Of a stretch of 64,000 nucleotides of DNA, positions 1-64,000 are shown piece by piece. The stretch comes from Macrocystis pyrifera (Eukaryota > Sar > Phaeophyceae > Laminariales > Laminariaceae): NCBI GenBank assembly GCA_031763025.1, contig JASSKH010000021.1:7644611-7708610 (forward strand), written 5' to 3'. A program made the position numbers and the translations under genes. Position 1 is the stretch's first letter; each line of letters starts with the position of its first letter. The notes under the pieces are model-generated. The model was not told the DNA's origin, searched no databases, and worked only from the letters and a program-made list of their open reading frames with translations.

Positions 1-56
1 AACGCGCCTTTTCCCAACAATTAGACCCAGCTCACAGTAGTAGGTCCGTTTACATT

Positions 57-735
57 TCATACCATGAAAGGGCCCGGCCAAACGAGGAAAAGCTTCGCAA
101 CGAAGCGCATCAGCTCGTGCACCGACAGACTGAGGTCGGGGTTCGCCGTATCGCACATGACACCCCGAGCTGCAGTGGTCGACAGGCTAAGGCAGTTTCT
201 GAGGGCGTGGGTGCGGAGCTGGGCTGCCGCCGCCGTGAAAGCCACGCCGAGGACGGGTACCCGAGCCGGACAGGGGCGATCGTCGCTGACATCAGACATC
301 AGACGAGAGCCCGATGGACAGGACCCCGACGACACCTGACCGCACGAGTCGGTCGGCGACCATGATCATGTGGTCGATGGACGCGTCCGCGCGTGGCCGG
401 CCCAAACTGGGCCACGTCGGAACCGCTGAGGGAGCGAAGCTGAGCGGTAACGAGCGACGTCACGTTGACGGATTCCCTCACGAAGGCCTGCAAAATACCC
501 GCCGGAGAATCGGTGGGATGAAACCCCGGATGATCCAGTGCCTGTGGCGGGGTTGATTTTTTCCCGCATCGACCAGCTTCGACTTCAACCATTCCCGCTC
601 CCTCGCGTCACGGCTGCCCCGCGAGTCGTCGTCCGGGAGTAGCTCGGTTTTCGACGAGCTGTTGCAGGGCGATCTCGAGCGCGGGGGCAATGGGACGCAC
701 AGGCCGCCACAATGTCTCAGAGAGGCGACATGGAC
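57..735 (-). pseudogene. Frame-shifted coding-like block, unknown product
   Basis: Four overlapping minus-strand frames in succession look protein-coding, with high G/C at the third codon position: about 735-560 (contains EREWLKSKLVDAG), 560-390 (contains VNVTSLVTAQLRSLSGSDV), 395-300 (contains DHMIMVADRLVRSGVVGVL) and 335-57 (ends ELMRFVAKLFLVW, then TGA). One frame change falls at a T6 run (557-562) and another at a TCTGATG repeat near 300. Either this is a decayed gene or element, or a real gene carrying assembly indels. A minus-strand family B repeat with its poly(C) end lies upstream, as it does before several plus-strand exons, which favours the minus strand. The family is not recognised. 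Confidence 0.4.
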
Positions 736-786
736 GCAGACAAGTCGTCGGTTTTTCAGCTAGACACTGCGTGGAGTTCGTCCTAA

Positions 787-1086
787 AAGACCTGGTTCCA
801 CATTTGCCCGGACCACCGGGCTAGATCGGCCCATGATACCCCCGCCGCACCCGCGGAAGAAGACTCGGAGCCCGCGAGAGGCGCGTCAGTTGCCTCGGGC
901 GACTTCGATTCATCCGACCATCGACAATCACAGCAGCGATGTACCGACCATATCAAGACGGAGTCCCCCGAGGCTAGGATCAGCGCCAATCTGAGCGACG
1001 AGGAAGAAACGGCAGCTGCTCCAACCAACCCAAAGCAAATCGTGGTCTCCCCCGTGTGTGGCAGATGTCTTGTCGCATGGGGGATA
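787..1086 (+). CDS. Possible acidic, disordered exon fragment
   Basis: An open frame after TAA at 784 encodes an Asp/Glu/Ser/Ala-rich stretch (contains EEDSEPARGASVASGDFD and LSDEEETAAAP). Composition suits a disordered region. The antisense frame is also open (783-1118) and would be Ser-rich, so the strand is uncertain. No convincing splice pair was found, and the plus frame runs into a 25-base G tract. Confidence 0.25.
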
Positions 1087-1235
1087 GGGGGGGGGGGGGG
1101 GGGGGGGGGGGTACTCATTTGTTTCTCGCCTTAGTCATTTAACCATTGACCACGCATCCCTTTCGAGACGGAGCACCGTTCCTACTCCTGATAAGAGACA
1201 CCTCCAACAGTTGGGCGCTCATTAAGTTATTTCCA
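1087..1235 (-). repeat. Family B repeat with poly(C) end
   Basis: On the minus strand it ends ATGAGTAC followed by about 25 C. It shares the internal motif CCTTTCGAGACGGAGC with copies at 4916, 12720, 28945, 39940, 58935 and 59665. Confidence 0.75.
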
Positions 1236-1889
1236 TGTATTATTACGTGTACATAGAAACTTTCCCCTTTCTGCTGTGCCGTCTGTGGCAACCATCTCTC
1301 TCCTAGGATAGCGATCGTTGTCTCGCCGCTATTTAGTGTTGCGCCGCAGGGGGAGTGTGTTGATGGTCACTAATGCGTACCTTTTCATCTAAATCGTCTC
1401 GAAGACGACGTCGAAAAGTAACATGGTTGGCCAAATATCCGGGCCAATACCTGACACTGCGAGCTGGTTCCAGCAAGACGTGCAACAGCGCACCTTCGCG
1501 CAATCAAACAAGAAAAAAGAAAAAAACGACGAAGTTTTAGACACTTGACACGTCTATTACATGGCCGCATGGACAAGGGGATCACGTCGGTGAAGAGGAT
1601 TTTGGCGTGCAAGTTGTAGTCCTAGATTATGATGGACATTTTTCGCGTAGTTCTTGGGGAGGCGCTGTTTCATAGGGATTACCTTCCTACAGTAATATCA
1701 ATATACTATGTATTCAGGCCAATTCAGGCCATACCTCGGTCATGTTCTCGTTTCTTCCATTTTTTTTGTCCTTCCCCGTTACTATCTTGGCACGTCTTTT
1801 TCTCTCTCACTCTTGGGCGTAACTCAGATCCGGGGTCACACAGCAGGCTCTCCTCCTCCTCCTCCTCCTCCTCTCTCCCCAACTCTACG
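1236..1889. other. No gene seen; (TCC)n microsatellite
   Basis: Mixed-composition DNA without a convincing frame. A TCC trinucleotide run lies at about 1851-1873. The apparent ORF across 1629-1946 is Ser/Phe/Leu low complexity. Confidence 0.5.
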
Positions 1890-2105
1890 GTTGGTGCCTT
1901 CATTTTTTTAACGCGAGAAGACCTGAGCCGTTTCTTCCCTCGTTGACTCGGGTCTAATAACGCCTACCCACGCAATATACGCGCTCTCAGCTGTTGATTC
2001 TTTTTTTTTTTCTTCAATTTTGCAAATAAAGAAATTCTCACCACCGACGGTGGGATTTGAACTCACGGCATCAAAACCTTACGGGCAGCAGCATTCTAGG
2101 GTATA
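1890..2105 (-). repeat. tRNA-like (SINE-like) repeat, copy 1
   Basis: Direct repeat with the copy at 2112-2325 and a more distant copy at 60530-60670. Shared parts are an AACGCGAGAAG motif, TTCTTCCCTCGT, and a stretch that on the minus strand reads as a tRNA T-arm/B box (GAGTTCAAATCCC). The cloverleaf is incomplete, so this is a tRNA-derived repeat or remnant rather than a gene. Confidence 0.55.
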
Positions 2106-2111
2106 TACCTT

Positions 2112-2325
2112 TGTGCGTTCTTTTTTGTAACGCGAGAAGACTGCAGTCATTTCTTCCCTCGTCGACTTGCGTAGAACAACGGCTACCCACGCAACGCGCT
2201 CTCAGCAGTTGATTCCTTTTTTTTATATTTTGCAAATAAAGAAATTTTCACCACAGACGGTAGGATTCGAACTCACGGCATCAATCAACCTTAGCAACAT
2301 TCTATTAATAGGGCACCGCGGAACC
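2112..2325 (-). repeat. tRNA-like (SINE-like) repeat, copy 2
   Basis: Tandem partner of the copy at 1890-2105 with the same block order. Its minus-strand B-box-like motif is GAGTTCGAATCC, closer to consensus than in copy 1. It lies just beyond the 3' end of the tRNA-Lys gene. Confidence 0.55.
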
Positions 2326-2394
2326 ACCGGGGCGGCCTTGCGTTGTCTACATGCCGGAGAAGCCATAAAAAGAGGTTGGTCATGGACCAGCAAG

Positions 2395-2467
2395 CACCAA
2401 AGGAGGGGCTCGAACCCTCGACCACAGGATTAAAAGTCCTGCGCTCTACCGACTGAGCTACTCTGGT
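2395..2467 (-). tRNA. tRNA-Lys (UUU)
   Basis: A complete 73-nt cloverleaf on the minus strand. The acceptor stem ACCAGAG pairs with CTTTGGT (one G-U), the D stem is GCTC/GAGC, and the anticodon arm CAGGA-CTTTTAA-TCCTG gives anticodon TTT. The T arm GAGGG-TTCGAGC-CCCTC pairs fully, and the discriminator is G. There is no intron and no encoded CCA, as usual for a nuclear gene. A minus-strand T5 run at 2371-2367, about 24 nt past the 3' end, is a likely Pol III terminator. The A box (TAGCTCAGTCGG) and B box (GGTTCGAGCCC) are intact, so it is probably functional. Confidence 0.93.
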
Positions 2468-2568
2468 TCATATTATGATCGACATGTGTTGACAATTTAA
2501 TAGTTGAAAAATTCAGGCTGAGTTTTTTTTTTTTATATTTTTTAAGAATACACACCCACGTAACCATT

Positions 2569-2676
2569 ATTACGGGGGACAACAGTAAGTAGGACCAAAT
2601 ATTGTTAGTAAAAATAGGTAAATATATAGGTTTTTATGTATACCATAGGTCCTATTAACTATGGACCCCCTTAATA
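2569..2676 (+). mobile_element. MITE-1 copy a
   Basis: Terminal inverted repeats of the TTACGGGGGACC...GGTCCCCCGTAA type flank an A/T-rich core (GGACCAAATATTG, then AAAATAGG). It has no coding capacity. This copy has a diverged right end (CCCCCTTAATAG). Confidence 0.8.
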
Positions 2677-4267
2677 GTGCTCAGCAAGGACGCTAATAAT
2701 AGTCTAAATCCTATACAATAGCGTCTAAGAGCCTGCGCCCGATGTTGGCTTCACCAGAAGCCGCGAGCCTTCCCCAAAATTGAAGATTATTGACTGTTGT
2801 AGTCGTACTGTAGGCCGAGTGCTTACGACGCTAAGCGCCTTGACACGATCGCGTCAACATTTTTTTTTTCCTGCGAGCCTACAAGGCTGTGGTAAGAAAC
2901 GCCTGCTGCCAAAGTTCTCGAACAATGCGTTGAGCAAGTTTGGAACCTTGGGGAAGAAAAATTACCTTTCCGGGCATTTTTATTTACGCCTTGGTTTTTG
3001 AAGAGTTGGGAAACAAAATTAGGCACGGTTGTTATTCGTAGCAAATATGCCAAAAGTGAGGGCTGCCCTTTTTTTATTTAATTATTTTTTCGTGTGTCCC
3101 TTGAGGTCGAATTTTCTGAAAAATCCCGAAAAATCGAAAAAATGAGCTTTTTTACCCTTTTGGGACCGCAGTCCCGCTTTGGGGACAATCTACTTGGAAT
3201 TTGAGTGGTTTATCCCCAAAACGGGATGGCAGTTCTAACAGGATTAAGAACGAGGGGGGAGGGGGAGGGGACAAAAAGGCCAGCCCTCGGTTATTTTACA
3301 TTACCGTGAAGAAAAATCGTGCCAAATGTTGTGTCTTCGCTCTCGAAAACCAAGGCTCGAAGTTCCGGAGCCGGATTGTTCCCCCCTGTCTCTGGAACCA
3401 GCTCGCACATGTTCTGTGTTCCTTGCGTTAGGCCGTTCTTTCTTGCCTTCGACATCCAGCACAACCAGTGTCCGTGCCGATTCTTCCATCCTAGAGAGAT
3501 ACAAGTGCTGTGGTCGCTAAACTACGACGTAGAGATAACACATTGTAATGCGGTAAGGAAAGTGGACAATGCTACGATGCCTTGCTACCCGAGCAAGTAT
3601 CGAACTTCCTAGCTAACGTTCCGTGAAACTGAGGCAGGTACGATCGGACATCGTTCCTATCGCATACCTTAGGTTTGAGGCAAGGGCATTGACCGTGGGA
3701 GTACCTACGTAACGTACCCGAGCGTTAGGTAAGGCCCAAGTGTTAAGTAAGGTACATGCGTACCCGGGTATTTTATCCGGATATACCTAAGTGCGTACCT
3801 TGTCTACAGTAGTACGACCTGGATTCGTTGCTTTGGGGGGGGGGCAGACGGCATCCATGGCAACAAGTCTCGAAATGTTTTCATCTCTTTGGGACCTACT
3901 GAAATGTATAATACCAGCATACTGGTGTGATATACCTGGCATACGGGTACATACGCGCGGGGGTTAAAAAGGAGGGAACTATATAGCGCTGGGCGGGGAT
4001 TTTCCGTTCTCATCGGAGTACAGATGGGGTTGGTATTGGCGGCCAAGGTGGTACCTGGTACAAGTTATCTTTCTTTCTGTTTTAAGAGACGGTATGGACC
4101 AAAAACAGTCGAGTGTGACCCTTGTAAGAATGTGCCACAGGCAAGCAGTACGAGCACCAACCATGCCGCGGGAGACTGTGTCTCTCTACTGCTGTGGTAC
4201 CAGTTATTTTTCCGTGTAGCCGCAGTTTCATACAAATCCCCCTGACCCAGTAGCCCGGGCTGTTCGG
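2677..4267. other. No gene seen; contains a MITE-2 copy at 3155-3242
   Basis: AT-richer DNA with short unconvincing frames. At 3155-3242 a diverged MITE-2 foldback is visible (GACCGCAGTCCCG and CCCCAAAACGGGATGG arms). The 3400-3600 frames lack codon bias. Confidence 0.5.
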
Positions 4268-4372
4268 TGTGGCCGATGCTGTAACCGTCGTTCAGTGCGA
4301 TACTGCTGTAACCGTCATTTAATGCGATACTGCTGTAACCGTCACTCAATGCAATACTGTAGCCGTCTTCTA
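4268..4372. repeat. 27-bp tandem repeat, about 4 units
   Basis: The unit is close to GCGATACTGCTGTAACCGTC plus a variable 7-base spacer. Because the period is divisible by three, the minus strand stays open and reads as a repeated SIALNDGYS peptide. This looks like a repeat artefact, not a gene. Confidence 0.75.
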
Positions 4373-4659
4373 TTTGCTCCGGTGTTTTCCTCTCCCTCTT
4401 GTGTCCCGAAGGAGTTGATGCTCGTATCTCCATATGTTTATTTTGTCCCCGCGACGTGGCACGTAGCTTTACAGCAGCGGTACAGTAGCTCTACACGCAG
4501 AATATACTTTTAAACATGGATCTGCTATAGATATTATTTTGCATCCCTGTTCCCTCGGTAGCGTACCCGCGACGAATGGTTCAGATACGGTTCCGTCTTC
4601 AACCTCAACCCCCAGCTCCCCTTACCCCCTACCAATAATATATACCACTCTGGAAATGG

Positions 4660-4915
4660 CCACACCAGAAAACAACCCAATCCATTGGAAGCTGTCAGCC
4701 ATTGCGAGTCCGCCTCACAAGCAGTTCTTAGCAGGATGCAGCTCACCCTTCATGCAACTCGCCCAACACCTCACGGTGCTTCGCGCTTGGTGCAACCATT
4801 GTCTGCCTGGTCGGTGAAAACCCGGCGTGCTCCTTCCCGGCTGAGGGTAGGGATGCTACTCGTAGGGTCTATGGTCGTACGACTACGACCAAGCATGACA
4901 CGAGTATACCCCCCA
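4660..4915 (+). repeat. Family A repeat, partial, poly(C)-ended
   Basis: Carries the family A core (GCTGTCAGCCATTGCGAGTC, CTCACGGTGCTTCGCGCTTG, TCGTACGACTACGACCA) and ends near GAGTATACCCCCC. Diverged at many sites from the 17 and 31-34 kb copies. Confidence 0.75.
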
Positions 4916-5128
4916 CCGTCTGCGCTGCTCCGTCTCGAAATGGATGTGATCAATGTTCAAATGACGAAGGCAAGCTCCAAAAGAGTACACCCCCCCTCCC
5001 CCCCCCTCTGTTTATGGCCGTACGACTACCGGCATGTATGGCATGATCAGACACCCCGCCCTACCGCCAACTCCCCCGTGGGTCTATTGTCACACGACTA
5101 TGGCCACGCATGATATGAAGTACCCCCC
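4916..5128 (+). repeat. Family B fragment plus two truncated family A tails
   Basis: 4916-4998 is a family B fragment (GCTCCGTCTCGAAATGGATG) ending GAGTACACCCCCC. 5015-5128 holds two short copies of only the family A end (TATGGCC-TACGACTA-CCATGCATGA type), the second ending AAGTACCCCCCCCCC. That C tract lies about 20 bp upstream of the acceptor of the exon at 5159. Confidence 0.65.
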
Positions 5129-5158
5129 CCCCTGCTTCCGCCTTCATCGTGCCGACAG

Positions 5159-5239
5159 GTCTTGCCAGGTCCCCCGTGACGCGCGCGGCGTCGACTTCGT
5201 CGGGGCCCCGTATGATGCTGCCGCTGGCGCCTTTCGCAG
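5159..5239 (+). CDS. Internal exon, unknown protein
   Basis: A tract of C and T leads to CCGACAG, giving a phase-2 acceptor; the exon ends CGCAG|GTGAGG, a strong donor in phase 2. The 26 complete codons are very rich in G/C at position three and encode a segment containing ARGVDFVGAPYDAAAGAF. The FVGxPYD run faintly recalls the ureohydrolase (agmatinase/arginase) N-terminal signature, but the glycine and arginine residues that should follow are absent, so no function is claimed. An alternative acceptor lies 10 bp downstream. It is probably an early exon of the gene that includes the 7176 exon, although phases require at least one unseen exon between them. Confidence 0.5.
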
Positions 5240-5613
5240 GTGAGGCAGTCATTTCAGCCGTGATTGGCGTCGCGACTGCGGGGATATTCAGGAACCATCC
5301 CCTGGTTTCAAGGGTTGTTGAGTGAGGGTTAGTGTTGGGGAAAGAGATTCGCGGCTCATAATGCGCTCTAACCGCTGGCGCTTTTCGTGGGCCAATCAAC
5401 CGCCCCAAGTCAACCAGCCGCGACTCGCGGGAAATGATAGGGTAATCACGCCTACTACGTCGGCGAGGTTCGAAGAGTATGTAACGGGCAATCATAATCA
5501 CGGCTACACGTGTATTACACACGTAGCAGTGATATAAAGATTCGCTGAAAATTATCTACACCACGTGTATCATACGTTGTCGTGACTACCGGTACGCAGA
5601 CGAGGTTCAACTT
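5240..5613. other. Presumed intron, nothing recognised
   Basis: Starts with the GTGAGG donor of the preceding exon. No further coding-like frame or repeat recognised before MITE-1. Confidence 0.4.
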
Positions 5614-5721
5614 TTACAGGGGTCCATAGTTAACGGGACCAAATTTTGTTAGTAAAAATAGGCGAATACATATGTTTTTATGTACACCATAGGTCCTGTT
5701 AACTATGGACCCCCGTAATAG
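5614..5721 (+). mobile_element. MITE-1 copy b
   Basis: Same architecture as copy a; the right end GGACCCCCGTAATAG is intact, the left end diverged (TTACAGGGGTCC). Confidence 0.8.
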
Positions 5722-5930
5722 TCGTATTGAAATTCGCGGGAAATGATACCAGATACCTGGCAGTCTCGACTACGCAGGGAAAATTTGAACATTCACGGAA
5801 AATGATACCTGGTAGTCAAGACTTTCTTACGATGGGCGGGATTTATACCACGACTATTAGTAGATACGGGGACTTTTAAAATTCCATCCCCGGGTTTCAG
5901 ACCTTGCGTTTCGAGTCGGGGTGCGGGGGT

Positions 5931-6070
5931 CGGGGGGGGGATTCATGTCATGCATGGTCTTGGCTGTATGACCGCAGACCCTCGCACCCCTACTATGTCG
6001 AAAACGGAGCACGTCGGGTGTTCACCGACCGGGACAGACATTGCTCGCACCAAGGGTCGCTGTTCGCTTG
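5931..6070 (-). repeat. Family A repeat, partial, minus orientation
   Basis: Begins with a G run (poly(C) on the minus strand) followed by TCATGCATGG and the CGGAGCACGTCGGG core. Truncated after the GCACCAAG motif. Confidence 0.7.
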
Positions 6071-6394
6071 TAGTGACACTGCAGGAGCTGGGCGCAGGAG
6101 GAGTGGGGCGCGATGGAGTTGCTTTCTGAAACAGCGAGAAACGGACACAGATAGAAGAGAGGGTCACACAGAGAGAAGAGAGGGCCACACGCTGGTGTGC
6201 AACGCGCGAAATGTCTGGCCGCAGCATAACTGCTGGTCGGCTGCTACAGAGCGGCGGCACTGCTGTTCGCGTGGTCTTTATACTCGTCTGCCGTAATAAC
6301 GTCGTCCCGCGCTGTGTCGGCTTGGTATTACCAAACGCGGCCACCCGACAACAATGCTCACCCCGGACAGAGCACCACAGATCCCCAGTTAGAT

Positions 6395-6597
6395 AATCTC
6401 AGGATAGTGCTGCAGCGCAGATATGCAGTAGTCCTGATCGGTATTTTCGACAGCTCATGCTGCCGGGTGGAAGTGAGCCGAACATTCTGTACCGTGTTAT
6501 GATCTAGTACGAGTTTCCTGGGTTGGATCTGTACTTCACAGATCCTGCGCAACGTCTCATAACGGCAAGTTGGGATACGAATGATCTAGATGATCTA
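6395..6597 (-). mobile_element. MITE-3 copy, minus orientation, broken
   Basis: Contains the family core on the minus strand (GATCCAACCCAGGAAAC and a CTAGATCAT run). Directly followed by a MITE-1 copy, suggesting interruption by insertion. Confidence 0.6.
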
Positions 6598-6600
6598 GTA

Positions 6601-6697
6601 CGGCGGACCATAGGACCTACGGTACACACAACAACCTATATGTTTCCCTATTTTTACTAACAGTATTTGGTCCTATTTACTTCTAGCCCCCGTAATA
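6601..6697 (-). mobile_element. MITE-1 copy c
   Basis: Reverse orientation (CCTACGGTACACACAACAAC, then ATTTGGTCCTATTTAC). Left end truncated; lies inside MITE-3-like sequence. Confidence 0.75.
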
Positions 6698-7045
6698 ATC
6701 TTTCTGCAGTTGCAAGGTGTGATCTGTATGATCTGGATCTTTGCACCGCATCTCGTAACGGTAAATCATAACATCTTGTGACCTAGATCGTTGCTTACTC
6801 TATTACGGGGGACCATAGTAAATAGGACCAAATATTGCTAGTAAAAATAGGTTAAAATATGGGTTTTTATGTATACCGTAGGTCCTATTAACTATGGACC
6901 CCCGTAATAGTGATCTAAATCAGTGATCTAAATCGTACCCTAGACCGCCATCTACATCGTGATGATCTGCATCTATAGATCATGATCTATAGATCGGAAT
7001 CTACAGTAGAGATCTACCGTATCTGCATGGTGATCTACTGTACAA
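6698..7045. mobile_element. MITE-3 fragments with nested MITE-1 copy d (6802-6910)
   Basis: GATCTGTATGATCTGG and GATCTACATC-like fragments of MITE-3 surround a near-perfect MITE-1 copy. That copy begins TATTACGGGGGACCATAG and ends CCCCCGTAATAG, with its flanking TA consistent with a TA target duplication. Confidence 0.65.
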
Positions 7046-7078
7046 TTGTGGTTTGTCCGGTATGTAAAACATTTGTAC

Positions 7079-7134
<56 letters not shown>

Positions 7135-7175
7135 CCCCTCACCCCCTCCCCATCATCGCCTCCGTACGATTGCAG

Positions 7176-7330
7176 GCGCCGCGGTGGCCCACTTGATCAA
7201 CTCCAGCCCGATCAACCCGGAACACCTGGTTTCCGCCAACTCGCAGCCCACGCACCTGGTGGCGTACAAGGAGACCAGGGAGGGGATCTACGGACCGTAC
7301 GAAGTGGAGGTCGAGGAGCGTCCTGCAGAG
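7176..7330 (+). CDS. Internal exon, unknown protein
   Basis: A 53-base C run (7081-7133) plus a C/T tract leads to the acceptor ATTGCAG; the donor is GCAGAG|GTATGA. The exon starts in phase 1 and ends in phase 0, encoding 51 full codons with a balanced, soluble-looking composition (contains HLINSSPINPEHLVSANS and REGIYGPYEVEVEERP). This is one of the most protein-like short exons in the window, but I recognise no family. Any upstream reading into the C run (poly-Pro) is intronic. Confidence 0.65.
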
Positions 7331-7370
7331 GTATGATAGGTAGTGACGAATATCTGGCAATGTTTGTTTT

Positions 7371-7550
7371 GTGGTCTTTTTTTTGTTCCCTGCAGAGATG
7401 TGTTCCGGTTACTGTTAATAAATAGTTACTGCTGTAGGACATTGTGGTGAATGGCAAAAAACATATCGGGTGTATTTTGCGTGATCATTTTTTTTGTTTC
7501 CCGCAGACATGTTCGGGTCAACTTTGGTACTAACTACTGCTGTAGGTATT
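7371..7550. repeat. Direct duplication of about 75 bp
   Basis: Two copies (7371-7440 and 7483-7550) share a T-rich stretch, then CCCTGCAGAGATGT or CCCGCAGACATGT, ending near ACTACTGCTGTAGG. The first contains the same CCTGCAGAG string that ends the exon 40 bp upstream. Confidence 0.45.
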
Positions 7551-7772
7551 ACCATACCGTGTACCAATCTGATCAGAAATGTAAGGCACATTGGGACATT
7601 TAGATACCATATAACTGTCGCTTATATTTAAGATCAGACTGGTACAAAGTATGGTAGTGGTCCCTCTATAGTGCCGGTCGGTATGTGCTATAGTAGCCAG
7701 CCAGCAATACCGGCACTATATATATAGCGTCAACCGGCACTATTTTCTCCGCACACTAGCAGCCGCACTATG

Positions 7773-7884
7773 CTATTACGGGGGACCATGGTTAATAGGA
7801 CCTACGGTACACACAAAAAACCTATATATTTACCTGTTTTTACTAACAATATTTGGTCCTATTTACTATGGACCCCCGTAATAG
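7773..7884 (-). mobile_element. MITE-1 copy e
   Basis: Complete, reverse orientation: CTATTACGGGGGACCATG at the left and GACCCCCGTAATAG at the right. Confidence 0.85.
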
Positions 7885-7984
7885 TTGATCCCATCTGTAC
7901 GGCTGTGTATCTGTACGGAGCGATTCCACAGGCACTATAGCGGGCAACCGGCACTACTCAACCGGCACTATATATAGAGGGACC

Positions 7985-8096
7985 ACTATTACGGGGGGCC
8001 ATAGTAAATAGGACCAAATATTGTTTGCAAAAATAGGGGAAAATATAGGTTTTTGTGTGTACCGTAGGTCCTATTTACTATGGTCCACCGTAATAG
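7985..8096 (+). mobile_element. MITE-1 copy f
   Basis: Complete copy, CTATTACGGGGGGCC to GGTCCACCGTAATAG, about 100 bp from copy e in the opposite orientation. The spacer carries repeated ACCGGCACTAT motifs. Confidence 0.85.
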
Positions 8097-8865
8097 AGTG
8101 TGTAGTTCGCAGCTTTTTTTTTGGCGAGACGAAGATAATTATGGTGGATGTCCTCGCATTACGTAGCTAAAGTCCCTCAAATCTTGCCCTTGGCCACAAA
8201 ACAGACTAAAAACTGTCCCGACGGGAAAAAAAAACGAGTACGTGCAAATGACAAGTGCACCGCAGCCAGTACATACGCTTACGCAACGGAACGGCACTAC
8301 GGGCTGTGTGCTTGCTCTGCCACCCCCTCATCACCTGCAAACCGAATAATACCAGAAAGCCTACCCCATGGTACAAGACTTTCCTCCGGGAAGTGCCTAG
8401 GGGGATGGCGCAAGGACGAAATAATACTCGTACCAGTCATGAAATGAAATACCTGCGTATCTGTTTGGAACTGCATCCACCCATCATTAATGTGTACACA
8501 CACATATTTTTGGGGACAGACTTGTGTACTGCTGTTTGTGGAATTAGTGTGGGATCATTACTACAATAGTATAAAAGAGAGTACTGGTAAGTGGGTATCG
8601 ATGCTGAACAGATGGGTCGCGGCGCTCAATTCAATGCTTGCGGCGTCAACGTAAGTACACAAAAGTTGCGTGATGTTGAGGTTGCTACATAATACTTTGT
8701 GACCGGCCGAGTAAAGTACAGCGTATACTATTAATAGATGAAAAAAATAAAAATAAAACGAAGCTGTGAGATCGAAAATTTACTCCAAATATATGCCTGG
8801 TATATAAATTCCCGAAAAGTGAACGTTTCTTGGCGCTCAGGGTAAAAGAAAGGTTTCACAGATAC
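8097..8865. other. No gene seen
   Basis: Several 60-100 codon frames (8148-8569) overlap each other in different frames without codon bias. No repeat family recognised. Confidence 0.4.
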
Positions 8866-8869
8866 AGTA

Positions 8870-9600
8870 GATGCTCCCAGTACCCGGAGTATCGAGTACA
8901 TTTCGTACTCCAAGCACTGAGAGTATTGGAGTGGTGGTGGCCTAAATGCTGCGAGTAATGGGAAGACCCAAAATATTGCGAGTACTGAGAAGGCCCAAAT
9001 ACTGAGTACTGAGAGTGCGAGCAATACGGAACCCCGAGAGTATAAGCAAATATGTACCCGCAGTATCGACACCCGAAATACTTTTGAAGTACAGGCAATA
9101 TCCGCACGCAGTACAGAACCTCGAGATACTGAGATTACTGGCAGTACACTACATACACCCGAAATACTGCCGGTACTCGTAAGTACTCGAGTTGCTCCCA
9201 TCGAAAGCAATTTGCTCCAACTCCCACTCGTGGGACCATCTGTGCGTGTTTTCTGCCAAAGAATGGGCATGGAATTGTCGACACGGTGCAGAGGTGGTCG
9301 AAGTATCCTTCATACTCCCAAGTAAATGGAGAGTATTTTGGTGCTGCGAGTACTCGCAGTACGAACACTACCAACGGACGAAATGCTGCCAGTACTTGCA
9401 GTACCCGCAATACAGAACCCCGAGATACTTGAAGTACAGGGAGTATCCACAGTAGCGAATCCCGAAATTCTGGGAGCCAGGAAGTATCCGCTGTAGTATT
9501 AATTTAAGAGTACGGAACCTCGAAATACCCCGAGTACTCGCAGCATCTGCAGTACAAACCCGAATTACTGCGAGTACACGAAGTATTTTTCTCGAACGTA
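8870..9600. repeat. Degenerate GTACT/GTATT-rich repeat field
   Basis: Dozens of diverged short units around GCGAGTACT, GAGATACTG and GCAGTAC, many self-complementary. The long minus-strand frame across it (179 codons, Ser/Val/Phe-rich) is repeat-driven. Confidence 0.6.
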
Positions 9601-10302
9601 TTTTTCTTTACTCCCAAGTACTATGGGAGCATCTGTGAAAGGTTAAGGTTCGAACGCACGCCACACGTGAGCACGCCCAAACTCCGTGGCCTTTCTTAAG
9701 ACAACAACTTGTACAGGTGTCATACATGCATGCACGTAAACAGGTCAGAAGAAAAAGAAAGGTGGACGTACTGGTACAACATGAATCAAAATTTGAAAAA
9801 AAACAAAAAAAAGGCGAACAACGTGGTGGTCGAACCCCGGAAACGAAAACGTTATCGAGCGCAGTCAATCATGTACACTACAGTGCTCGTACGGCTTGCA
9901 GGTTGAGGTTTTTATGCATTATAAAACACACATGACAGGGTCTCTCAGAGTAGCTTATACTGGTACGACGGCATGTTTAGCAGCATACTGCTGTAAAATA
10001 CCATGTGGTATGATACGACAGCAGAAGATACGCGTACTCCGCCAAAAGGAGCTTGCACTGCTGCCCTTTCAGCTGGCTCTAGGATCTATCGGTCACCGGT
10101 GTAGGACCCACAGCAGTTCGTGCTTCGAGTACAGCATGTTTTAAACGAATGCTGCTGTGCACGACGATTGTACGAACGATTTGTTGCACTAGACTCGTAC
10201 GTATCGATCCAGAGATGATCGGTACGAACCAAAAAATGCCGGTCACGGTCCCACACTGCGGCACGTACGTGCATAGGCCAATGCCATTGTCAACAACGGG
10301 CA

Positions 10303-10411
10303 TTATTACGGGGGACCATAGTTAATAGGACCAAATATTGTTAGTAAAAATAGGTAAATATATAGGTTTTTGTGTGTATCGTAGGTCCTATTTACTATGG
10401 TCCCCCGTAGC
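10303..10411 (+). mobile_element. MITE-1 copy g
   Basis: ATTACGGGGGACCATAG to GGTCCCCCGTAG; near-consensus core. Confidence 0.85.
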
Positions 10412-10861
10412 AGTACTGAGAGTACGGCGCCCTTCTGCAACATGCGCATACAGCAGTAGTAGTACACTCACTGCCTGCTGCTGCTGCTGTTGGCGCCACT
10501 GTGCTGAGCACAGCTGGAACAGTGGCAATGTTGGATGACACGCAGCAATACGCAGAAGAAGAAACAGCAGTGAGGTGATTGATGGTATTAATAGCGGCGT
10601 GGTCCTGTGATCGATCGCAGTCTCCGATAGGGCAACTACCCGCAGTACGATCAGCCGTACGCGCAAGGTTCTGCCCGCTGCTGCTGCTGCTGCTACTGTT
10701 GGGCGGCAGGGTTGTAGTGCTGTAGGCAGCTGGAGGTAAGCACGCTCTGTGCACCGCTGCTATTGTTGTCTGGGCTGTGGGCCGTGCTCCGTGCAAATAA
10801 ACACAAAAAATGTACCGGTACGCCAGCCTGGGTACGTACCCACGAAAAGCAATAAGGTCTC
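10412..10861. other. No gene seen; CTG trinucleotide runs
   Basis: CTG/CAG runs at about 10470-10490 and 10678-10700 make the local minus frames Ser/Gln-rich. No splice-bounded exon found. Confidence 0.4.
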
Positions 10862-11374
10862 GTGCTGAAACCCCAGGAACTTGTATTATCCACTCCCGCC
10901 GCCAAAAAAAACTTAGAGGGCTTACCGTGCGCTCCAGAGTGCACGGATCGCGCGCGGACCTCGACCAATGTTTCCGGCCGGGCTTCCCGTGTCGACTACT
11001 TGGCGTTTCGCCAAAAAGTGATCGTACGAAGAAATTCGTTTGAACAAGTACGAAAAGTTCACATAACTGTTACGGTTTTGGACCGTTTCAGGAGTTACGA
11101 CGTATCAGCAGGGGTCGCGTCATTTACGGCCCCTCCCCTTTTTGTAGAATGCCACTCCTCCTTTTCGGTGGTCCTGCATGTTGCCTTGGTCATCGCTCTC
11201 GACCTCGGGCACAAAGCAATCAGTTTACTATCTACATGCCTGGGAGACCTTCTCCCTAGCGTCAGAAGCACGATGTACCCTTCTGAGACACGTGCGGGCG
11301 CGCGTCTCGACTCGGTTGGATCGTTGCCAGACTTGAGGTTGGTCTTGTCATTCATGATTATTTGCATGTTGTAG
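10862..11374 (+). CDS. Possible ORF, 170 codons, unknown
   Basis: Open for 170 codons from a CTG (no in-frame ATG at the front). The first 60 codons look protein-like (VDYLAFRQKVIVRRNSFEQ), with a possible donor AACAA|GTACGA at about 11045. G/C at position three is only moderate, and the antisense frame 11095-11367 is also open. It may be an exon, a remnant of a retroelement ORF, or chance. Confidence 0.3.
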   Translation: MLKPQELVLSTPAAKKNLEGLPCAPECTDRARTSTNVSGRASRVDYLAFRQKVIVRRNSFEQVRKVHITVTVLDRFRSYDVSAGVASFTAPPLFVECHSSFSVVLHVALVIALDLGHKAISLLSTCLGDLLPSVRSTMYPSETRAGARLDSVGSLPDLRLVLSFMIICML

Positions 11375-12479
11375 GCATGTGCTGTAATCCTGTTCTATCT
11401 GATGCGGACTGCGAACGGTGATCCTTCGAACAGGCTCATGCCCGCGGGATGCTTGCTTGCCTCATCCTGAACCTAGACCGCATGACTTGTACGCTCACGA
11501 TCTATAACATAACTACTATTAATAAAATGTATATATACGAACAACCGAAAAACAGAATGAGAAACGGAGAACGAAGGCGAAAAATAACGGAACTCCAGTA
11601 CGCAAGGGAACGGTATCACGGACTGTGTGCTATACCATCCCTTATCACGTGCGAACCAAACGATCCAAAAAAATAGCCATGGTCTGGTACGAACTTCCCA
11701 ACAAGAGAAGAAAAGGATTTTTTACGAAGGCCAAAAAGAAAGGAACTAGGAAGCAAAAACACGAAACAAGAACTAAGAAACAATCATATGAGCTGAGGGC
11801 GCAGATGCCGAGCAAGTCCGGAGGGAACAAGCTTGCTGTTTGCTGATAGTCCTATGTCCACCGACCGACAAGGACGACCAAAATGGCGGGAGAAAAAGAG
11901 GACAAAACACGAAAGTAGAGACTGAAACGACAGAACAAAAAAGCCGCAAAAAAAAAAAAAAATATGTAGAGGGTGACGCAGCAGATAAATGGTCGAACAA
12001 TGGCAATACGGGGTAGTCTATTCGATGACGAAATTGTGTACCAGGTACCAGGTATTGTTTTTCTCGGGGAGGCGACACGGTTTGAACGATTCGCCAAGGC
12101 TAACGACAAGACAAAACGACACCACACTACACACCTATTAATATAGTGGCCATATTGTAAAGTAAACTAATGGGGTGGTATTTTTGGGCGTACCTTGGTA
12201 TTTACCAAGAATGATTTTTTTTCCCTTCTTCTTTGTAAGTTTTTTTTTGCTTGGTTTTAGTAAGCCCCTGCATGGATCTCGAAAATAAATATCAACAGTA
12301 GTGGAATGTCGGATTTTGTTTTTTACGTGCACCCCCGCGTTTGCAACATTTTTTTTAATTATTTTTTAACCATTTTCGGAAGCGAGTAGCTAGGTTTTCT
12401 TGGCCGGCTAAACATCTGGCCTCACTTTTATTTTTGTTTTTGGTCCCCCGCCTCGTTGCGGTCGGCTGTTGCAGTAGTA
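11375..12479. other. No gene seen
   Basis: Lys/Arg-rich or Phe-rich frames come from A- and T-runs. Nothing supportable; the region may be an intron between the 7176 and 12946 exons. Confidence 0.4.
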
Positions 12480-12668
12480 GTAGGCTGCAGCTCGCCCTTC
12501 ATGACACTCGCCGATCGCCTCACGGCGCTTCGCACTTGTCGCAAGCAATGTCTATCTGTCTGGTCGATGACAAACCCGACGTGCTCCGTCCCGGCATTGT
12601 AGGGATGCGAATATCTTCGGTCACGCACGCACGCGACTACGGCCATTCATGGCATGAGTACTCTCGCC
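12480..12668 (+). repeat. Family A repeat, partial, diverged
   Basis: Core motifs CTCACGGCGCTTCGCACTTG and CGTGCTCCGTCCCGGC are present. It ends at ATGGCATGAGTACTC without a long C tract. Confidence 0.65.
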
Positions 12669-12719
12669 CCCTCGCCATAGGCGACGAAACAGGAAGGGGC
12701 TGAAATTAGCAAAAGAAAA

Positions 12720-12865
12720 AAAGGACGTAATATACTGCATATGGAAAAAACGTAATGAGCGCCCTAATGATGGAGGTGTATATGCTGCTAGTAGGAGTAG
12801 GAACGGAGCTCCGTCTCGAAAGGGACGCGTGGTCAATGGTCAAATGACTGAGGCAACTAAGTACG

Positions 12866-12901
<36 letters not shown>
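12720..12901 (+). repeat. Family B repeat with 35-base poly(C) end
   Basis: Contains GGAGCTCCGTCTCGAAAGGG and ends AAGTACGCCCC with about 35 C. The tract ends 45 bp before the acceptor of the exon at 12946 and appears to supply part of its pyrimidine tract. Confidence 0.8.
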
Positions 12902-12903
<2 letters not shown>

Positions 12904-12945
12904 ACACGCCTACCTTCGTCCTTCGCCACCGCTTTCCTCTTTCAG

Positions 12946-13105
12946 ACGGACTTCGGAATCAGCACTTTCAAGAAAGAAGGAGGACACGGAGGAAGGTCGT
13001 GACAAGTACGTCTCCGTTTTGGCCGTCCTCCTGGCTGGGTCGTTCATCATCCCGATGGTCCAGTACTGGTGGTACATCCGCGATGACGACCGCCCGATCG
13101 AGTAA
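12946..13105 (+). CDS. Terminal exon with a C-terminal membrane helix
   Basis: Acceptor CTCTTTCAG follows a pyrimidine tract; the exon enters in phase 2 and runs 52 codons to TAA (13103-13105). Residues 1-20 are charged (KKEDTEEGRDK); residues 21-40 form one hydrophobic helix (VSVLAVLLAGSFIIP), followed by WWYIRDDDRPIE at the C terminus. A single terminal helix suggests a tail-anchored or small membrane subunit with a short acidic tail. Third positions are C/G-rich. It is probably the last exon of the gene containing the 5159 and 7176 exons, with at least one unseen exon since phase 0 cannot join phase 2 directly. No family recognised. Confidence 0.7.
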
Positions 13106-13491
13106 AAGAACGTTTTTTTTTTTCTAAAGGTTTTTTAGCGTTTAAACAAAAGAAAGTAAAGCCTCAGTTCGTTGACCTTTAGGTCGACCGCTGTTTGCTA
13201 TAGTTTCCATGAAAAGAAACACACATAGGGGGGGGAAACGCGCGAACGATTGTCCCCCTCTCGCGGTGCAGCACTCGCATATAGCGCTCGCGCGGCGGCG
13301 AAGAGAAAAATCATGTGAAAGAGGTGTGTTTTTGCTCCTGCTGCGAGTGGCCGAGCAGCGGTAGCGGTGGCGATAGGGACGGGAAGGAAGGGAGAAGAGC
13401 ATGGACGGGGCCACCAAAAAAGAAAACATCGGTCTATGGGTAGCAGGGCAGGACTGCTACTACAGTAGTCTTAGACATTACCCGCGGCCTT

Positions 13492-13713
13492 ATGAGCGTT
13501 ACGCGTTATTTGCCGATGCTTGGCGCTCTGGGCGCACAGCGGTGGGTTCGTGTCGAGGCAGGGGAGGGTAAGGAAAAGCTAGCCGGTGCTGCTTTCTTCC
13601 TATTCATAGCTGTGTCCCCGGACTCCGGACTTGCCTACCACGTTTGCGCCAAATGCGCGGGCGCCGGAAAGTATTTGGGGACGTGCAGGGTGGGTTTGTG
13701 GGTGGGTGGGTAG
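13492..13713 (+). CDS. Possible exon with a CxxCxGxG zinc-finger-like motif
   Basis: Opens at ATG and is 73 codons to the stop. It contains VCAKCAGAGKYLGTC, where CxxCxGxG is the half-repeat of DnaJ-type zinc fingers; a normal domain has several, and only one is here. A donor candidate CAGG|GTGGGT follows at about 13690, so further repeats could lie on later exons. Codon usage is moderately biased. The larger antisense frame 13600-14079 runs into a family A repeat and is rejected. Confidence 0.35.
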   Translation: MSVTRYLPMLGALGAQRWVRVEAGEGKEKLAGAAFFLFIAVSPDSGLAYHVCAKCAGAGKYLGTCRVGLWVGG

Positions 13714-13974
13714 GTGGGGTTGGGTGCGCGAGAGCCAGGAATACCGCCGAAGCAGCACGGGCCATAGCGGTGCCGAGCTGTGGTGCGGGTGCGGAGTGTG
13801 ACACTCATTCCCCTTGTGCCTCTGCAGACATGACACCCCATATTTTATTTCCGCGCCGTTTGTTGCAAAAAACGTGGATAATACTTTATTCCAAGGTTTG
13901 GCATCTAATCGCCTCGCAGCCGCCCGCTGGGTCTTGCATGTCGGGGGGCCGAACCCGGCGATAAGGCGAGGGCG

Positions 13975-14101
13975 GGGCGGAGGCGATGCAGGGTGGTCGG
14001 AGGGGTGCACTATGTCATGCATGGCCGTTAGTCGGACGACCATAGACCCTCGTATACCTTCATTACCGGGACGGAGCACGTCGGGTTTGCGTGGGGGGGG
14101 T
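13975..14101 (-). repeat. Family A repeat, partial, minus orientation
   Basis: GTCATGCATGGCCGTTAG through GGGACGGAGCACGTCGGG; the C-tract end (G on plus) is reduced. Confidence 0.7.
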
Positions 14102-14105
14102 TAAG

Positions 14106-14639
14106 CGGCTGGCTTCGGAGCGGGCAAGTTTTCATCAGCCGATTATGCACAGCAGCAGACAGACCGGATCAAAAAAATTGGCTTGAGCTGAAAAGTTGTT
14201 TGCAAGCGGTAAACAAATTTGCGTGCCGAAATCTCGCACGTGTGTACTTTTTTTCCCTCTATACTCGTACGGCAGCAAAAGCATGATGTTTCTGCTGGGT
14301 GTTTGAAGGTTGTGCTCCTAACGATGGTTGACGGACGGAGCGTGAAAAAACGCTGTTTGATGTTGGGTACAAATAATCCAGGGGAGCGTGTTTGTCATGA
14401 GGGGGGCAGAGGAGGAGGGGAGCCCCCCTGCGGAGATGGGCTGGGGGGGGCAGAGGAGGGGAGCTCCCCTGCGGAGATGAGCGATTGATAGAGGAGCTTT
14501 GGTGCTCGGTGAATGCGAATGTTTGGATGTGCCTATTAGAAGCATCCCCGTTCTAAAAATTGCGATTATTTCGGGGGGAGGGGGGGTTGTGCGAAGTTTC
14601 TGCTGCCACCTCTGCACTGTTCGACACTTTTGGATAGAT
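14106..14639. other. No gene seen; local duplication
   Basis: 14400-14480 holds a short direct duplication (GGGGGCAGAGGAGGGGAG and CTGCGGAGATG). Frames here are not coding-like. Confidence 0.4.
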
Positions 14640-14965
14640 AAATCATAGATCACGATCTACCTGCAGATCACCTCGTATCCTAGCCTGCCGTTTATTAGAT
14701 GCTGTCAAGGATCTGTGAAGTACAGAGCCAACCCAGAAAACATGCCCTATATATAGTGCAAGTTAAGCGGCTCCCATGCGGCAACCTGAGCCAAATCATA
14801 TATAAACAAGATTTTGTGTAGTACACTGATTCCACCCAGGAAACGTCGCCTAGATCATGCAGGTTATACGGCTTACGCCCAGCGGCAACACGAGCTAAAT
14901 CGTACAGATCATACAGATTATAGACATATCTAAACTGAAAGATCTACTGTAGATCATGCAATGGG
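14640..14965 (+). mobile_element. MITE-3 copy
   Basis: ATCACGATCTACCTGCAGAT, CCTAGCCTGCCG, CAACCCAGAAAACATG and the terminal GATCTACTGTAGATC motif are present in family order. Confidence 0.65.
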
Positions 14966-15227
14966 TGGGAATCGATGTTCTGCCTGAGGTGTGCGCTGCT
15001 GCTTGCTGTTCGTTTCTCCCCGAGCGCTGGTTCGGCAAAGAAACAAGCAAGCAAGGTCATGGTTCATCGCGGAGACGGAGAGGATAGACACCGAATGAGT
15101 GCCCCGTGCGTTTGTCGTGTACGAGCACGCACGCTCCTTGGTTAGTGTGAAGGGTGCACGACGTCAGCCACCGACGTAAAGTGAACGCAACCAAGACGCG
15201 TGTTTGCCTAATAGGGATAACACCTTA

Positions 15228-15365
15228 TGTTTCTGGGACGCTTCACTTAAGGAGCTCCAATCCCACCCAAAACTGTTTTTTTTTTAATGTCAGGTGCCAG
15301 GTAAAGGCTTAATCCGATGAACACTCCCATGGCCTATTAATCGGTGCCAACGAAAAATAATGAGC
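15228..15365 (+). repeat. Family E repeat, diverged copy
   Basis: Shares CTTAAGGAGCTCC and AATCCGATGAA with the better copies at 20340-20545 and 29445-29655. Confidence 0.5.
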
Positions 15366-16255
15366 TACACAAATGGGACACCGAGCAGTTTCCTCAGCTG
15401 AGGAGCCCTGTCAAATCAGAAATATTTGCCTTGCAGGGCAAAAAGTGAGATACCTGCCTATTGCAGCACGAATGCCAACTGTGGTTTTTTTTTTCGTCGA
15501 TCGCCCTTAACCAAAAACACTACCAGAGGGTCCCGATACGATACGCATAGCGAAAGAAACTCTATTTTGGTTGCAGCAGTGAGCGCAGTAAAAACGATGC
15601 GCTACGCGTTTTTTCGCAGATACTGTAGGTGGTGGTGATTTGCGAAACGACACGATTTGCCGTGAATAACACCACGCACGCACAACGTTCGCAACGATTC
15701 ACCCCCTGCCCTATATAGATTCATGGGGAAAATCATTTTTTCGTAGAGATGTCGGCCTGTTGCGAGGTGTGGGGAACAACTACTCATACGAGGTCTCACG
15801 AAACTCTTCCGAAGAGTTTGCTCTCAAGTTTTCCGTCGCGGCTAAATCCCGAACCACTGAAGATTATTGATCCCGATTCTTGAAGATGGCTCTTGACGCT
15901 CATTCTCGAAAACGATTCTTGACCCCGATAGTCGCGATTCTTGGCCCCGATTATCAAGCTTCTTGGTCGATCGCATTGATACTATTGTCCCCTTTGAGGC
16001 TTCAGGGGGGGGGGAACACGTCCAAAAGCATTCGACGGTTACAACAGCGTTGGCCATATACGAAGCAGCTCAAGCTGCTAATAGGGCAAAGGTATCATGA
16101 GAGAAGGTGGAGTACGCACCCAAAACGAGCCGGACTTTTCAACGCAGTGATTTGCACGACATACGCGCGCTGCCAAACGATTATTTTGTTGTACCGCCCC
16201 CGCTCAAAGCATAGAGGACGGGGGGGTTAAACCAAACATCGGTACTTTCGCCATT
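15366..16255. other. No gene seen
   Basis: Short frames at 15426-15638 and 15880-16230 lack splice context and bias. Confidence 0.35.
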
Positions 16256-16810
16256 TGGTGTGTGCTACGACAGGAGGGCGGTATCCTTTTTTTTTTGCGG
16301 AAAAAAAAAAATCCTGACTGCACCGAGGGAGGAACTCCGGGTACGCCTAATATCGTTGGATCTCTGATGACGACGAAATATCGACCAAGGATTTTCCACC
16401 AATCAACAAAAAAAAACGACCTACTGCAAAACTAATGACCAATCAGAAAACTTGCGGGCACGAAATGTCTTGCGCTCTTTCGACGCGTGCTACGACAGGG
16501 GGAGTTGGTAGCATATTTTTGGGCCAAAATACTTCTGACTGCGCCGAGGGTTTGTCAACCCTTTTTAGTGCCGCAGTCCCGTTTTGGAGATAGACTACTG
16601 AAGAATTTAAGCGGCTTGTCCCGGAAACGGGGCCGTAGTCCTTAGAGGGTAAAAACGAACGACTCTGGGTGCACCCAATATCATCGGATCAAAGGAAAAC
16701 GACAAACAAATGACGACCAAGTATTTTCCACGAAACAAAAAAGAAAAACGACCTACTGTAAAACAAATGACCAATCAGAAAACTGCGGGCACGAAATGTC
16801 TCCTCTCTCT
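16256..16810. repeat. Tandem duplication with a MITE-2 inserted in copy 2
   Basis: Copy 1 (16256-16485) and copy 2 (16488-16810) share GTGCTACGACAGG, CCGAGGG, then CGACCTACTG and GACCAATCAGAAAAC. Copy 2 alone carries about 100 bp of MITE-2 at 16556-16660 (CCGCAGTCCCGTTTTGGAGA ... ACGGGGCCGTAGTCC). Copy 1 is therefore the empty site. Confidence 0.7.
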
Positions 16811-17119
16811 GTCATTCGTTTAGTTTTACTGCGTAGCAAGCCGTCGGGTTTGCAATTTCATTTCCTTCTCCTAAAGTCATTTTTTGACTCGGCAATAGTA
16901 CAGGGCTCCTGCGAGTGAGGAGCCCCAGAAAAAAAAGGTTCTGTACACAGGTGCACCCCTATGGTAGCTATTAACAGTGTAATTTATTCTGTCGCTAGAT
17001 GTGTCTGCGTCCCAAAGGGTAAGCTATACCCCTCTTTGGACTTCAGAGGGGGGTGGAAATTGGCGTCAAAAAGGGGGCGATTCTTACCGCGACTTATGGC
17101 TTTCACTGCGTGATTGGGG

Positions 17120-17690
17120 GGAGGGGGGGGGGTGTACTCGATAGGAGAGATGTACTCGATCTCATGCATGGCCGTAGTCGTATGACCATAGACCCTCGCA
17201 TGCCTACAATGCTGGGACGGAGCATGTCGGGTTTTCACCAACCAGGCAGACATTGCTTGCGCCAAGCGCGAAGCGCCGTGAGGTGTCCGGCGAGTCGCAT
17301 GAAGGGTGAGCTGCATCCTACTAAGAACCGCTTGTGAGGCGGACTTGCATATGGATGACAGCTTCAATGAGTTAGTTTAATTTCCGGTGTAGCCACTTCC
17401 AGAGACAGCAATGGGAGTACTATGTAACTGCCTCTTGGGTGCCTTACCTTGAACACTACGTGATACGATCAATTCCCTTGTGCAGAGTAAAGGTTTTTTA
17501 CCTCGCACGAATGATCTAACTCGACGACCAGCTGTGGACGACCGCCAAAAAAAAAAAAAAAAAAAAAAAACGGTACCCTGGATGTCTAGCTCACGTAGTG
17601 AGCGGCATGTTTTACAGTGTCGATGCCAACCGACGCCAACCCAACCCATATATAATATAAATATATGAGGGGGGGGGGGGGGGGGTGATC
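17120..17690 (-). repeat. Family A repeat, full length
   Basis: Minus orientation. The plus strand starts with a G run then TGTACTCGATAGGAGAGA, and continues through the core, CACTTCCAGAGACAGCAATG, an A22 run at 17547-17569 and AACCGACGCCAACCCAACCC, to a second G run at 17669-17687. It is flanked by homopolymers at both ends. The 127-codon minus frame inside recurs in other copies and is a repeat ORF. Confidence 0.85.
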
Positions 17691-17710
17691 CTATTTGGTG
17701 TCGGGAATTG

Positions 17711-17819
17711 CTACTGCAGGGGACCATAGTAAGTAGGACCAGATAGTGTTAGTAAAAATATGTAAATATATAGATTTTAGGTGTACCGTAGATCCTATTT
17801 ACGATGGTCCCCCGTAACA
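17711..17819 (+). mobile_element. MITE-1 copy h
   Basis: TACTGCAGGGGACCATAG to GGTCCCCCGTAACA; ends slightly diverged. It sits 20 bp beyond the family A copy. Confidence 0.8.
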
Positions 17820-18092
17820 CAATGCAAGGCGCCGCGTGTACGGCGCGGGCGCAGCACAAACCTTGCCGGTACCTATGGGTCCTCACGCTGCTGCTCGTAG
17901 ACGGTTGATGACACTAAGAAAATTCGTCATAGTAGTAGTCGCCCCGAAGGGGTTAATTGCTATTATTCTTTGGCCGGGATAACCCGTCTGGACTTTGATC
18001 TGAACTGACTGCTGCAGGTACGAAGACAACAACAAAAATGGCCCGTGTACCACTACTAACTCGAAATCCGTGACCGGAGCGTTGGCGATGCG

Positions 18093-18287
18093 CTTTTGAG
18101 GACGAGTTCGCGCACTTTTGGCCTGGTCCGCGGATTTGAGGTCATCGGGAACCTCGACGGTAAGAGTGCCGCTCTACATTTTGACGGACCGGCCGGCGCC
18201 CGGGAGGTGTATGGGAGCAGCTACTTGAGAAGGAGGTCCGAGACAGCTTCACCCCGCTGCCACTCGCCGTCTTCCATTCCCTGTGGG
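18093..18287 (+). CDS. Possible exon, unknown
   Basis: About 64 codons open to TGA with about two thirds G/C at position three and protein-like text (VRGFEVIGNLDGKSAALHFD, then AREVYGSSYLRRRSE). A good donor sequence, CGACG|GTAAGA, sits inside at about 18160, so the exon may end there. No acceptor is obvious upstream. Confidence 0.35.
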
Positions 18288-18785
18288 TGACGCATCAAGG
18301 CCGGGACTGCCGCCCCCGGCCGACATCACCCGCCTTCGCAGGGTGAGCGGGACCACGCACTGCGGACGAGTAGGGCGGTGGAAGCAGGCGCACGCTGTTA
18401 CCGGGACTCTACCCGGGTTGCTCGTTTTGCACCGACGATAGTTATGCGTCGGGCTGGGGGAGGGAGTGTTTCAGCGTATATGTATGACGATGCGTCCATG
18501 CCCGACATTGTTTGACGTCATGCGATACCTACACCAAAACTACAGTACGTCGAAACCCTCCATAGTAGAGATATTGTGAAGGTGTTTCATACTGGGCTAC
18601 CCGATCGACTACCCACAGCCCAGGGTAATCCTTACCATACGCCCCCCCCCCATCTGAACGGCTGGATCTTTGGGACGTAACGGTACCGTAAACGGCCGTA
18701 CGTGGACCTACCCGCTTCGTTTCAACACCTACCTGGGGAACCAGGGAGACATGTTTCTAGGGAAACACGTGCAGCGAGTGTTTTT
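18288..18785. other. GC-rich then mixed DNA, no gene seen
   Basis: Frames overlap without a clear winner; no repeats recognised. Confidence 0.35.
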
Positions 18786-18884
18786 ACATAAAAGAAACGT
18801 TCGAAGTGAGATTCGAACCCCTGTCCTCGACGAGGTGAACAAAAAGTGAACGTGCTCTACGTACGTACTGAGCTACCGGGGTAA
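18786..18884 (-). repeat. tRNA-like remnant
   Basis: The minus strand has a good A box (GGTAGCTCAGTACG, D stem GCTC/GAGC) and B box (GGGTTCGAATCTC), but the anticodon arm does not pair (GTTCAC appears as a direct, not inverted, repeat) and the acceptor ends do not match. A tRNA pseudogene or SINE head. Confidence 0.5.
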
Positions 18885-19309
18885 AGGTCGATCGATTACC
18901 AACCCTAGTGCGTAAGCCTTATAACACTATTCCGTACGTACATACATGTGTGGAGCTGGCGTCTGTCTGGTGTTTCTTCGGGTATTTTTCTGGTAAATCA
19001 ACTTCTCTTTGTGCGTTTGATAGCTTGTCAATTAATTTTCTGCGTGATCGCTCAGACGGAAAAAAAGGTTCAACCCAGTCCTCCTCCTGTTCGATAATTT
19101 TCACGTCGTTTCTGGTCCGGATATTTCAACACTTGGGGTACGTATGCATCTATACGCAACGTACGTGAAACTATTATTGTTAAGGCTGTGAGGCGACGCA
19201 TCTCAATAGTCACTAACTAGTCATGAATCAGACTACTAGTTAGTGGTTTCCCGGAGGTACCGATTATCAGATCTATTTTTCATTTTTGGGCGGGGGCCCC
19301 TCGGTTGAT

Positions 19310-19690
19310 CGTTATGTACGACCGTTCAACGGCCATAAACAAGGATCGTTGACTACGATTGTTCAACGATCGGAAGAAAGGATCGTTCAATACGATGGTT
19401 CAACGATCATAAAAAAGGGACCGTTCAAATACGATCGTTCAACAAATCGGAAAAAGATAACGTTCAAATACGACCATTCAACGATCGGAAAAAGGGACCG
19501 TTCAAATCCGATTTTCAACAACCAGAAAAAGAGATCATTAAAACGATCGTTCAACGATTGTAGAAAGGGGTCGTTGAAAACGATCGTAAAACGATCGTAA
19601 AAAAGAAGATCGTTGAAAACGATCGCTCAACGATCAACCAACGATCGGAAAAAGGGACCGTTGAAAAGGATCTTTCAACAATCGCTATTA
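19310..19690. repeat. GATCGTTC satellite, block 1
   Basis: Degenerate units of about 35-40 bp built from GATCGTTCAACGATC (a near-perfect palindrome), a GAAAAAGGG spacer and CGTTCAAATACGATC. Confidence 0.85.
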
Positions 19691-20060
19691 TTATATACCA
19701 GGTATAATAACTAATAGTGGATCGTGAAACAAATAACAGCGTTCAACCCCGGTGGCTTGGTGGGCGGTCCGCGTGCCTGTCAAGATCAATTTCGTGGGTT
19801 CAAGTCTCACCGAGTGCATGCTCATAGGGACTTTTTCTTGCATAAAGAATTGATAAGCGGAAAGCGCGAAAGCGTGAGTTGGCTACATTCGATGAAAATC
19901 GACGAGCAGTGGGAATGCTGAACCCTATGCGCGACAAAAAACTAAAGGCACGTACGGGGGGGAGAAGGGACGACACCTGTGACCACGGCTTGTCCAGAAG
20001 ATCGTCCAGGGTAAAACCTCCTGCGAGTGGGCTGGAATGTAAAAGTGATGAAAAAAAAAA
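19691..20060. other. Interruption of the satellite with a tRNA-like element at about 19750-19830
   Basis: 19750-19830 on the plus strand has a GTGGG-TTCAAGT-CTCAC T-arm and GGCTTGGTGGGCGGTC upstream, but no matching acceptor stem. The rest shows no gene. Confidence 0.45.
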
Positions 20061-20335
20061 AAAAAACGATCGTTAAAAAAGGGATCCTTCAACGATCGGA
20101 AAACAGTACCATCGTGAAAAAGGATCGTTCAACCATCGGAAAAGTGTTTGTTCAAATACGATCGCTCAACGATCGGAAAAAGGGATCGTTCAATTGAATG
20201 CGATCGTTCAACGATCGGAAAAAGGGAAAACATAATGCATTGTTCAACAATCGGAAATAATAGTGATCGTTCAAATACAATCGCTCAAAGACCGTGAAAA
20301 AGGATCGTTAAATAAATATGTGGTCGTTGAGGCAT
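20061..20335. repeat. GATCGTTC satellite, block 2
   Basis: Same unit as block 1, with runs such as GCGATCGTTCAACGATCGG. Confidence 0.8.
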
Positions 20336-20339
20336 TCTA

Positions 20340-20545
20340 CGATAGAGTAGGTTCCCCCTAAAATTTCTGAGGCTCTTCACTTGACCTTAAGGAGCTCCAC
20401 ACCTCCCCCGAAAACTGACTTCAGCAAAAATCAAATTGCATCCCGATGAATAAATCCACGACCCAAGTATACAAAAACAACGTCATTTTTCGAAACAAGA
20501 TTGACATTCCGACGATTTTCGGCTGAGAAATCCCGTCATTCAGAA
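20340..20545 (+). repeat. Family E repeat, inserted in the satellite
   Basis: About 205 bp matching 29445-29655 nearly throughout (GGCATTCTACGATAGA, TTGACCTTAAGGAGCTC, AAATTGCATCCCGATGAATA, GACATTCCGACGATTTT). Confidence 0.8.
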
Positions 20546-20579
20546 ATTTGGTTAGCGGTATTGTACTACCTCTATCATC

Positions 20580-22110
20580 GTGGAATGCGTCCGTTCAACG
20601 ATCGGAGAAAAGGGCCGTTCAGATGCGATTGCTCAGCGATCGGAACAGGGGGGGGGGTCGTTTAACGATCGGAAAAAAACGGGGACGGTCATAAAGGATC
20701 GTTCAACAGTCGGGAAAAGGAATCGTTCAAATGCGATCGTTCAAGGATCGGAAAAGGGGAAAAGAGATCGTTCAACGATCGGAAAAAAAGGGGATCGTTA
20801 AAAATGATCGGAAAAAGTGATCGTGAAAAAAGATCGTTCAACGATCGGAAAACGGATCGTTCATGGGATCGTTCAACGATCGGAAAAAAAAAGAAAAAGA
20901 TATCGTTCAACGATCGAAAAAGGGGGTCTCGTTAACAAGGATCTCGTTCAGCGGTCGATCGTAGAAACGGATCGTTCAAATGTGATCGTTCAACGATCGG
21001 AGAAAAGGGATAGATAAAAGCGATCGTTCAACTATCGGAAAAAAGTGATCGTTCAACAAGATCGTTCAACGATCGTAAAAAAGGATCTATGAATACGATC
21101 GTTCGTCGATCGGAAAGAAAGGATATTTGAAATGCGATCGCTCAACGATCGGAAAAAGAGATCGTTCAAATACGATCGTTCAACGACCGGAAAAAGGGGT
21201 GTAGTTAAGAATGATCGATGAACGAGCAGAAAAAGAGATCTTTGCAAATGATCGTTCAACGATCTCGGAAAAAGATGGCTTTTTTAAAAAAAAGGCGATC
21301 GTTCAACAATTGGAAATGGGGAAAAAGAGGTCGTTCAACGTTCGTAAAAAAGGATCGTTACATACCATTGTTCAACGATCGGAAAAAGTTATCGTTTAAA
21401 AGCGATTGTTCAACGATCAGAAAAAGATATCGCCCAAATCTGATCGTTGAAAACGTTCTTTCAACAACCGGAAGAAAGGATCGTTAAAAACGATCGTTCA
21501 ACGAGAGATCGGGAAATAAATGGGATCCTTCACAAGAGGGCCGTTCAACGATCGGAAAAGGAGATCATTATAAATAATACGATCGTTTGAACGACGGGAA
21601 AAGGTTTAGGGACCGTTAAAAACGATCGTTCAACGATCGGGAAAAAAAGAGATGTTTGAAGAGGGTCGTTCAACGCGATCGAAAAAGGAAATAATTCAAA
21701 TACGATCGTTCAACAACCAGAAAGGGGTCTATCAGAAAAAAGGAGGGATAGTTAGAAACAATCTTTCAACGGTCGGAAAAAAAATATCGTTGACATGGAT
21801 CCTCAAACGAGATCGGAAAACGGATCGTTCGAATACGATCGTACAACGATCATGAAAAGGCATCGGTGAAAACAAAAAAAAGGGATCGTTATAAACTTTC
21901 GTTCAACGATTAGAAAAAGGGATCGTTGAGAAGGATCTCCTTCAACGATGATCGGAAAATGGATCGTTCAAATAAATACGATCGTTCAACGATAATAGTA
22001 AAAAAGGATCTTTAAAAAAAGATCGTTCAACGATTGTCAAAGGGGATCGTAAGTAAAAAGGATCGGTCAGCAAGATCGGAAGAGGAAATCGTTAAAAACG
22101 ATCGTACAAG
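20580..22110. repeat. GATCGTTC satellite, block 3
   Basis: About 1.5 kb of the same satellite, more than 35 degenerate units. Every frame across it (60-90 codons, rich in RS, FND and ER) is a product of the repeat. Confidence 0.9.
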
Positions 22111-22111
22111 G

Positions 22112-22143
<32 letters not shown>
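22111..22143. repeat. (ATT)n microsatellite
   Basis: About ten uninterrupted ATT units at the right edge of the satellite. Confidence 0.9.
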
Positions 22144-23305
22144 GCTTGCCTCCCGACAATATAGCGTAGATGCCGATCCTGCATAAACCGAATATCCTTC
22201 CGTAAATCAGTATACTAAGTATCCCTCAAGCATAGTAAAAAAAGGGATTGATGTCCCCGAGAGAGCGACCAGATCATCATCAAACATGTGTGTGTGATAA
22301 TTATATTTTGTGTTATCAAATCAACTACTTCCTACTGTCTACGAGCGGCATGAGAGCGCCCAGCAATATACGAGTACAGTAGGAGGATCAGGATGCGCGC
22401 GTGCCGTCCGACTCCTCGCGTTGTAACTTGGACATCGATGACATCGTGCACCATCCCCCAATCACGCAATAAGTAGTAGTAGTGGCCGTTTTTAGCTGTT
22501 GTAATCGCCAAAAAAAATATCCTCAGTTTTCGTATCTAAAGTCCCAAGAGGGGTGAAAGCTGGCTAGCCATCATTAATTAGCTGGTAGACGACTTTCCGT
22601 CTAAAAAAAAAAGTCGGTTAGTCGGCCTACGGCTCCCACTGATTAGTTATAATATAATATAGTCGTGAAGTCCTGCCGACACACAGCTGCTGCTGCTGCT
22701 GCTGCTCTATAATTATTATCATTTCATTTGCATTCTGACAATGTGTGCAGGGTACTGTACTGCTCGCTGCAGCAACCAGTCATTCAGAATGAAAGGGCAG
22801 ATGGCATAGTTCGTTAGTTGAAAGAAGTCACGCGAAAGAAAGCATCAGCCGCCGACCGACGTAATCTCAACTCGCCATTCCTAGCGAACAAAACCAATAT
22901 CACGCATCGCGACAAGAGAAAACGTCACAATTTGGGCCCGATACGGCCTGCCGCCGACAGTATATCCACCGGGGTTGATCAAGCTCCTCACCAGCGCCTT
23001 TTGTCTTTCCTTCATATATATGGCCCCCACGTCCCTAGTCGTACATTTTTCTACTCAGTCAATCAGGTAGTTCACTTCACTTTCGAGTCTTTAGTCGAGT
23101 GTTCTTCGTGGTTCTCTCCACTTGATTTCCCGTTTTCTATCCGCTGCAGAAAAAACGCGGAACTACGACGACTGGCGGGACTCCAACCCGGGACTTTTCT
23201 TCCCTGAAATCCTAGGTATAAACCACCGTGCGTGTGGTACTTAGTTAACGTTGACTAAGGGGCCTAGCAGCTAGTGCTACATAATAAACAAAAAATGAGT
23301 TTTTC
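22144..23305. other. No gene supported
   Basis: A CTG6 run at about 22690. The 129-codon frame 22818-23207 has no codon bias or splice context. 23165-23245 has a weak tRNA-like B box on the minus strand (GGGTTGGAGTCCC). Confidence 0.35.
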
Positions 23306-23310
23306 AGATT

Positions 23311-23508
23311 TCGTGGAATGATCCCCGCCGGGGCCCTCCCCTCCCCAAACGCTGACATTAATACTGGTGGTTGGTGTCTAGAGGCACACACGCTGGAGAC
23401 AACGCGAACGATCATTATGGTGTGCCTCCACGTAGACACCAGTAGCGTCTGGCGAGAGGGGAGGGCCCCGGAGATCACTGCCACTAGGTCGACGAGATTC
23501 CACGAACT
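23311..23508. mobile_element. Foldback element, about 200 bp inverted repeat
   Basis: The left arm TTCGTGGAATGATC...GGGGCCCTCCCCTC mirrors the right arm GAGGGGAGGGCCCCGG...GAGATTCCACGAA; inner arms TTGGTGTCTA and TAGACACCA, GAGGCACAC and GTGTGCCTC also pair. The loop is about 30 bp. Confidence 0.75.
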
Positions 23509-24639
23509 CTAAAACAAATATTTTGTTGATTATGACCTCGTAGACCACAGCCAGCGCTGAATGCGTAGCTCAGCAGTGGTTTATCTCAAAACGCCCCCAT
23601 GTCTACTGCTGTATGTAGTACACACTAGGTACTACAGTACTACCACATTCAACAGCAGCTGATGGTTTAGCCCGTTGTTCATTGATGAAGCGCGAGGGGT
23701 CAAGAAGCGGGACTCCGAAATGCATAGACAGAAAGCATTTCGTTATAGTTCTTCTAAACGCAATGGAATCAGCAGAGGCGGGGGGCCGACGGGGTTGCCC
23801 ATTTTTTTGTTCCAGGAAGAATGCGCCTACACTCGATTTACAAGTAGTGCTCGACGAACAAACCCAAGTACCCCACAAAGTACATAGTACGACGTAGTTC
23901 GTAGTCTGGTACATTATGTCTAATAATGCTATGGCATGTGCTACGAGTATCGTGTGTTTTGTTCGTTAATAAAGGTTAAACCACTGAGCTGCTCCGTCAC
24001 TGCAGAATGATAGCACGAGCCTGTGTTTCGTGTTTCCCGTAACGGCACCAGTTCCACCGCACGAAACGGTCGAATGCGACGACGCACGAGGAACGAGGAG
24101 GGAAGGGCTAAAATTTGAATTTCAACAGGAATTGCTCTATGTTGCACTGCTCCTGCTGCTCCTGCTGCTGCTGCTGCTGTCGTGTGAGAGCGTTCGAACA
24201 TCATGGTGCAGTTCCCTCCATGATGAGCAGTCTCCGGTTGGTGCGACATCGAGATGGGAAGGCGAAAAGCGTCTTCGCGACGGTGTCGGAATAACCCAAG
24301 AACTACTTCCAAAAAGGTGGTTGTGCATGTACTCGTAGTCTGTGATTGCGACACAAACGATAATACCTTTGGACTTTGGTGTTGTTATAAAGACCGTCAC
24401 GCAACCACTGTATCGTCCTTCAATCGCACGGGGTAGGTGACCGTTTGGTGCTGCTGCTGCTGCTACTGTAATATGAATTCGCCGCTTTTCGTTGTCAAAT
24501 ATCTCCCCTCCGGAGCTCCGGAGTCTCATAGAAAAAACGTTCTCGTCAAGTTGTCCTCCATGTAACATCATATCGACATGCGGACACACAACACACAGCA
24601 AGCAGTATCCGTGCTGGTTCTTCCGCACCTCGGACAGAT
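23509..24639. other. No gene supported; CTG/CAG runs
   Basis: CTG-rich stretch at about 24145-24182. The 195-codon minus frame 24137-24724 and 137-codon frame 23941-24354 overlap in different frames and cross the CTG run; neither shows codon bias. Confidence 0.4.
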
Positions 24640-25290
24640 CAAGATCTTGTAGACAGCAGATCATGATTACTACTGCTGTAGATCCTAACCTGCCGTTAGG
24701 TGTTGTTGCGGCTGATCCGTACAACAGCAGTACAGATCCAACCCACGGGAAAAGTGTGCTGGTCTACAGCAGTACGCGTAGATCACACATACCAGGTAGT
24801 ACGTACGTACCTGGTACGGATTGTATGGTTCCCGCCTGGCCTGAAGTGTCCAGATCTTGAAGTAGGAATCGATTGTCTGTTCGAAGTTTGGATTCCTTCA
24901 CCCCAGAAAGAAACGAAACATGGTACGTACTGTAGTTCGAATGCCTTCGTCGAACCTTAGGTACACACGTACGACAGATTACCATCTACAGCAGCAGATC
25001 ATCTACGGTAGATCCTATTCTCTGCAGTTATGATATGTTGTGCAGAAGAACAAGTTTACTGCTGTAGTATAGATCCAACCCAGGAAATTTGTCCTAGATC
25101 ATCAGCTCGTACGGCTCCCGCCCAAAAACATGAGCTAGATCATACAAATCATACAGGTTATACAATTATCATACAGATCATACAGATCATAGAGTCCATA
25201 CAGATCATACAGACTATACGGGTCAGCTCTGAATATTCTACGAGTGGTGTAGGTCACGAAGTGGGAATCGATTATCTGCTCAACGTGTGA
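24640..25290 (+). mobile_element. Two MITE-3 copies in tandem (24640-24860, 24980-25290)
   Basis: Each has GATCCTAACCTGCCG or GATCCTATTCTCTGC, then the AGATCCAACCCA core and the ATCATACAGATCATACAG run. The first is rich in extra TACTGCTGTAG motifs. Confidence 0.65.
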
Positions 25291-25458
25291 AACATCGAAC
25301 ATAACATTTCTACTTTTGTTGATGAGCTAAAAAGAGTTTCGATAATCAAAGCAATCGATCTACAGTATCTCACAGCTGTTGCTGCTTTTTTTTTTCCCTT
25401 TTTCTTACCGTATTAAATAAGAACCTTCATCTCACTCGTTCCATCGCCCGCTGGACAG

Positions 25459-25652
25459 AGGAGAAAAGCTACCGACAACGCGCCGTCGACCCCATCCCCC
25501 GAGTACGGAGACGATGACGATGATGAGGGTTTCAGGAGCAAGTCCCCAAGGCGATTTTCCACCGGGAGTGTTGGTGATCCCAACCCCGTCCCCGGTGGGC
25601 TTCCACGCAGTCCCTGGGAACGGAGAAGTCCTCGCGCCGACTTTCCAGGCTG
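25459..25652 (+). CDS. Internal exon, disordered acidic/proline-rich region
   Basis: A long T/C tract leads to the acceptor CTGGACAG; the donor is GGCTG|GTAAGT, an excellent match. The reading in which the upstream part also stays open gives a Pro/Ser/Asp-rich segment (STPSPEYGDDDDDEGF, then KSPRRFSTG) ending in phase 2. A second frame beginning after TTTCAG at about 25532 (PPGVLVIPTPSPVGFHAVPG) is also open and cannot be excluded. Likely a linker region of a larger protein; no family recognised. Confidence 0.5.
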
Positions 25653-26459
25653 GTAAGTTCAGCTCCTTTTCCACTGCGAAACCAATCCCATACGTTTGTA
25701 CCCCTCTGTTCTAACATATAAGGGACATTCGCACTACTTGTTAATGTACGAACGATACTTAATTTCGAGACAGAGTGGTATTTCCAAGTAAAATGGCATC
25801 GCTCCAAAAAAATAGAGGGCCGTGATGAACAACCATTTGGATCGTAATGTGCAGCATGTGCGGGAAAGGATCGACGCAAAGTTGATGAAGTTTGGGTGAG
25901 ACAACTCGGTGCCTGGCCAGTAGTTAACTACGAAGATATAATTGAACCGCATGATGAAGCACGGGCCGGAGCAGGAGGCCTCGTACAATCCAATCCAATC
26001 CTTACAATAAATGATCCACGGTAAAGAGACATAATACGTTAGTAAGTTGGCGATCAAAATAGAGGGACACGATTTGGCACAAACCATGGAGTTCACCACA
26101 ATTTGGATCGGAGTGTCTTCTAGTTCATATCGCGGAAGAGCACTCTTCTTTCTTCTCTCCCGTAACCTCGCGAGCAGAGTGTGTCATGAGATTCTTGAGA
26201 CCACCCCACCCACCCGGCAATAGTAAGTCATAGTTTCCTACACCCAGATCATTTACAAGAGTACTAGCCGCGCGCTGAGCATACGACACGCCGGCTGAGC
26301 GTCCACTCAGCGCGGGGGTGCATACCAGGCGAGGCCACCCTGCCTGCGCAGGAGGCCTCGTCCAACCCAGTATCTACATTAAATGATCCACGGTAAAGAA
26401 ACAGAACACAGTAGTTTGTGCCCCCTAAAACGCGGGTGTAGATCACGATCTAAATAAGC
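25653..26459. other. Presumed intron; no repeat family recognised
   Basis: Minus frames at 25532-26099 are open but unbiased. 25980-26110 and 26350-26420 share a short duplicated stretch (AATGATCCACGGTAAAGA). Confidence 0.35.
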
Positions 26460-26695
26460 GCTATATCCCTATGGTGCCAGAACGTGTGAGGCTGGCTCGT
26501 GCATTATGCCGCCGTGTACGATATGTTTAGCAGGGCTGGTATGGTACAGATCCAACCCAGGACAAATGTACTACAGTATATATTTATTCATATCGCTACC
26601 CGGCCAGGTGACCTACTTGGCTCATGCCGATCGTACAGATCAAGGATGCACAGTAGTGCTCGCCCTGGCAGGTCTACTGTAGATCATTAAAAAAG
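26460..26695 (+). mobile_element. MITE-3 copy
   Basis: Contains AGATCCAACCCAGGAC and GTCTACTGTAGATCAT in family order. Confidence 0.55.
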
Positions 26696-26929
26696 GGGAT
26701 GGATGTAATCTTAATCTGACACGAGCTACACACGATAGGGCCACGAGAATGTAACACTTTTTGTGGAAACAAATTCTGACTGAGGCGCCTTCTCTACTGA
26801 GGAATTAGCACCCTGGCCGAAATTATTCTAACTGTTTCTTCGAGCATGAACATAGACATCAAAAGGGCACTACACTCCGAGCCAAAGTGGTAATGAAAGT
26901 CTTGAATTATTGCAGTGTGAACTACCTTT

Positions 26930-27115
26930 TGGCTGGAATCCAACTTGTGTAACTATTTGTTGCGTGAAGCGTGCCGCATATGGTTTAGCTCTCTCGTGTT
27001 GCCGGGTATGGGAACCTTGCGAATCCGCATGGTCCATCAGCACATACATGCATCCTGGGTTGGATGTGTGCTACTCATATGCAGATCCTGCACAATCTCT
27101 CACAAGGGCAGGTGA
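26930..27115 (-). mobile_element. MITE-3 copy, minus, diverged
   Basis: CATCCTGGGTTGGATGTG and GCAGATCCTGCACAATCTC are the reverse complement of the family core. Confidence 0.55.
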
Positions 27116-27284
27116 TGATGGTGATGACGATGAGGATGATGATCTCATGTGTTTCTCATTTCCCTCGAAGATATCCCGTAGTCATGGGGGACTCGATGAT
27201 TCAGATAGTGATCTGTCCGATGTGTGCACAATTTGCACCGCGATGTTCCTTCCTGCCTGCCTGCCTGCCTGCCTGCCTGCTGAG

Positions 27285-27413
27285 TTACGAGAGTGCTGAT
27301 TCATCCCCACTTTTATGACATGTCCCGCCTCGGAAGGAACACCTCCATCGACGCCGGCAGAGACATGGACGGACCCATCAACCCGACATCGCCAGGAAAT
27401 CAATTTTTACCTC
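27285..27413 (+). CDS. Internal exon, unknown protein
   Basis: Preceded by six CTGC tetranucleotides acting as a pyrimidine tract, acceptor CTGCTGAG, donor TACCTC|GTAAGG. It enters and leaves in phase 1, with 42 full codons. Contains RVLIHPHFYDMSRLGRN and RDMDGPINPTSPGNQF, a balanced soluble composition. The track-like extension past 27413 is intronic. Belongs with the 25459 and 29179 exons by position, but phases imply at least one unseen exon on each side. Confidence 0.6.
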
Positions 27414-28373
27414 GTAAGGCAGGCCCGCCGATAGCGGTTGAATTGGCGGGGGCGCGTCCCCGGCCCCCACCCTCGCAAATGGGTCGGCGCAGAGCAACGT
27501 GGTCCAGCGCTAGAGACGCTAGGGCGAACAGCCGCGCAGAAGATGCATCAGAAGTGTTGAGGTACGAGCCACGGTGCTGTGTATATAGGTGTTGCATGTT
27601 TTTTTTAATCCCAAAGCAGCACGTTGTCTTTGATGGGGCTCCCCAACCATTGAACCTACCCAAGAATACACTTGGATCCTGCAGTGTGCGTGTGTACTAT
27701 TATTATAAGCAACCACTATATGGATCGAACTCACACGGCTGAGGTACTTTGTAACAATTTTACGAAAACATGCTTCGTACCCTACTGCCGCAATAGCCCA
27801 CGGTTTACATTTTCATTTCATTTAAAAAAAAATATTTCGGCCTACGGCAGCACGCCCGTTGCATCGGAGGGAAAGGGAGAGGGAGAGGGAGAGGAAAAGG
27901 GAAAATGCTCAAAAGCGAAAGGTTTAGTATTTTTCATCTCGGGCAAGACAGGGAGAACGCTCAAGAACGGAAGGTTGTGATGTTGCAGTGGCCGTGAATT
28001 TTAATTCGATCACCGGTCTGCCGTGGGTTTGTTACACCTCGCCAGGCGCCTCGCTTCGTTAGAATCTTACGAGGCCGAACATAGCACGGGTAGTGTCCTT
28101 CACATTGACCGACCCCAAGCTCGTATGACGTACAGCACGCAAGAAAACACACACCTCCCCTGGGAATAATTTTCGAGCCGGGTTTCTCCAAAACGAAGGG
28201 GAAGGGGGCACACACATCCTAGAACATGGCTTCGGAAGCATTCTGTAGAGGCGTTTCTATAGACTCATGGCTCGGCGTTTGCACTCTACTCGTTGTCGAG
28301 AACATTGGCTGGGAAATCCGTCCGAGGGGGGGGGGGGGGGGGGGGTGTTATCTTATCACCCTAGTGTGATAGT

Positions 28374-28697
28374 GTGATACGGTATATGGAGTTTGACAGC
28401 GATGGCGGCTCACCTGGCACACAGATTGGATACGTTTTGGCACGTGAGAGAAGCAGTGCGGAGAGTTTCGGCCTTCGTGTTTCGGCTGATTTTGCTAGCA
28501 CACAGGTGGTCGGGATCCCCCCCCCCCCTGCACAACGTGGGTGCAAAAAAAAACCTTGTGAAGACTTTGAACAATGTAACAGACCCCTCAAGATGTCGAC
28601 AACCTCTCGATTCGGTGCACCTAATGGTGTGCCACATTGTCTACTATCTCCACTAGGACTGTTTTATGCCCGCTTTGTGCTAGGGCTTATGAGATGA
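28374..28697 (+). CDS. Possible exon/ORF, 107 codons
   Basis: Open frame with protein-like first half (VLARERSSAESFGLRVSADF) and a possible donor ACACAG|GTGGTC at about 28507. No acceptor of the right phase was found, and a 12-base C run lies inside it. Confidence 0.2.
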   Translation: MIRYMEFDSDGGSPGTQIGYVLARERSSAESFGLRVSADFASTQVVGIPPPPAQRGCKKKPCEDFEQCNRPLKMSTTSRFGAPNGVPHCLLSPLGLFYARFVLGLMR

Positions 28698-28944
28698 ACG
28701 CCTTTTCGCTCGCCGTCGAGAATGGTCACGCCAGAAGCGACCAATTCAGTGACATCCATCATGCCAAAGCAAGCTTTGCTGGTCAAAAACGCGTCCTATC
28801 ATGTAACCCTCGCCTCTGCCGCACATGGTCAGGCCAGAAGAAACCGATCCAACGTCATCGCTTGTGTTAAGACAAGCTCTTTTGGTCCGCCACCACTCAC
28901 GCAATACCTATACCTCCCCCTCTTCTCGCGCAAAACAGGAAGGG

Positions 28945-29130
28945 GATAAGATTAGCGAAAAGTTTCTATGTAATAAACGGAAACAACGCGATGAAGTGCC
29001 CAATTGTTGGAGGCGTCTCTATTTGGAGTAGGAAGGGTGCTCCGTCTCGAAAGGCGTGCGTGGTCAATAGTCAAATCACTCAGGCAAAGCAACAAATGAG
29101 TACACACCCCTACCCCCCCCCCCCCCCCCT
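28945..29130 (+). repeat. Family B repeat with poly(C) end
   Basis: GTGCTCCGTCTCGAAAGGCG core; ends ATGAGTACACACCCCTACCCC with a long C tract, about 50 bp upstream of the 29178 acceptor. Confidence 0.8.
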
Positions 29131-29178
29131 CCTCGTCTCACGCCGTTTTGAACTTACCCTTGCCGTCACTTTTTCTAG

Positions 29179-29302
29179 CGATGAGGCGGCAACCGCTCGA
29201 GCGGCGCTCGTTCCTCCATCGCTGCAGCTTCAGTGGGAGACGCAGGGAGTAAGCGGGAGGGCCTACCAGAAAGATGGAAACCTGGCGCTCTACCGCAAAA
29301 AG
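29179..29302 (+). CDS. Internal exon, unknown protein
   Basis: Acceptor CACTTTTTCTAG, donor AAAAAG|GTATAG; enters in phase 2, leaves in phase 0, 41 full codons. Contains ALVPPSLQLQWETQGVSG and YQKDGNLALYRKK. Phase 0 at its end matches the phase 0 start at 34616, so it may be an upstream exon of that gene. Its last 15 bases are repeated several times downstream inside the following intron, together with donor-like GT sites (see 29290-29900). Confidence 0.6.
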
Positions 29303-29900
29303 GTATAGGATGAAAAGTTACCCCAAAAAGGGTATGGGGCGACAAGTTTCCGCAGATAGACAATGGACGAGAACATACAATGCAACCGACTATCTCTCTA
29401 CCGCCGAAGAGGTATGGGATGCGACGGGCAAAGTAAGGGATGTAGAGGCGTTCTACGATAGATGTTTCCTCTAATTTTTCTGAGGCTCCTTACTTGACCT
29501 TAAGGAGCTCTACACCTCCACCCGAAAACTGACTTCAACAAAAATCAAATTGCATCCCGATGAATAATCTCATGGCGCAAGTATACAATTACGTCATTTT
29601 TCGAACCAAGAGTGGCATTCCGACGATTTTTGGTTAATGGAGCCCCGTCATTCAGAGAAAAAAACAGCAGAAATGTGATACCTCTATCGTAGAACGCGTC
29701 TGTGCCATAAAAAGGTGCGGAGTGACAAACAGACGAGAACAGGCAATGAAGCCGGTTATCTGTATACCGCAAAACGGTACAGGGTGACAAAGAACGAGAA
29801 CAGACAATACACCCGGTCAGCTCTCCATCGCAGAAGGGTACAGGGTGACAATGGACGAGGACAGACCATGCACCCGGTTAGCTCTTCACCGTAAAAATAA
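29290..29900. repeat. Minisatellite containing exon end plus splice donor
   Basis: Units of about 60-80 bp include a copy of the exon end (CTCTACCGCAAAAAG) followed by GTAT/GTAC/GTGC and GGGTGACAA..GACGAGAACA..CAATGCACCCGGT. Donor-like GT sites lie at 29303, 29332, 29412, 29715, 29777, 29838 and 29891. A family E repeat (29445-29655) is inserted between units. Confidence 0.7.
29445..29655 (+). repeat. Family E repeat
   Basis: Near-identical to 20340-20545, inserted in the minisatellite above. Confidence 0.85.
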
Positions 29901-30279
29901 ATGGACTGTTTGGAATTGTTTATCGAGCGATTCTTGCAAGTTTCCGAAAACAAAAAAATATTTGTTGGGTGAGAAGGTAGGGAGAGCTTGTGAAAGTGAA
30001 AAAGCCCCCATAAATATTTACGGTAGGCTTACCGCTATGAGCGGAAATGTAACTGCCAGATACGTTTTAGACAGAATCTTGGATTTTCGAATGACCCTTA
30101 TACATCCGTCCAGAGTAGTTCCTTGTTCCAAGTCGGGGAGTTTTGGTTGTTTCGGGTAAATTCCGTTGTCCGTGTTGCGCGTAAGGCGTTGAACGAAAAT
30201 TTTAGCCCCTTCTCTACCACCGGCCCTGTAACCACACGAAACACACGGACACTTCGTACAGTGGGGTACCCGATTCAAC

Positions 30280-30372
30280 CCTTTCAAGACTGCAAGTCCC
30301 GTTGAGGGGACAAACTGCTTGGAATTAGAGCGGTTTGTCTCCAAAACGAGACTGCGGTTCGAAAAGGTTAAG
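30280..30372. mobile_element. MITE-2 copy
   Basis: Foldback arms GACTGCAAGTCCCGTTGAGG and CAAAACGAGACTGCGGTTC, with GCGGTTTGTC in the middle. A second, more diverged copy lies at 30618-30722. Confidence 0.65.
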
Positions 30373-30849
30373 AGAGTCCACATGTAAGAGAAAATGGATT
30401 AATAAATGGCTCAGCACGGAAACTTGAATAACCAGGTTTCGCTCCAACTTTTTCCCGTTTCTATACAAACTATTGACCGCTTCATTGAAGCAAAAGTATG
30501 CCGCTATTTAAGAGAGAGGGCATCGCTCATATCCCGGCACAACATCAAAATCGCCCTTGAACGGAGATACACGAGCGGCTCAGAGATAAGGGCCGTAACA
30601 CTGGCCTGGTCCGAGAGTCTCTCAACCCGTTTAGTACCGCGCTGTAGACAGACAAATGGTTGTCTCTACTTTAATTTCAAGTCATTTTCCCCCCATAACG
30701 GGAGTGCCGTCGTAAAGAGGTTAAGTCGGGTTCCCCACCGTGATGTACTGGCAGTGCCTATTTCTTCCCGGGGTAACTACTGCAACGTCTGCGACGAGGT
30801 GCCGCGTTGATCACAGGCGAACCAACTTGGCGGTAGCAGCCCTGGGTGG

Positions 30850-31240
30850 GAGGCTCGCACAGGGATGTCATCGTTTTCCAGCCCTCGTTTTTTTCTCGAC
30901 AACGGAACAGGGTGCTATGGTAGAAATGTAACATCTCATATTCTCGGAAGGCTCCCCACGAGGCCTTTCCGAAAGCACCATAATGCGGTTGTTCGGTATT
31001 GGCAACTTTAACCCGTTTAGGACTGCAGTCCCGTTTTGGGGACAAACTACTCAAAAATTGGCTGGTTTGTCCCCAAAATGGGACTGCAGTCCTAAAAGAG
31101 TTAACCTTCCTGTTCTGGAAAAATAATCGAGCGCTGAAAAAACGATCGCTCGCACCCCTGCGTCGCGAAGTTAATCGACGCTCTTCACGGTGTTCCTTCG
31201 AGTTCGAGGGGACACAAAATCTAAGCTTTCATCGAAATTT
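30850..31240 (+). repeat. Dispersed repeat C carrying a MITE-2 (31009-31104)
   Basis: About 380 bp shared with 43225-43580 (CATCGTTTTCCAGCCCTCG, GGTTGTTCGGTATTGGCAAC, CTTCCTGTTCTGGAAA). The embedded MITE-2 is an almost perfect palindrome with CTGCAGTCCCGTTTTGGGGA arms. Confidence 0.75.
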
Positions 31241-31311
31241 CAGCTGCACACGCTGCGTGTGATGCTTCGATCGCGCGTGCAATGGGTTGTGTATGGCCTC
31301 GATGACGATGA

Positions 31312-32402
31312 CGAGGGGGGGGGGGGGTGTACTCGATGGGAGAGATGTACTCGATATCGTGCATGGCCGTAGACGTATGACCATACCCTCGCATCCCTAC
31401 AATGCCGGGACGGAGCATGTCGGGTTTTCACCCGACCAGGCAGACATTTCCTAGCACCAAGCGCGAAGCGCAGTGAGATGTCCGGCGAGTCGCATGAAGG
31501 GTGAGCTGCATCCTACTAAGAACCACTTGTGAGGCGGACTTGCATATGGATGACAGCTTCAATGAGTTAGTTTAATTTCCGGTGTAGCCACTTCCAGAGA
31601 GAGCAATGGGGGTACTATGCAACTGCCTCTTGGGTGCCTTACCGCGAACACTACGTGATACGATCAATTTCCTTGTGCAGAGTAAAGGTTCTTTACCTCC
31701 CACAAAAATGATCTAACTCGACGACCAGCTGTGGGCGACCGCCAAACCCAAAAAAAAAAAACGGTACCCTGGACGTCTAGCTCACGTACGTAGTGCGCGG
31801 CATGTTTTGCAGTGTCGTTGCCAACCGACACCAACCCAACCCATATATAATAATAATATGATGGCGGGGGAGGGGTGTACTCGATGGGAGAGATGTACTC
31901 GATCTCATGCATGGCCGTAGTCGTACGACCATAGACCCTCGCATCCCTACAATGCCGGGACGGAGCATGTCGGGTTTTCACCGACCAGGCAGACATTACT
32001 TGCACCAAGCGCGAAGCGCCGTGAGGTGTCCGGCGAGTCGTATGAAGGGTGAGCTGCATCCTACTAAGAACCGCTTGTGAGGCGGATTTGCTTATGGATG
32101 ACAGCTTCAATGAGTTAGTTTAATTTCCGGTGTAGCAACTTCAAGAGACAGCAATGGGAGTACTATGTAACTGCCTCATGGGTGCCTTACCTTGAACACT
32201 ACGTGATACGATCAATTTCCTTGTGCAGAGTAAAGGTTCTTTACCTCGCACAAATGATCTAACTCGACGACCAGCTGTGGGCGACCGCCAAAAAAAAAAA
32301 AAAACGGTACCCTGGTTGTCTAGTTCACGTAGTGAGCGGCATGTTTTACAGTGTCGTTGCCAACCGACGCCAACCCAACCTATATAATATAGCGGGGGGG
32401 GG
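31312..32402 (-). repeat. Two full-length family A repeats, head to tail, minus
   Basis: 31312-31860 and 31866-32402 carry the same order of blocks as 17120-17690, each led by a G run and TGTACTCGATGGGAGAGATG. The 148-codon minus frame at 31664-32110 spans the junction and is a repeat ORF. Confidence 0.85.
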
Positions 32403-32649
32403 GGGCATAGTGATTTGAATCTACAATGGGCCCAAAAACCTGGGGCCGGGCACTGGCACAATATGCTCTTCGCGACGATGAACGTTTACAAATATAATGT
32501 TTTCGACGTTGTGTTTTCCAATAAAAAAAATGTTGCAGCATGAGCTTCCAGCGCCGATCGCGCATGAACATTCCCAGAAATATGCAGTAGAAGAGAAAAA
32601 AAAACAGAGGAAACGACAACAAAAATGCTACCTGGTACGTACTACTGAG

Positions 32650-32681
32650 CCACGCGAGTGCTGCTAAAACAAATCACGTTT

Positions 32682-32712
<31 letters not shown>
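32650..32712. repeat. (GTT)n microsatellite
   Basis: About 12 GTT units within a T-rich stretch. Confidence 0.85.
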
Positions 32713-32714
<2 letters not shown>

Positions 32715-32919
32715 TGCTGCAGAAAATGGCCGCACGCCGACGGCTGTCGAAACACAAAGGCATTCGAGAGGCCATCCAGAGCGGATGGTGGCCATATCTT
32801 CCCGTTTGCTGGATTATACTGAACGACACCCACGTTTTGAAGGTAACGGTGGGGTGCGGGGGGCACTTTGTAAACTAGAATGGGCGGGGAGGAAAAACAC
32901 ACCTCGCTGCAGCTGTGTT

Positions 32920-33180
32920 TTGTCCACAAATCGGAACAGATCACCTGCAGTTCATTTCCAGTCGATGATTTAGATCTTTCAGGGCAGATAAATAGACCAT
33001 TCCTGATCTGTACGATCTGGTTCATGTTGTCGGATGGAAACCGTACAAACATAAGCATGATCTAGTCGCAATTATTTCCTGGGTTGGACATAAACTATGG
33101 AGATGATGCACAACATCTCAGAGCGGCATGTTGGGGTCTATTAATAGGTGATCTACATCGTGGTTCGCCCGAGGTGTGTG
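32920..33180 (-). mobile_element. MITE-3 copy, minus
   Basis: Reverse-complement core (GATCTGTACGATCTGG, TTTCCTGGGTTGGAC); outer ends AACAGATCACCTG and CGCCCGAGGTGTG are imperfectly inverted. Confidence 0.65.
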
Positions 33181-33321
33181 TGAATAAACTCCTTTTTGTC
33201 ATTTCTTGAAACGTGATAATGGTAACGTTGTCAAATGCCCTCCCCCCTTCCACCTCAGTCCTAAGTAGATTCTACCTCAAAATGTACGATCTACCGCGAC
33301 GACTGACCGTGGTAACAACAT

Positions 33322-34347
33322 CAATCCCCCCCCCCCCCCTATAGTATGTACCTGACATGGGTATACGTTGGGTTGGCGTCGGTTGGTGACGACGCGGTAA
33401 GATACGCCTCTCACTGCGTGAGCTAGACAAACCAGGGTACTCGTTTTTCAGTTTGTTTTTGGCGGTCACCAAGGCTTGGCGGTCGAGTTAGATATTTTTT
33501 TGTGCGGAGGTAAGCTTCACTTCGCACAAGGGGGATGATCGCATCGCGTAGTGCGTACTATGGTAAGACACCCACGAGGCAGTTACACAGTAGTACCCCC
33601 ATTGTTTTCTCTGAAGTGGCTACACCAGAAAATAAATCAATTCATTGACGCTGTCATCCATCTGCAAGAAAATCCGCTTCAAAAGCAAAGAGGTTCTCAG
33701 TAGGATGCAGCTCACCCTTCTTGCCACTCGTCCAACCCCTCACGGCGCTGCGCGCTCGGTGCAAGCAATGCCTGCCTTGTCCGACTACGGCCATGCATGA
33801 TATCGAGTACACCCCCCCGCACGCCTATATAGTATGTATAGTGTAGGTTAGATTGACGTCGGTTGGTAACGATACCGTGAAAAAATGCCGCTCACTACGT
33901 GAGCTAGACAACCAGGCAACCGTTTTTTTTTTTTTGTTTTGGCGGTCGGTCACAGCTAGTGGTAGAGTTAGATAATTTGTGCGGGGTGGAGAACCTTCAG
34001 TCCGCACACGGAGAATGATCGTATCACGTAGTGTTTATGGTATAGCACCCAAGAGGCAGTTACATAGTATCCCCATTGCTGTCGCTGGAAGTGGCCACAT
34101 CGGAAAGTAGATTAACTCGTTGAAGCTGTCATCCATATGCAAGTCCGCCTCACAAGCAGTTCTTAGTAGGATGCAGCCCACCCTTCATGCAACTCGCCAG
34201 ATACCTCACGGCGCTTCGCGCTTGGTGCAAGCAATGTCTGTTTGGTCGGTGAAAGCCCGACATGCTCCGTCCCGGCATTGTGGGCATGCGAGGGTCTATG
34301 GTCATACGACTACGGCCATGCATGATATCGAGTACCCCCCCCCCCCC
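33322..34347 (+). repeat. Two full-length family A repeats, head to tail, plus
   Basis: 33322-33813 and 33814-34347, each starting with a C run, TATAGTATGTA and the GACGTCGGTTGGT block and ending ATCGAGTAC with poly(C). The pair is inverted relative to the two minus copies 0.9 kb upstream. Confidence 0.85.
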
Positions 34348-34352
34348 CACCA

Positions 34353-34600
34353 TCAATTAATTCGATGCTGTCACCCACATGCAATGACATTCGCCTCAAA
34401 AGCGGTTCTTAGTAGGATGCAGCTTACCCTCCGTGCGACTCGCCGGACACCTCACGGTGCTTCGCGCTCGGTGCAAGGAATGTCTGCCTGGTCGATGAAA
34501 ACCGACGTGTTCCGTCCCGGCATTATAGGGATGCGAGGGTCTATGGTCTACGACTACGGCCATACCGGTACATGAGTACACCCACCCCCCCCTCGCCCCT
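34353..34600 (+). repeat. Family A repeat, partial, next to an acceptor
   Basis: Third consecutive plus copy. It ends CATGAGTACACCCACCCCCC, 30 bp before the acceptor at 34615. Confidence 0.8.
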
Positions 34601-34615
34601 TCCCGCTCGATGCAG

Positions 34616-34813
34616 ATTCTCCCAAAAGAGGCGTACACACGCCTCTTCGCCTCTATGTACACCACTCTCGTTCCCACGGCGGGGGTAAGAGAAGCGGAGG
34701 AAACCGCGACGTGGGAGTACATTGGAGACGCGCAAGGGCTACCCCCGGAGTTAACGCGAGTCGGCCTTACGCTTGGAGCGTTTTGCGACGCCCTCTTTGC
34801 GGTGGCAGACAAT
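34616..34813 (+). CDS. Gene 4 exon: EF-hand-like 'LADxWT' protein, N-terminal half of domain
   Basis: Acceptor CTCGATGCAG; 66 codons, phase 0 at both ends; donor GACAAT|GTGCGT. Begins ILPKEAYTRLFASMYTTLVP, continues REAEETATWEYIGDAQGLPP and ends LTLGAFCDALFAVADN. Joined to the next exon it gives ALFAVADN-WTETVHAVDY-IDFL, resembling the 'F.DSLFELADLWT...EYxxFLxxL' pattern of EF-hand-like segments in many cilium-associated and other protist proteins. That match supports both the splice and a Ca2+-sensor-like or scaffold role, though no canonical 12-residue EF loop is visible. An unspliced reading continues about 60 codons past the donor but breaks the motif. Confidence 0.7.
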
Positions 34814-34940
34814 GTGCGTGAAGCGTGCGACATGACCGTTTTTGACCAGACCATTTCTGACTGGCGGGGTTCTTTAAGGGCACCGATGGACTATACTACC
34901 CACTATAGTTGGAACTCTTTTGCGTTTCACAATATGTATG

Positions 34941-35100
34941 CTCAAATATATGTGCTTCGTTTTATCGTCTCCTTGACGAAAAAAAAAGAGCATTTCACGC
35001 AACCTCTCGGTATTTAATAATTTATATATGCTTCGTTTTATCGTCTCCTTGACGGAAGAAAAAAAACATTTCACGCAACCTCTCGGTATTTAGTAATTTA
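34941..35100. repeat. Direct duplication of about 75 bp
   Basis: GCTTCGTTTTATCGTCTCCT and ATTTCACGCAACCTCTCGGT each occur twice, 83 bp apart. Confidence 0.85.
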
Positions 35101-35674
35101 CACCTGCTTGCGGCTACTGCTCTTTCAGAAAAATAACTCGTAATATAATGAAGGCGACGTGTATGCATGTGAACACGTGTGTACATTCTGACTGACACGA
35201 GTAGGCTCCCACCCACATCGTCCAGAGCAACGCCAACTTCAAACTAAAGCTGTGCAGGTGAAAGCTTACAATTGGCACATTGTTGTATATCTATACCTCT
35301 CGACCTCGCCCGCCGCAGATTTGTCCGTCGGATTTCAGTTGTAATTTTTTTACCTCTCAAGAAGGCACATGTTTGGGTGAGGTGTGTGTGTACTCGTACA
35401 TACGGAGCTCTTCATGTAAGTAAGGACCCCCCCCCCCCCCCCAAAAAAAAACTACCGTGGGTGAAACCCTCTACCAGGTACCACTACGGTCGCACGCGTC
35501 GACGTCCAAAAAAAAGGGCCCCGCCTTTTCAAGTTGTGGATCTAGGTATACCACACGCAGTCGAGAAATACGGTCCTCCTCCCTGCGAAAAACAACGATG
35601 CACGCGGTTGAATGAAATAAACCAGGATGCATGCTACGTGTACGGTAAAGGGGTGCATCAACCATTGCAATTCT

Positions 35675-35870
35675 ACTGAGGATCCTACCCTCCCTTGAGG
35701 AGAGCTCTGTGTTATCCCCACCCAAAAACGCCTTTTTTTTCCTCCCAAGAAAAAAGTGATACGGCGCTTGAATAACCGGATGGGCAGTCAATCCCATGGC
35801 CTCATAGGTGTCACAACGAAAAACGTTACCAGCCTGGACGGGAACATCAGGACCATTTCAGACATCATTA
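35675..35870 (+). repeat. Family E-related repeat, diverged
   Basis: CTGAGGATCCTACCC, CCTTGAGGAGAGCTC and AATCCCATGGCCTCAT correspond to blocks of family E at 15228 and 20340. Confidence 0.4.
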
Positions 35871-36322
35871 TGAGTACCAAGCGACCCTAGTATTTACCCC
35901 CAGAAGGGTACGCGAGAAGGTATGCCATATCGGGTACACTCTGGTCGTAAATATAAGAACCCCTTTGTATTCATATCAGTGTCTAAACCATCCTTATGCT
36001 TCCGCCCAGAGTGGTAGTCCCTCGGTCAGAAACTATTTTGGCCCTAAAGCGCCACGTACAAGCGGTGGCCCCTCTAGAGTGATGCCGGCATGCGCCAGGC
36101 CATTGCACCGGCAATTTAGGGGACACAGCCGGCATTATTTACTCCGCACTACTGTCACACTGGTTAGTCCCAGCTGTGCCGAGCGATTTAGTTCACTTGC
36201 ATTACATCGGGTTCCGGCATTCGTTAAACCGGCGTGATAGAGAGACCCCTCAGCTGTAGCCCAGCACCTGCCGTACGAATCATCTATCCGTGGAACGCCC
36301 AACAGCATAGAGTGTGGCGAGT

Positions 36323-36420
36323 TCAACCCTTTTTAGGACTGCGGTCCCGTGTAGGGGACAAACTACTTAGAGTGTAAGTGGTTTTCCCCCAAAACAGGAC
36401 TGCGTTTCTAAACGGGGCTG
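36323..36420. mobile_element. MITE-2 copy
   Basis: AGGACTGCGGTCCCGTGTAG and CCCCAAAACAGGACTGCG arms. Confidence 0.65.
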
Positions 36421-36711
36421 AGCTCACCACACTTACTTACCAATCCGCCGGAGGATTAAAAAAAAAAAAACAGAAACGAAGACATACTCAAGGCACTTGT
36501 GTGTGTTTGCTTAGATGCTAGAGCCAAAGACGAAAATAGAGCAGTGATTGATCCCTCCTCCCTTCGTTGCGCTTTGCCCCGCCTGTGCTCATTTCTCCCT
36601 CCCCCCTCCCTTTCCGCCATCCACCCCATTCCTCCCTGCCACCGCTTCCATAGCACTCACACCTATCACCCCCTCCCTCCCGATACTCCCTGTGTATGTA
36701 CAACAACAAAG

Positions 36712-37061
36712 TGGACTGAAACCGTTCATGCCGTGGACTACATCGACTTTTTGAACGTCCTGTGGGAGCGCGTGAGGCCAGATCTCCTCTTCGAGCCTCT
36801 TTCACAGATAGCCGACGAAACCTCTCCGGAAACTGTGAGCCCGAACATCCACCAGAAGCGACCACCGCCAAAAGCTCGTCCGCAAGGAAGAGCTGCCCGC
36901 CGCCAGTCCAATCGCTCGAACAGTCGCCGACGGTCTGTTGTCGATTCAGGTGTTATTGCCGCCGCCTCCTCCTCCACCGCGGGGGGTACGACGGTTACAG
37001 AAGCGGCGCAATCTAAAGTATTCGACGGTGCGGGCGCAGCGTCGGTGGCTGGATTTGCGAG
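36712..37061 (+). CDS. Gene 4 exon: end of LADxWT domain plus basic, Ser-rich tail
   Basis: Acceptor ACAACAAAG after a C/T tract, chosen because TGG then continues the domain (WTETVHAVDYIDFLNVLWER); an alternative acceptor at 36653 would add about 20 residues. Donor TGCGAG|GTGAGA. Phase 0 in, phase 2 out, 116 full codons. The domain ends near residue 25; the rest is disordered, with a Lys/Arg/Pro patch (KRPPPKARPQGRAARRQ), an Arg/Ser run (SNRSNSRRRS) and an Ala/Ser/Thr tract. The antisense frame 36738-37112 is open only because third positions are G/C. Confidence 0.7.
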
Positions 37062-37124
37062 GTGAGAGCCGGTTCGTTCTGCTATAGAAGAGCGGACGGT
37101 CGCAATGGGCACCCACGCTTTTAG

Positions 37125-37195
37125 GGAGGGGGGGGTGGGGGGGGGGGGTACTCATGATCATGCATGGCCGTAGCCGTATGACCATAGAGGGGGGG
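37125..37195 (-). repeat. Family A end, minus, truncated
   Basis: G run then TACTCATGATCATGCATGG and GCCGTATGACCATAG only; lies 65 bp into the intron after the 37061 donor. A short duplication (GCGGACGGTCG) links 37095 and 37300. Confidence 0.65.
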
Positions 37196-37554
37196 GGGCG
37201 GAGCGTCGTCACTGCAAAGGATGTCGATATGACTGAATTGCTTGTGATGCTTTTAAAACTACAAAAACAAAAAATGAATGTGGAAGAGTAACGCCTTTAG
37301 AGGGCGGACGGTCGAATTGGCCACCCATCGCTTTTAAGAGGGGGGTGCTGCCACTTCTGTGGTCGGAAAAAAAAATGCTTCTCCATTTTTGCGGGCTTGC
37401 TTCCGCCAAAAATCAAGCAACGACTGAGTCTCGCTGTCGTTCCCAAGGAGGGAAAAAGCCTAGCTGGTAAGGCTGTGAGCTGGCTGGCTATGGTTCGTCG
37501 ACTATTCGTAGTTGTTGCTGTGGCTGGCTATAGATGTCGGTATTTGTACAGTAG

Positions 37555-38095
37555 TAACTCGTGGGTTCTGACTACCCGTAATATGTGGTAATACAGTAAT
37601 CAGAACCAAATATGGTGTGTAAACATAGGGGGATACCTGGTTTTTGGGTCCATCACGGGTTCTGATTACCCGTAATATGTATTGTTACCGGGTAACACAG
37701 TAATCAGAACCAAATATGGTGTGTAAACGTAGGGAGATACGTGGTGTTTGGGTCCATCACGGGTTCTGTTTACCCGTAATATGTATTGTTACCGGGGAAA
37801 CACAGTAATCAGAACAAAATATGGTATGTAATGGTAGGGGTATACCTGGTTTTTGGGTCCATGGTGGGTTCTGATTACCCGTAATATGTATTGTTACGGG
37901 GGAACACAGTAGTCAAAACCATATATGGTGTGTAAACATAGGGGTATACCTGGTTCTTGGGTCCGTCGTGGGTTCTGATTACCCGTAATATTGATTGTTA
38001 CGGGGGGAACACAGTAATCAGAACCAAATATGGTGTGTACACGTTTGGGGATACTTGGTTTTTGTGTCCATGGTGAGTTCTGATTATTGTGGCCT
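37555..38095 (+). repeat. Tandem array of a MITE-1 relative, 5 units
   Basis: The unit is about 106 bp: CAGTAATCAGAACCAAATATG, then ACATAGGGG, TACCTGG, TTTTTGGGTCC and GGTTCTGATTACCCGTAAT. Each unit is itself a foldback (AATCAGAACC / GGTTCTGATT), and the block order matches MITE-1. Units join through CGTAATATGTATTGTTACCG. Confidence 0.85.
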
Positions 38096-38313
38096 CTCCA
38101 GTAGAAATAAGTTGCGTGGGGTAAACCTACGGAGTTCTTCGTTCGTCTTCCTATATATCCGACCACCGGCAGATTGATTGGTCGGCTCGACGTGTTTTTA
38201 ATTCATTTTATTTTTCTGAATTTTACGTCAGTTTGTTGGCTTGCTTTTGTCGCCCAGTGAAGAACCAGCCGTCCTGAGCCGAGTTAGTTGGCTTAAGAAG
38301 CCGTGAGACTCAG

Positions 38314-39409
38314 CCAACGTACAGCCCTCGAAACACTAACCGGAGGTTCCCTCCTCTTCTGCTTCCCCCCCTGCCCCGGCTACCGGCTGGCCGGGTACGC
38401 CCGAAACATTCCGCGAATTTTGTTGGCCAATGCGTCGTCGTGCAACGTGATGCATAACGCCTCCGAAAGGACGTCGACGACAGACCCGGCCGTAAGAGAA
38501 GGCATCGAGGAGCCTCACCCTAGCGGTACCCAGCGACCCTTCTCTCGGGGAGCGCCCCCCCCTCCAACCCCACCGCCGCGCACCCCCGAGAACCTGCAAA
38601 CGGTGCACGCGATCGGGTTTCATCCGAAGGAGGCGCAGCGCGCGGCGTGGGTGCTTGGCGGCGTGTTGGGTCTTACAGGCGGTGGCAAAAAAACGGAGGG
38701 CGCTTGCTGGGCCTGTTGGAGGCTATGTTGGTGTTGGCGGCGGCAGTGGCGGCGGCGGTAAGGATGGTAAAGAGGCAAAACCGGAGGTTGTGTCGGAGGT
38801 GAGGCCGGAGTTGAGGCCGAAGGAAAAATCGCGGCTGGTTGCTAGATCGGTCGAAAACGGTGTTAGCACTGTCAAGGGTGGTGGTGGTGGTGGTGGTGGT
38901 GGAGGAGGGAGAAGGGGAGCAGGAGGAGGAGATGGGGAGCCAGAGGACTCACAGCAATTGTTTCCCGAGTCTATCGGAGGAAGTTATATTAGCGATTACA
39001 AGGGCGAAGAAGAGATGACATCGCCGGAGGAGGAGGACGAGGAGACGAACCACCGTTTGTTGTTGCTAGACCTGTCGTAGTAAGCAACAGCAGCGGTGCT
39101 AGCGAGATAAAAAAATCCGGCCAAGAGGTGCAAGTGGAGGAGCCACGGTTAATTTCCGGAGCTGTTAGGGGCAGCGTTGATCGCAAGGGCGGGAGTGTCG
39201 AGGAGATGAAGCCGGACGAAAAGACGTGGGGGGAGCAGCAAGGAACATGGCGGCTTGTCTTGCCGACTGGGGCAGAAAAGGTAGATGATTCGCAGGCGTC
39301 TACGCATCCCGCCATGGACAGCGTGGGGGAGGAGGAGGATAGGGACGAAGAGGCGATGGAAAGCTTGTGGGATTTCGCTTCCAAAAGCTTTCAGCATGAT
39401 CTTCGAGAG
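38314..39409 (+). CDS. Gene 4 exon: Pro-, Gly- and Glu-rich region, frame interrupted
   Basis: The start is tentative: acceptor GAGACTCAG at 38313 fits the incoming phase 2, and an in-frame ATG lies at 38450. The end CGAGAG|GTGAGA is a strong phase 0 donor. Three coding-like stretches follow in order: frame 1 to about 38690 (APPPPTPPPRTPENLQ, AQRAAWVLGGVLGLTGGG), frame 2 to about 39060 (GKDGKEAKPEVVSEVRPEL, a Gly tract from (GGT)n, EEEMTSPEEEDEE), then back to frame 1 (DEPPFVVARPVVVSNSSGAS ... ESLWDFASKSFQHDLRE). The shifts fall at an A7 run (38687-38693) and within a GGA/GAC repeat (39020-39060) and cancel out, pointing to assembly indels or a recently damaged gene. No domain recognised. Confidence 0.55.
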
Positions 39410-39659
39410 GTGAGAGGGCGGCCAGGGTTCGACTGTAGCGCGAGCGGCTCGACTGTTTGCATGCTAACGCGCCGCGCCCTCGCACAGCAATGCACGGACC
39501 CACCGCACTATTACACGTGCTGAGGTTACCAGGACGCCTATTCAACTATCTCCCGCGCCAACACGATCGTTGAGTTTTTTTTGCCAGGTAGCTTGCCCAA
39601 CCCCCCCCCGAGGCAATTACATAGTTTATCAATTTCTGTCCCAGGAAAATAAAGAATCA

Positions 39660-39930
39660 AGATATTCGACGCTGTCACCCATACGCAAGAAAGTACGCAC
39701 AAGGTCCCGACGTTCGCCTCACAAGCATTACATTTTATCTTTGGGATGCAACCTACCTCTTATGCGACTCGCCGAACACCTCACGGCGTTTCGAGCTTGA
39801 TGCATGTAATGTCGGCCTGGCCGGTGAAAAACCTAAGACGCTCTCCGTTCCGGAATTGTATAGGTGCGAGGGTATATGGTCTTAAGATTCCGGCCATGCA
39901 GGACAATGAGTACACTCCCCCTCGTGCTAC
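39660..39930 (+). repeat. Family A repeat, partial
   Basis: CCTCACGGCGTTTCGAGCTTG and CTCTCCGTTCCGGAATTG core; ends CAATGAGTACACTCCCCC. Confidence 0.75.
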
Positions 39931-39939
39931 GTAGTATAT

Positions 39940-40087
39940 GGAGACAACGCAGTGAGCACCCCAACTGTTGGAGGTGTCTATACTTGGAGTAGGAGCGGTG
40001 CTCCGTCTCGAAAGGGATGCGTGGTCAATGATCAATGACTAGGGCAAGCAAGAAATGAGTACGCCCCCGCCCCCCCCCCCCCCCCCC
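39940..40087 (+). repeat. Family B repeat with poly(C) end
   Basis: GGTGCTCCGTCTCGAAAGGG; ends ATGAGTACGCCCCCGCCCC. Directly abuts a family A copy. Confidence 0.8.
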
Positions 40088-40089
40088 AT

Positions 40090-40389
40090 TGCTGTCTCTG
40101 GAAGTGGCGGCCACACCAGACTTTAAATCAATTCATTGATGCTGTCATCCATGCGCAAGAGAATCCGCCTCTAAAGCGGTTCTTAGTAGGATGCAGCTCA
40201 CCCTTCATGCGACTCGCCCAACACCTCACGGCGCTTCGCGCTTGGTGTTCGCGCTTGGTGCAAGCAATGTCTGCCTGATTGGTGAAAACCCGACGTGCTC
40301 CGTCCCGGCATGGTAGGGACGCGAGGGTCTATGGTCATACGACTACGACCATGCATGATAATGAGTACACCCCCCCCCCCCCCCCCCCA
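40090..40389 (+). repeat. Family A repeat, partial, next to an acceptor
   Basis: TGTCTCTGGAAGTGGC to AATGAGTACACC plus 18 C, ending about 50 bp before the acceptor at 40441. Has a small internal duplication (TTCGCGCTTGGTG twice). Confidence 0.85.
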
Positions 40390-40441
40390 AACACGCCTAC
40401 CTCCCCCCCCTCTTCCCTCTTCCCATTTCGCCTGATTTCAG

Positions 40442-40720
40442 AGGGACGCATTCCTTCTATTCGCTGAGAGGATCATGCCTGAGCTATTCGACAGTGACGA
40501 GGGAACGGGTGCTCCTTCTCCGAACGATCGAGTTCGCTGTCCTAGCTCCGGCCTCCTGGGGGGGGCTGTCATCCGCCGATACCCTAGCGATGAGGAAAAC
40601 TGGTCAAGAACACGACGAAGCGTTCCCCTCAAATTTCTGGAGAGCTTGCTGACGAAGTGGAAAAGCGGAGGAAAACTTTCGCCGGCGGAGTACGGGGCGC
40701 TTAGGGTAGAGCCTTCTCGG
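40442..40720 (+). CDS. Gene 4 exon, unknown domain
   Basis: Acceptor CGCCTGATTTCAG, donor TTCTCGG|GTGAGA; phase 0 in and out, 93 codons, clear codon bias. Begins RDAFLLFAERIMPELFDSDE, then a loop region (GTGAPSPNDRV), VIRRYPSDEENWSRTRRSVP and LKFLESLLTKWKSGGKLSPA. The charged and amphipathic ends suggest helices. It joins the previous exon (phase 0) without difficulty. Reading through the donor would reach a TAG 14 codons later-or sooner, so a terminal exon is a less likely alternative. Confidence 0.72.
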
Positions 40721-40785
40721 GTGAGAACGGAGTAGTATGTCGTCTCCTCAAAACAAACAATTTCCTCGGTATGAGGTTATTTCTA

Positions 40786-40985
40786 CCTGGTAGGGCTGAA
40801 AAAAACGGGTCGGTTCCAAACCTCGCGGGTCGGTTCGGGATCGTTCGGATCACCTTTAACCCAACCCCGACCCGACGCTTGAGTTTTCTTTTCTTAAGAC
40901 GTTCTGACCCGACCCGACCTGACCCTACCCGGCATGATCCGATTCGTGATACATTAAAGGTCTCCTGGCCCGTGAACAGCCCTGT
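40786..40985. repeat. GGGTC/GACCC-rich dispersed repeat, copy 1
   Basis: Blocks of (CCCGA)n with flanking GGGTCGGTTCGGGATCG and GTGAACAGCCCTG. Related copies are at 44565-44745, 47455-47660 and 53385-53635. Confidence 0.75.
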
Positions 40986-41079
40986 TTTTCTCACCGGGTG
41001 AAAGGATTGAATCGAATATTTGTTTGGCGTCCCGCGGAAGTGGAAATTACGTAATGTCTTGAAATTGCTGACACAGATC

Positions 41080-41515
41080 GGGGCAGATCGTCGATTTCCA
41101 CAGTTCATGATCTAGATCGTTCAGGGAAGATCGATTCTTGAGCTGTGTGATCTTGTGGCTCGTGCTCCCGGGTGGGATCTGACCCGCAGTAGCACTCTGC
41201 TTTTGATCGAAGTGCGTCTTTTCTGGGTTGGATCTGAGTGCTAGACAGATCCCGCACAACATATCATGATCTACCTGAGGATGATCTATCTGTAGATGAG
41301 ATATCTGTAGGTGATTTACCTGTAGATGATCTATCTGTAGATGATATATCCGTAGATGATATACCTGTAGATAATCTATCTGTAGATGATATATCCGTAG
41401 ATCATGTATCTGTAGATCATCTATCTGTAGATAATCTATCTGTAGATGATATATCCGTATATGATCTACCTGTAGATTAATAGATCCGTAGATGATCTAT
41501 CTGTAAATGATTTAC
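41080..41515 (-). mobile_element. MITE-3 copy with an internal 15-bp minisatellite
   Basis: 41080-41270 is the reverse-complement MITE-3 core (TTCTGGGTTGGATCTGAG). 41270-41515 is about 16 units of GATGATCTATCTGTA, an expansion of the element's own terminal motif. The 15-bp period keeps a frame open reading (DDISV)n. Confidence 0.75.
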
Positions 41516-41585
41516 CTGTCTGCCGTGTAAAAACTATAATTACTTCACTTGCTCTCTTGACATTGACTAAAAACTGAATTTATTC

Positions 41586-42068
41586 GTGCGCACGATGTTG
41601 GTTTTGCGTCGTTGGTTGCGCTTCGCTCGCTGTCCGGCCGCCGACCTGACTCGACTCGCAGACCGATTGTGTGTGAACGTCCGAGATATATCCTGCACAC
41701 CTTTCCGCACTTTTGTATTCGGTGTTTTGTCGTTCGACGCGTTCAAGCTCCCCCCTGGTATCACCACTTACGCGTGGTTGGTTAACTGTGGGGTCAAGGT
41801 TAGACAGGTACTGCTGTTCTCCCGGTGTCAGTCCCTTTTAGACATGTACGCATATTTTCGGGAAAACTGCTTGTATTTCGTGTGGAACATTTTTTTCGCA
41901 GGGAATTTGGGATTTCATGAAAGTCCAAACATTTGTATGAAACGACCAAATATGTGGTGGAAGAAAAAAAACCTGTTCAGCAAATGGGCCGGGAGAGGCT
42001 CACACAAAGGCACGTATGCAATTGTGACAGATATATCTCTAAAAAAACAAGAGCGGTCGGACACATAA
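41586..42068 (+). CDS. Possible ORF, 160 codons, weak
   Basis: The first 75 codons are reasonably protein-like (ADLTRLADRLCVNVRDI, VLSFDAFKLPPGITTYAW) with a possible donor GGTCAAG|GTTAGA at about 41800. The later part is A-rich and not coding-like. It falls in the intron between two confident exons of gene 4, so it is probably chance. Confidence 0.2.
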   Translation: MRTMLVLRRWLRFARCPAADLTRLADRLCVNVRDISCTPFRTFVFGVLSFDAFKLPPGITTYAWLVNCGVKVRQVLLFSRCQSLLDMYAYFRENCLYFVWNIFFAGNLGFHESPNICMKRPNMWWKKKNLFSKWAGRGSHKGTYAIVTDISLKKQERSDT

Positions 42069-42240
42069 GACATTTATTGAATTCAGCTTGAACCAGCTGG
42101 TAGACGGAACGAACATCATGCAAGAATCAAGAAAAAAAAACGCCCCATGTAGGCTAACGCTAGGGCAACAAGAAATACCCCTATGTAGGGCTACGTAGCT
42201 AACGCGATGTATGTGCGTGCGTGCGTGCTGGTGGCCGCAG

Positions 42241-42366
42241 AGAGTAAGTTTTCTGCGCTACGCCATCTCAAACGGCTGGGGCACAAGAGCTCGGGGGGTC
42301 TACTCGCTTCATGACTTGGACGGCGTTGCCGTGAAGTGGAGGACCGGGGACGACCGCTGCCCCGAG
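42241..42366 (+). CDS. Gene 4 exon, unknown domain
   Basis: Acceptor GTGGCCGCAG, donor CCCGAG|GTGAAT; exactly 42 codons, phase 0 at both ends, matching both neighbours. Encodes RVSFLRYAISNGWGTRARGV followed by YSLHDLDGVAVKWRTGDDRC. The alternating pattern suggests beta strands. No C tract precedes it, unlike most acceptors in the window. No family recognised. Confidence 0.7.
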
Positions 42367-42604
42367 GTGAATGCAGCAGTCAGAATGGGTCTGCCATCCT
42401 CGGCAACGTGCAAATCATGAGGTTCAACGTTGATCACTCAAAAAACATTCCCCGGGAGAAGAAAAACCAACGCACGCGTGGAAAAAACTTTTCGAAAAAA
42501 AAACTGTTTGCTGAGCCTAACCTACAACGCCGGTTACGAGAAAAAATGGTTCGCGTCATTCGAGGAACAATACCACGGCCAATAGAGTTATGACGCTTTG
42601 TACA

Positions 42605-43095
42605 CCTGGGACAGATAGATCACATAGATCATCTACATACTAACCCGCAGTTACGACACGTCGTGCAGGATCTGTGCGGTGCATCTCCAAATCAGGAAGC
42701 ATGTCCTAGACCGTGCAGATTACGCGGGCATTCTCGTGCACCAACCGGGAACATCAGCTACAGTAGATCCGACAGGTCAGGGATTTATCTATCTGTCCGC
42801 CCTGAAAGATCTAGATCATCTAGTGAGAATGATCTGTAGATGATCTGTCAGTGATCTGTCAGTGAGCTGTCAGTGATCTGTCAGCGACCTGTATGTGAGC
42901 TGTCAGTGATGTGTCAGTGGTTTGTCAGCGATCTGTCAGTGATCTGTCAGTGCTTTGTCAGCGATCTGTTAGTGATCTGTCAGCGATCTGTCAGTGATCT
43001 GTCAGTGATCTGTCAGTAATCTGTCAGTGATCTGTCAGTGATCTGTCAGCGATCTGTCAATGATCTGTCAATGATCTGTCAGTGATATGTCCGGG
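42605..43095 (+). mobile_element. MITE-3 copy with an internal 11-bp minisatellite
   Basis: Core ATACTAACCCGCAGTTACG and ATCTCCAAATCAGGAAGC. The right end expands into about 22 units of GATCTGTCAGT (42840-43090) before the terminal GTCCGGGGTGTG. Confidence 0.8.
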
Positions 43096-43224
43096 GTGTG
43101 GGATGTTGTGCAGACACGGACGGGACCTTCAACCATCTTGGGGGTATCCCACGCCTTCGGTTGAGCGGCCCCGTAGGGCGAAAATACGTCTGCCGAAAAG
43201 CGCTGCCCCTGCCATGTCTGTAAA

Positions 43225-43580
43225 GAGCGGCGTTGAGTTCGCACAAGGGGCGTGTGAGTGTCGTCGTTTTCCAGCGCTCGTTTTCTCTTTACAACGGCAA
43301 GGGCGCTAGAAGTCGAACGCTCGATTCGGAAGGCTCTCTCTCTCTCTCTCGACCAGGTCATTCCGAAAACACCTTAATGTGGTTGTTCGGTATTGGCAAC
43401 CTTAACCCTTTCAGTTTAGTGCTCCAGTCCCGTTTTGGGGACAGACTACTCAGAAATTGGCTGGTTTGTCCCCAAAATGGGACTGCAGTCCTAAAAGAGC
43501 TAATCTTCCTGTTCTGGAAAGAATCGAGCGCTGAGAAAACGGTCGATCGCACTCCTGCGCGGTTTCAATGCTCTTCACGG
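43225..43580 (+). repeat. Dispersed repeat C carrying a MITE-2 (43412-43502)
   Basis: Same blocks as 30850-31240, including the embedded MITE-2 at the same position, so the composite duplicated as a unit. A (CT)n run lies at 43335-43350. Confidence 0.75.
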
Positions 43581-43799
43581 TGGCATGCGTCTCAGTTTTT
43601 TCTCAGGACCAGGTGTAGGCCCTGACCCAGCGCTCTAAGTGGGCACTGATAGGCCCCGTCTTTTTCGGATAGAGGGGGCTGGGGCGTGATTACGGAATGC
43701 TGATGATACGCATGCCGTCTAACCCTCGGGATACATTCCGGCAACCACCAAACCGCGTCCTCAAATCGAACCAACTTATCACCCTGGCCCGAGAATGTA

Positions 43800-44045
43800 C
43801 GCTATGTGGTGGCATGAAGTGGTGGCACTAAGTGGTGGCACAAAGTGGTGGCGCTAAGTGGTGGCGCTAAGTGGTGGCACTAAGTGGTGGCGCTAAGTGA
43901 TGGCGCTAAGTGGTGGCGCGAAGTGGTGGCGCTAAATAGTGGCACTAAATAGTGGCGCTAAGTGGTAGCGCTAAGTGGTCGCAATACGTGGTTGCACTGA
44001 GTGTTGGCACTAGGTGGTGGATCTAAGTGGTAGCTCTAGGCGGTG
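43800..44045. repeat. 13-bp minisatellite, about 18 units
   Basis: Unit TAAGTGGTGGCGC/AC, immediately upstream of the terminal exon of gene 4. Confidence 0.9.
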
Positions 44046-44098
44046 GAACTACTGCGCTGCAATATAACTATATCTGTGTCGCGGTTTTGCGACCACAG

Positions 44099-44179
44099 GG
44101 CCTGTACATCTCGTGGGTGAAGAATCGGCACGGACACTGTGTGAACTGGATGTCCAAAGAAAAGAACGGTTTAACGTGA
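44099..44179 (+). CDS. Gene 4 terminal exon
   Basis: Acceptor GCGACCACAG, phase 0, 26 codons then TGA (44177-44179). Encodes GLYISWVKNRHGHCVNWM and ends KEKNGLT. Phase matches the previous exon. It gives gene 4 at least six exons over 9.6 kb. The predicted product runs LADxWT domain, basic/disordered, Gly/Glu-rich, helical, beta-like, C terminus. No typical polyadenylation hexamer (AATAAA) was seen close by. Confidence 0.68.
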   Translation, partial: GLYISWVKNRHGHCVNWMSKEKNGLT

Positions 44180-44401
44180 AGAACACACACGCAGTCTAAG
44201 CACTACCTTGCGCAAGCCTGTATTACCACCTGCCAAGGGTGTATTCACCCAACACCATTTCCGATAACAGGGTTTGTCGAATCGTGCCATCCTTCGCCTC
44301 GTCGATAAAACGTGCGGGCCAACGTATACCGAAGTCGAGCCTCTCTTTTCCTTGCCCCAACCGAACGTTTTTTCTGCATTTCTATCTCCCCCGTCGTCAA
44401 G

Positions 44402-44475
44402 ATGCTGGTCGTGCTAGAGCTTTTGGAGCAGCTGATGCGCGAGGAGGCGGGCAAACTCGTGGAAAAGACTGTCGA
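44402..44475 (+). CDS. Gene 5 first exon
   Basis: ATG after a C/T-rich stretch opens 24 full codons of a strongly helical, Leu/Glu-rich N terminus (MLVVLELLEQLMREEAG), then donor TGTCGA|GTGAGC in phase 2. It lies only 220 bp after the stop of gene 4 on the same strand. Its partner exon is uncertain; the first copy of the cassette at 46666 has a matching phase and would continue without a stop. A short Leu-rich helix could be an oligomerisation segment or a leader. Confidence 0.5.
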
Positions 44476-44564
44476 GTGAGCATGACGGGAAATACAGTAT
44501 GGTTGTCAGTAGCAAGGCATGCCTTGGTTAGATTTCACGGCTAGTTACTGGTGGGGGTCTTTAC

Positions 44565-44745
44565 GGATCAGATAAACCCTCGCGGGTCGGATCGGATCGG
44601 ATCGGACCGGATCGGGTCGGGTCGGGTCGGATCGGGTCGGATCGGGTCGGGTCAGGAGGTTTTTTTTAAACTCTGACGGGTTGAGTCGGGTCACCCTTAC
44701 CCGACCGGGCCCGACCTTACCCGCGAGGTTTGAACCGACCAGTTT
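44565..44745. repeat. GGGTC-rich dispersed repeat, copy 2
   Basis: (GGGTC)n / (GGATC)n block at 44585-44655, then GACGGGTTGAGTCGGGTC. Opposite orientation to copy 1. Confidence 0.75.
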
Positions 44746-44799
44746 TACATGCTTGGTTTTATTTTTTGGGTGGCAGACTTCACCATTAGTTTTGGGCAA

Positions 44800-45690
44800 A
44801 TGCCAAAATCAGGTATACCTGATCCGTCTGAGCCAAAATCAGGTACATGCTAAAACCAAGTAAAAAACGCGCGCCACGAGCGGTGTGATGTCCATGACAA
44901 TCCGGAAAAAATAATAATGCGCCTAAAGCATTAAGCGTGCCACATGGCCTCCAAAATCTGAATTGTATTGTGTTCTTCAGGGTGTATCATAGGTACCACG
45001 GGCTCCACTTGGACCTGCAAAGAGTCACTATTAATATGCTTCGTGTGTTTCGCCACGTCGGGAGCGCCAAGAGTATTTACTCTGGCGCCCCCCCCCCGTT
45101 GACAGCTTTAAAGCTTCCAGACCGTCCTCGCGGAACCGCCTGCTCGGCACGAAATTATCTATTATGTCTTGCCGTACCAAACCTGAGACCACCTCGACGC
45201 GGGGTGTTGCAGACGAAACGCCGAGTGTCCATGGTGCTGTAAAGACCGCTGTGAACATAGAAAACAGAGTACACACAACAACTATTAATAACTGAAGCAC
45301 ATCGCACACCCCAAAGGAGAAACAGTGAAACCAGCGTACGCATGTATGCATGTATATACGTACTTTTACGTACGACGTACGAGTACAGAGTTTATACGTC
45401 AATACAGAAGAATTTCAACCGAGGGAGGGCAGACGCGTACGGAGAGAAAACAAAGTGTACGTATGGCCTCTCTGATTGGTTTACAGTTGGCCAAAATTAG
45501 TTGAAAGCTAGACAGAGTAGAAAAAAATCAGGTGTACCTTGGCCTTTTCGTGCCAAAATCAGTTACAATGTCAGCTTGGCCAATAGCAGGGCTCCTGGTG
45601 TGTGTTTTGTACTTAATTTCAGTATGTAACTGTTTTAGGCACGAAAGTGGCCAGGTATACCTGATTTTGGCAAAAACCCATTAGTTTTTA
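44800..45690. other. About 0.9 kb flanked by inverted repeats, no gene inside
   Basis: TGCCAAAATCAGGTATACCT at the left end recurs inverted at the right (AGGTATACCTGATTTTGGCA). A further partial copy lies at 45520 and a relative at 49585-49665. Possibly a diverged non-autonomous element. No supportable frame. Confidence 0.4.
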
Positions 45691-45976
45691 TTGGGTGGCC
45701 GAAGTGCGACGATCAACTTTGTCGAGTTTGTGTCCGTAACAACTCACGTCGAGGCACAGAGAGACGCGCCAGTCAGAAACAAAGATTCAGAACTCCACAA
45801 AAACTTTCGGCGCAATCAAATAACAGTAACACCTGCCTGATACTATTTAAACCAGCTAAAAAACCGCCGAAGTCGGCGATCTATAGTCAGCCAACTCGCA
45901 GGCCTACTGCTTGTATAGCTGATCTGGTGGGTAAGTACGTGTCGAAGCGCCTGAAACCTTAGACTTCAACTTTGCC

Positions 45977-46429
45977 CTAGTAACCTTTCAAGACTCCCCA
46001 TAGTTTTCTTGGAGTTACCCCCACCTGGCACCCTGATCCCATTTGGTACTTAACCCCCCCCGGTGGGCCTTTCCCGTTCGACACCCTGCCACCGTTTAGC
46101 TTGGTGCAGAAAATGGTTCCCCCGTCGACCCAGGGAGGAGCACGTGGGATTACGCCCGAACCAACCGCGGAACGTCGTCCTTGAATTGGAGAGGTTTTGT
46201 CTTTGACCTCGGCGTAAGATATACAGGGCGTTCCGCAGCACGCGGTGTGTATAGCTCTGTCGTCGCTGTATGTGGAGATACCTCCGGGTACTGCAAAAGC
46301 CGCAAAAGTGTTCGAAGTGCCCGTTTTGTTTTTGGTTGAGCGACGGGCGGGAACAAAAAACTCGAGTGCTGAAGAGACTGCCGTTTTGCCGTTGATGTAC
46401 AGGCGCTTACTTGGTGTCTTTATCAACAC
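45977..46429 (-). CDS. Possible ORF, 150 codons, unknown
   Basis: Minus-strand frame open for 150 codons (contains TFAAFAVPGGISTYSDD and KLNGGRVSNGKGPPGG). All three minus frames and two plus frames are partly open here, and codon bias is weak, so strand and frame are not decided. A degraded element ORF is as likely as an exon. Confidence 0.2.
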   Translation of the reverse strand: MLIKTPSKRLYINGKTAVSSALEFFVPARRSTKNKTGTSNTFAAFAVPGGISTYSDDRAIHTACCGTPCISYAEVKDKTSPIQGRRSAVGSGVIPRAPPWVDGGTIFCTKLNGGRVSNGKGPPGGVKYQMGSGCQVGVTPRKLWGVLKGY

Positions 46430-46624
46430 CTTCAGCAGCTAAATCTATGCGTAGAACCTTGTCCGGATGGTGCAATTTTTCGTATATGTGTCGAGTCTAT
46501 ATCGTTAACGTCCACCAATGGTGCTAAAGCAAGTAGCACATACTTCGTTCCAGCTAGACACTGGCAGCTATCTCTAATTATTTATTTTCACGGACGGGGA
46601 GTTACATAATGAAGCTTGCTCCTC

Positions 46625-47085
46625 TCGCCCCCCCCGTCCCTCTCAAAGAATACGAACCCTCTCAGGACAGCGACGGTGTCCATCTGTGCTCCACCCCCCA
46701 CCAGATACTACGAGACACCCCGCACGAGATTTCTCCTCTCAACCTATGCGAGGGGCTATGGACATACAACTACGGTCATGCATGACATGAGCCCCCCCGC
46801 CTTCCCAACGAATACCAAAACCTTTCATGACAGCGATGGTGTTGATCTGCACGCTGCCCCCCACCGGATACTACTAGACACGCCGCACGGACTTTCCATC
46901 CTCATCCTCCCATCACCCGCCTCCCCCCCCCCCCCGCCTTCCAAACGAACACCAAAACCTTTCATGACAGCGACGGTGTCGATCTACACTCTATCCCTCA
47001 CCGAATACTACGAGACACGCCGCACGAGGCAAGCCGTCCGTTTCGCCAGCCTGTTCTCGCGAGCGCAGCTCCTCCTCCAGCGGTG
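46625..47085 (+). repeat. Exon cassette in three tandem copies
   Basis: Each copy has a C tract, a CAAAACCTTTCA or AACCCTCTCAG acceptor-like stretch, and an exon-like body beginning ACAGCGACGGTGTC (46666, 46830, 46967). A family A end (TACGGTCATGCATGACATGA) lies between copies 1 and 2. In the frame with the best codon bias, copy 3 stays open (SLTEYYETRRTRQAVRF); copy 2 has TAG where the others have GAG. Confidence 0.7.
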
Positions 47086-47295
47086 ACACCGTCTGGCCCA
47101 GAAAACAATGGTGCCACGGCGCAAAAACAACCCGCAGATATCAGGAGTGCTGATGGCACGCGCAAGGGTGGCATTAGCATACCAGGCCGAGATAGATTCA
47201 GTACGGAAGATGGGGGAAGCTTCGGTGCCGGTTCGGAGGCGGGACGGGGGCTCCTCCAGGGAGAGAGGACCGTCGGCTCTATCGGTCAAGGCCAG
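46967..47295 (+). CDS. Gene 5 exon(s), frame broken by one TGA
   Basis: One frame reads from copy 3 of the cassette (RFASLFSRAQLLLQR, about 80% G/C at position three), meets TGA at 47084-47086, then continues in the same frame (MARARVALAYQAEIDSVRKM, then RRRDGGSSRERGPSALS) to a donor GCCAG|GTGGGG in phase 2. The TGA could be a real nonsense mutation, a sequencing error, or lie in an unrecognised short intron between CAGCG|GTGACA and CTGGCCCAG|AAA (19 nt, implausibly short). Another frame (VTPSGPENNGATAQKQP) is open throughout and cannot be excluded. Confidence 0.4.
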
Positions 47296-47454
47296 GTGGG
47301 GAAGGAATGCCTCGCAAGGATTAATAAGCACAGAAAAGGGGGTGCAATAGTGAAGTAGTCGGTATTGTTGTAATGCTTGCTCTGTGACAATGTGCAAACA
47401 TGAGGTCCAATGACGTACCACTCATAAACGCCTCCCGAAATTATCAGAGCTGTT

Positions 47455-47660
47455 CTCGGTTCGGGTGAAAACCTAGCGGGTCTAGTCGGGTCGGATTGGG
47501 GGTAACGGTGATCCGACCCGACCCGTGAGAGCGTGAAAATCTCCTGACCCAACCCGACCCGACCCGACCTGCCCCCGACCCGACGTGACCCGACCTGGCC
47601 CATCACGTAAGTAAAAAATCCTGACCCAACCCGTGGGTCGGGTCATGGCTCGTGAAGAGT
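47455..47660. repeat. GGGTC-rich dispersed repeat, copy 3
   Basis: TCGGGTGAAAACC, (CCCGA)n blocks, GGGTCGGGTCATGGCTCGTG end. Confidence 0.75.
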
Positions 47661-47819
47661 CCTGGTAATTATTGTTATGTCTGCCATCTGACAAAGTGCA
47701 GCATGAGCTTCAACGTTGATCGCGCATAAATCTTCCCAGAGAGAAGAAGAAGACCTACTGGTATTGTTTTGTTTCAGGAGAGCATGTGTTACTTCGCCCC
47801 AGACGATGCAGTAGTTTTC

Positions 47820-48175
47820 CACACGTCGGACAGATCAGATCATCTACAGATAGATCATCTAGATCAGCTACATCCTAACCTGCCGGTATGAGATGCTGTG
47901 CAAGGTCTGTACAGCACAGACCCAACCCAGGAAGTACGTGCTAGATCATGCAGATATATATTTCTCGCTACTCGGAAACTCGAGCTAGATCATATAGATC
48001 ACTGAAGATGTGTCTGCCGTGCAATATCTGGACCATGAAGTATTACGGGGGGACCATAGTAAATAGGACCTACGGCAAACACAAAAACCAATATATTTCC
48101 CTATTTTTATTAACAATAGTTGGTCCTATTTACTGTGGTCCCCCGTCATAAGAATCGACGATCTGTCCGAGGCGT
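47820..48175 (+). mobile_element. MITE-3 copy interrupted by MITE-1
   Basis: CACGTCGGACAGATCAGATC start, CCTAACCTGCCGGTATGAG core, then MITE-1 inserted at 48041-48150, after which CGATCTGTCCGAGGCGTG completes the MITE-3 end. The two MITE-3 ends are imperfect inverted repeats. Confidence 0.8.
48041..48150 (-). mobile_element. MITE-1 copy i (nested in MITE-3)
   Basis: GTATTACGGGGGGACCATAG to GGTCCCCCGTCATAAG; near-complete. Confidence 0.85.
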
Positions 48176-48284
48176 GCTTTAGTTTGCCCCACTGTAGACG
48201 ATATAATCGTCCACTCCAGACGATACACACAAGGGCGGGTGGGGGGTGCAATGATTCAGTTACCTCGTTAGTTAGGCAGCGCTG

Positions 48285-48475
48285 ACTGGGTAGAGCAGTA
48301 GGCTATCCCTTCGAACCAACGGAAACCGACAAAACGGAACACATATGCTCGAAGCCTAACTCCCCTCTTGGTTAACTGAGTAAAAGGGTAGTAGGTTGTC
48401 TCTTGTGACCAACAGAAACCGACCGAAAGAAGCACCTGATGCACGAAGCCCAACCTCCCCTTCTGTACCTGCTTG
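48285..48475 (+). repeat. Tandem pair of tRNA-like units, about 95 bp each
   Basis: Both copies contain GTAGTAGGYTRTC, CCAACRGAAACCGAC and GAAGCCYAAC; the first starts GACTGGGTAGAGCAGTAGGC, A-box-like. No cloverleaf forms. Confidence 0.5.
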
Positions 48476-48583
48476 TGACCTAACATTGACGTACGTTTGT
48501 GTTTGTTCGTGTATTATATTCCCTACTCGACGATTCAACGACCTGCTGCTCGAACATATCTGCCCCCCCCCCCCCCGACCCAG

Positions 48584-48856
48584 GCCATCTACTACAAGTG
48601 CGCATGTCCCACGACGAGAGGTGCCTGCTTAGAGGTCACGCTCTCCTGCGAGCGTGGAGATATCAACGACAACGCCTCCTTCACACCTCCTCCCTGTGTC
48701 AGCCTCTACGCCGCACAAGCCCCCACTCGCCCGCCCCGCCTGTCTTCCTACCCCTGGGTCTCCCTCGAAAAGCGGTCCCATCGCCTTCTTCTGAACTGGA
48801 AAGTGCCGTCGTCGTGGGGCAGAGAAATCAACGCTTGCTCGAGCCCCCTGCTGCTG

Positions 48857-48892
<36 letters not shown>

Positions 48893-48964
48893 GTTTTCCC
48901 CCCACCCAACGCCCACCGCCACCACCACCCCCCATCCACATTATGGTTGTCTGTTCCGGGGTGA
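48584..48964 (+). CDS. Cys-bearing exon with a poly-Leu run
   Basis: A 15-base C run then GACCCAG gives a phase 0 acceptor. The frame with about three-quarters G/C at position three reads AIYYKCACPTTRGACLEV then SCERGDINDNASF, a Cys-rich start, then PRLSSYPWVSLEKRSHRLL, and a (CTG)n tract coding about 15 Leu (48841-48890), ending at TGA. A different frame (48499-49305) is open longer, and its part after the CTG tract looks coding; a CTG-length change or unseen splice could link the two. Partner exons unknown; position suggests gene 5. Confidence 0.45.
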
Positions 48965-49029
48965 AGCCGCGCCCAACCTCCTCCACTGCGGGTACCGACG
49001 ACAATAAAATCGGTTTCTTGGACGACGCA

Positions 49030-49210
49030 AGAGGAGGAGAACATGAAGCAACCGTCATTGGGGAGGACCGGGGGGAAGGGGTTTCCAGGATTCAAGAGAG
49101 GCTGAAAGGGGCGGAGACCGGGGGAAATGAAACTGTCATTGGGGAGCACCGGGGGCAAGAGGCTGGGGTTTCCTGGGTTCAAGGGAGACCGGAAGGAGCG
49201 GGGACCGGGG
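49030..49210 (+). repeat. 78-bp tandem duplication in a coding-like frame
   Basis: GTCATTGGGGAGGACCGGGG and GTCATTGGGGAGCACCGGGG begin two diverged units. In the 48499-49305 frame they encode related peptides (TVIGEDRGEGVSRIQERL and TVIGEHRGQEAGVSWVQG). Confidence 0.6.
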
Positions 49211-49305
49211 TTTTCGGGGGTCGGAGAGTGAAGTTCTCGATTGGAGTGAGGGTGGTCGGGCCTCCCAGGGCGGTGCTTGAAGGAAGGTGGGGGGCGAAAA
49301 ACTGA

Positions 49306-50391
49306 CAGAGAAAAAAGTGTTTTTGTTGCGAGCGAATTCGAGTTTTTAATTTTTTGACGGCACCTAAAAAAATACGGTAAGGGTCTTCCCTTTCGAGAGA
49401 GCCGCCTGATGCGTCTGCCTTCCTCGAACATAGCGTTCCCAGTATCGTTCCGCTAACGTACACAAGTCGACGACAGTTGCGTACAAACCCCCTGCTACGC
49501 AAGTTCCTAGCGACAAATATACTGGGGTAAAAGCCAAAAAAGTTATGCCTACACAGTACTTCCATTAGAGACAAGATGTGATTGTTACCTGGTTTAAGTG
49601 TGTACCTGTTACCTAGTTTTAACCCAACATGAAACAGGTATACCTGTTTTTGGTTGAGATCCATTGTAACGATCCTTTTTTTTGTACGTTCAGGTTTATA
49701 TTGTTATTATTTTGCTTGCCTTCCGACCATATAGCGTAGATGCCGTTCCTATCCACCTTAAAGTCGCAGCTCGGGCTGTCTGTGTAAGTCTGCCAGGGGG
49801 ACGAGCTTTTTTGTTAGCCGGAGACGATAAGGTAAGCCAACCCACGCGGTACACTTCGAGCATTATGGTGCGTACGATATGCTGTCATAGCATGCACCAG
49901 AGTCGTTGCGGGTCAGATAGATGGCCGCTACGTACCATTTATCGAAAGTTTTTTTTTACGGGAATTTGTCTTTTTATTCGTGTCCCGCAAAGCTGCAGCC
50001 CTGCAGTAAGTAGGGGCCAGAGCTGGTTCGCCAGAGACGAGAAGGTCGTCAAGGCACGGAAACGTTCAAGCACTTCAGTGTAGCCCTTTGGTGAGAAACC
50101 TGAAATCAGATGGCGGGCTAACATCCTTACTCTGGCGGAGCGAGAGGGGAGTTGAATTCCTACAATTCCCTGACTAGACGGCGGGCTAGGCTACACACCT
50201 TTTTTTAGGCTAGACTTCTTACTGTCTGACTTCTTACGATGAGGGCCGATAGGTGTCCGTTACGAGTGGGAGATACATAGATACACCCGACGGTAAACAA
50301 TATTATTCTTTTTGACATCGCTGGAGATGCTATTAACATCAATCAGACCTGAATACTTGACGAAAATATTCCAATAAAGTAGTTCATTTTT
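49306..50391. other. Intergenic, no gene supported
   Basis: Minus frame 49179-49664 and plus frame 49682-50083 are open but unbiased. 50010-50200 contains a short direct repeat (GGCGGGCTA twice). Confidence 0.4.
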
Positions 50392-50847
50392 ATGAGCACG
50401 GGCTTGCATTGTCCAGCGACACATGGCGGTTCTGGAAATACTATTAACACTCGCACGAACCTAATACACGGCGAAGCTGGCGTCGAAAAGACACATACGC
50501 CGACCGTCGCACCCCGAACCTTACAGCTACGACACCTTCTTGAAAAAGCCTCCATAAAAATGAACCTGCCCATTTCCACGAGCAGATGGTATTCACTGCC
50601 CTGGGGAGATGAGCTCAGGACGGCGGAACAACCCGGACATCCCCTGACGGTGTACGCCACAGTGCAGCTCCCAACATCACTCAAGGTCACGCGGTGGGGG
50701 CCGCCCCGCCAAGGAGGAAACCTTAAAGAGGGTCCCGGGCCACCGTACGGGCTAGGCAGCGATTACATGTGCTGTGAGGACGAAGTGAAGGAATCCCAAG
50801 GGTCGACTGCGTTGTTCGTGGATACTCAAGTTTTAGTGACGATTCAG
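50392..50847 (+). CDS. Gene 6 first exon
   Basis: ATG at 50392 is the first start after an in-frame TAG, 152 codons to donor ATTCAG|GTGAGG (phase 0). The best-biased part begins after a possible internal acceptor CCTTACAG (50526): LRHLLEKASIKMNLPISTS, SRWYSLPWGDELRTAEQP, GHPLTVYATVQLPTSLKV, YMCCEDEVKESQGSTALF and VDTQVLVTIQ. So the region 50392-50526 may be 5' UTR or intron instead. Alternating hydrophobic residues suggest a beta-rich domain; two adjacent Cys. No family recognised. Confidence 0.6.
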
Positions 50848-50949
50848 GTGAGGAGAGTCTTTACACTTAAACCCATTTACGGGGGGGGGGAGCAAATCAA
50901 TGTAATCGAAAAGAAACAAACCTTGCCAATTAAGGTTTGTAGTCACAGC

Positions 50950-51115
50950 CAGCGGGGGCGGGGGGTATTCACGTCATGCATAGCCGTAGTCGTATGACCA
51001 TAGACCATGGCATCCCTACAATGCCGGGACGGAGGCACGTGGGGTCTGTTTTCACTGGACCAGGCAAACATTACTTGCACCAAGCGCGAAGTGAAACATG
51101 AGGTGTTCGGCGCCC
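50950..51115 (-). repeat. Family A repeat, partial, minus
   Basis: GGGGGTATTCACGTCATGCA, CGTAGTCGTATGACCATAG and ACATTACTTGCACCAAGCGC. Confidence 0.75.
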
Positions 51116-51136
51116 CTATGGCTCTAAGAATTTCTC

Positions 51137-51245
51137 TGACGGGGGACCATAGTAAATAGGACCTACGGTACACACAAAAACCTATATATGTACCTATTTT
51201 TACTCGCAATTAGTTGGTCCTATTTACTACGGTCCCCCGTAATAA
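51137..51245 (-). mobile_element. MITE-1 copy j, ending 8 bp before an acceptor
   Basis: GACGGGGGACCATAGTAAAT to ACGGTCCCCCGTAATAAG. The next bases, ACTGCAG, form the putative acceptor of the exon at 51254. Confidence 0.85.
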
Positions 51246-51253
51246 GACTGCAG

Positions 51254-51476
51254 CCAGCGTGGCAAGTACCCCCCCCGCCTGTCTCTGAACAACCCACTGC
51301 TGTGTCAATGTTTGTGTCACAACAACGTGTCAGCTTCGACCGTCAGACCCAACGGAGCTCGTTGACGTCTACTGTGACTCCTCCCCAAGACCGGGCCCCA
51401 ACCCTGCCGATCACGCCTGGTGGATGCCGGCCGGAGGCGCCCAGCGGGAAGCTGCGAAACCCCGGCCGCGTTCCAG
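51254..51476 (+). CDS. Gene 6 exon, Pro/Ser/Thr-rich
   Basis: Acceptor AGACTGCAG at 51253 in phase 0, matching the previous exon; donor GTTCCAG|GTAAAC in phase 1; 74 full codons with G/C-rich third positions. Contains PPPPVSEQPTAVSMFVSQQR, FDRQTQRSSLTSTVTPP and ITPGGCRPEAPSGKLRNPG. Low complexity suggests a disordered or extracellular linker. A later acceptor (GACCGTCAG, 51343) is also phase 0 and would use the AAGTACCCCCCCC tract as its pyrimidine tract. Confidence 0.6.
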
Positions 51477-51550
51477 GTAAACACTATTGCAGCGGGTACG
51501 GCTCACCTTGATGCAATCACTTTTTTTTTCAAGCTTTGACCGCGGCGAAG

Positions 51551-51650
51551 GCGGGGGGGGGGGAGAGAAAGGGTGACTCACTCTTATGCATGGCCGAAGT
51601 CGTATGGTGACCGTAGACCCTCGCATCCCTACAATGCCGAGACGGAGCCC
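51551..51650 (-). repeat. Family A repeat end, minus, truncated
   Basis: GGGGG run, TCTTATGCATGGCCGAAG, CGGAGCCCGTCGG. Confidence 0.7.
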
Positions 51651-51674
51651 GTCGGATGTTTACAAAGCACAGCG

Positions 51675-51955
51675 CGGCAAAAGTTTCGCACCTGGGGCAG
51701 ACAGATCATGATCTATCTCTCTACAGCAGATCATCCACCGCGTAGTTCCTAAACCTGCCTTTGTGAGAGGATTGCGCCGGATCTGCGTACTACAGTAGAA
51801 CAGATCTAACCCGGAAGCACGTGCTAAAATCGTGCAAATTGTCGGCTACCATCCGACAACATGAGAAACAGATCGTACAAATCAGGGGCCTGTCTCCCTG
51901 AATGGTCTAGGGTCTAGCTCATGATCAAGCAGGAATCGATGATCTGTCCGAGGTA
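51675..51955 (+). mobile_element. MITE-3 copy, complete
   Basis: CACCTGGGGCAGACAGATC start; CTAAACCTGCCTTTGTGAG and GATCTAACCCGGAAGCACG core; end GATGATCTGTCCGAGGT. Terminal regions are imperfect inverted repeats. Confidence 0.75.
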
Positions 51956-52396
51956 CCATGAAATTTCGTCAAAACTCAGCTTCTGGGGGGGGGGGGGAGG
52001 TGAAGAGCTTCTTGAGTGTGGAGACTCGCAAAATTAAGGTCCCACTCCTACCCTCGCAAGCTTTTAACACGCCTCTTCAACTAGACCCGGGACGCGGGAG
52101 TTAGACCCACGTAACATGATTTTTTGTTTTCTCGTGACATATGAGGTGGGGTGGATCGTCGCATCAGGCTGAATATCGCCTTGTGCTCTCATGTCTAAAG
52201 ACACCAGGAAAAAAGTCGTCCCCTGCACTAGCTCTTCCCCTGATTGCTCCCGAGCAGCAAGCTTAAGTCCACTGGAGATTATAAAACAACACTAGGAACA
52301 TTTTCTTCTTCACTGGGGGAATATGTATATGAAGTAATCAACGTTGAAGCTCATGCTGAACAGTGTCGGATGGCGAACGTTTTTTTAATCTACCAG

Positions 52397-53253
52397 CAGC
52401 ATGACTTCTCCACCAGCAACCGGGGCAGGAGCAGGAGCAGAAGTAGGAGGAGAGGCAGGCCCGGTCAGGGCAACACGCTCAACAGAATCAACAGGAGCAG
52501 TAGACGCGGTAGCGGTAGGGGTGGCAGGAGAGGCGGGTGGAACCGGAAAACGCTCGGCTGAGAAAAAAACCAACGAAGAAGACGACGATGGCGGTGGGGG
52601 TCGCAGCTACTACCGCGTCGACCGCCAGGCCCACACCCCCGCCCCTCCCCAGACCAGATCAGAAGACTTCACCCGGCTAGCACTAGAAAGGATCGGTACG
52701 ACAACGAGCGACGGTATGGGTGGGAGAGAAGCAGCCGACATGACCACCAAACACGGTTTCCAGCATAGTCCCCTCATTAGTGGGGGGGCGGAGGGCGGCG
52801 ACAGCAGCAGCAGTACCCAGTTGTTGGCCAACAGCAACACCACGACGATATTGCTGGGCCGGTGCATCAACGAGAACATCACCACGGCGGGCGAACGCGA
52901 GACCACGGCCGGCACTTGTGTCACGACCGCGCGCGAGAAGGGAATCGTATTCGGCACTCATGTTGCACCCGCGCGAAACAACTGCAGCGGCGGCGGCAGT
53001 TTCAGGGACCGACAGAACGGCGGCCAAACGTTGCAGAAACAGCGGGGTGAACCCGACCGCGGCCCGTCGACAGCAGCACACACCGCGGCTGTATCGGCTG
53101 CGGTGGTAGATTCGACGGCGATAGCGTTTGGCGGAGGGGGGGAAGGAGACACGTGGTCTTCGTTACCCGAGAGAGACGCGACGGAGATTGGGAATGCCGG
53201 GTGGAGCAGGATGACCATTGCCATGCCGGGCGATCACGACGGGGCGTTGCACG
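52397..53253 (+). CDS. Gene 6 exon, large disordered region
   Basis: T-run then CTACCAG acceptor (phase 2), in-frame ATG at 52401, 285 codons to donor TTGCACG|GTGAGC (phase 1). The first 50 codons arise from an (AGGAGC)n-like repeat (GAGAGAEVGGEAG). Later parts have good third-position bias: acidic EEDDDGGGGRSYYRVDRQAH, then SEDFTRLALERIGTTTSDG, SSSSTQLLANSNTTTILL, ENITTAGERETTAGTCVTT. Ser/Thr/Gly-rich, probably disordered. A second frame at its start (SNRGRSRSRSRRRGRPGQG) has a better third-position signal for 52400-52555 but hits TGA at 52561; with an A7 run right there (52562-52568), a local indel is possible. Incoming phase does not match the 51476 donor, so an exon may be missing. Confidence 0.6.
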
Positions 53254-53384
53254 GTGAGCGAAAGCAGCAGCATCAGCATTGCATACGATGAAAAAAAGGG
53301 GGTGTTGATTGCCACTGTTACGACACTATTGTTGAGGGTCACTGTGAATGTTTAAAAAATATCACTACAGAGCTCTTCACGGGT

Positions 53385-53635
53385 CACGGCCCGACTCGTG
53401 GGCTGGGGTCAGGAGGTCTTCGAAATATCACGGGTCGGGTTGGGGCTTGAGGTTTTAGCAGATATTTCGGGTCGGGTCGAGTCAGCCCGACCCGACCCGA
53501 CCCGACCTGATCCGACCCGACCCGTCCCAACCTGACCCGACCCGATCCGACCCGACCCGACCCGACCCGACCGGTTAACGATGAAGACCTCAAGACGCGA
53601 CCTGCGGGTCGGGTCATGATCAGTGATCAGCCCTG
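53385..53635. repeat. GGGTC-rich dispersed repeat, copy 4
   Basis: CGGGTCACGGCCCGACTCG, (CCCGA)n blocks and GCGGGTCGGGTCATGATC; the longest copy, with about 14 CCCGA units. Confidence 0.8.
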
Positions 53636-53893
53636 GTATAAACCCAAAACGAGAAACATTAAAAGAGAAACCTACAGTATGCACAGAATATATAACACTC
53701 CTATCCATAACGACCTACTACGTATCTACTTCCGGCTTAAACCATTGATCTTACTACTCCGCTTTGCTGCCATGTCTCCGCTCTTCCTTCTCAATGAAAT
53801 GTTTTTTTTTTAATGTGATTGGCGCGCTTCTTAATACTGCGTCCGACATGAGCGAAGTGAGCGTTTTCGGGTCAAGCCGCGACAAATCTTCAG

Positions 53894-53928
53894 GAGAAGG
53901 GAGAGCCGGAGAGGGGGTAGACATGAAG
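53894..53928 (+). CDS. Gene 6 micro-exon
   Basis: Only 35 nt: acceptor AAATCTTCAG, then GEGRAGEGVDMK, donor ATGAAG|GTGAGC. It enters in phase 1, exactly as required by the 53253 donor, and leaves in phase 0, as required by 54933. An alternative is a longer first exon starting at ATG 53849 (MSEVSVFGSSRDKSSG) with the same donor. Confidence 0.5.
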
Positions 53929-53979
53929 GTGAGCTCAAACGCCGCATGTTGAGCTGCTCTCTTCCCCCGAAGACCGTTT

Positions 53980-54240
53980 CGCACAGATCGCACAGATCAC
54001 CAGTCGCCACGTTAAGATCTAGATCTTTCAGGGAAGATGGGTTCCTGATCTGTATGATCTGTATGATCTGTATGATCTGTGTGATCTAGCTCGTGTTGCC
54101 GGGTGGGGAAGCCGTATAAATGTGCATGATCTAGCACGTGCTTCCTGGGTTCGATGTGCACTATGCAGATCCTGTGCAAACGTATGAAAATCGGCGGATT
54201 GAGGTCTAGATTATTTAGATCGCGGTCTGTCTGATATATG
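53980..54240 (-). mobile_element. MITE-3 copy, minus
   Basis: Four TGATCTGTA repeats, GTGTTGCCGGGTGGGGAAGC and GTGCTTCCTGGGTTCGATG; terminal CGCACAGATCGCACAGATCA. Confidence 0.65.
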
Positions 54241-54932
54241 AAGTAGTTTTCTTGTTTTTGATTTTTTTTAAATCGTTACAAGGTCAACGTGATGTTAACC
54301 AGGGCGCTTGCGATCGGAAACACGGAGGCATTTCGCATAAATGCGGCATGTAAGAGGTACAGCAGCATCGCCTCTCTCGAGTATTGAAAACCTTTTTTGA
54401 CGACCTGACTTGATATGAACTACAGTAGGTAAATATCGTATCTATAATGGGTACAAATGATACCACCTGGTACCCGACACCTGGTACGAAATATGTATGA
54501 GGAGTGCAACAATCAGGCTAAAATACGAACAGTGTAAGAAAAGCATGCCTGGTAGGCGCTCGTGTATTCAACGGCACTTTCGTCGCCAACGGTAAAACGC
54601 TTCGCAGCAACGGGCAGATAATCGATTCCCATTGGATTCCTGATCCGCGCGACTTATACCGAGCGTCTGCCACACCATATTCTTCAAAAGAAAAGAGCTA
54701 CGTGGAAACGATAGATTTCAACGTCTATGTCCCGAAATTCCAAACGCGCAAGGGTAAAATCACCAGTCTGCATCGGTTTTTTCCCGCCCCCTTGGCCGCC
54801 CGCCCCCTCCCCCCCCTCCCCCTCCAATACAACAACCCCCCCTTCCCCGCCAACACAAAACCCTCCCCTCCCCCCTCTAATACACAATGGACCGTGTGGA
54901 AACCCTGAAGGCCGAAGTGTGGTGCCCTGCAG

Positions 54933-55042
54933 TCACCGTACCTCCCCGTGTCCCGTTATACGGACGCCTTCCTCGAGGGCAAAGACGTGAACTGCTTTGG
55001 ACGATCGGGCGCGGCAGTCCTATCTTTGAAGGAAGGATCGAG
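54933..55042 (+). CDS. Gene 6 exon, its end repeated in the next intron
   Basis: Acceptor GCCCTGCAG in phase 0, donor GATCGAG|GTGAGA in phase 2, 36 full codons: SPYLPVSRYTDAFLEGKDV then NCFGRSGAAVLSLKEGS. Protein-like, with the expected phase from the micro-exon. A competing reading starts at ATG 54887 (MDRVETLKAEVWCPAVTV) and would use the same donor in phase 0. The last 20 bases of the exon plus the donor recur seven more times downstream. Confidence 0.6.
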
Positions 55043-55690
55043 GTGAGAATTGTGGGGGCTGACTCGTAAGGTTTTGAGGGCTGAACTGCAAGATTTGGGG
55101 GTTGAACCTTTGCCGTACGCAAGGCGGGTGTTTTTGGGTGGTGTCTGAGGATCTTGAAAAAATAATGCAGGTGATACGATTGGGGCTCTGAATCTTGACA
55201 GCAAGCAAGCAAGGCGGGTGGTTTTGGTGGCATTCGAAAATCGATTCGGGTTAAATATTTCGGGAGGCTGGATCTTACACAAGGTGGGCGGTCAGGTGAT
55301 GTCTGAACAGCTTGAAAACAACAATCGAGGTGAGATTTGGTGCCTGAATCTTACGTAACGCGTGGGCAGGCGTTTTTGGTGTCGTTTGAGAATCTTAAAG
55401 AAATATTCCAGGCAACATGTGGGCTCTGAATACTACCTTAAGCAAGCAAGGCGGATGTGTTGGTGACGTTCGACAATCGAATCGAGGCAAGCTTTGGAGG
55501 GGCTGAATCTTACACAAGGCTGGCGTTTTGGTGGTGCCTGAGCGTCTTGAGAGGAAGAATCGAAGTAAGATTTGGGCGCTGAATCTTACACAAGGTGGGC
55601 GTTCTGGTGGTGTCTGAACATCTCGAAGAAAGGATTGAGGTAAAACTTGCGGGCTGACTCTTGCGAAAAGCGGGCGTTTGGGTGGGTAAT
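55022..55690. repeat. 78-bp minisatellite carrying exon end and splice donor
   Basis: Units contain a CTTGAAGGAAG-like stretch, ATCGAG, then a donor-like site, TTTGGGGGCTGAATCTTACA, CAAGGYGGGCG and TTTTGGTGGTGTCTGA. Donor-equivalent positions are 55043, 55171, 55250, 55330, 55412, 55487, 55565 and 55640 (spacings 128, 79, 80, 82, 75, 78, 75). Six of eight keep GT; 55412 and 55487 are GC. The real exon end is the first unit. Confidence 0.8.
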
Positions 55691-55934
55691 TGGCCGCCTT
55701 GCGTAGCGCTGGGCAAGGCGGCCAGGCGTGCTCACTGAGGCCAGATAAGCCCAGTTTCGACAGGGAAGTCGACGAACTGATAGTCGCCGCCCACCCTTGA
55801 TAACAATGTCGTGTGGCATCGTGGTGGATCACGGGAAGAAAATAACAGGCCATGGGTTACGATAACGACATTAAGGAAAAAAAGCTACGGCCTTAACCCA
55901 AAAAAGTGCAAGGCGACGAAATAGGAAAATAACA

Positions 55935-56215
55935 ACTATTCACACCTCGGACAGAACACCGATTCCCACAGTTCATCATCTACTGTAGATCTATCAGGGT
56001 AGATATATTCTCGATCTGTATGATCTGTATGATCTAGCACGTGCCGCCGGGCGGGAACCGTACTACATGAACGATCGGGGGCATGTTTCCCGGGTTGGAT
56101 CTGTCATCTGTACTTTGCACAGATCCTGCACAGCACATCACAACGGCAGGATATGATCTACACCATCTAGATCGTGATCTAGATCGTGAGTTGTCCCACA
56201 TGTGAAGAAAATATC
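55935..56215 (-). mobile_element. MITE-3 copy, minus
   Basis: CACACCTCGGACAGAACACC start, TGTATGATCTGTATGATC, TTTCCCGGGTTGGATCTG core, CATGTGAAG end. Confidence 0.65.
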
Positions 56216-56387
56216 ACGATGTTGCCACCGGGGTCAATTTGTAAAAACTTTGAATACGAACGAGTATACGCCTGACTCTCTATTTCTCTCTCCCTGAAAC
56301 GAAAACACGGTATACTCATGGCTCGGTCGCCGACCCATCCCCCCCCCCCCCCCCCCCCCCCCGCCCCACATCCTCTCATCTTCGAAG

Positions 56388-56547
56388 GTTACCCGTGCGA
56401 TCGAGGATCCACTTGTCCAGCGGCAGCTTGAACACGCCCAAGATTTCCAACGGCGTTTCGAAAGGACGACGGATGATGGGGAGCGTGTACCCTCTTCGGG
56501 GTTGGGACAGGCTGGCCAGGATATACACAGACAACCGTTCTTGTTGA
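56388..56547 (+). CDS. Gene 6 probable terminal exon
   Basis: A 22-base C run plus a C/T tract leads to CTTCGAAG. The frame that continues the phase 2 donor at 55042 reads LPVRSRIHLSSGSLNTPK, then MMGSVYPLRGWDRLARIYTD, stopping at TGA 56545-56547, with about three-quarters G/C at position three. The other plus frame (VTRAIEDPLVQRQLEHAQDF) is open to a later TGA. The minus strand of the same 160 bp is equally coding-like (GYTLPIIRRPFETPLEILG, then FKLPLDKWILDR) and also has a poly(C) acceptor context, from the family A end at 56590. Phase agreement favours plus, but strand is not settled. Confidence 0.42.
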
Positions 56548-56589
56548 TGTCGAGAAAGTGAGCCGCCACCGGGGCAACACATTTTTTTC

Positions 56590-56665
56590 TAGGGGGGGGG
56601 GGGGGGGGGTACTCATTATCACGCATGGCCGTAGTCGTATGACCATAGACCCGCGTTTTTTTCAC
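56590..56665 (-). repeat. Family A repeat end, minus, truncated
   Basis: 19-base G run, TACTCATTATCACGCATGG, GTCGTATGACCATAGACC. Confidence 0.75.
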
Positions 56666-56821
56666 TGGGAGGGGGGGGGTGAAATCTCGTGTATTTTTTT
56701 CACGCAAAAGTACGTCCTCGTCTAAAAGGCGGTTTGAAGTTCGAAGAGACGGCCCCCTCTCGTAACTTGGCAAATAGTTACAATTTGAACGGCTATTTCT
56801 AGCATTGGTCCGAATTTTCCA

Positions 56822-57212
56822 CACGTTGGAAAGATCACGATCTATGGTAGATCATGATTCATCTACTACGGGAGACCTATAGTAATCAGGACCCATGACA
56901 TACACGAAAACCTATATATTCCAGTATTTTTACTAAGCATGTCTGGTCCTGATTACCTTGTCCCCCCGTAACAGATAATGAGGTGGATAGATCATCTAGA
57001 GCCTAACCTGCCGCTGCTGTGATGTGCCGTGCAGGATCTATCTATCTGTACCATACAGATCCAACCCCCGGAAACAGGTGCTACTGTAGATCATGAAGAT
57101 TGTACGGGTCCCACCCGTCAACATGAGCTACGGTTACGGTATATCATACAGATAGAAAGATCTGCAGTAGATCGTGCCACGGGAATGATCTGTGGTTATC
57201 TGTCCGACATGT
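56822..57212 (+). mobile_element. MITE-3 copy interrupted by MITE-1
   Basis: CACACGTTGGAAAGATCACG start, MITE-1 at 56864-56973, then GCCTAACCTGCCGCTGCTG, AGATCCAACCCCCGGAAAC, and TGTGGTTATCTGTCCGACAT at the end. Confidence 0.75.
56864..56973 (-). mobile_element. MITE-1 copy k, intermediate type (nested)
   Basis: Ends are MITE-1-like (CTACGGGAGACC, CCCCCCGTAACAG) but the subterminal arms are GTAATCAGGACC and GGTCCTGATTACC, close to those of the 37.5-38.1 kb array. Confidence 0.8.
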
Positions 57213-58094
57213 GAAAAAATGTTCCATAAAACCGCCTCCTGCCGCCCTCGTAGCTTTTTGCGGAAAGAAAACCCCTGCCCGCTGCAATGTCCGTTTCAAG
57301 CAAAATTGCGGCCAAAAAGTTGGCGAGGAAAACCTCTCTTCTAGCTGAATCGGATGCTGGTGATGGGAGGATGCCAAGGAACAAAGGATAATATTATGTG
57401 TGCCTTAAAAGAGCGTTTTTCAGCGCGCGCGATTTTTTTGTTTGTTTCTCCAGAACGGGAATACGGTTGCCAATACAGAACAAAACAGGGCGTTCTCATG
57501 AAAAAAAAGAAATATGGTCGAGAGAGAGAGAGAGCCTCCCGAATATACAATATTTCGGCTTTATGTAGCATCTTGTCACCATTGCCAAAAGAGAAAAACG
57601 AGCGCTAGAAAAAGAGCGTACCCCCGTTCGAACTCCAATGCTCTTAAGGTAGGTACCGGAACCTCTCTTATGTGCGGTGGTCGTGCTGCGATATAGTAGG
57701 GGTAGCACGCAGCAGGTTGCTTCGATATGGGTATACCGTTTTGTGGCAAAAATATTTCTGACCGTCGGGGGTCTCCCAGTCAAGGAGCTAAATACCCGAA
57801 ATTAGTATTCGTGTGCATGCCAAAGCCATGAGGTTTTAGAGTCATCGGGTTATTATCTATCATGCCTGATTTTCCTTTTTTCAACTCTTTTTTTTTGTGT
57901 GTGATTATTTTATTTGTTGGAGTGAAGTAAAAGAGCCTTACGCAAGCCAATAGGGAGACCGCACTCCCGTTTTGGGGACTAATTACTTGGAATTAGACTT
58001 AAGGCTTATGTGTGTACATATATACCGCAGTACCAAAATGAGCCTCAGAAAAATATTAAGATGCTACTCCTATAGTACCACGGATCCACCCCAT
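57213..58094. other. No gene supported; MITE-2 half copy
   Basis: 57955-58000 matches one arm of MITE-2 (GCACTCCCGTTTTGGGGAC). An (AG)n run lies at about 57520-57532. No exon. Confidence 0.4.
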
Positions 58095-58650
58095 GTTACC
58101 GCATCACACGGGTGATAAGATGAGACTACCGTATCACACGGGTGATAAGATAACACACTACCATATCACACGGGTGATGAGATACTACCGTATCACACGG
58201 GTGATAAGATATCACTACCGCATCTCACGGGTGATAAGATAACACTATACCGTATCACACGGGTGATGAGATAACACACTACCGTATCACACGGGTAATA
58301 AGATCATACTACCGCATCACACGGGTGCTGATATATCCCTACCGTATCACACGGGTGGTGAGATAACACACTACCGTATCATACGGGTAATAAGATAACA
58401 CTACCGCATCACACGGGTGCTGATATAACACTACCATATCACACGGGTGATGAGATAACACACTACCGTATCATTCGGGTGATAAGATAACACTACCGTA
58501 TCACCCGGGTGATAAGATAACACACTATCGTATCACACGGGTGATAAGATAACGCTACCGTATCACACGGGTGATAAGATAACACTACCATATCACACGG
58601 GTGATACATATAAGACTACCGTATCACACGGGTGATAAATATAACACACA
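58095..58650. repeat. Hairpin minisatellite, about 17 units
   Basis: The unit, about 30-33 bp, is TACCGTATCACACGGGTGAT followed by AAGATAACAC. Each holds the inverted repeat TATCAC-ACGG-GTGATA. A lone reverse copy lies at about 28347-28385. Confidence 0.9.
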
Positions 58651-58758
58651 CTCTCGGGGAGACTTTCCAGCCTGATTTTCTCGACAACGGGGAGAGGAAC
58701 ACAAACGCCGAGCGACGCGTTCCTTGGGAAAGGGCCTCGGCAAGACACTCTCCAAAAA

Positions 58759-58864
58759 CTATTACGGGGGACCATAGTTAATAGGACCTACGGTACACAC
58801 AAAAACCTACATATTTTATTATTTTTACTAACAACATTTGGTCCTATTTACTATGGACCCCGAA
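58759..58864 (-). mobile_element. MITE-1 copy l
   Basis: CTATTACGGGGGACCATAG intact; right end cut short (GGACCCCGAAA). Confidence 0.8.
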
Positions 58865-58934
58865 ATACCACGTTTTTTTTTTGTTCGTTTTCGGTGCCCA
58901 CGCTTGTTGTGGAGAAAGCGAGCCCCTAAATTCA

Positions 58935-59105
58935 GCCCAGGGGGCGCGTGCGTGCTCATTTGCTGCTCGCCTTACTATAGTAGTTGTCTGGCCGATGACC
59001 ACGCATCCCTTTCGAGACGGAGCAACCGCTACTACTCCAAAACGAGAAAAGATGCCTCCAACGTTTTGGGGTGTGCCACCTCGCGTGTTGCCACTCTGGA
59101 TGTCT
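58935..59105 (-). repeat. Family B repeat, minus
   Basis: GGGGGCG...TGCTCATTTGCTGC start, CATCCCTTTCGAGACGGAGC core. Confidence 0.75.
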
Positions 59106-59365
59106 GTCAATATAAGGAACGTTTGGTATTCATATTGATATATAATAGTTCCGTATATTTCCGGCCGGAGTAGTATACGCTATATAGGGGCGGGGGGGGG
59201 GGTTTCAAGGACCTATCGCGGAGTCACGAAACACACGAAATGCTGACGGAAACAGCCCACTGCCCCGACACCTCATCCTGCTGCCCTAACCCTAGCACTC
59301 TGCCCCCCCGACTGTCACGCCTCTTTTTTCCCCCCCGACTGTGTACAAGAACATCGCCATCACAG

Positions 59366-59470
59366 AGCGAGTACACCTGGCGAGGCGTCAACAAAGAAGG
59401 GACGGTGCAAGTTCTACGCTCAAGGGGCGGCTCGCAGAAAACGTTCATGCGCTACACGGAGACTCTCCAG
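59366..59470 (+). CDS. Gene 7 exon, unknown domain
   Basis: C/T-rich tract then CCATCACAG; exactly 35 codons, phase 0 at both ends: SEYTWRGVNKEGTVQVLRSR and GGSQKTFMRYTETLQ. The donor CTCCAG|GTCAAG is weak, and reading through stays open for some 80 codons, but the phase fits the next exon. Basic, strand-like sequence. An alternative acceptor TGTACAAG (59350) would add five residues. Confidence 0.6.
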
Positions 59471-59664
59471 GTCAAGAGCTGTTTTTTGTTTCTCTCGCCC
59501 TTCGTCCAGCTTTCGGGGAATGTTTATCGCGGCATGCGCAACACATATGACGTTATGAGCTGTTGGCTTCGACTCGTGAGATATTGGTCACAAAATCAAC
59601 GGAACAAGTGTACAGCATACCTTGGCTGCATATTGCTGTCATTCACTCAGCTTAAGCCCTTCCA

Positions 59665-59765
59665 CCTCCCGCTGGTGCTCCGTCTCGGAACGGATGTGTG
59701 TCGATGGTCGAATGATTAACCCAGTCAACAATCGAGCGCACACACTCCTCCCCCCCCGCCCCTCC
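59665..59765 (+). repeat. Family B repeat, short
   Basis: GGTGCTCCGTCTCGGAACGG and a CCTCCCCCCCCGCC end. Confidence 0.6.
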
Positions 59766-59939
59766 CGCCGGCAGTACATCGTCTCCTTGAAACGCAAATT
59801 TTAGTTGTTTCATCCCCTCGTTGCATTTGCTTTTCTTCCACTCCGAAATGGTTGGAGCCTGTCCTGCGACCACAAACAAAAAAATCTAGTGGCAAAAGGT
59901 TATGAGGTCCGGGTGCTGGTGTTATCCGCTCAGGTCAAG

Positions 59940-60040
59940 TTTCCCACCCCCCTCGAGGGCGCATCCGTCCCGGCATTGTAGGGATGCACGGGGCAATGGT
60001 CATACGACTACGGCTATGCATGACATGTGTACCGCCTTGT
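59940..60040 (+). repeat. Family A end, plus, next to an acceptor
   Basis: GTCCCGGCATTGTAGGGATG, GGTCATACGACTACGGC and ATGCATGACATGTGTACC. The poly(C) is reduced; the acceptor follows 50 bp later at 60086. Confidence 0.7.
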
Positions 60041-60086
60041 TCGCTCGTCTTGAACGTCCCGGCCCCGTCGACTTTTTCATTCTCAG

Positions 60087-60200
60087 GTGGGGCCGAGAGA
60101 TGCAGGCTACGGCATTGGACGCTATCGCCTAGCGCTGGACGCGGGATCGACGGATTGCTCGTTCCGCCTGCTGCTCTGGAACCGCACAGCTACCGCTGAG
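60087..60200 (+). CDS. Gene 7 exon, unknown domain
   Basis: Acceptor TTTCATTCTCAG, donor GCTGAG|GTACAT; exactly 38 codons, phase 0 at both ends, strong third-position bias. Encodes VGPRDAGYGIGRYRLALDAG then STDCSFRLLLWNRTATAE. The GYGIGRYRLAL / CSFRLLLW alternation suggests beta strands. Fits between the 59366 exon and the 62349 exon without a frame break. Confidence 0.7.
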
Positions 60201-60355
60201 GTACATACACAAATCGATTCTTTTTAAACGGTCTACGGCCAGTGGGAAGCGTTCGGACTATTTTCTGAGGCTCCTCGCTGTTTTATTTATCACCATTAAT
60301 CTTGTTTTTAATCTCATTCACTATCCTTGACCCCTTCATGTGCTCTCCCTCCCTG

Positions 60356-60461
60356 TTACGGGGGACCATACTTAATAGGACCAAATGTTGACAGTAAAAA
60401 TAGGTAAATATACAGGTTTTTGTGTGTACCGTAGGTCCTATTTACGATGGCCCCCCGTAGT
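60356..60461 (+). mobile_element. MITE-1 copy m
   Basis: GTTACGGGGGACCATACTTA to GGCCCCCCGTAGTAG; core intact. Confidence 0.85.
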
Positions 60462-60479
60462 AGTCGTGTCTCAGATTCC

Positions 60480-60670
60480 GGGGTCACACATGTAGCAGGC
60501 TCTTCTCCACCCTCTCCCAACTACGGCTCAAGGCGCTCCGCGTTTTTTTTGTCGCGAGAAGGGAGTTCAGCACTGTCTTCCCTTGTCGGCTTATCATACC
60601 GAACAGTGCTCACTTACTCAAGTTACGTAGGTGTCGGCTCTCGGCAGCAGTTGGTGGTGTTTTTCGAGAA
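60480..60670 (+). repeat. tRNA-like repeat family, third copy
   Basis: GGGGTCACACATGTAGCAGG, GTCGCGAGAAGGGAG and GTCTTCCCTTGTCGGC match the 1830-2105 region; the B-box part is lost. Confidence 0.5.
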
Positions 60671-60814
60671 AAAAAGAAGCACGCACACACCGGAGGGGCT
60701 GTCCATTCGACGCAAAAAAAAAAATATTTCGATGTCAAAACAATGATTCCGGCGCAGCCTGACGGACAATGGTCGGTACCAACCATTGCTTGAGTCGTTG
60801 AGTTGATACTATTG

Positions 60815-61100
60815 CACACTTTGGACGGATCACGATCTATCTATCTGTCTACTGTAGATCCTAACCTGTCAACGTTGTGATGTCTTGTTGCGCAAGATAT
60901 GTATGAATGCAGATCCGACACGGTTATGAGGTGCTGCTGCTGCAGATCATGCCGATAAATACGACTCCCATCCAGCAACATGAGCCGTGTAGATCGTACA
61001 GGTTAGGGATGATCTATCTATCTGTCCGCCCTGAAAGATCTAGATCATCAACTGGGAATGATCCGAAGATGATCTGTAGATGATCTGTTCGAGACGTGTA
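60815..61100 (+). mobile_element. MITE-3 copy, complete
   Basis: CACTTTGGACGGATCACGATC and GATGATCTGTTCGAGACGTG ends (inverted), GATCCTAACCTGTCAACG core. Confidence 0.75.
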
Positions 61101-61448
61101 TCGTCAAACACTATTAATAGTAGATTTCTCCTGTGGTATCGAATAGTTCCTCCGCATAGGAGCCCGGTCAATTCGGATTTTTTTCACCACCCGTCAGTTC
61201 GGAGTTTTGTTTACCAAAACGTGCTATACCTCGATATATCGAAACATGCGCCCCCCCCGAGGGTTTCCAAGAAAACGGTTTTTTTTTGTTTCACCTTGTC
61301 GTTGTTTATTTAAGGGTTCATCTTATCGAGGATTTTTGGTTTTTTCAATTTGATTTAATTTTTTTTTCTAGTTTAATTTGCATCTGATTGGGCGAAGAGT
61401 GAATCACCAGCAGGGATTTTCAAGGCAAATAAAAAAAAAACAATTTGA
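61101..61448. other. AT-rich, T-run DNA, no gene
   Basis: Long T tracts at 61278-61390; nothing else recognised. Confidence 0.4.
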
Positions 61449-61880
61449 GTGAAAAGTCTTTTGGGGCTTTTTTCGTGTGATTTTTCTAATCTTCAACTTG
61501 GAATTTGGGAGTTGATCAGCCTTGATGTAGCATGTTCATGGTGGGTCAACACCCCCGGTGGAGTCTGGGGTGATTTTTTGGCCGCTTTGGTAACCACGAT
61601 CGAGGCGATAAAAAGCGAACCTCAACGACAGGCGACCGGAGCAATAGCCGTGCCCACGCCCACAGACCATACCACATCGTACCCCGGCGGTGGCGCCTCA
61701 AAAGAGATCATGGCGGCCGCAAAACCGATTTTTCGGCCTGCTCGATCGGCCAGCCATCACGAAAACCGAGCAAACGAGCAAAAAAACAGAGGATACGCTC
61801 GAGACCTCGATAGCTGCATCACCGTTGTTGTTCCGTACGTGGCGCTTGAGGGCTCCGTCCGCCCACCCAAGATACCCTGA
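61449..61880 (+). CDS. Possible ORF, 143 codons
   Basis: Open frame whose middle is protein-like (WGDFLAALVTTIEAIKSEP, HTTSYPGGGASKEIMAAA) but which starts in AT-rich DNA without a start codon or acceptor. A different frame (61690-62049) is also open. Could contain a small exon of gene 7, although the 60200-62349 phases do not need one. Confidence 0.22.
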   Translation: MKSLLGLFSCDFSNLQLGIWELISLDVACSWWVNTPGGVWGDFLAALVTTIEAIKSEPQRQATGAIAVPTPTDHTTSYPGGGASKEIMAAAKPIFRPARSASHHENRANEQKNRGYARDLDSCITVVVPYVALEGSVRPPKIP

Positions 61881-62348
61881 GAGTGATAGCTTCCTATCCT
61901 GTGCCACCAAAAAGAAAAAAAAAGCTGGCGGCAGCGCGCACGCGACAATGCAAACCTTCGCTCTCGTCTACGCTCGTCGCTGTTTGTCGGCTGGGCGTTG
62001 TGTGACGCGGTGCATTATTCCAGGTTGTTCCGAATTCCTTTTCGTTTGACAATGAATACATCGTTTCCCGATAGGATACAAACACGTTTTTTTTTTTTCG
62101 AAATCAAATTAAAATTCATTGACATTGAAATTGTATTTCAAAATATCGAAATTTGGCGTTCCCTGTTAAGATGAGGTCTAATGTATACGCGCGCTATGTA
62201 GCTGCTCCATGCAGAAAAAAAACACCTGCGGTGGCGTAAGGCAAGGTGCGAAAAGGCTTTCAGCACACTACTTCCTCCCGCCTCCTTTTTCTCTCGCGCC
62301 AAATTTTCTCGCCCGTTCCCGCCCTAAAAAAACGTATTTTTCTTCCAG

Positions 62349-64000
62349 GACCGCACGACAACTACACGGCCGTTGCCTACTTCGGCGCCCTCTACCCCGA
62401 GAACCGTTGCTGCCGCCTATTGGAAACCCTCACCGGGGGACGAAGGAGGCCACGACTCAAAGGGGGCCGCGGGAGACGAGCCGAAAACGTTGGAGGTTAG
62501 AGCGAGTCCGTTGATCGCCGCGCGTAGCGCCGCTTACCAGAAGCCATCGAGCATGCCGAACGACCAGGACATCATCCGAACATATATGCCGAGGGCACCC
62601 ATTGACGAAGGGAAAAAAGAGGTGGATCCCAGCTGCAAACGCAACGGTCAAGGGACTGGCTCTGAATCCGCAGCCGGGTGCAGTTCTCGCACCGACCCTG
62701 CTAGCGCGAACCCGACTATCCACCCACCCGGCGGCACAGCGGGGATGCGCTCAACGCTACCAAATGGTGTCAGGAAAAACATGGAGCGAAAAATCTGCAG
62801 CCGCGATCAATGCGTCCGGTTGACGAATTCGGACCACCTTTATGTCACCAGTGCAAGCCCTCAATACGCGCACGTCGCGGCAACAACTTATTCAGCGGAA
62901 AGTGAGACACGCCCGGCTGCAGCAGCCCCCGCTTCTAGCACCGGACGCACCGCTGTTGTGAGAGGGCCCACGACTACCACCACGCGAGCGCGCTGGAGGG
63001 ATAGTATCGCGGGTGGGTGTCGTCGGCAGCTGGCGGTCGCCACACACTACCTGAACAGGTCTGTGTTCCCCCCGACGAGACCAAAGCCTCCTGTAAAACC
63101 GCGGCCGGCAACGGCAGCGGCGGAGGCAACAACTAGTCCTCGTCGTGGGTTCTCGGCCGTCAACGAAGAACGCGTTCACGACCGGCCGAGGACAGCAGGA
63201 CCGCCACCAGCAAACAGGCGGCCGTGCACGCGCGATGGAAACACCTGGCACTCTATTCCAGGGGACGGGCGGGAACGGGCGGCGGCACAAGCCGCTCGTC
63301 TCCTTTCGGCATCACCCACGGGAATCGGGCGTCCTTCGAACGGTTCGTTCGCTCCCGTACCACGCCGCCCACCTTCCCGGGAATCGACAGAGTCTCCACG
63401 ACGCGGGCGCGCGCCTGCCCCTGCGCGGGTGGGACGTCGTAAGACGCCACCGTTTGGGCTTGAACCCGGAGGTCGAAAAAAATTCTCGCCAAAAGATTTA
63501 CCGGCGTGTCTACCTCGACAACCGTGCCCCACGCGCGACGTCGAAGACGCCGAATGGGGATGGGAGGTTGGCTACACGATCTCTTCGCAGTGCAGGGGTC
63601 CTCCTGAAGACAGAGGCTTGGATGCGGAGAGGGGGGGGGTTGTGCCCACAGCTGTTTCCTCGCTGTTGACGCCGACGAGCGAGTCTCTGACTTTGTCGCC
63701 ACCGAGTGAGGTTCAAGGGAAAAAGCTGAGACCGGCAGCCATTTCCCCGGTGCCAAGTATCCCTATGGACCGTGTGGTGGTGCATGACGTGCAATCGTTG
63801 TTACCATCACCTTGCTATGACCAACATAGCAAAACTACGGAGCAGCAGCAGCAGCAACGGTGCGGCGGTATTCGTTGCCCTTCGCGGCCGCGGTCGGCTC
63901 CACAGCTTCGAGAACCTTCACTCCACGTCGCTGCTTGTTCTATCGAGGGCGGAGCCCGACTGCAAGAAGGCAACCACCAGGTGTCCCTGAGCATCGAACA
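62349..64000 (+). CDS. Gene 7 large exon, 550 codons, runs off the right edge
   Basis: Acceptor TATTTTTCTTCCAG (62348) after an in-frame TAA at 62325; from GAC the frame is open for 550 codons to the window end, with no stop and no end in sight. It joins the 60200 donor in phase 0. It starts with a Thr/Pro/Ser linker (DRTTTTRPLPTSAPSTPRT), then alternates charged and Pro/Ser/Arg-rich stretches (PRAPIDEGKKEVDPS, RARWRDSIAGGCRRQLAV, FPPTRPKPPVKPRP, ESPRRGRAPAPARVGRRKTP) and has a Gln5 run near 63842. Mostly disordered by composition, with scattered Cys. Chance survival of 550 codons in about 60% GC DNA is very unlikely. In the first 90 bases another frame (YTAVAYFGALYPEN) has more C at position three, explained by the TCN/CCN/ACN codons of the linker. 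No domain recognised. Confidence 0.75.

Follow-up and report, generated by a model that had tools for sequence, protein, structure and literature searches.

A 64,000-nt stretch of the Macrocystis pyrifera genome (GCA_031763025.1, contig JASSKH010000021.1, positions 7,644,611 to 7,708,610; hereafter the window) contains copies of two repeat families, A and B, whose poly(C) ends lie just upstream of predicted 3' splice sites. The locus raises the question of whether such elements create splice sites or are directed to tracts that introns possess without them. We consider it likely that A and B are products of one retrotransposition system, which inserts strand-specifically into C- and G-tracts at the ends of introns.

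Families A and B in the window

A first-pass annotation of the window described A and B as unrelated. Their final 65–75 nt, however, align with a score of 51 when GAGTAC is left out, whereas 2,000 dinucleotide shuffles gave a mean of 14.4 (SD 2.6) and a maximum of 28; the two families are therefore kin. Family B represents the 3' terminus of a LINE that is abundant and carries a reverse transcriptase (RT). Family A is a non-autonomous element of approximately 500 bp whose 65–75 nt 3' tail is common to the LINE.

Copies on the forward strand are often clustered. A 5'-truncated family A copy (4648..4906, from a blastn chain) is followed by a family B fragment with the tail GAGTACACCCCCCCTC(9) (4927..5006) and by a family A 3' end (5077..5132; AAGTAC at 5118, C-run to 5132), with an AG at 5157-5158, 24 bp on. 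Family A at 12478..12661 directly precedes a family B copy (12673..12901) that corresponds to the 3' end of the LINE together with its C-terminal codons; C36 follows, and an AG lies at 12944-12945. Family B at 28933..29129 has the tail GAGTACACACCCCTA-C17 and lies before an AG at 29177-29178. At 33326..33811, C14 is followed by a near full-length family A copy and then GAGTACACCCCCCC, so that C-runs flank it on both sides; a full-length family A copy (33844..34348) stands head to tail after it and ends in GAGTA-C14, and a 5'-truncated one (34364..34592, tail GAGTACACCCAC(8)) begins right after this C14, before the AG at 34614-34615. Nesting is seen at 40070-40388, where a 5'-truncated family A copy (40085..40388, ending GAGTACA-C19, before an AG at 40440-40441) sits in the C-tail of a family B copy (39936..40087, tail GAGTACGCCCCCGC(18)). 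A decayed family A end (59964..60035) precedes the AG at 60085-60086.

On the reverse strand, full-length family A copies are located at 17123..17685 (C17 at 17669-17685 on the 5' side, C10 at 17123-17132 on the 3' side), at 31872..32405 (C12 at 32394-32405 on the 5' side; this copy was our family A query) and, head to tail after the latter, at 31315..31852. The last ~45 nt of family A, flanked by C10 and C12, are found at 37128..37198. Further family A copies lie at 5945..6054, 14012..14088, 50974..51112 and 51576..51663, and a family B copy ending GAGTA-C25 lies at 1087..1236.

The common end (G/A)AGTAC(A)C(n) proposed for both families is borne out by GAGTA followed by nine C, which occurs 7,741 times in the 537-Mb genome versus 51 times for the backwards pattern, but it is looser in places, reading TAAGTACG before 12866 and GTGTACC without a C-run before 60086. 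Same-strand A or B ends do lie before all six acceptors for which they had been described, and each of the 12 acceptor positions named is the G of an AG. Coding support for these acceptors is slight, however. With the 95th percentile of non-coding open frames at 0.24, 7175 alone scores clearly higher (0.37 per codon, 51 codons); 12945 comes close (0.22 over 52 codons), and the remaining scores are lower, negative or based on 13–16 codons. For this reason, we did not rely on the named acceptors.

The LINE and its reverse transcriptase

The RT was read at a single locus (L002) and its duplicate (L008). At L002, a broken RT frame runs into a family B tail ending in GAGTAC and a long C-run. A 72-aa piece of this frame matches RVT_1 with an E-value of 9.6e-7 (29.2 bits, just below the 29.6 cut-off), and the matches in PDB are R2 proteins (E 3.4e-9). 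Family B copies match the C-terminus of the LINE at the protein level, with a best E-value of 6.8e-13 in a search covering the window and the retrieved loci; in the window, these are the copies at 1087..1236, 12673..12901, 28933..29129 and 39936..40087. Family B thus has an RT frame upstream of its 3' end, and its copies in kelp are mostly 5'-truncated with a constant 3' end. Genome-wide, 14,002 first-look candidates for the LINE were found; the best 150 of these 14,002 were scored, each at least 90% identical. Ten window frames compared with Pfam gave nothing above the curated cut-off. Another locus (L129), which has the top RVT_1 match, was considered as the partner LINE and was not adopted, since approximately 2 kb 3' of its RT contain no GAGTAC-poly(C) end.

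The 61 family A copies that retain the 3' end (duplicate loci counted) range from 29 to 508 nt. Truncation goes further still at four loci (L069, L004, L018 and L052), where a match to no more than the final 9-22 nt of the element is enclosed by C-runs. Family A probably uses the machinery of the LINE, to judge from the tail that they have in common. No pol III-type head (derived from tRNA, 5S or 7SL) was recognized: no Rfam family matched 31860-32420 up to an E-value of 1, and an ARAGORN scan of the window found only a tRNA-Lys at 2394 and none at the family A head. We therefore refer to family A as a non-autonomous LINE-dependent element and not as a SINE in the strict sense.

Insertion into C-runs

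The copies show a strong, though not absolute, preference for one kind of target in one orientation, most of them being flanked by C-runs on both sides. A C-run of at least 6 was present in the 35 bp 5' of 60 of 99 local copies and a G-run in none, against a baseline of 2.5% for C-runs at 20,000 random positions. By class, the C-run was found at 12/13 family A heads, 33/55 truncated A, 11/18 truncated B and 4/13 other B copies. These 99 were drawn from 114 copies after removal of those with less than 35 bp of 5' sequence and of duplicate or overlapping loci (L005, L008, L026, L032, L036, L038, L065 and L070). The 39 copies without such a run reflect either decay or looser targeting. As C-runs flank most copies on both sides, a target site duplication within the homopolymer cannot be delimited.

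The same preference is apparent genome-wide. On one strand there are 2,632 exact family A heads. C7 lies 4-34 bp upstream of 1,736 of them and is absent from the other 896, again through decay or less strict targeting; G7 is found at a single head. Very short copies (C8-N6..30-GAGTAC-C7) number 195, versus 2 when C8 is replaced by G8. These pattern counts are reverse-strand figures, one per site, which were used because forward matches count overlapping starts within one run (forward figures: short copies 1,049 with C8 and 12 with G8; heads 2,620, with C7 10,915 and with G7 3).

The array of paralogous cassettes at 46.6-47 kb, inside which a family A end had been reported and is present, offers a local comparison. 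In the second cassette (46744..46798, forward strand), a family A tail of ~48 nt (ATGAG, TAC missing) lies directly 5' of C7. The first (46628..46665, forward strand) has C8 and then ...CAG/GACAGCGA, and the third (46923..46935, forward strand) has C13 at the matching place, a paralogous empty site; both keep the C-run without an element.

Polarity beside exons

Polarity was examined on 136 Pfam-anchored exons from 72 gene clusters and two protein families (105 of 131 kinesin matches and 31 of 137 kinase matches), which were picked regardless of C-runs. Three segmental-duplicate kinesin exons were dropped, as were kinesin and kinase matches without retrieved flanks or with flanks shorter than 300 bp. 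Splice sites were inferred from the homology-placed exons, giving acceptors for 102/136 and donors for 114/136.

Where a copy lies within 400 bp of an exon side, its tail faces the exon on 31 of 36 sides and away on 5. Counted by copy, 38 point toward the exon (24 antisense downstream and 14 sense upstream) and 5 away within 400 bp, versus 12 and 9 farther out. Within 150 bp, 9 of 10 upstream copies are sense and 13 of 14 downstream copies are antisense. The antisense copies after donors are a half of the pattern that was absent from the first-pass annotation. Per gene, 24 are toward, 3 away and 2 tied (p 5e-5), so the association with exon ends exceeds chance on an independent exon set.

Runs without a recognized element, defined as having neither an A or B copy nor a (G/A)AGTAC-C motif within 60 bp, behave in the same way. 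Such runs make up 94 of the 137 runs of at least 8 within 400 bp of exons, and although they may conceal decayed or ultra-short copies, those within 150 bp are oriented toward exons in 49 cases and away in 8 (a run between two close exons being counted for both). Per gene, 27 are toward, 3 away and 2 tied (p 8e-6). Introns here thus tend to have C-runs ahead of the next exon and G-runs behind the previous one, and the elements gather at both intron ends with their tails exonward.

Both halves of the pattern are seen at a predicted exon in the window (56388..56557, forward strand; AG 56386-56387, donor AAA/GTGAGC), to which the codon score lends no support. C24 (56339-56362) lies upstream, and 34 bp past the donor is G18 (56592-56609), the end of an antisense, 5'-truncated family A copy (56592..56679, reverse strand) that reads GAGTA-C18 and has C9 (56671-56679) on its 5' side.

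A genome-wide proxy based on the donor word AGGTGAGT did not support G-runs after donors: G8 occurred within 30 bp 54 times, versus 55 for the reversed control, while C8 within 30 bp occurred 30 times versus 11 (since these patterns begin with the fixed word, a forward figure is set against a reverse control; the other figures are 300 and 280, and 138 and 71). The word is insensitive, matching 2 of the 114 inferred donors, neither with G8 near, and none of the 10 inferred donors with G8 within ~40 bp reads AGGTGAGT.

Alternative explanations

Of the two readings first proposed, targeting of C/T tracts close to acceptors is upheld with changes: the target is oligo-C, on either strand and at donors as well. 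The other possibility that had been raised is that the elements are introner-like: the body would supply a branch point and the C-tail a pyrimidine tract, so that a downstream AG becomes an acceptor. Sense copies do end ~20-50 bp before six AGs in the window, and nine of the ten copies close upstream of homology-anchored exons are sense. We nevertheless regard this account as quite unlikely. Antisense copies by donors, a position unconnected with any 3' splice site, are no less common; C-runs flank most copies on both sides; most runs near exons contain no recognized element and have the same polarity; and only one copy in 108 is splice-like at both termini, with GT no more than 4 nt from its 5' boundary and YAG as its 3' terminus. 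Simple chance, with acceptors picked because they follow common C-runs, would agree with the slight coding support for most of the 12 acceptors and with the flat donor-word proxy, but it is extremely unlikely, being contradicted at the gene level by exons chosen by protein homology.

A more serious competitor, possible though clearly less probable than targeting, is that insertion is indifferent to position and that selection purges the harmful orientation, in which splicing would be spoiled by G-runs preceding acceptors or C-runs following donors. The strong polarity within 400 bp and its fading beyond are what selection would produce; alone, however, it leaves the C-runs 5' of copies unexplained, and it probably acts alongside targeting, not in its place. 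The complementary arrangement of the tracts also recalls a zipper, in which the G-tract at the 5' end of an intron pairs with the C-tract at its 3' end, bringing the splice sites together, and elements are kept as one strand. This is very unlikely: in a small sample of 32 introns, runs of at least 6 showed no excess of co-occurrence (both 2, C only 7, G only 9, neither 14; Fisher p 0.44).

Comparison with known elements

Targeted insertion thus remains our preferred reading, and we judge that the LINE and its parasite fit a known kind, the target-specific non-LTR retrotransposon with a parasite. The class compared comprises the RLE clades CRE, R2, R4, NeSL and some HERO, together with the Tx1 and R1 clades. 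Microsatellite targets of non-LTR elements have been listed, including that of the (TG)n-specific Togen (PMC4640811). Like Togen-type elements, the kelp LINE bears an RT and inserts into a simple repeat, and the system has variable 5' truncation, a fixed 3' end and one orientation. Unlike theirs, its target is a homopolymer of C located where introns end, on either side of exons. The LINE was read from the RT piece to the 3' end.

SINEs with a LINE-derived 3' tail are short and non-autonomous and have that tail in common with a LINE. Family A resembles them in these respects and differs in the pol III-type head, of which none was found. RTEX-N1_Ec32 of Ectocarpus is described as a non-autonomous element of ~600 bp with more than 6,000 copies, whose 3' end is also conserved among autonomous RTE-X LINEs and whose 5' region has no established origin (PMC12477816). 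Compared by description, family A is similarly short and non-autonomous with a LINE-type 3' end, but the parts of that description available to us mention no C-run targeting (PMC12477816).

Introners constitute the intron itself, with splice sites at their ends. The kelp elements are likewise dispersed, mobile and intron-associated, but lack such ends in all but the one copy noted above. Target site duplications and inverted repeats of introners are treated in PMC9860276. In open-licence literature, we found nothing on introners in brown algae or on poly-G/poly-C tracts of introns at algal splice sites and, among titles and the starts of abstracts, nothing relevant on non-LTR insertion at poly-C in introns or on intronic G-runs and C-runs in splicing.

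Proposed mechanism and significance

The element RNA would end in ...GAGUAC-C(n). The simplest account of insertion mainly in oligo-C and in one orientation is that a putative nick in the G-strand of the target would leave an oligo-G 3' end able to anneal to the C-tail and prime reverse transcription (target-primed reverse transcription, TPRT). An element inserted within a C-run has C to either side of it; the site is still usable, and elements therefore nest head to tail. Introns of this genome also have C-tracts ahead of 3' splice sites and G-tracts behind 5' splice sites in which no element is recognized, probably because the former work as polypyrimidine tracts and the latter as splicing enhancers. 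Given tracts at both intron ends, the strand rule puts copies in sense ahead of acceptors and in antisense behind donors, with the tail exonward in either case.

Such a mechanism suggests a form of safe landing inside genes, in which the LINE and its parasite reach tract-bearing intron ends through the C-run strand rule. Insertion leaves a tract beside the exon, which may help to explain the many intronic elements in kelp genes. It provides a testable link between retrotransposon target specificity and splice-site-proximal sequence, and a caution that element-rich acceptors should not be taken as introner-made splice sites.

A further extension, which we think rather unlikely, is that the LINE system also makes the tracts: extremely aborted TPRT would copy little beyond the C-tail, lengthening the C-run each time in a telomerase-like manner and sometimes leaving 9-22 nt of element. 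If so, the long C- and G-runs without a recognized element at kelp intron ends would be retrotransposon footprints, and a retrotransposon would have rewritten splice-proximal sequence genome-wide in a splice-compatible way.

Families A and B

Families A and B, which the first-pass annotation had taken to be unrelated, have their last 65-75 nt in common, beyond GAGTAC itself: with this motif left out, the alignment of the two tails scores 51, compared with a mean of 14.4 (SD 2.6, maximum 28) for 2,000 shuffles. Upstream of family B in L002, another locus of the same genome, there is a reverse transcriptase (RT) frame that matches R2 proteins (E 3.4e-9) and RVT_1 (E 9.6e-7, slightly below the curated cut-off), and the C-terminus of this frame is matched at the protein level by the window copies of B. 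A first look for the LINE C-terminus gave 14,002 candidates; the best 150 of these were scored and all are at least 90% identical, with the longest open frame among the LINE matches listed being 858 aa. Complete family A is approximately 500 bp in length and has no match in Rfam. Its copies with a 3' end (61, including duplicate loci) measure 29 to 508 nt. A constant 3' end combined with a variable 5' end is characteristic of target-primed reverse transcription, and this is the priming chemistry that we infer here.

Two pairs of loci on small contigs, L001/L005 and L002/L008, are similar duplicates (95% over the LINE part for L002/L008). C-run length differs between L001 and L005: therefore, either the runs are unstable or these contigs are haplotypes.

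Repeat ends and predicted acceptors

The repeat ends lie where the first-pass annotation had placed them, and same-strand A or B ends are found approximately 20-50 bp before all six AGs with which they had been associated. All 12 acceptors predicted there do fall on the G of an AG. Codon scores, though, give clear support only to the one at 7175, and the 12 were therefore left out as a base for further tests. The acceptor at 44098 (44098-44180) by eye resembles positions ~2620-2695 of L129, downstream of an unrelated RT element, and so may be repeat-borne rather than part of a host exon. Across the genome, counts of GAGTA followed by nine C are 3,849 on one strand and 3,892 on the other, versus 26 and 25 for the reversed pattern.

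C- and G-tracts beside exons

Exons were placed by homology using Pfam matches to kinesin (105 of 131) and kinase (31 of 137), picked irrespective of C-runs, giving 136 exons with flanks. Within 400 bp, runs of at least 8 are polar: 53 C versus 11 G upstream, and 13 C versus 60 G downstream. Within 150 bp, 27/136 exons have a C-run upstream and 25/136 a G-run downstream (7 and 4 for the opposite arrangements), and T-runs are nearly symmetric (15 and 13). C8 or more lies within 100 bp of 17 of the 102 inferred acceptors (G: 1), and G8 or more accompanies 17 of the 114 inferred donors (C: 2). With runs masked, the region ~25-50 bp before inferred acceptors is still C-rich (0.34 C, 0.20 G) and that after inferred donors still G-rich (0.32 G, 0.21 C). 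These tracts presumably have a role in splicing. In the window, the predicted exon 56388-56557, which lacks codon-score support, carries both halves of the pattern, on the acceptor and the donor side.

The repeats share this polarity. Counting as tail toward the exon any sense copy before an acceptor or antisense copy after a donor, A/B copies within 400 bp of an exon in the two gene families number 38 toward and 5 away, and those farther off 12 and 9. The figures are 31 and 5 by exon side, and 24 and 3 with 2 ties by gene cluster (p 5e-5). Runs without a recognised element have the same polarity: 49 toward and 8 away within 150 bp, or 27 and 3 with 2 ties by gene cluster. A genome-wide proxy using the donor word AGGTGAGT gave no enrichment over the reversed control; few inferred donors read this word (2/114), which makes the proxy insensitive. 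So far the pattern holds for these two gene families, with inferred splice sites.

C-runs as a probable insertion target

The window and 128 loci together yielded 114 chained copies, 77 of A and 37 of B. In 99 of these we searched the 35 bp that precede the 5' boundary: 60/99 have a C-run of at least 6 there and 0/99 a G-run; the random rate for a C-run is 2.5% (20,000 positions). By class, the C-run precedes 12/13 A heads, 33/55 truncated A, 11/18 truncated B and 4/13 other B copies; in the last of these classes, some boundaries probably reflect the limit of a subfamily and not a true end. Genome-wide, C7 lies 4-34 bp upstream of 1,736 of 2,632 A heads and G7 of 1 (reverse-strand count), and C8-N6..30-GAGTAC-C7 occurs 195 times, versus 2 for the G8 version. 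Pieces that match no more than the 3'-terminal 9-22 nt of the element sit within C-runs (L069, L004, L018, L052), and at 40070-40388 an A copy is nested within the C-tail of a B copy. The A end reported in the 46.6-47 kb cassette array is confirmed: three related units have the corresponding C-run, and an A tail precedes only one, a single case of a paralogous empty site. At L054, 600-1240, a dense array of C-runs 9-46 long adjoins a kinase exon and may mark a hot spot where C-tails have inserted repeatedly.

Origin of the pattern

Two readings had been offered: that the elements target C/T tracts near acceptors, or that they bring the tract along and help create 3' splice sites, as introner-like elements can. 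The former stands in so far as the copies occupy C-runs and do so in a single orientation, but it must be widened from acceptors alone to the donor half. Polar runs also occur where no element is recognised, and the copies within C-runs share one orientation; both are most simply accounted for if the elements follow the tracts. Close to splice sites, selection against wrongly oriented copies may contribute as well. An introner-like origin of 3' splice sites leaves the donor half, the runs without an element and the C-run 5' of the copies unaccounted for, and splice-like dinucleotides stand at both ends in only 1/108 copies. Pairing of a G-tract with a C-tract within one intron was looked for in 32 introns and not seen.

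Other features of the window

A repeat of ~105 bp with inverted ends GGGGGACCATAGTAAATAGGACC / GGTCCTATTTACTATGGTCCCC, here termed MITE-like, occurs in both orientations at 2565-2684, 5609-5728, 6798-6917, 7984-8103, 10301-10420, 48048-48151, 51141-51236, 58750-58861 and 60351-60470. At 19300-22050, units around ATCGTTCAACGATCGGAAAAA, frequently spaced ~38 bp apart, form a diverged array. A tRNA-Lys(ttt) gene is located at 2394-2467 (-), and three minisatellites of 11, 13 and 15 bp lie within 3 kb (42798-43138, 43761-44072 and 41236-41505).
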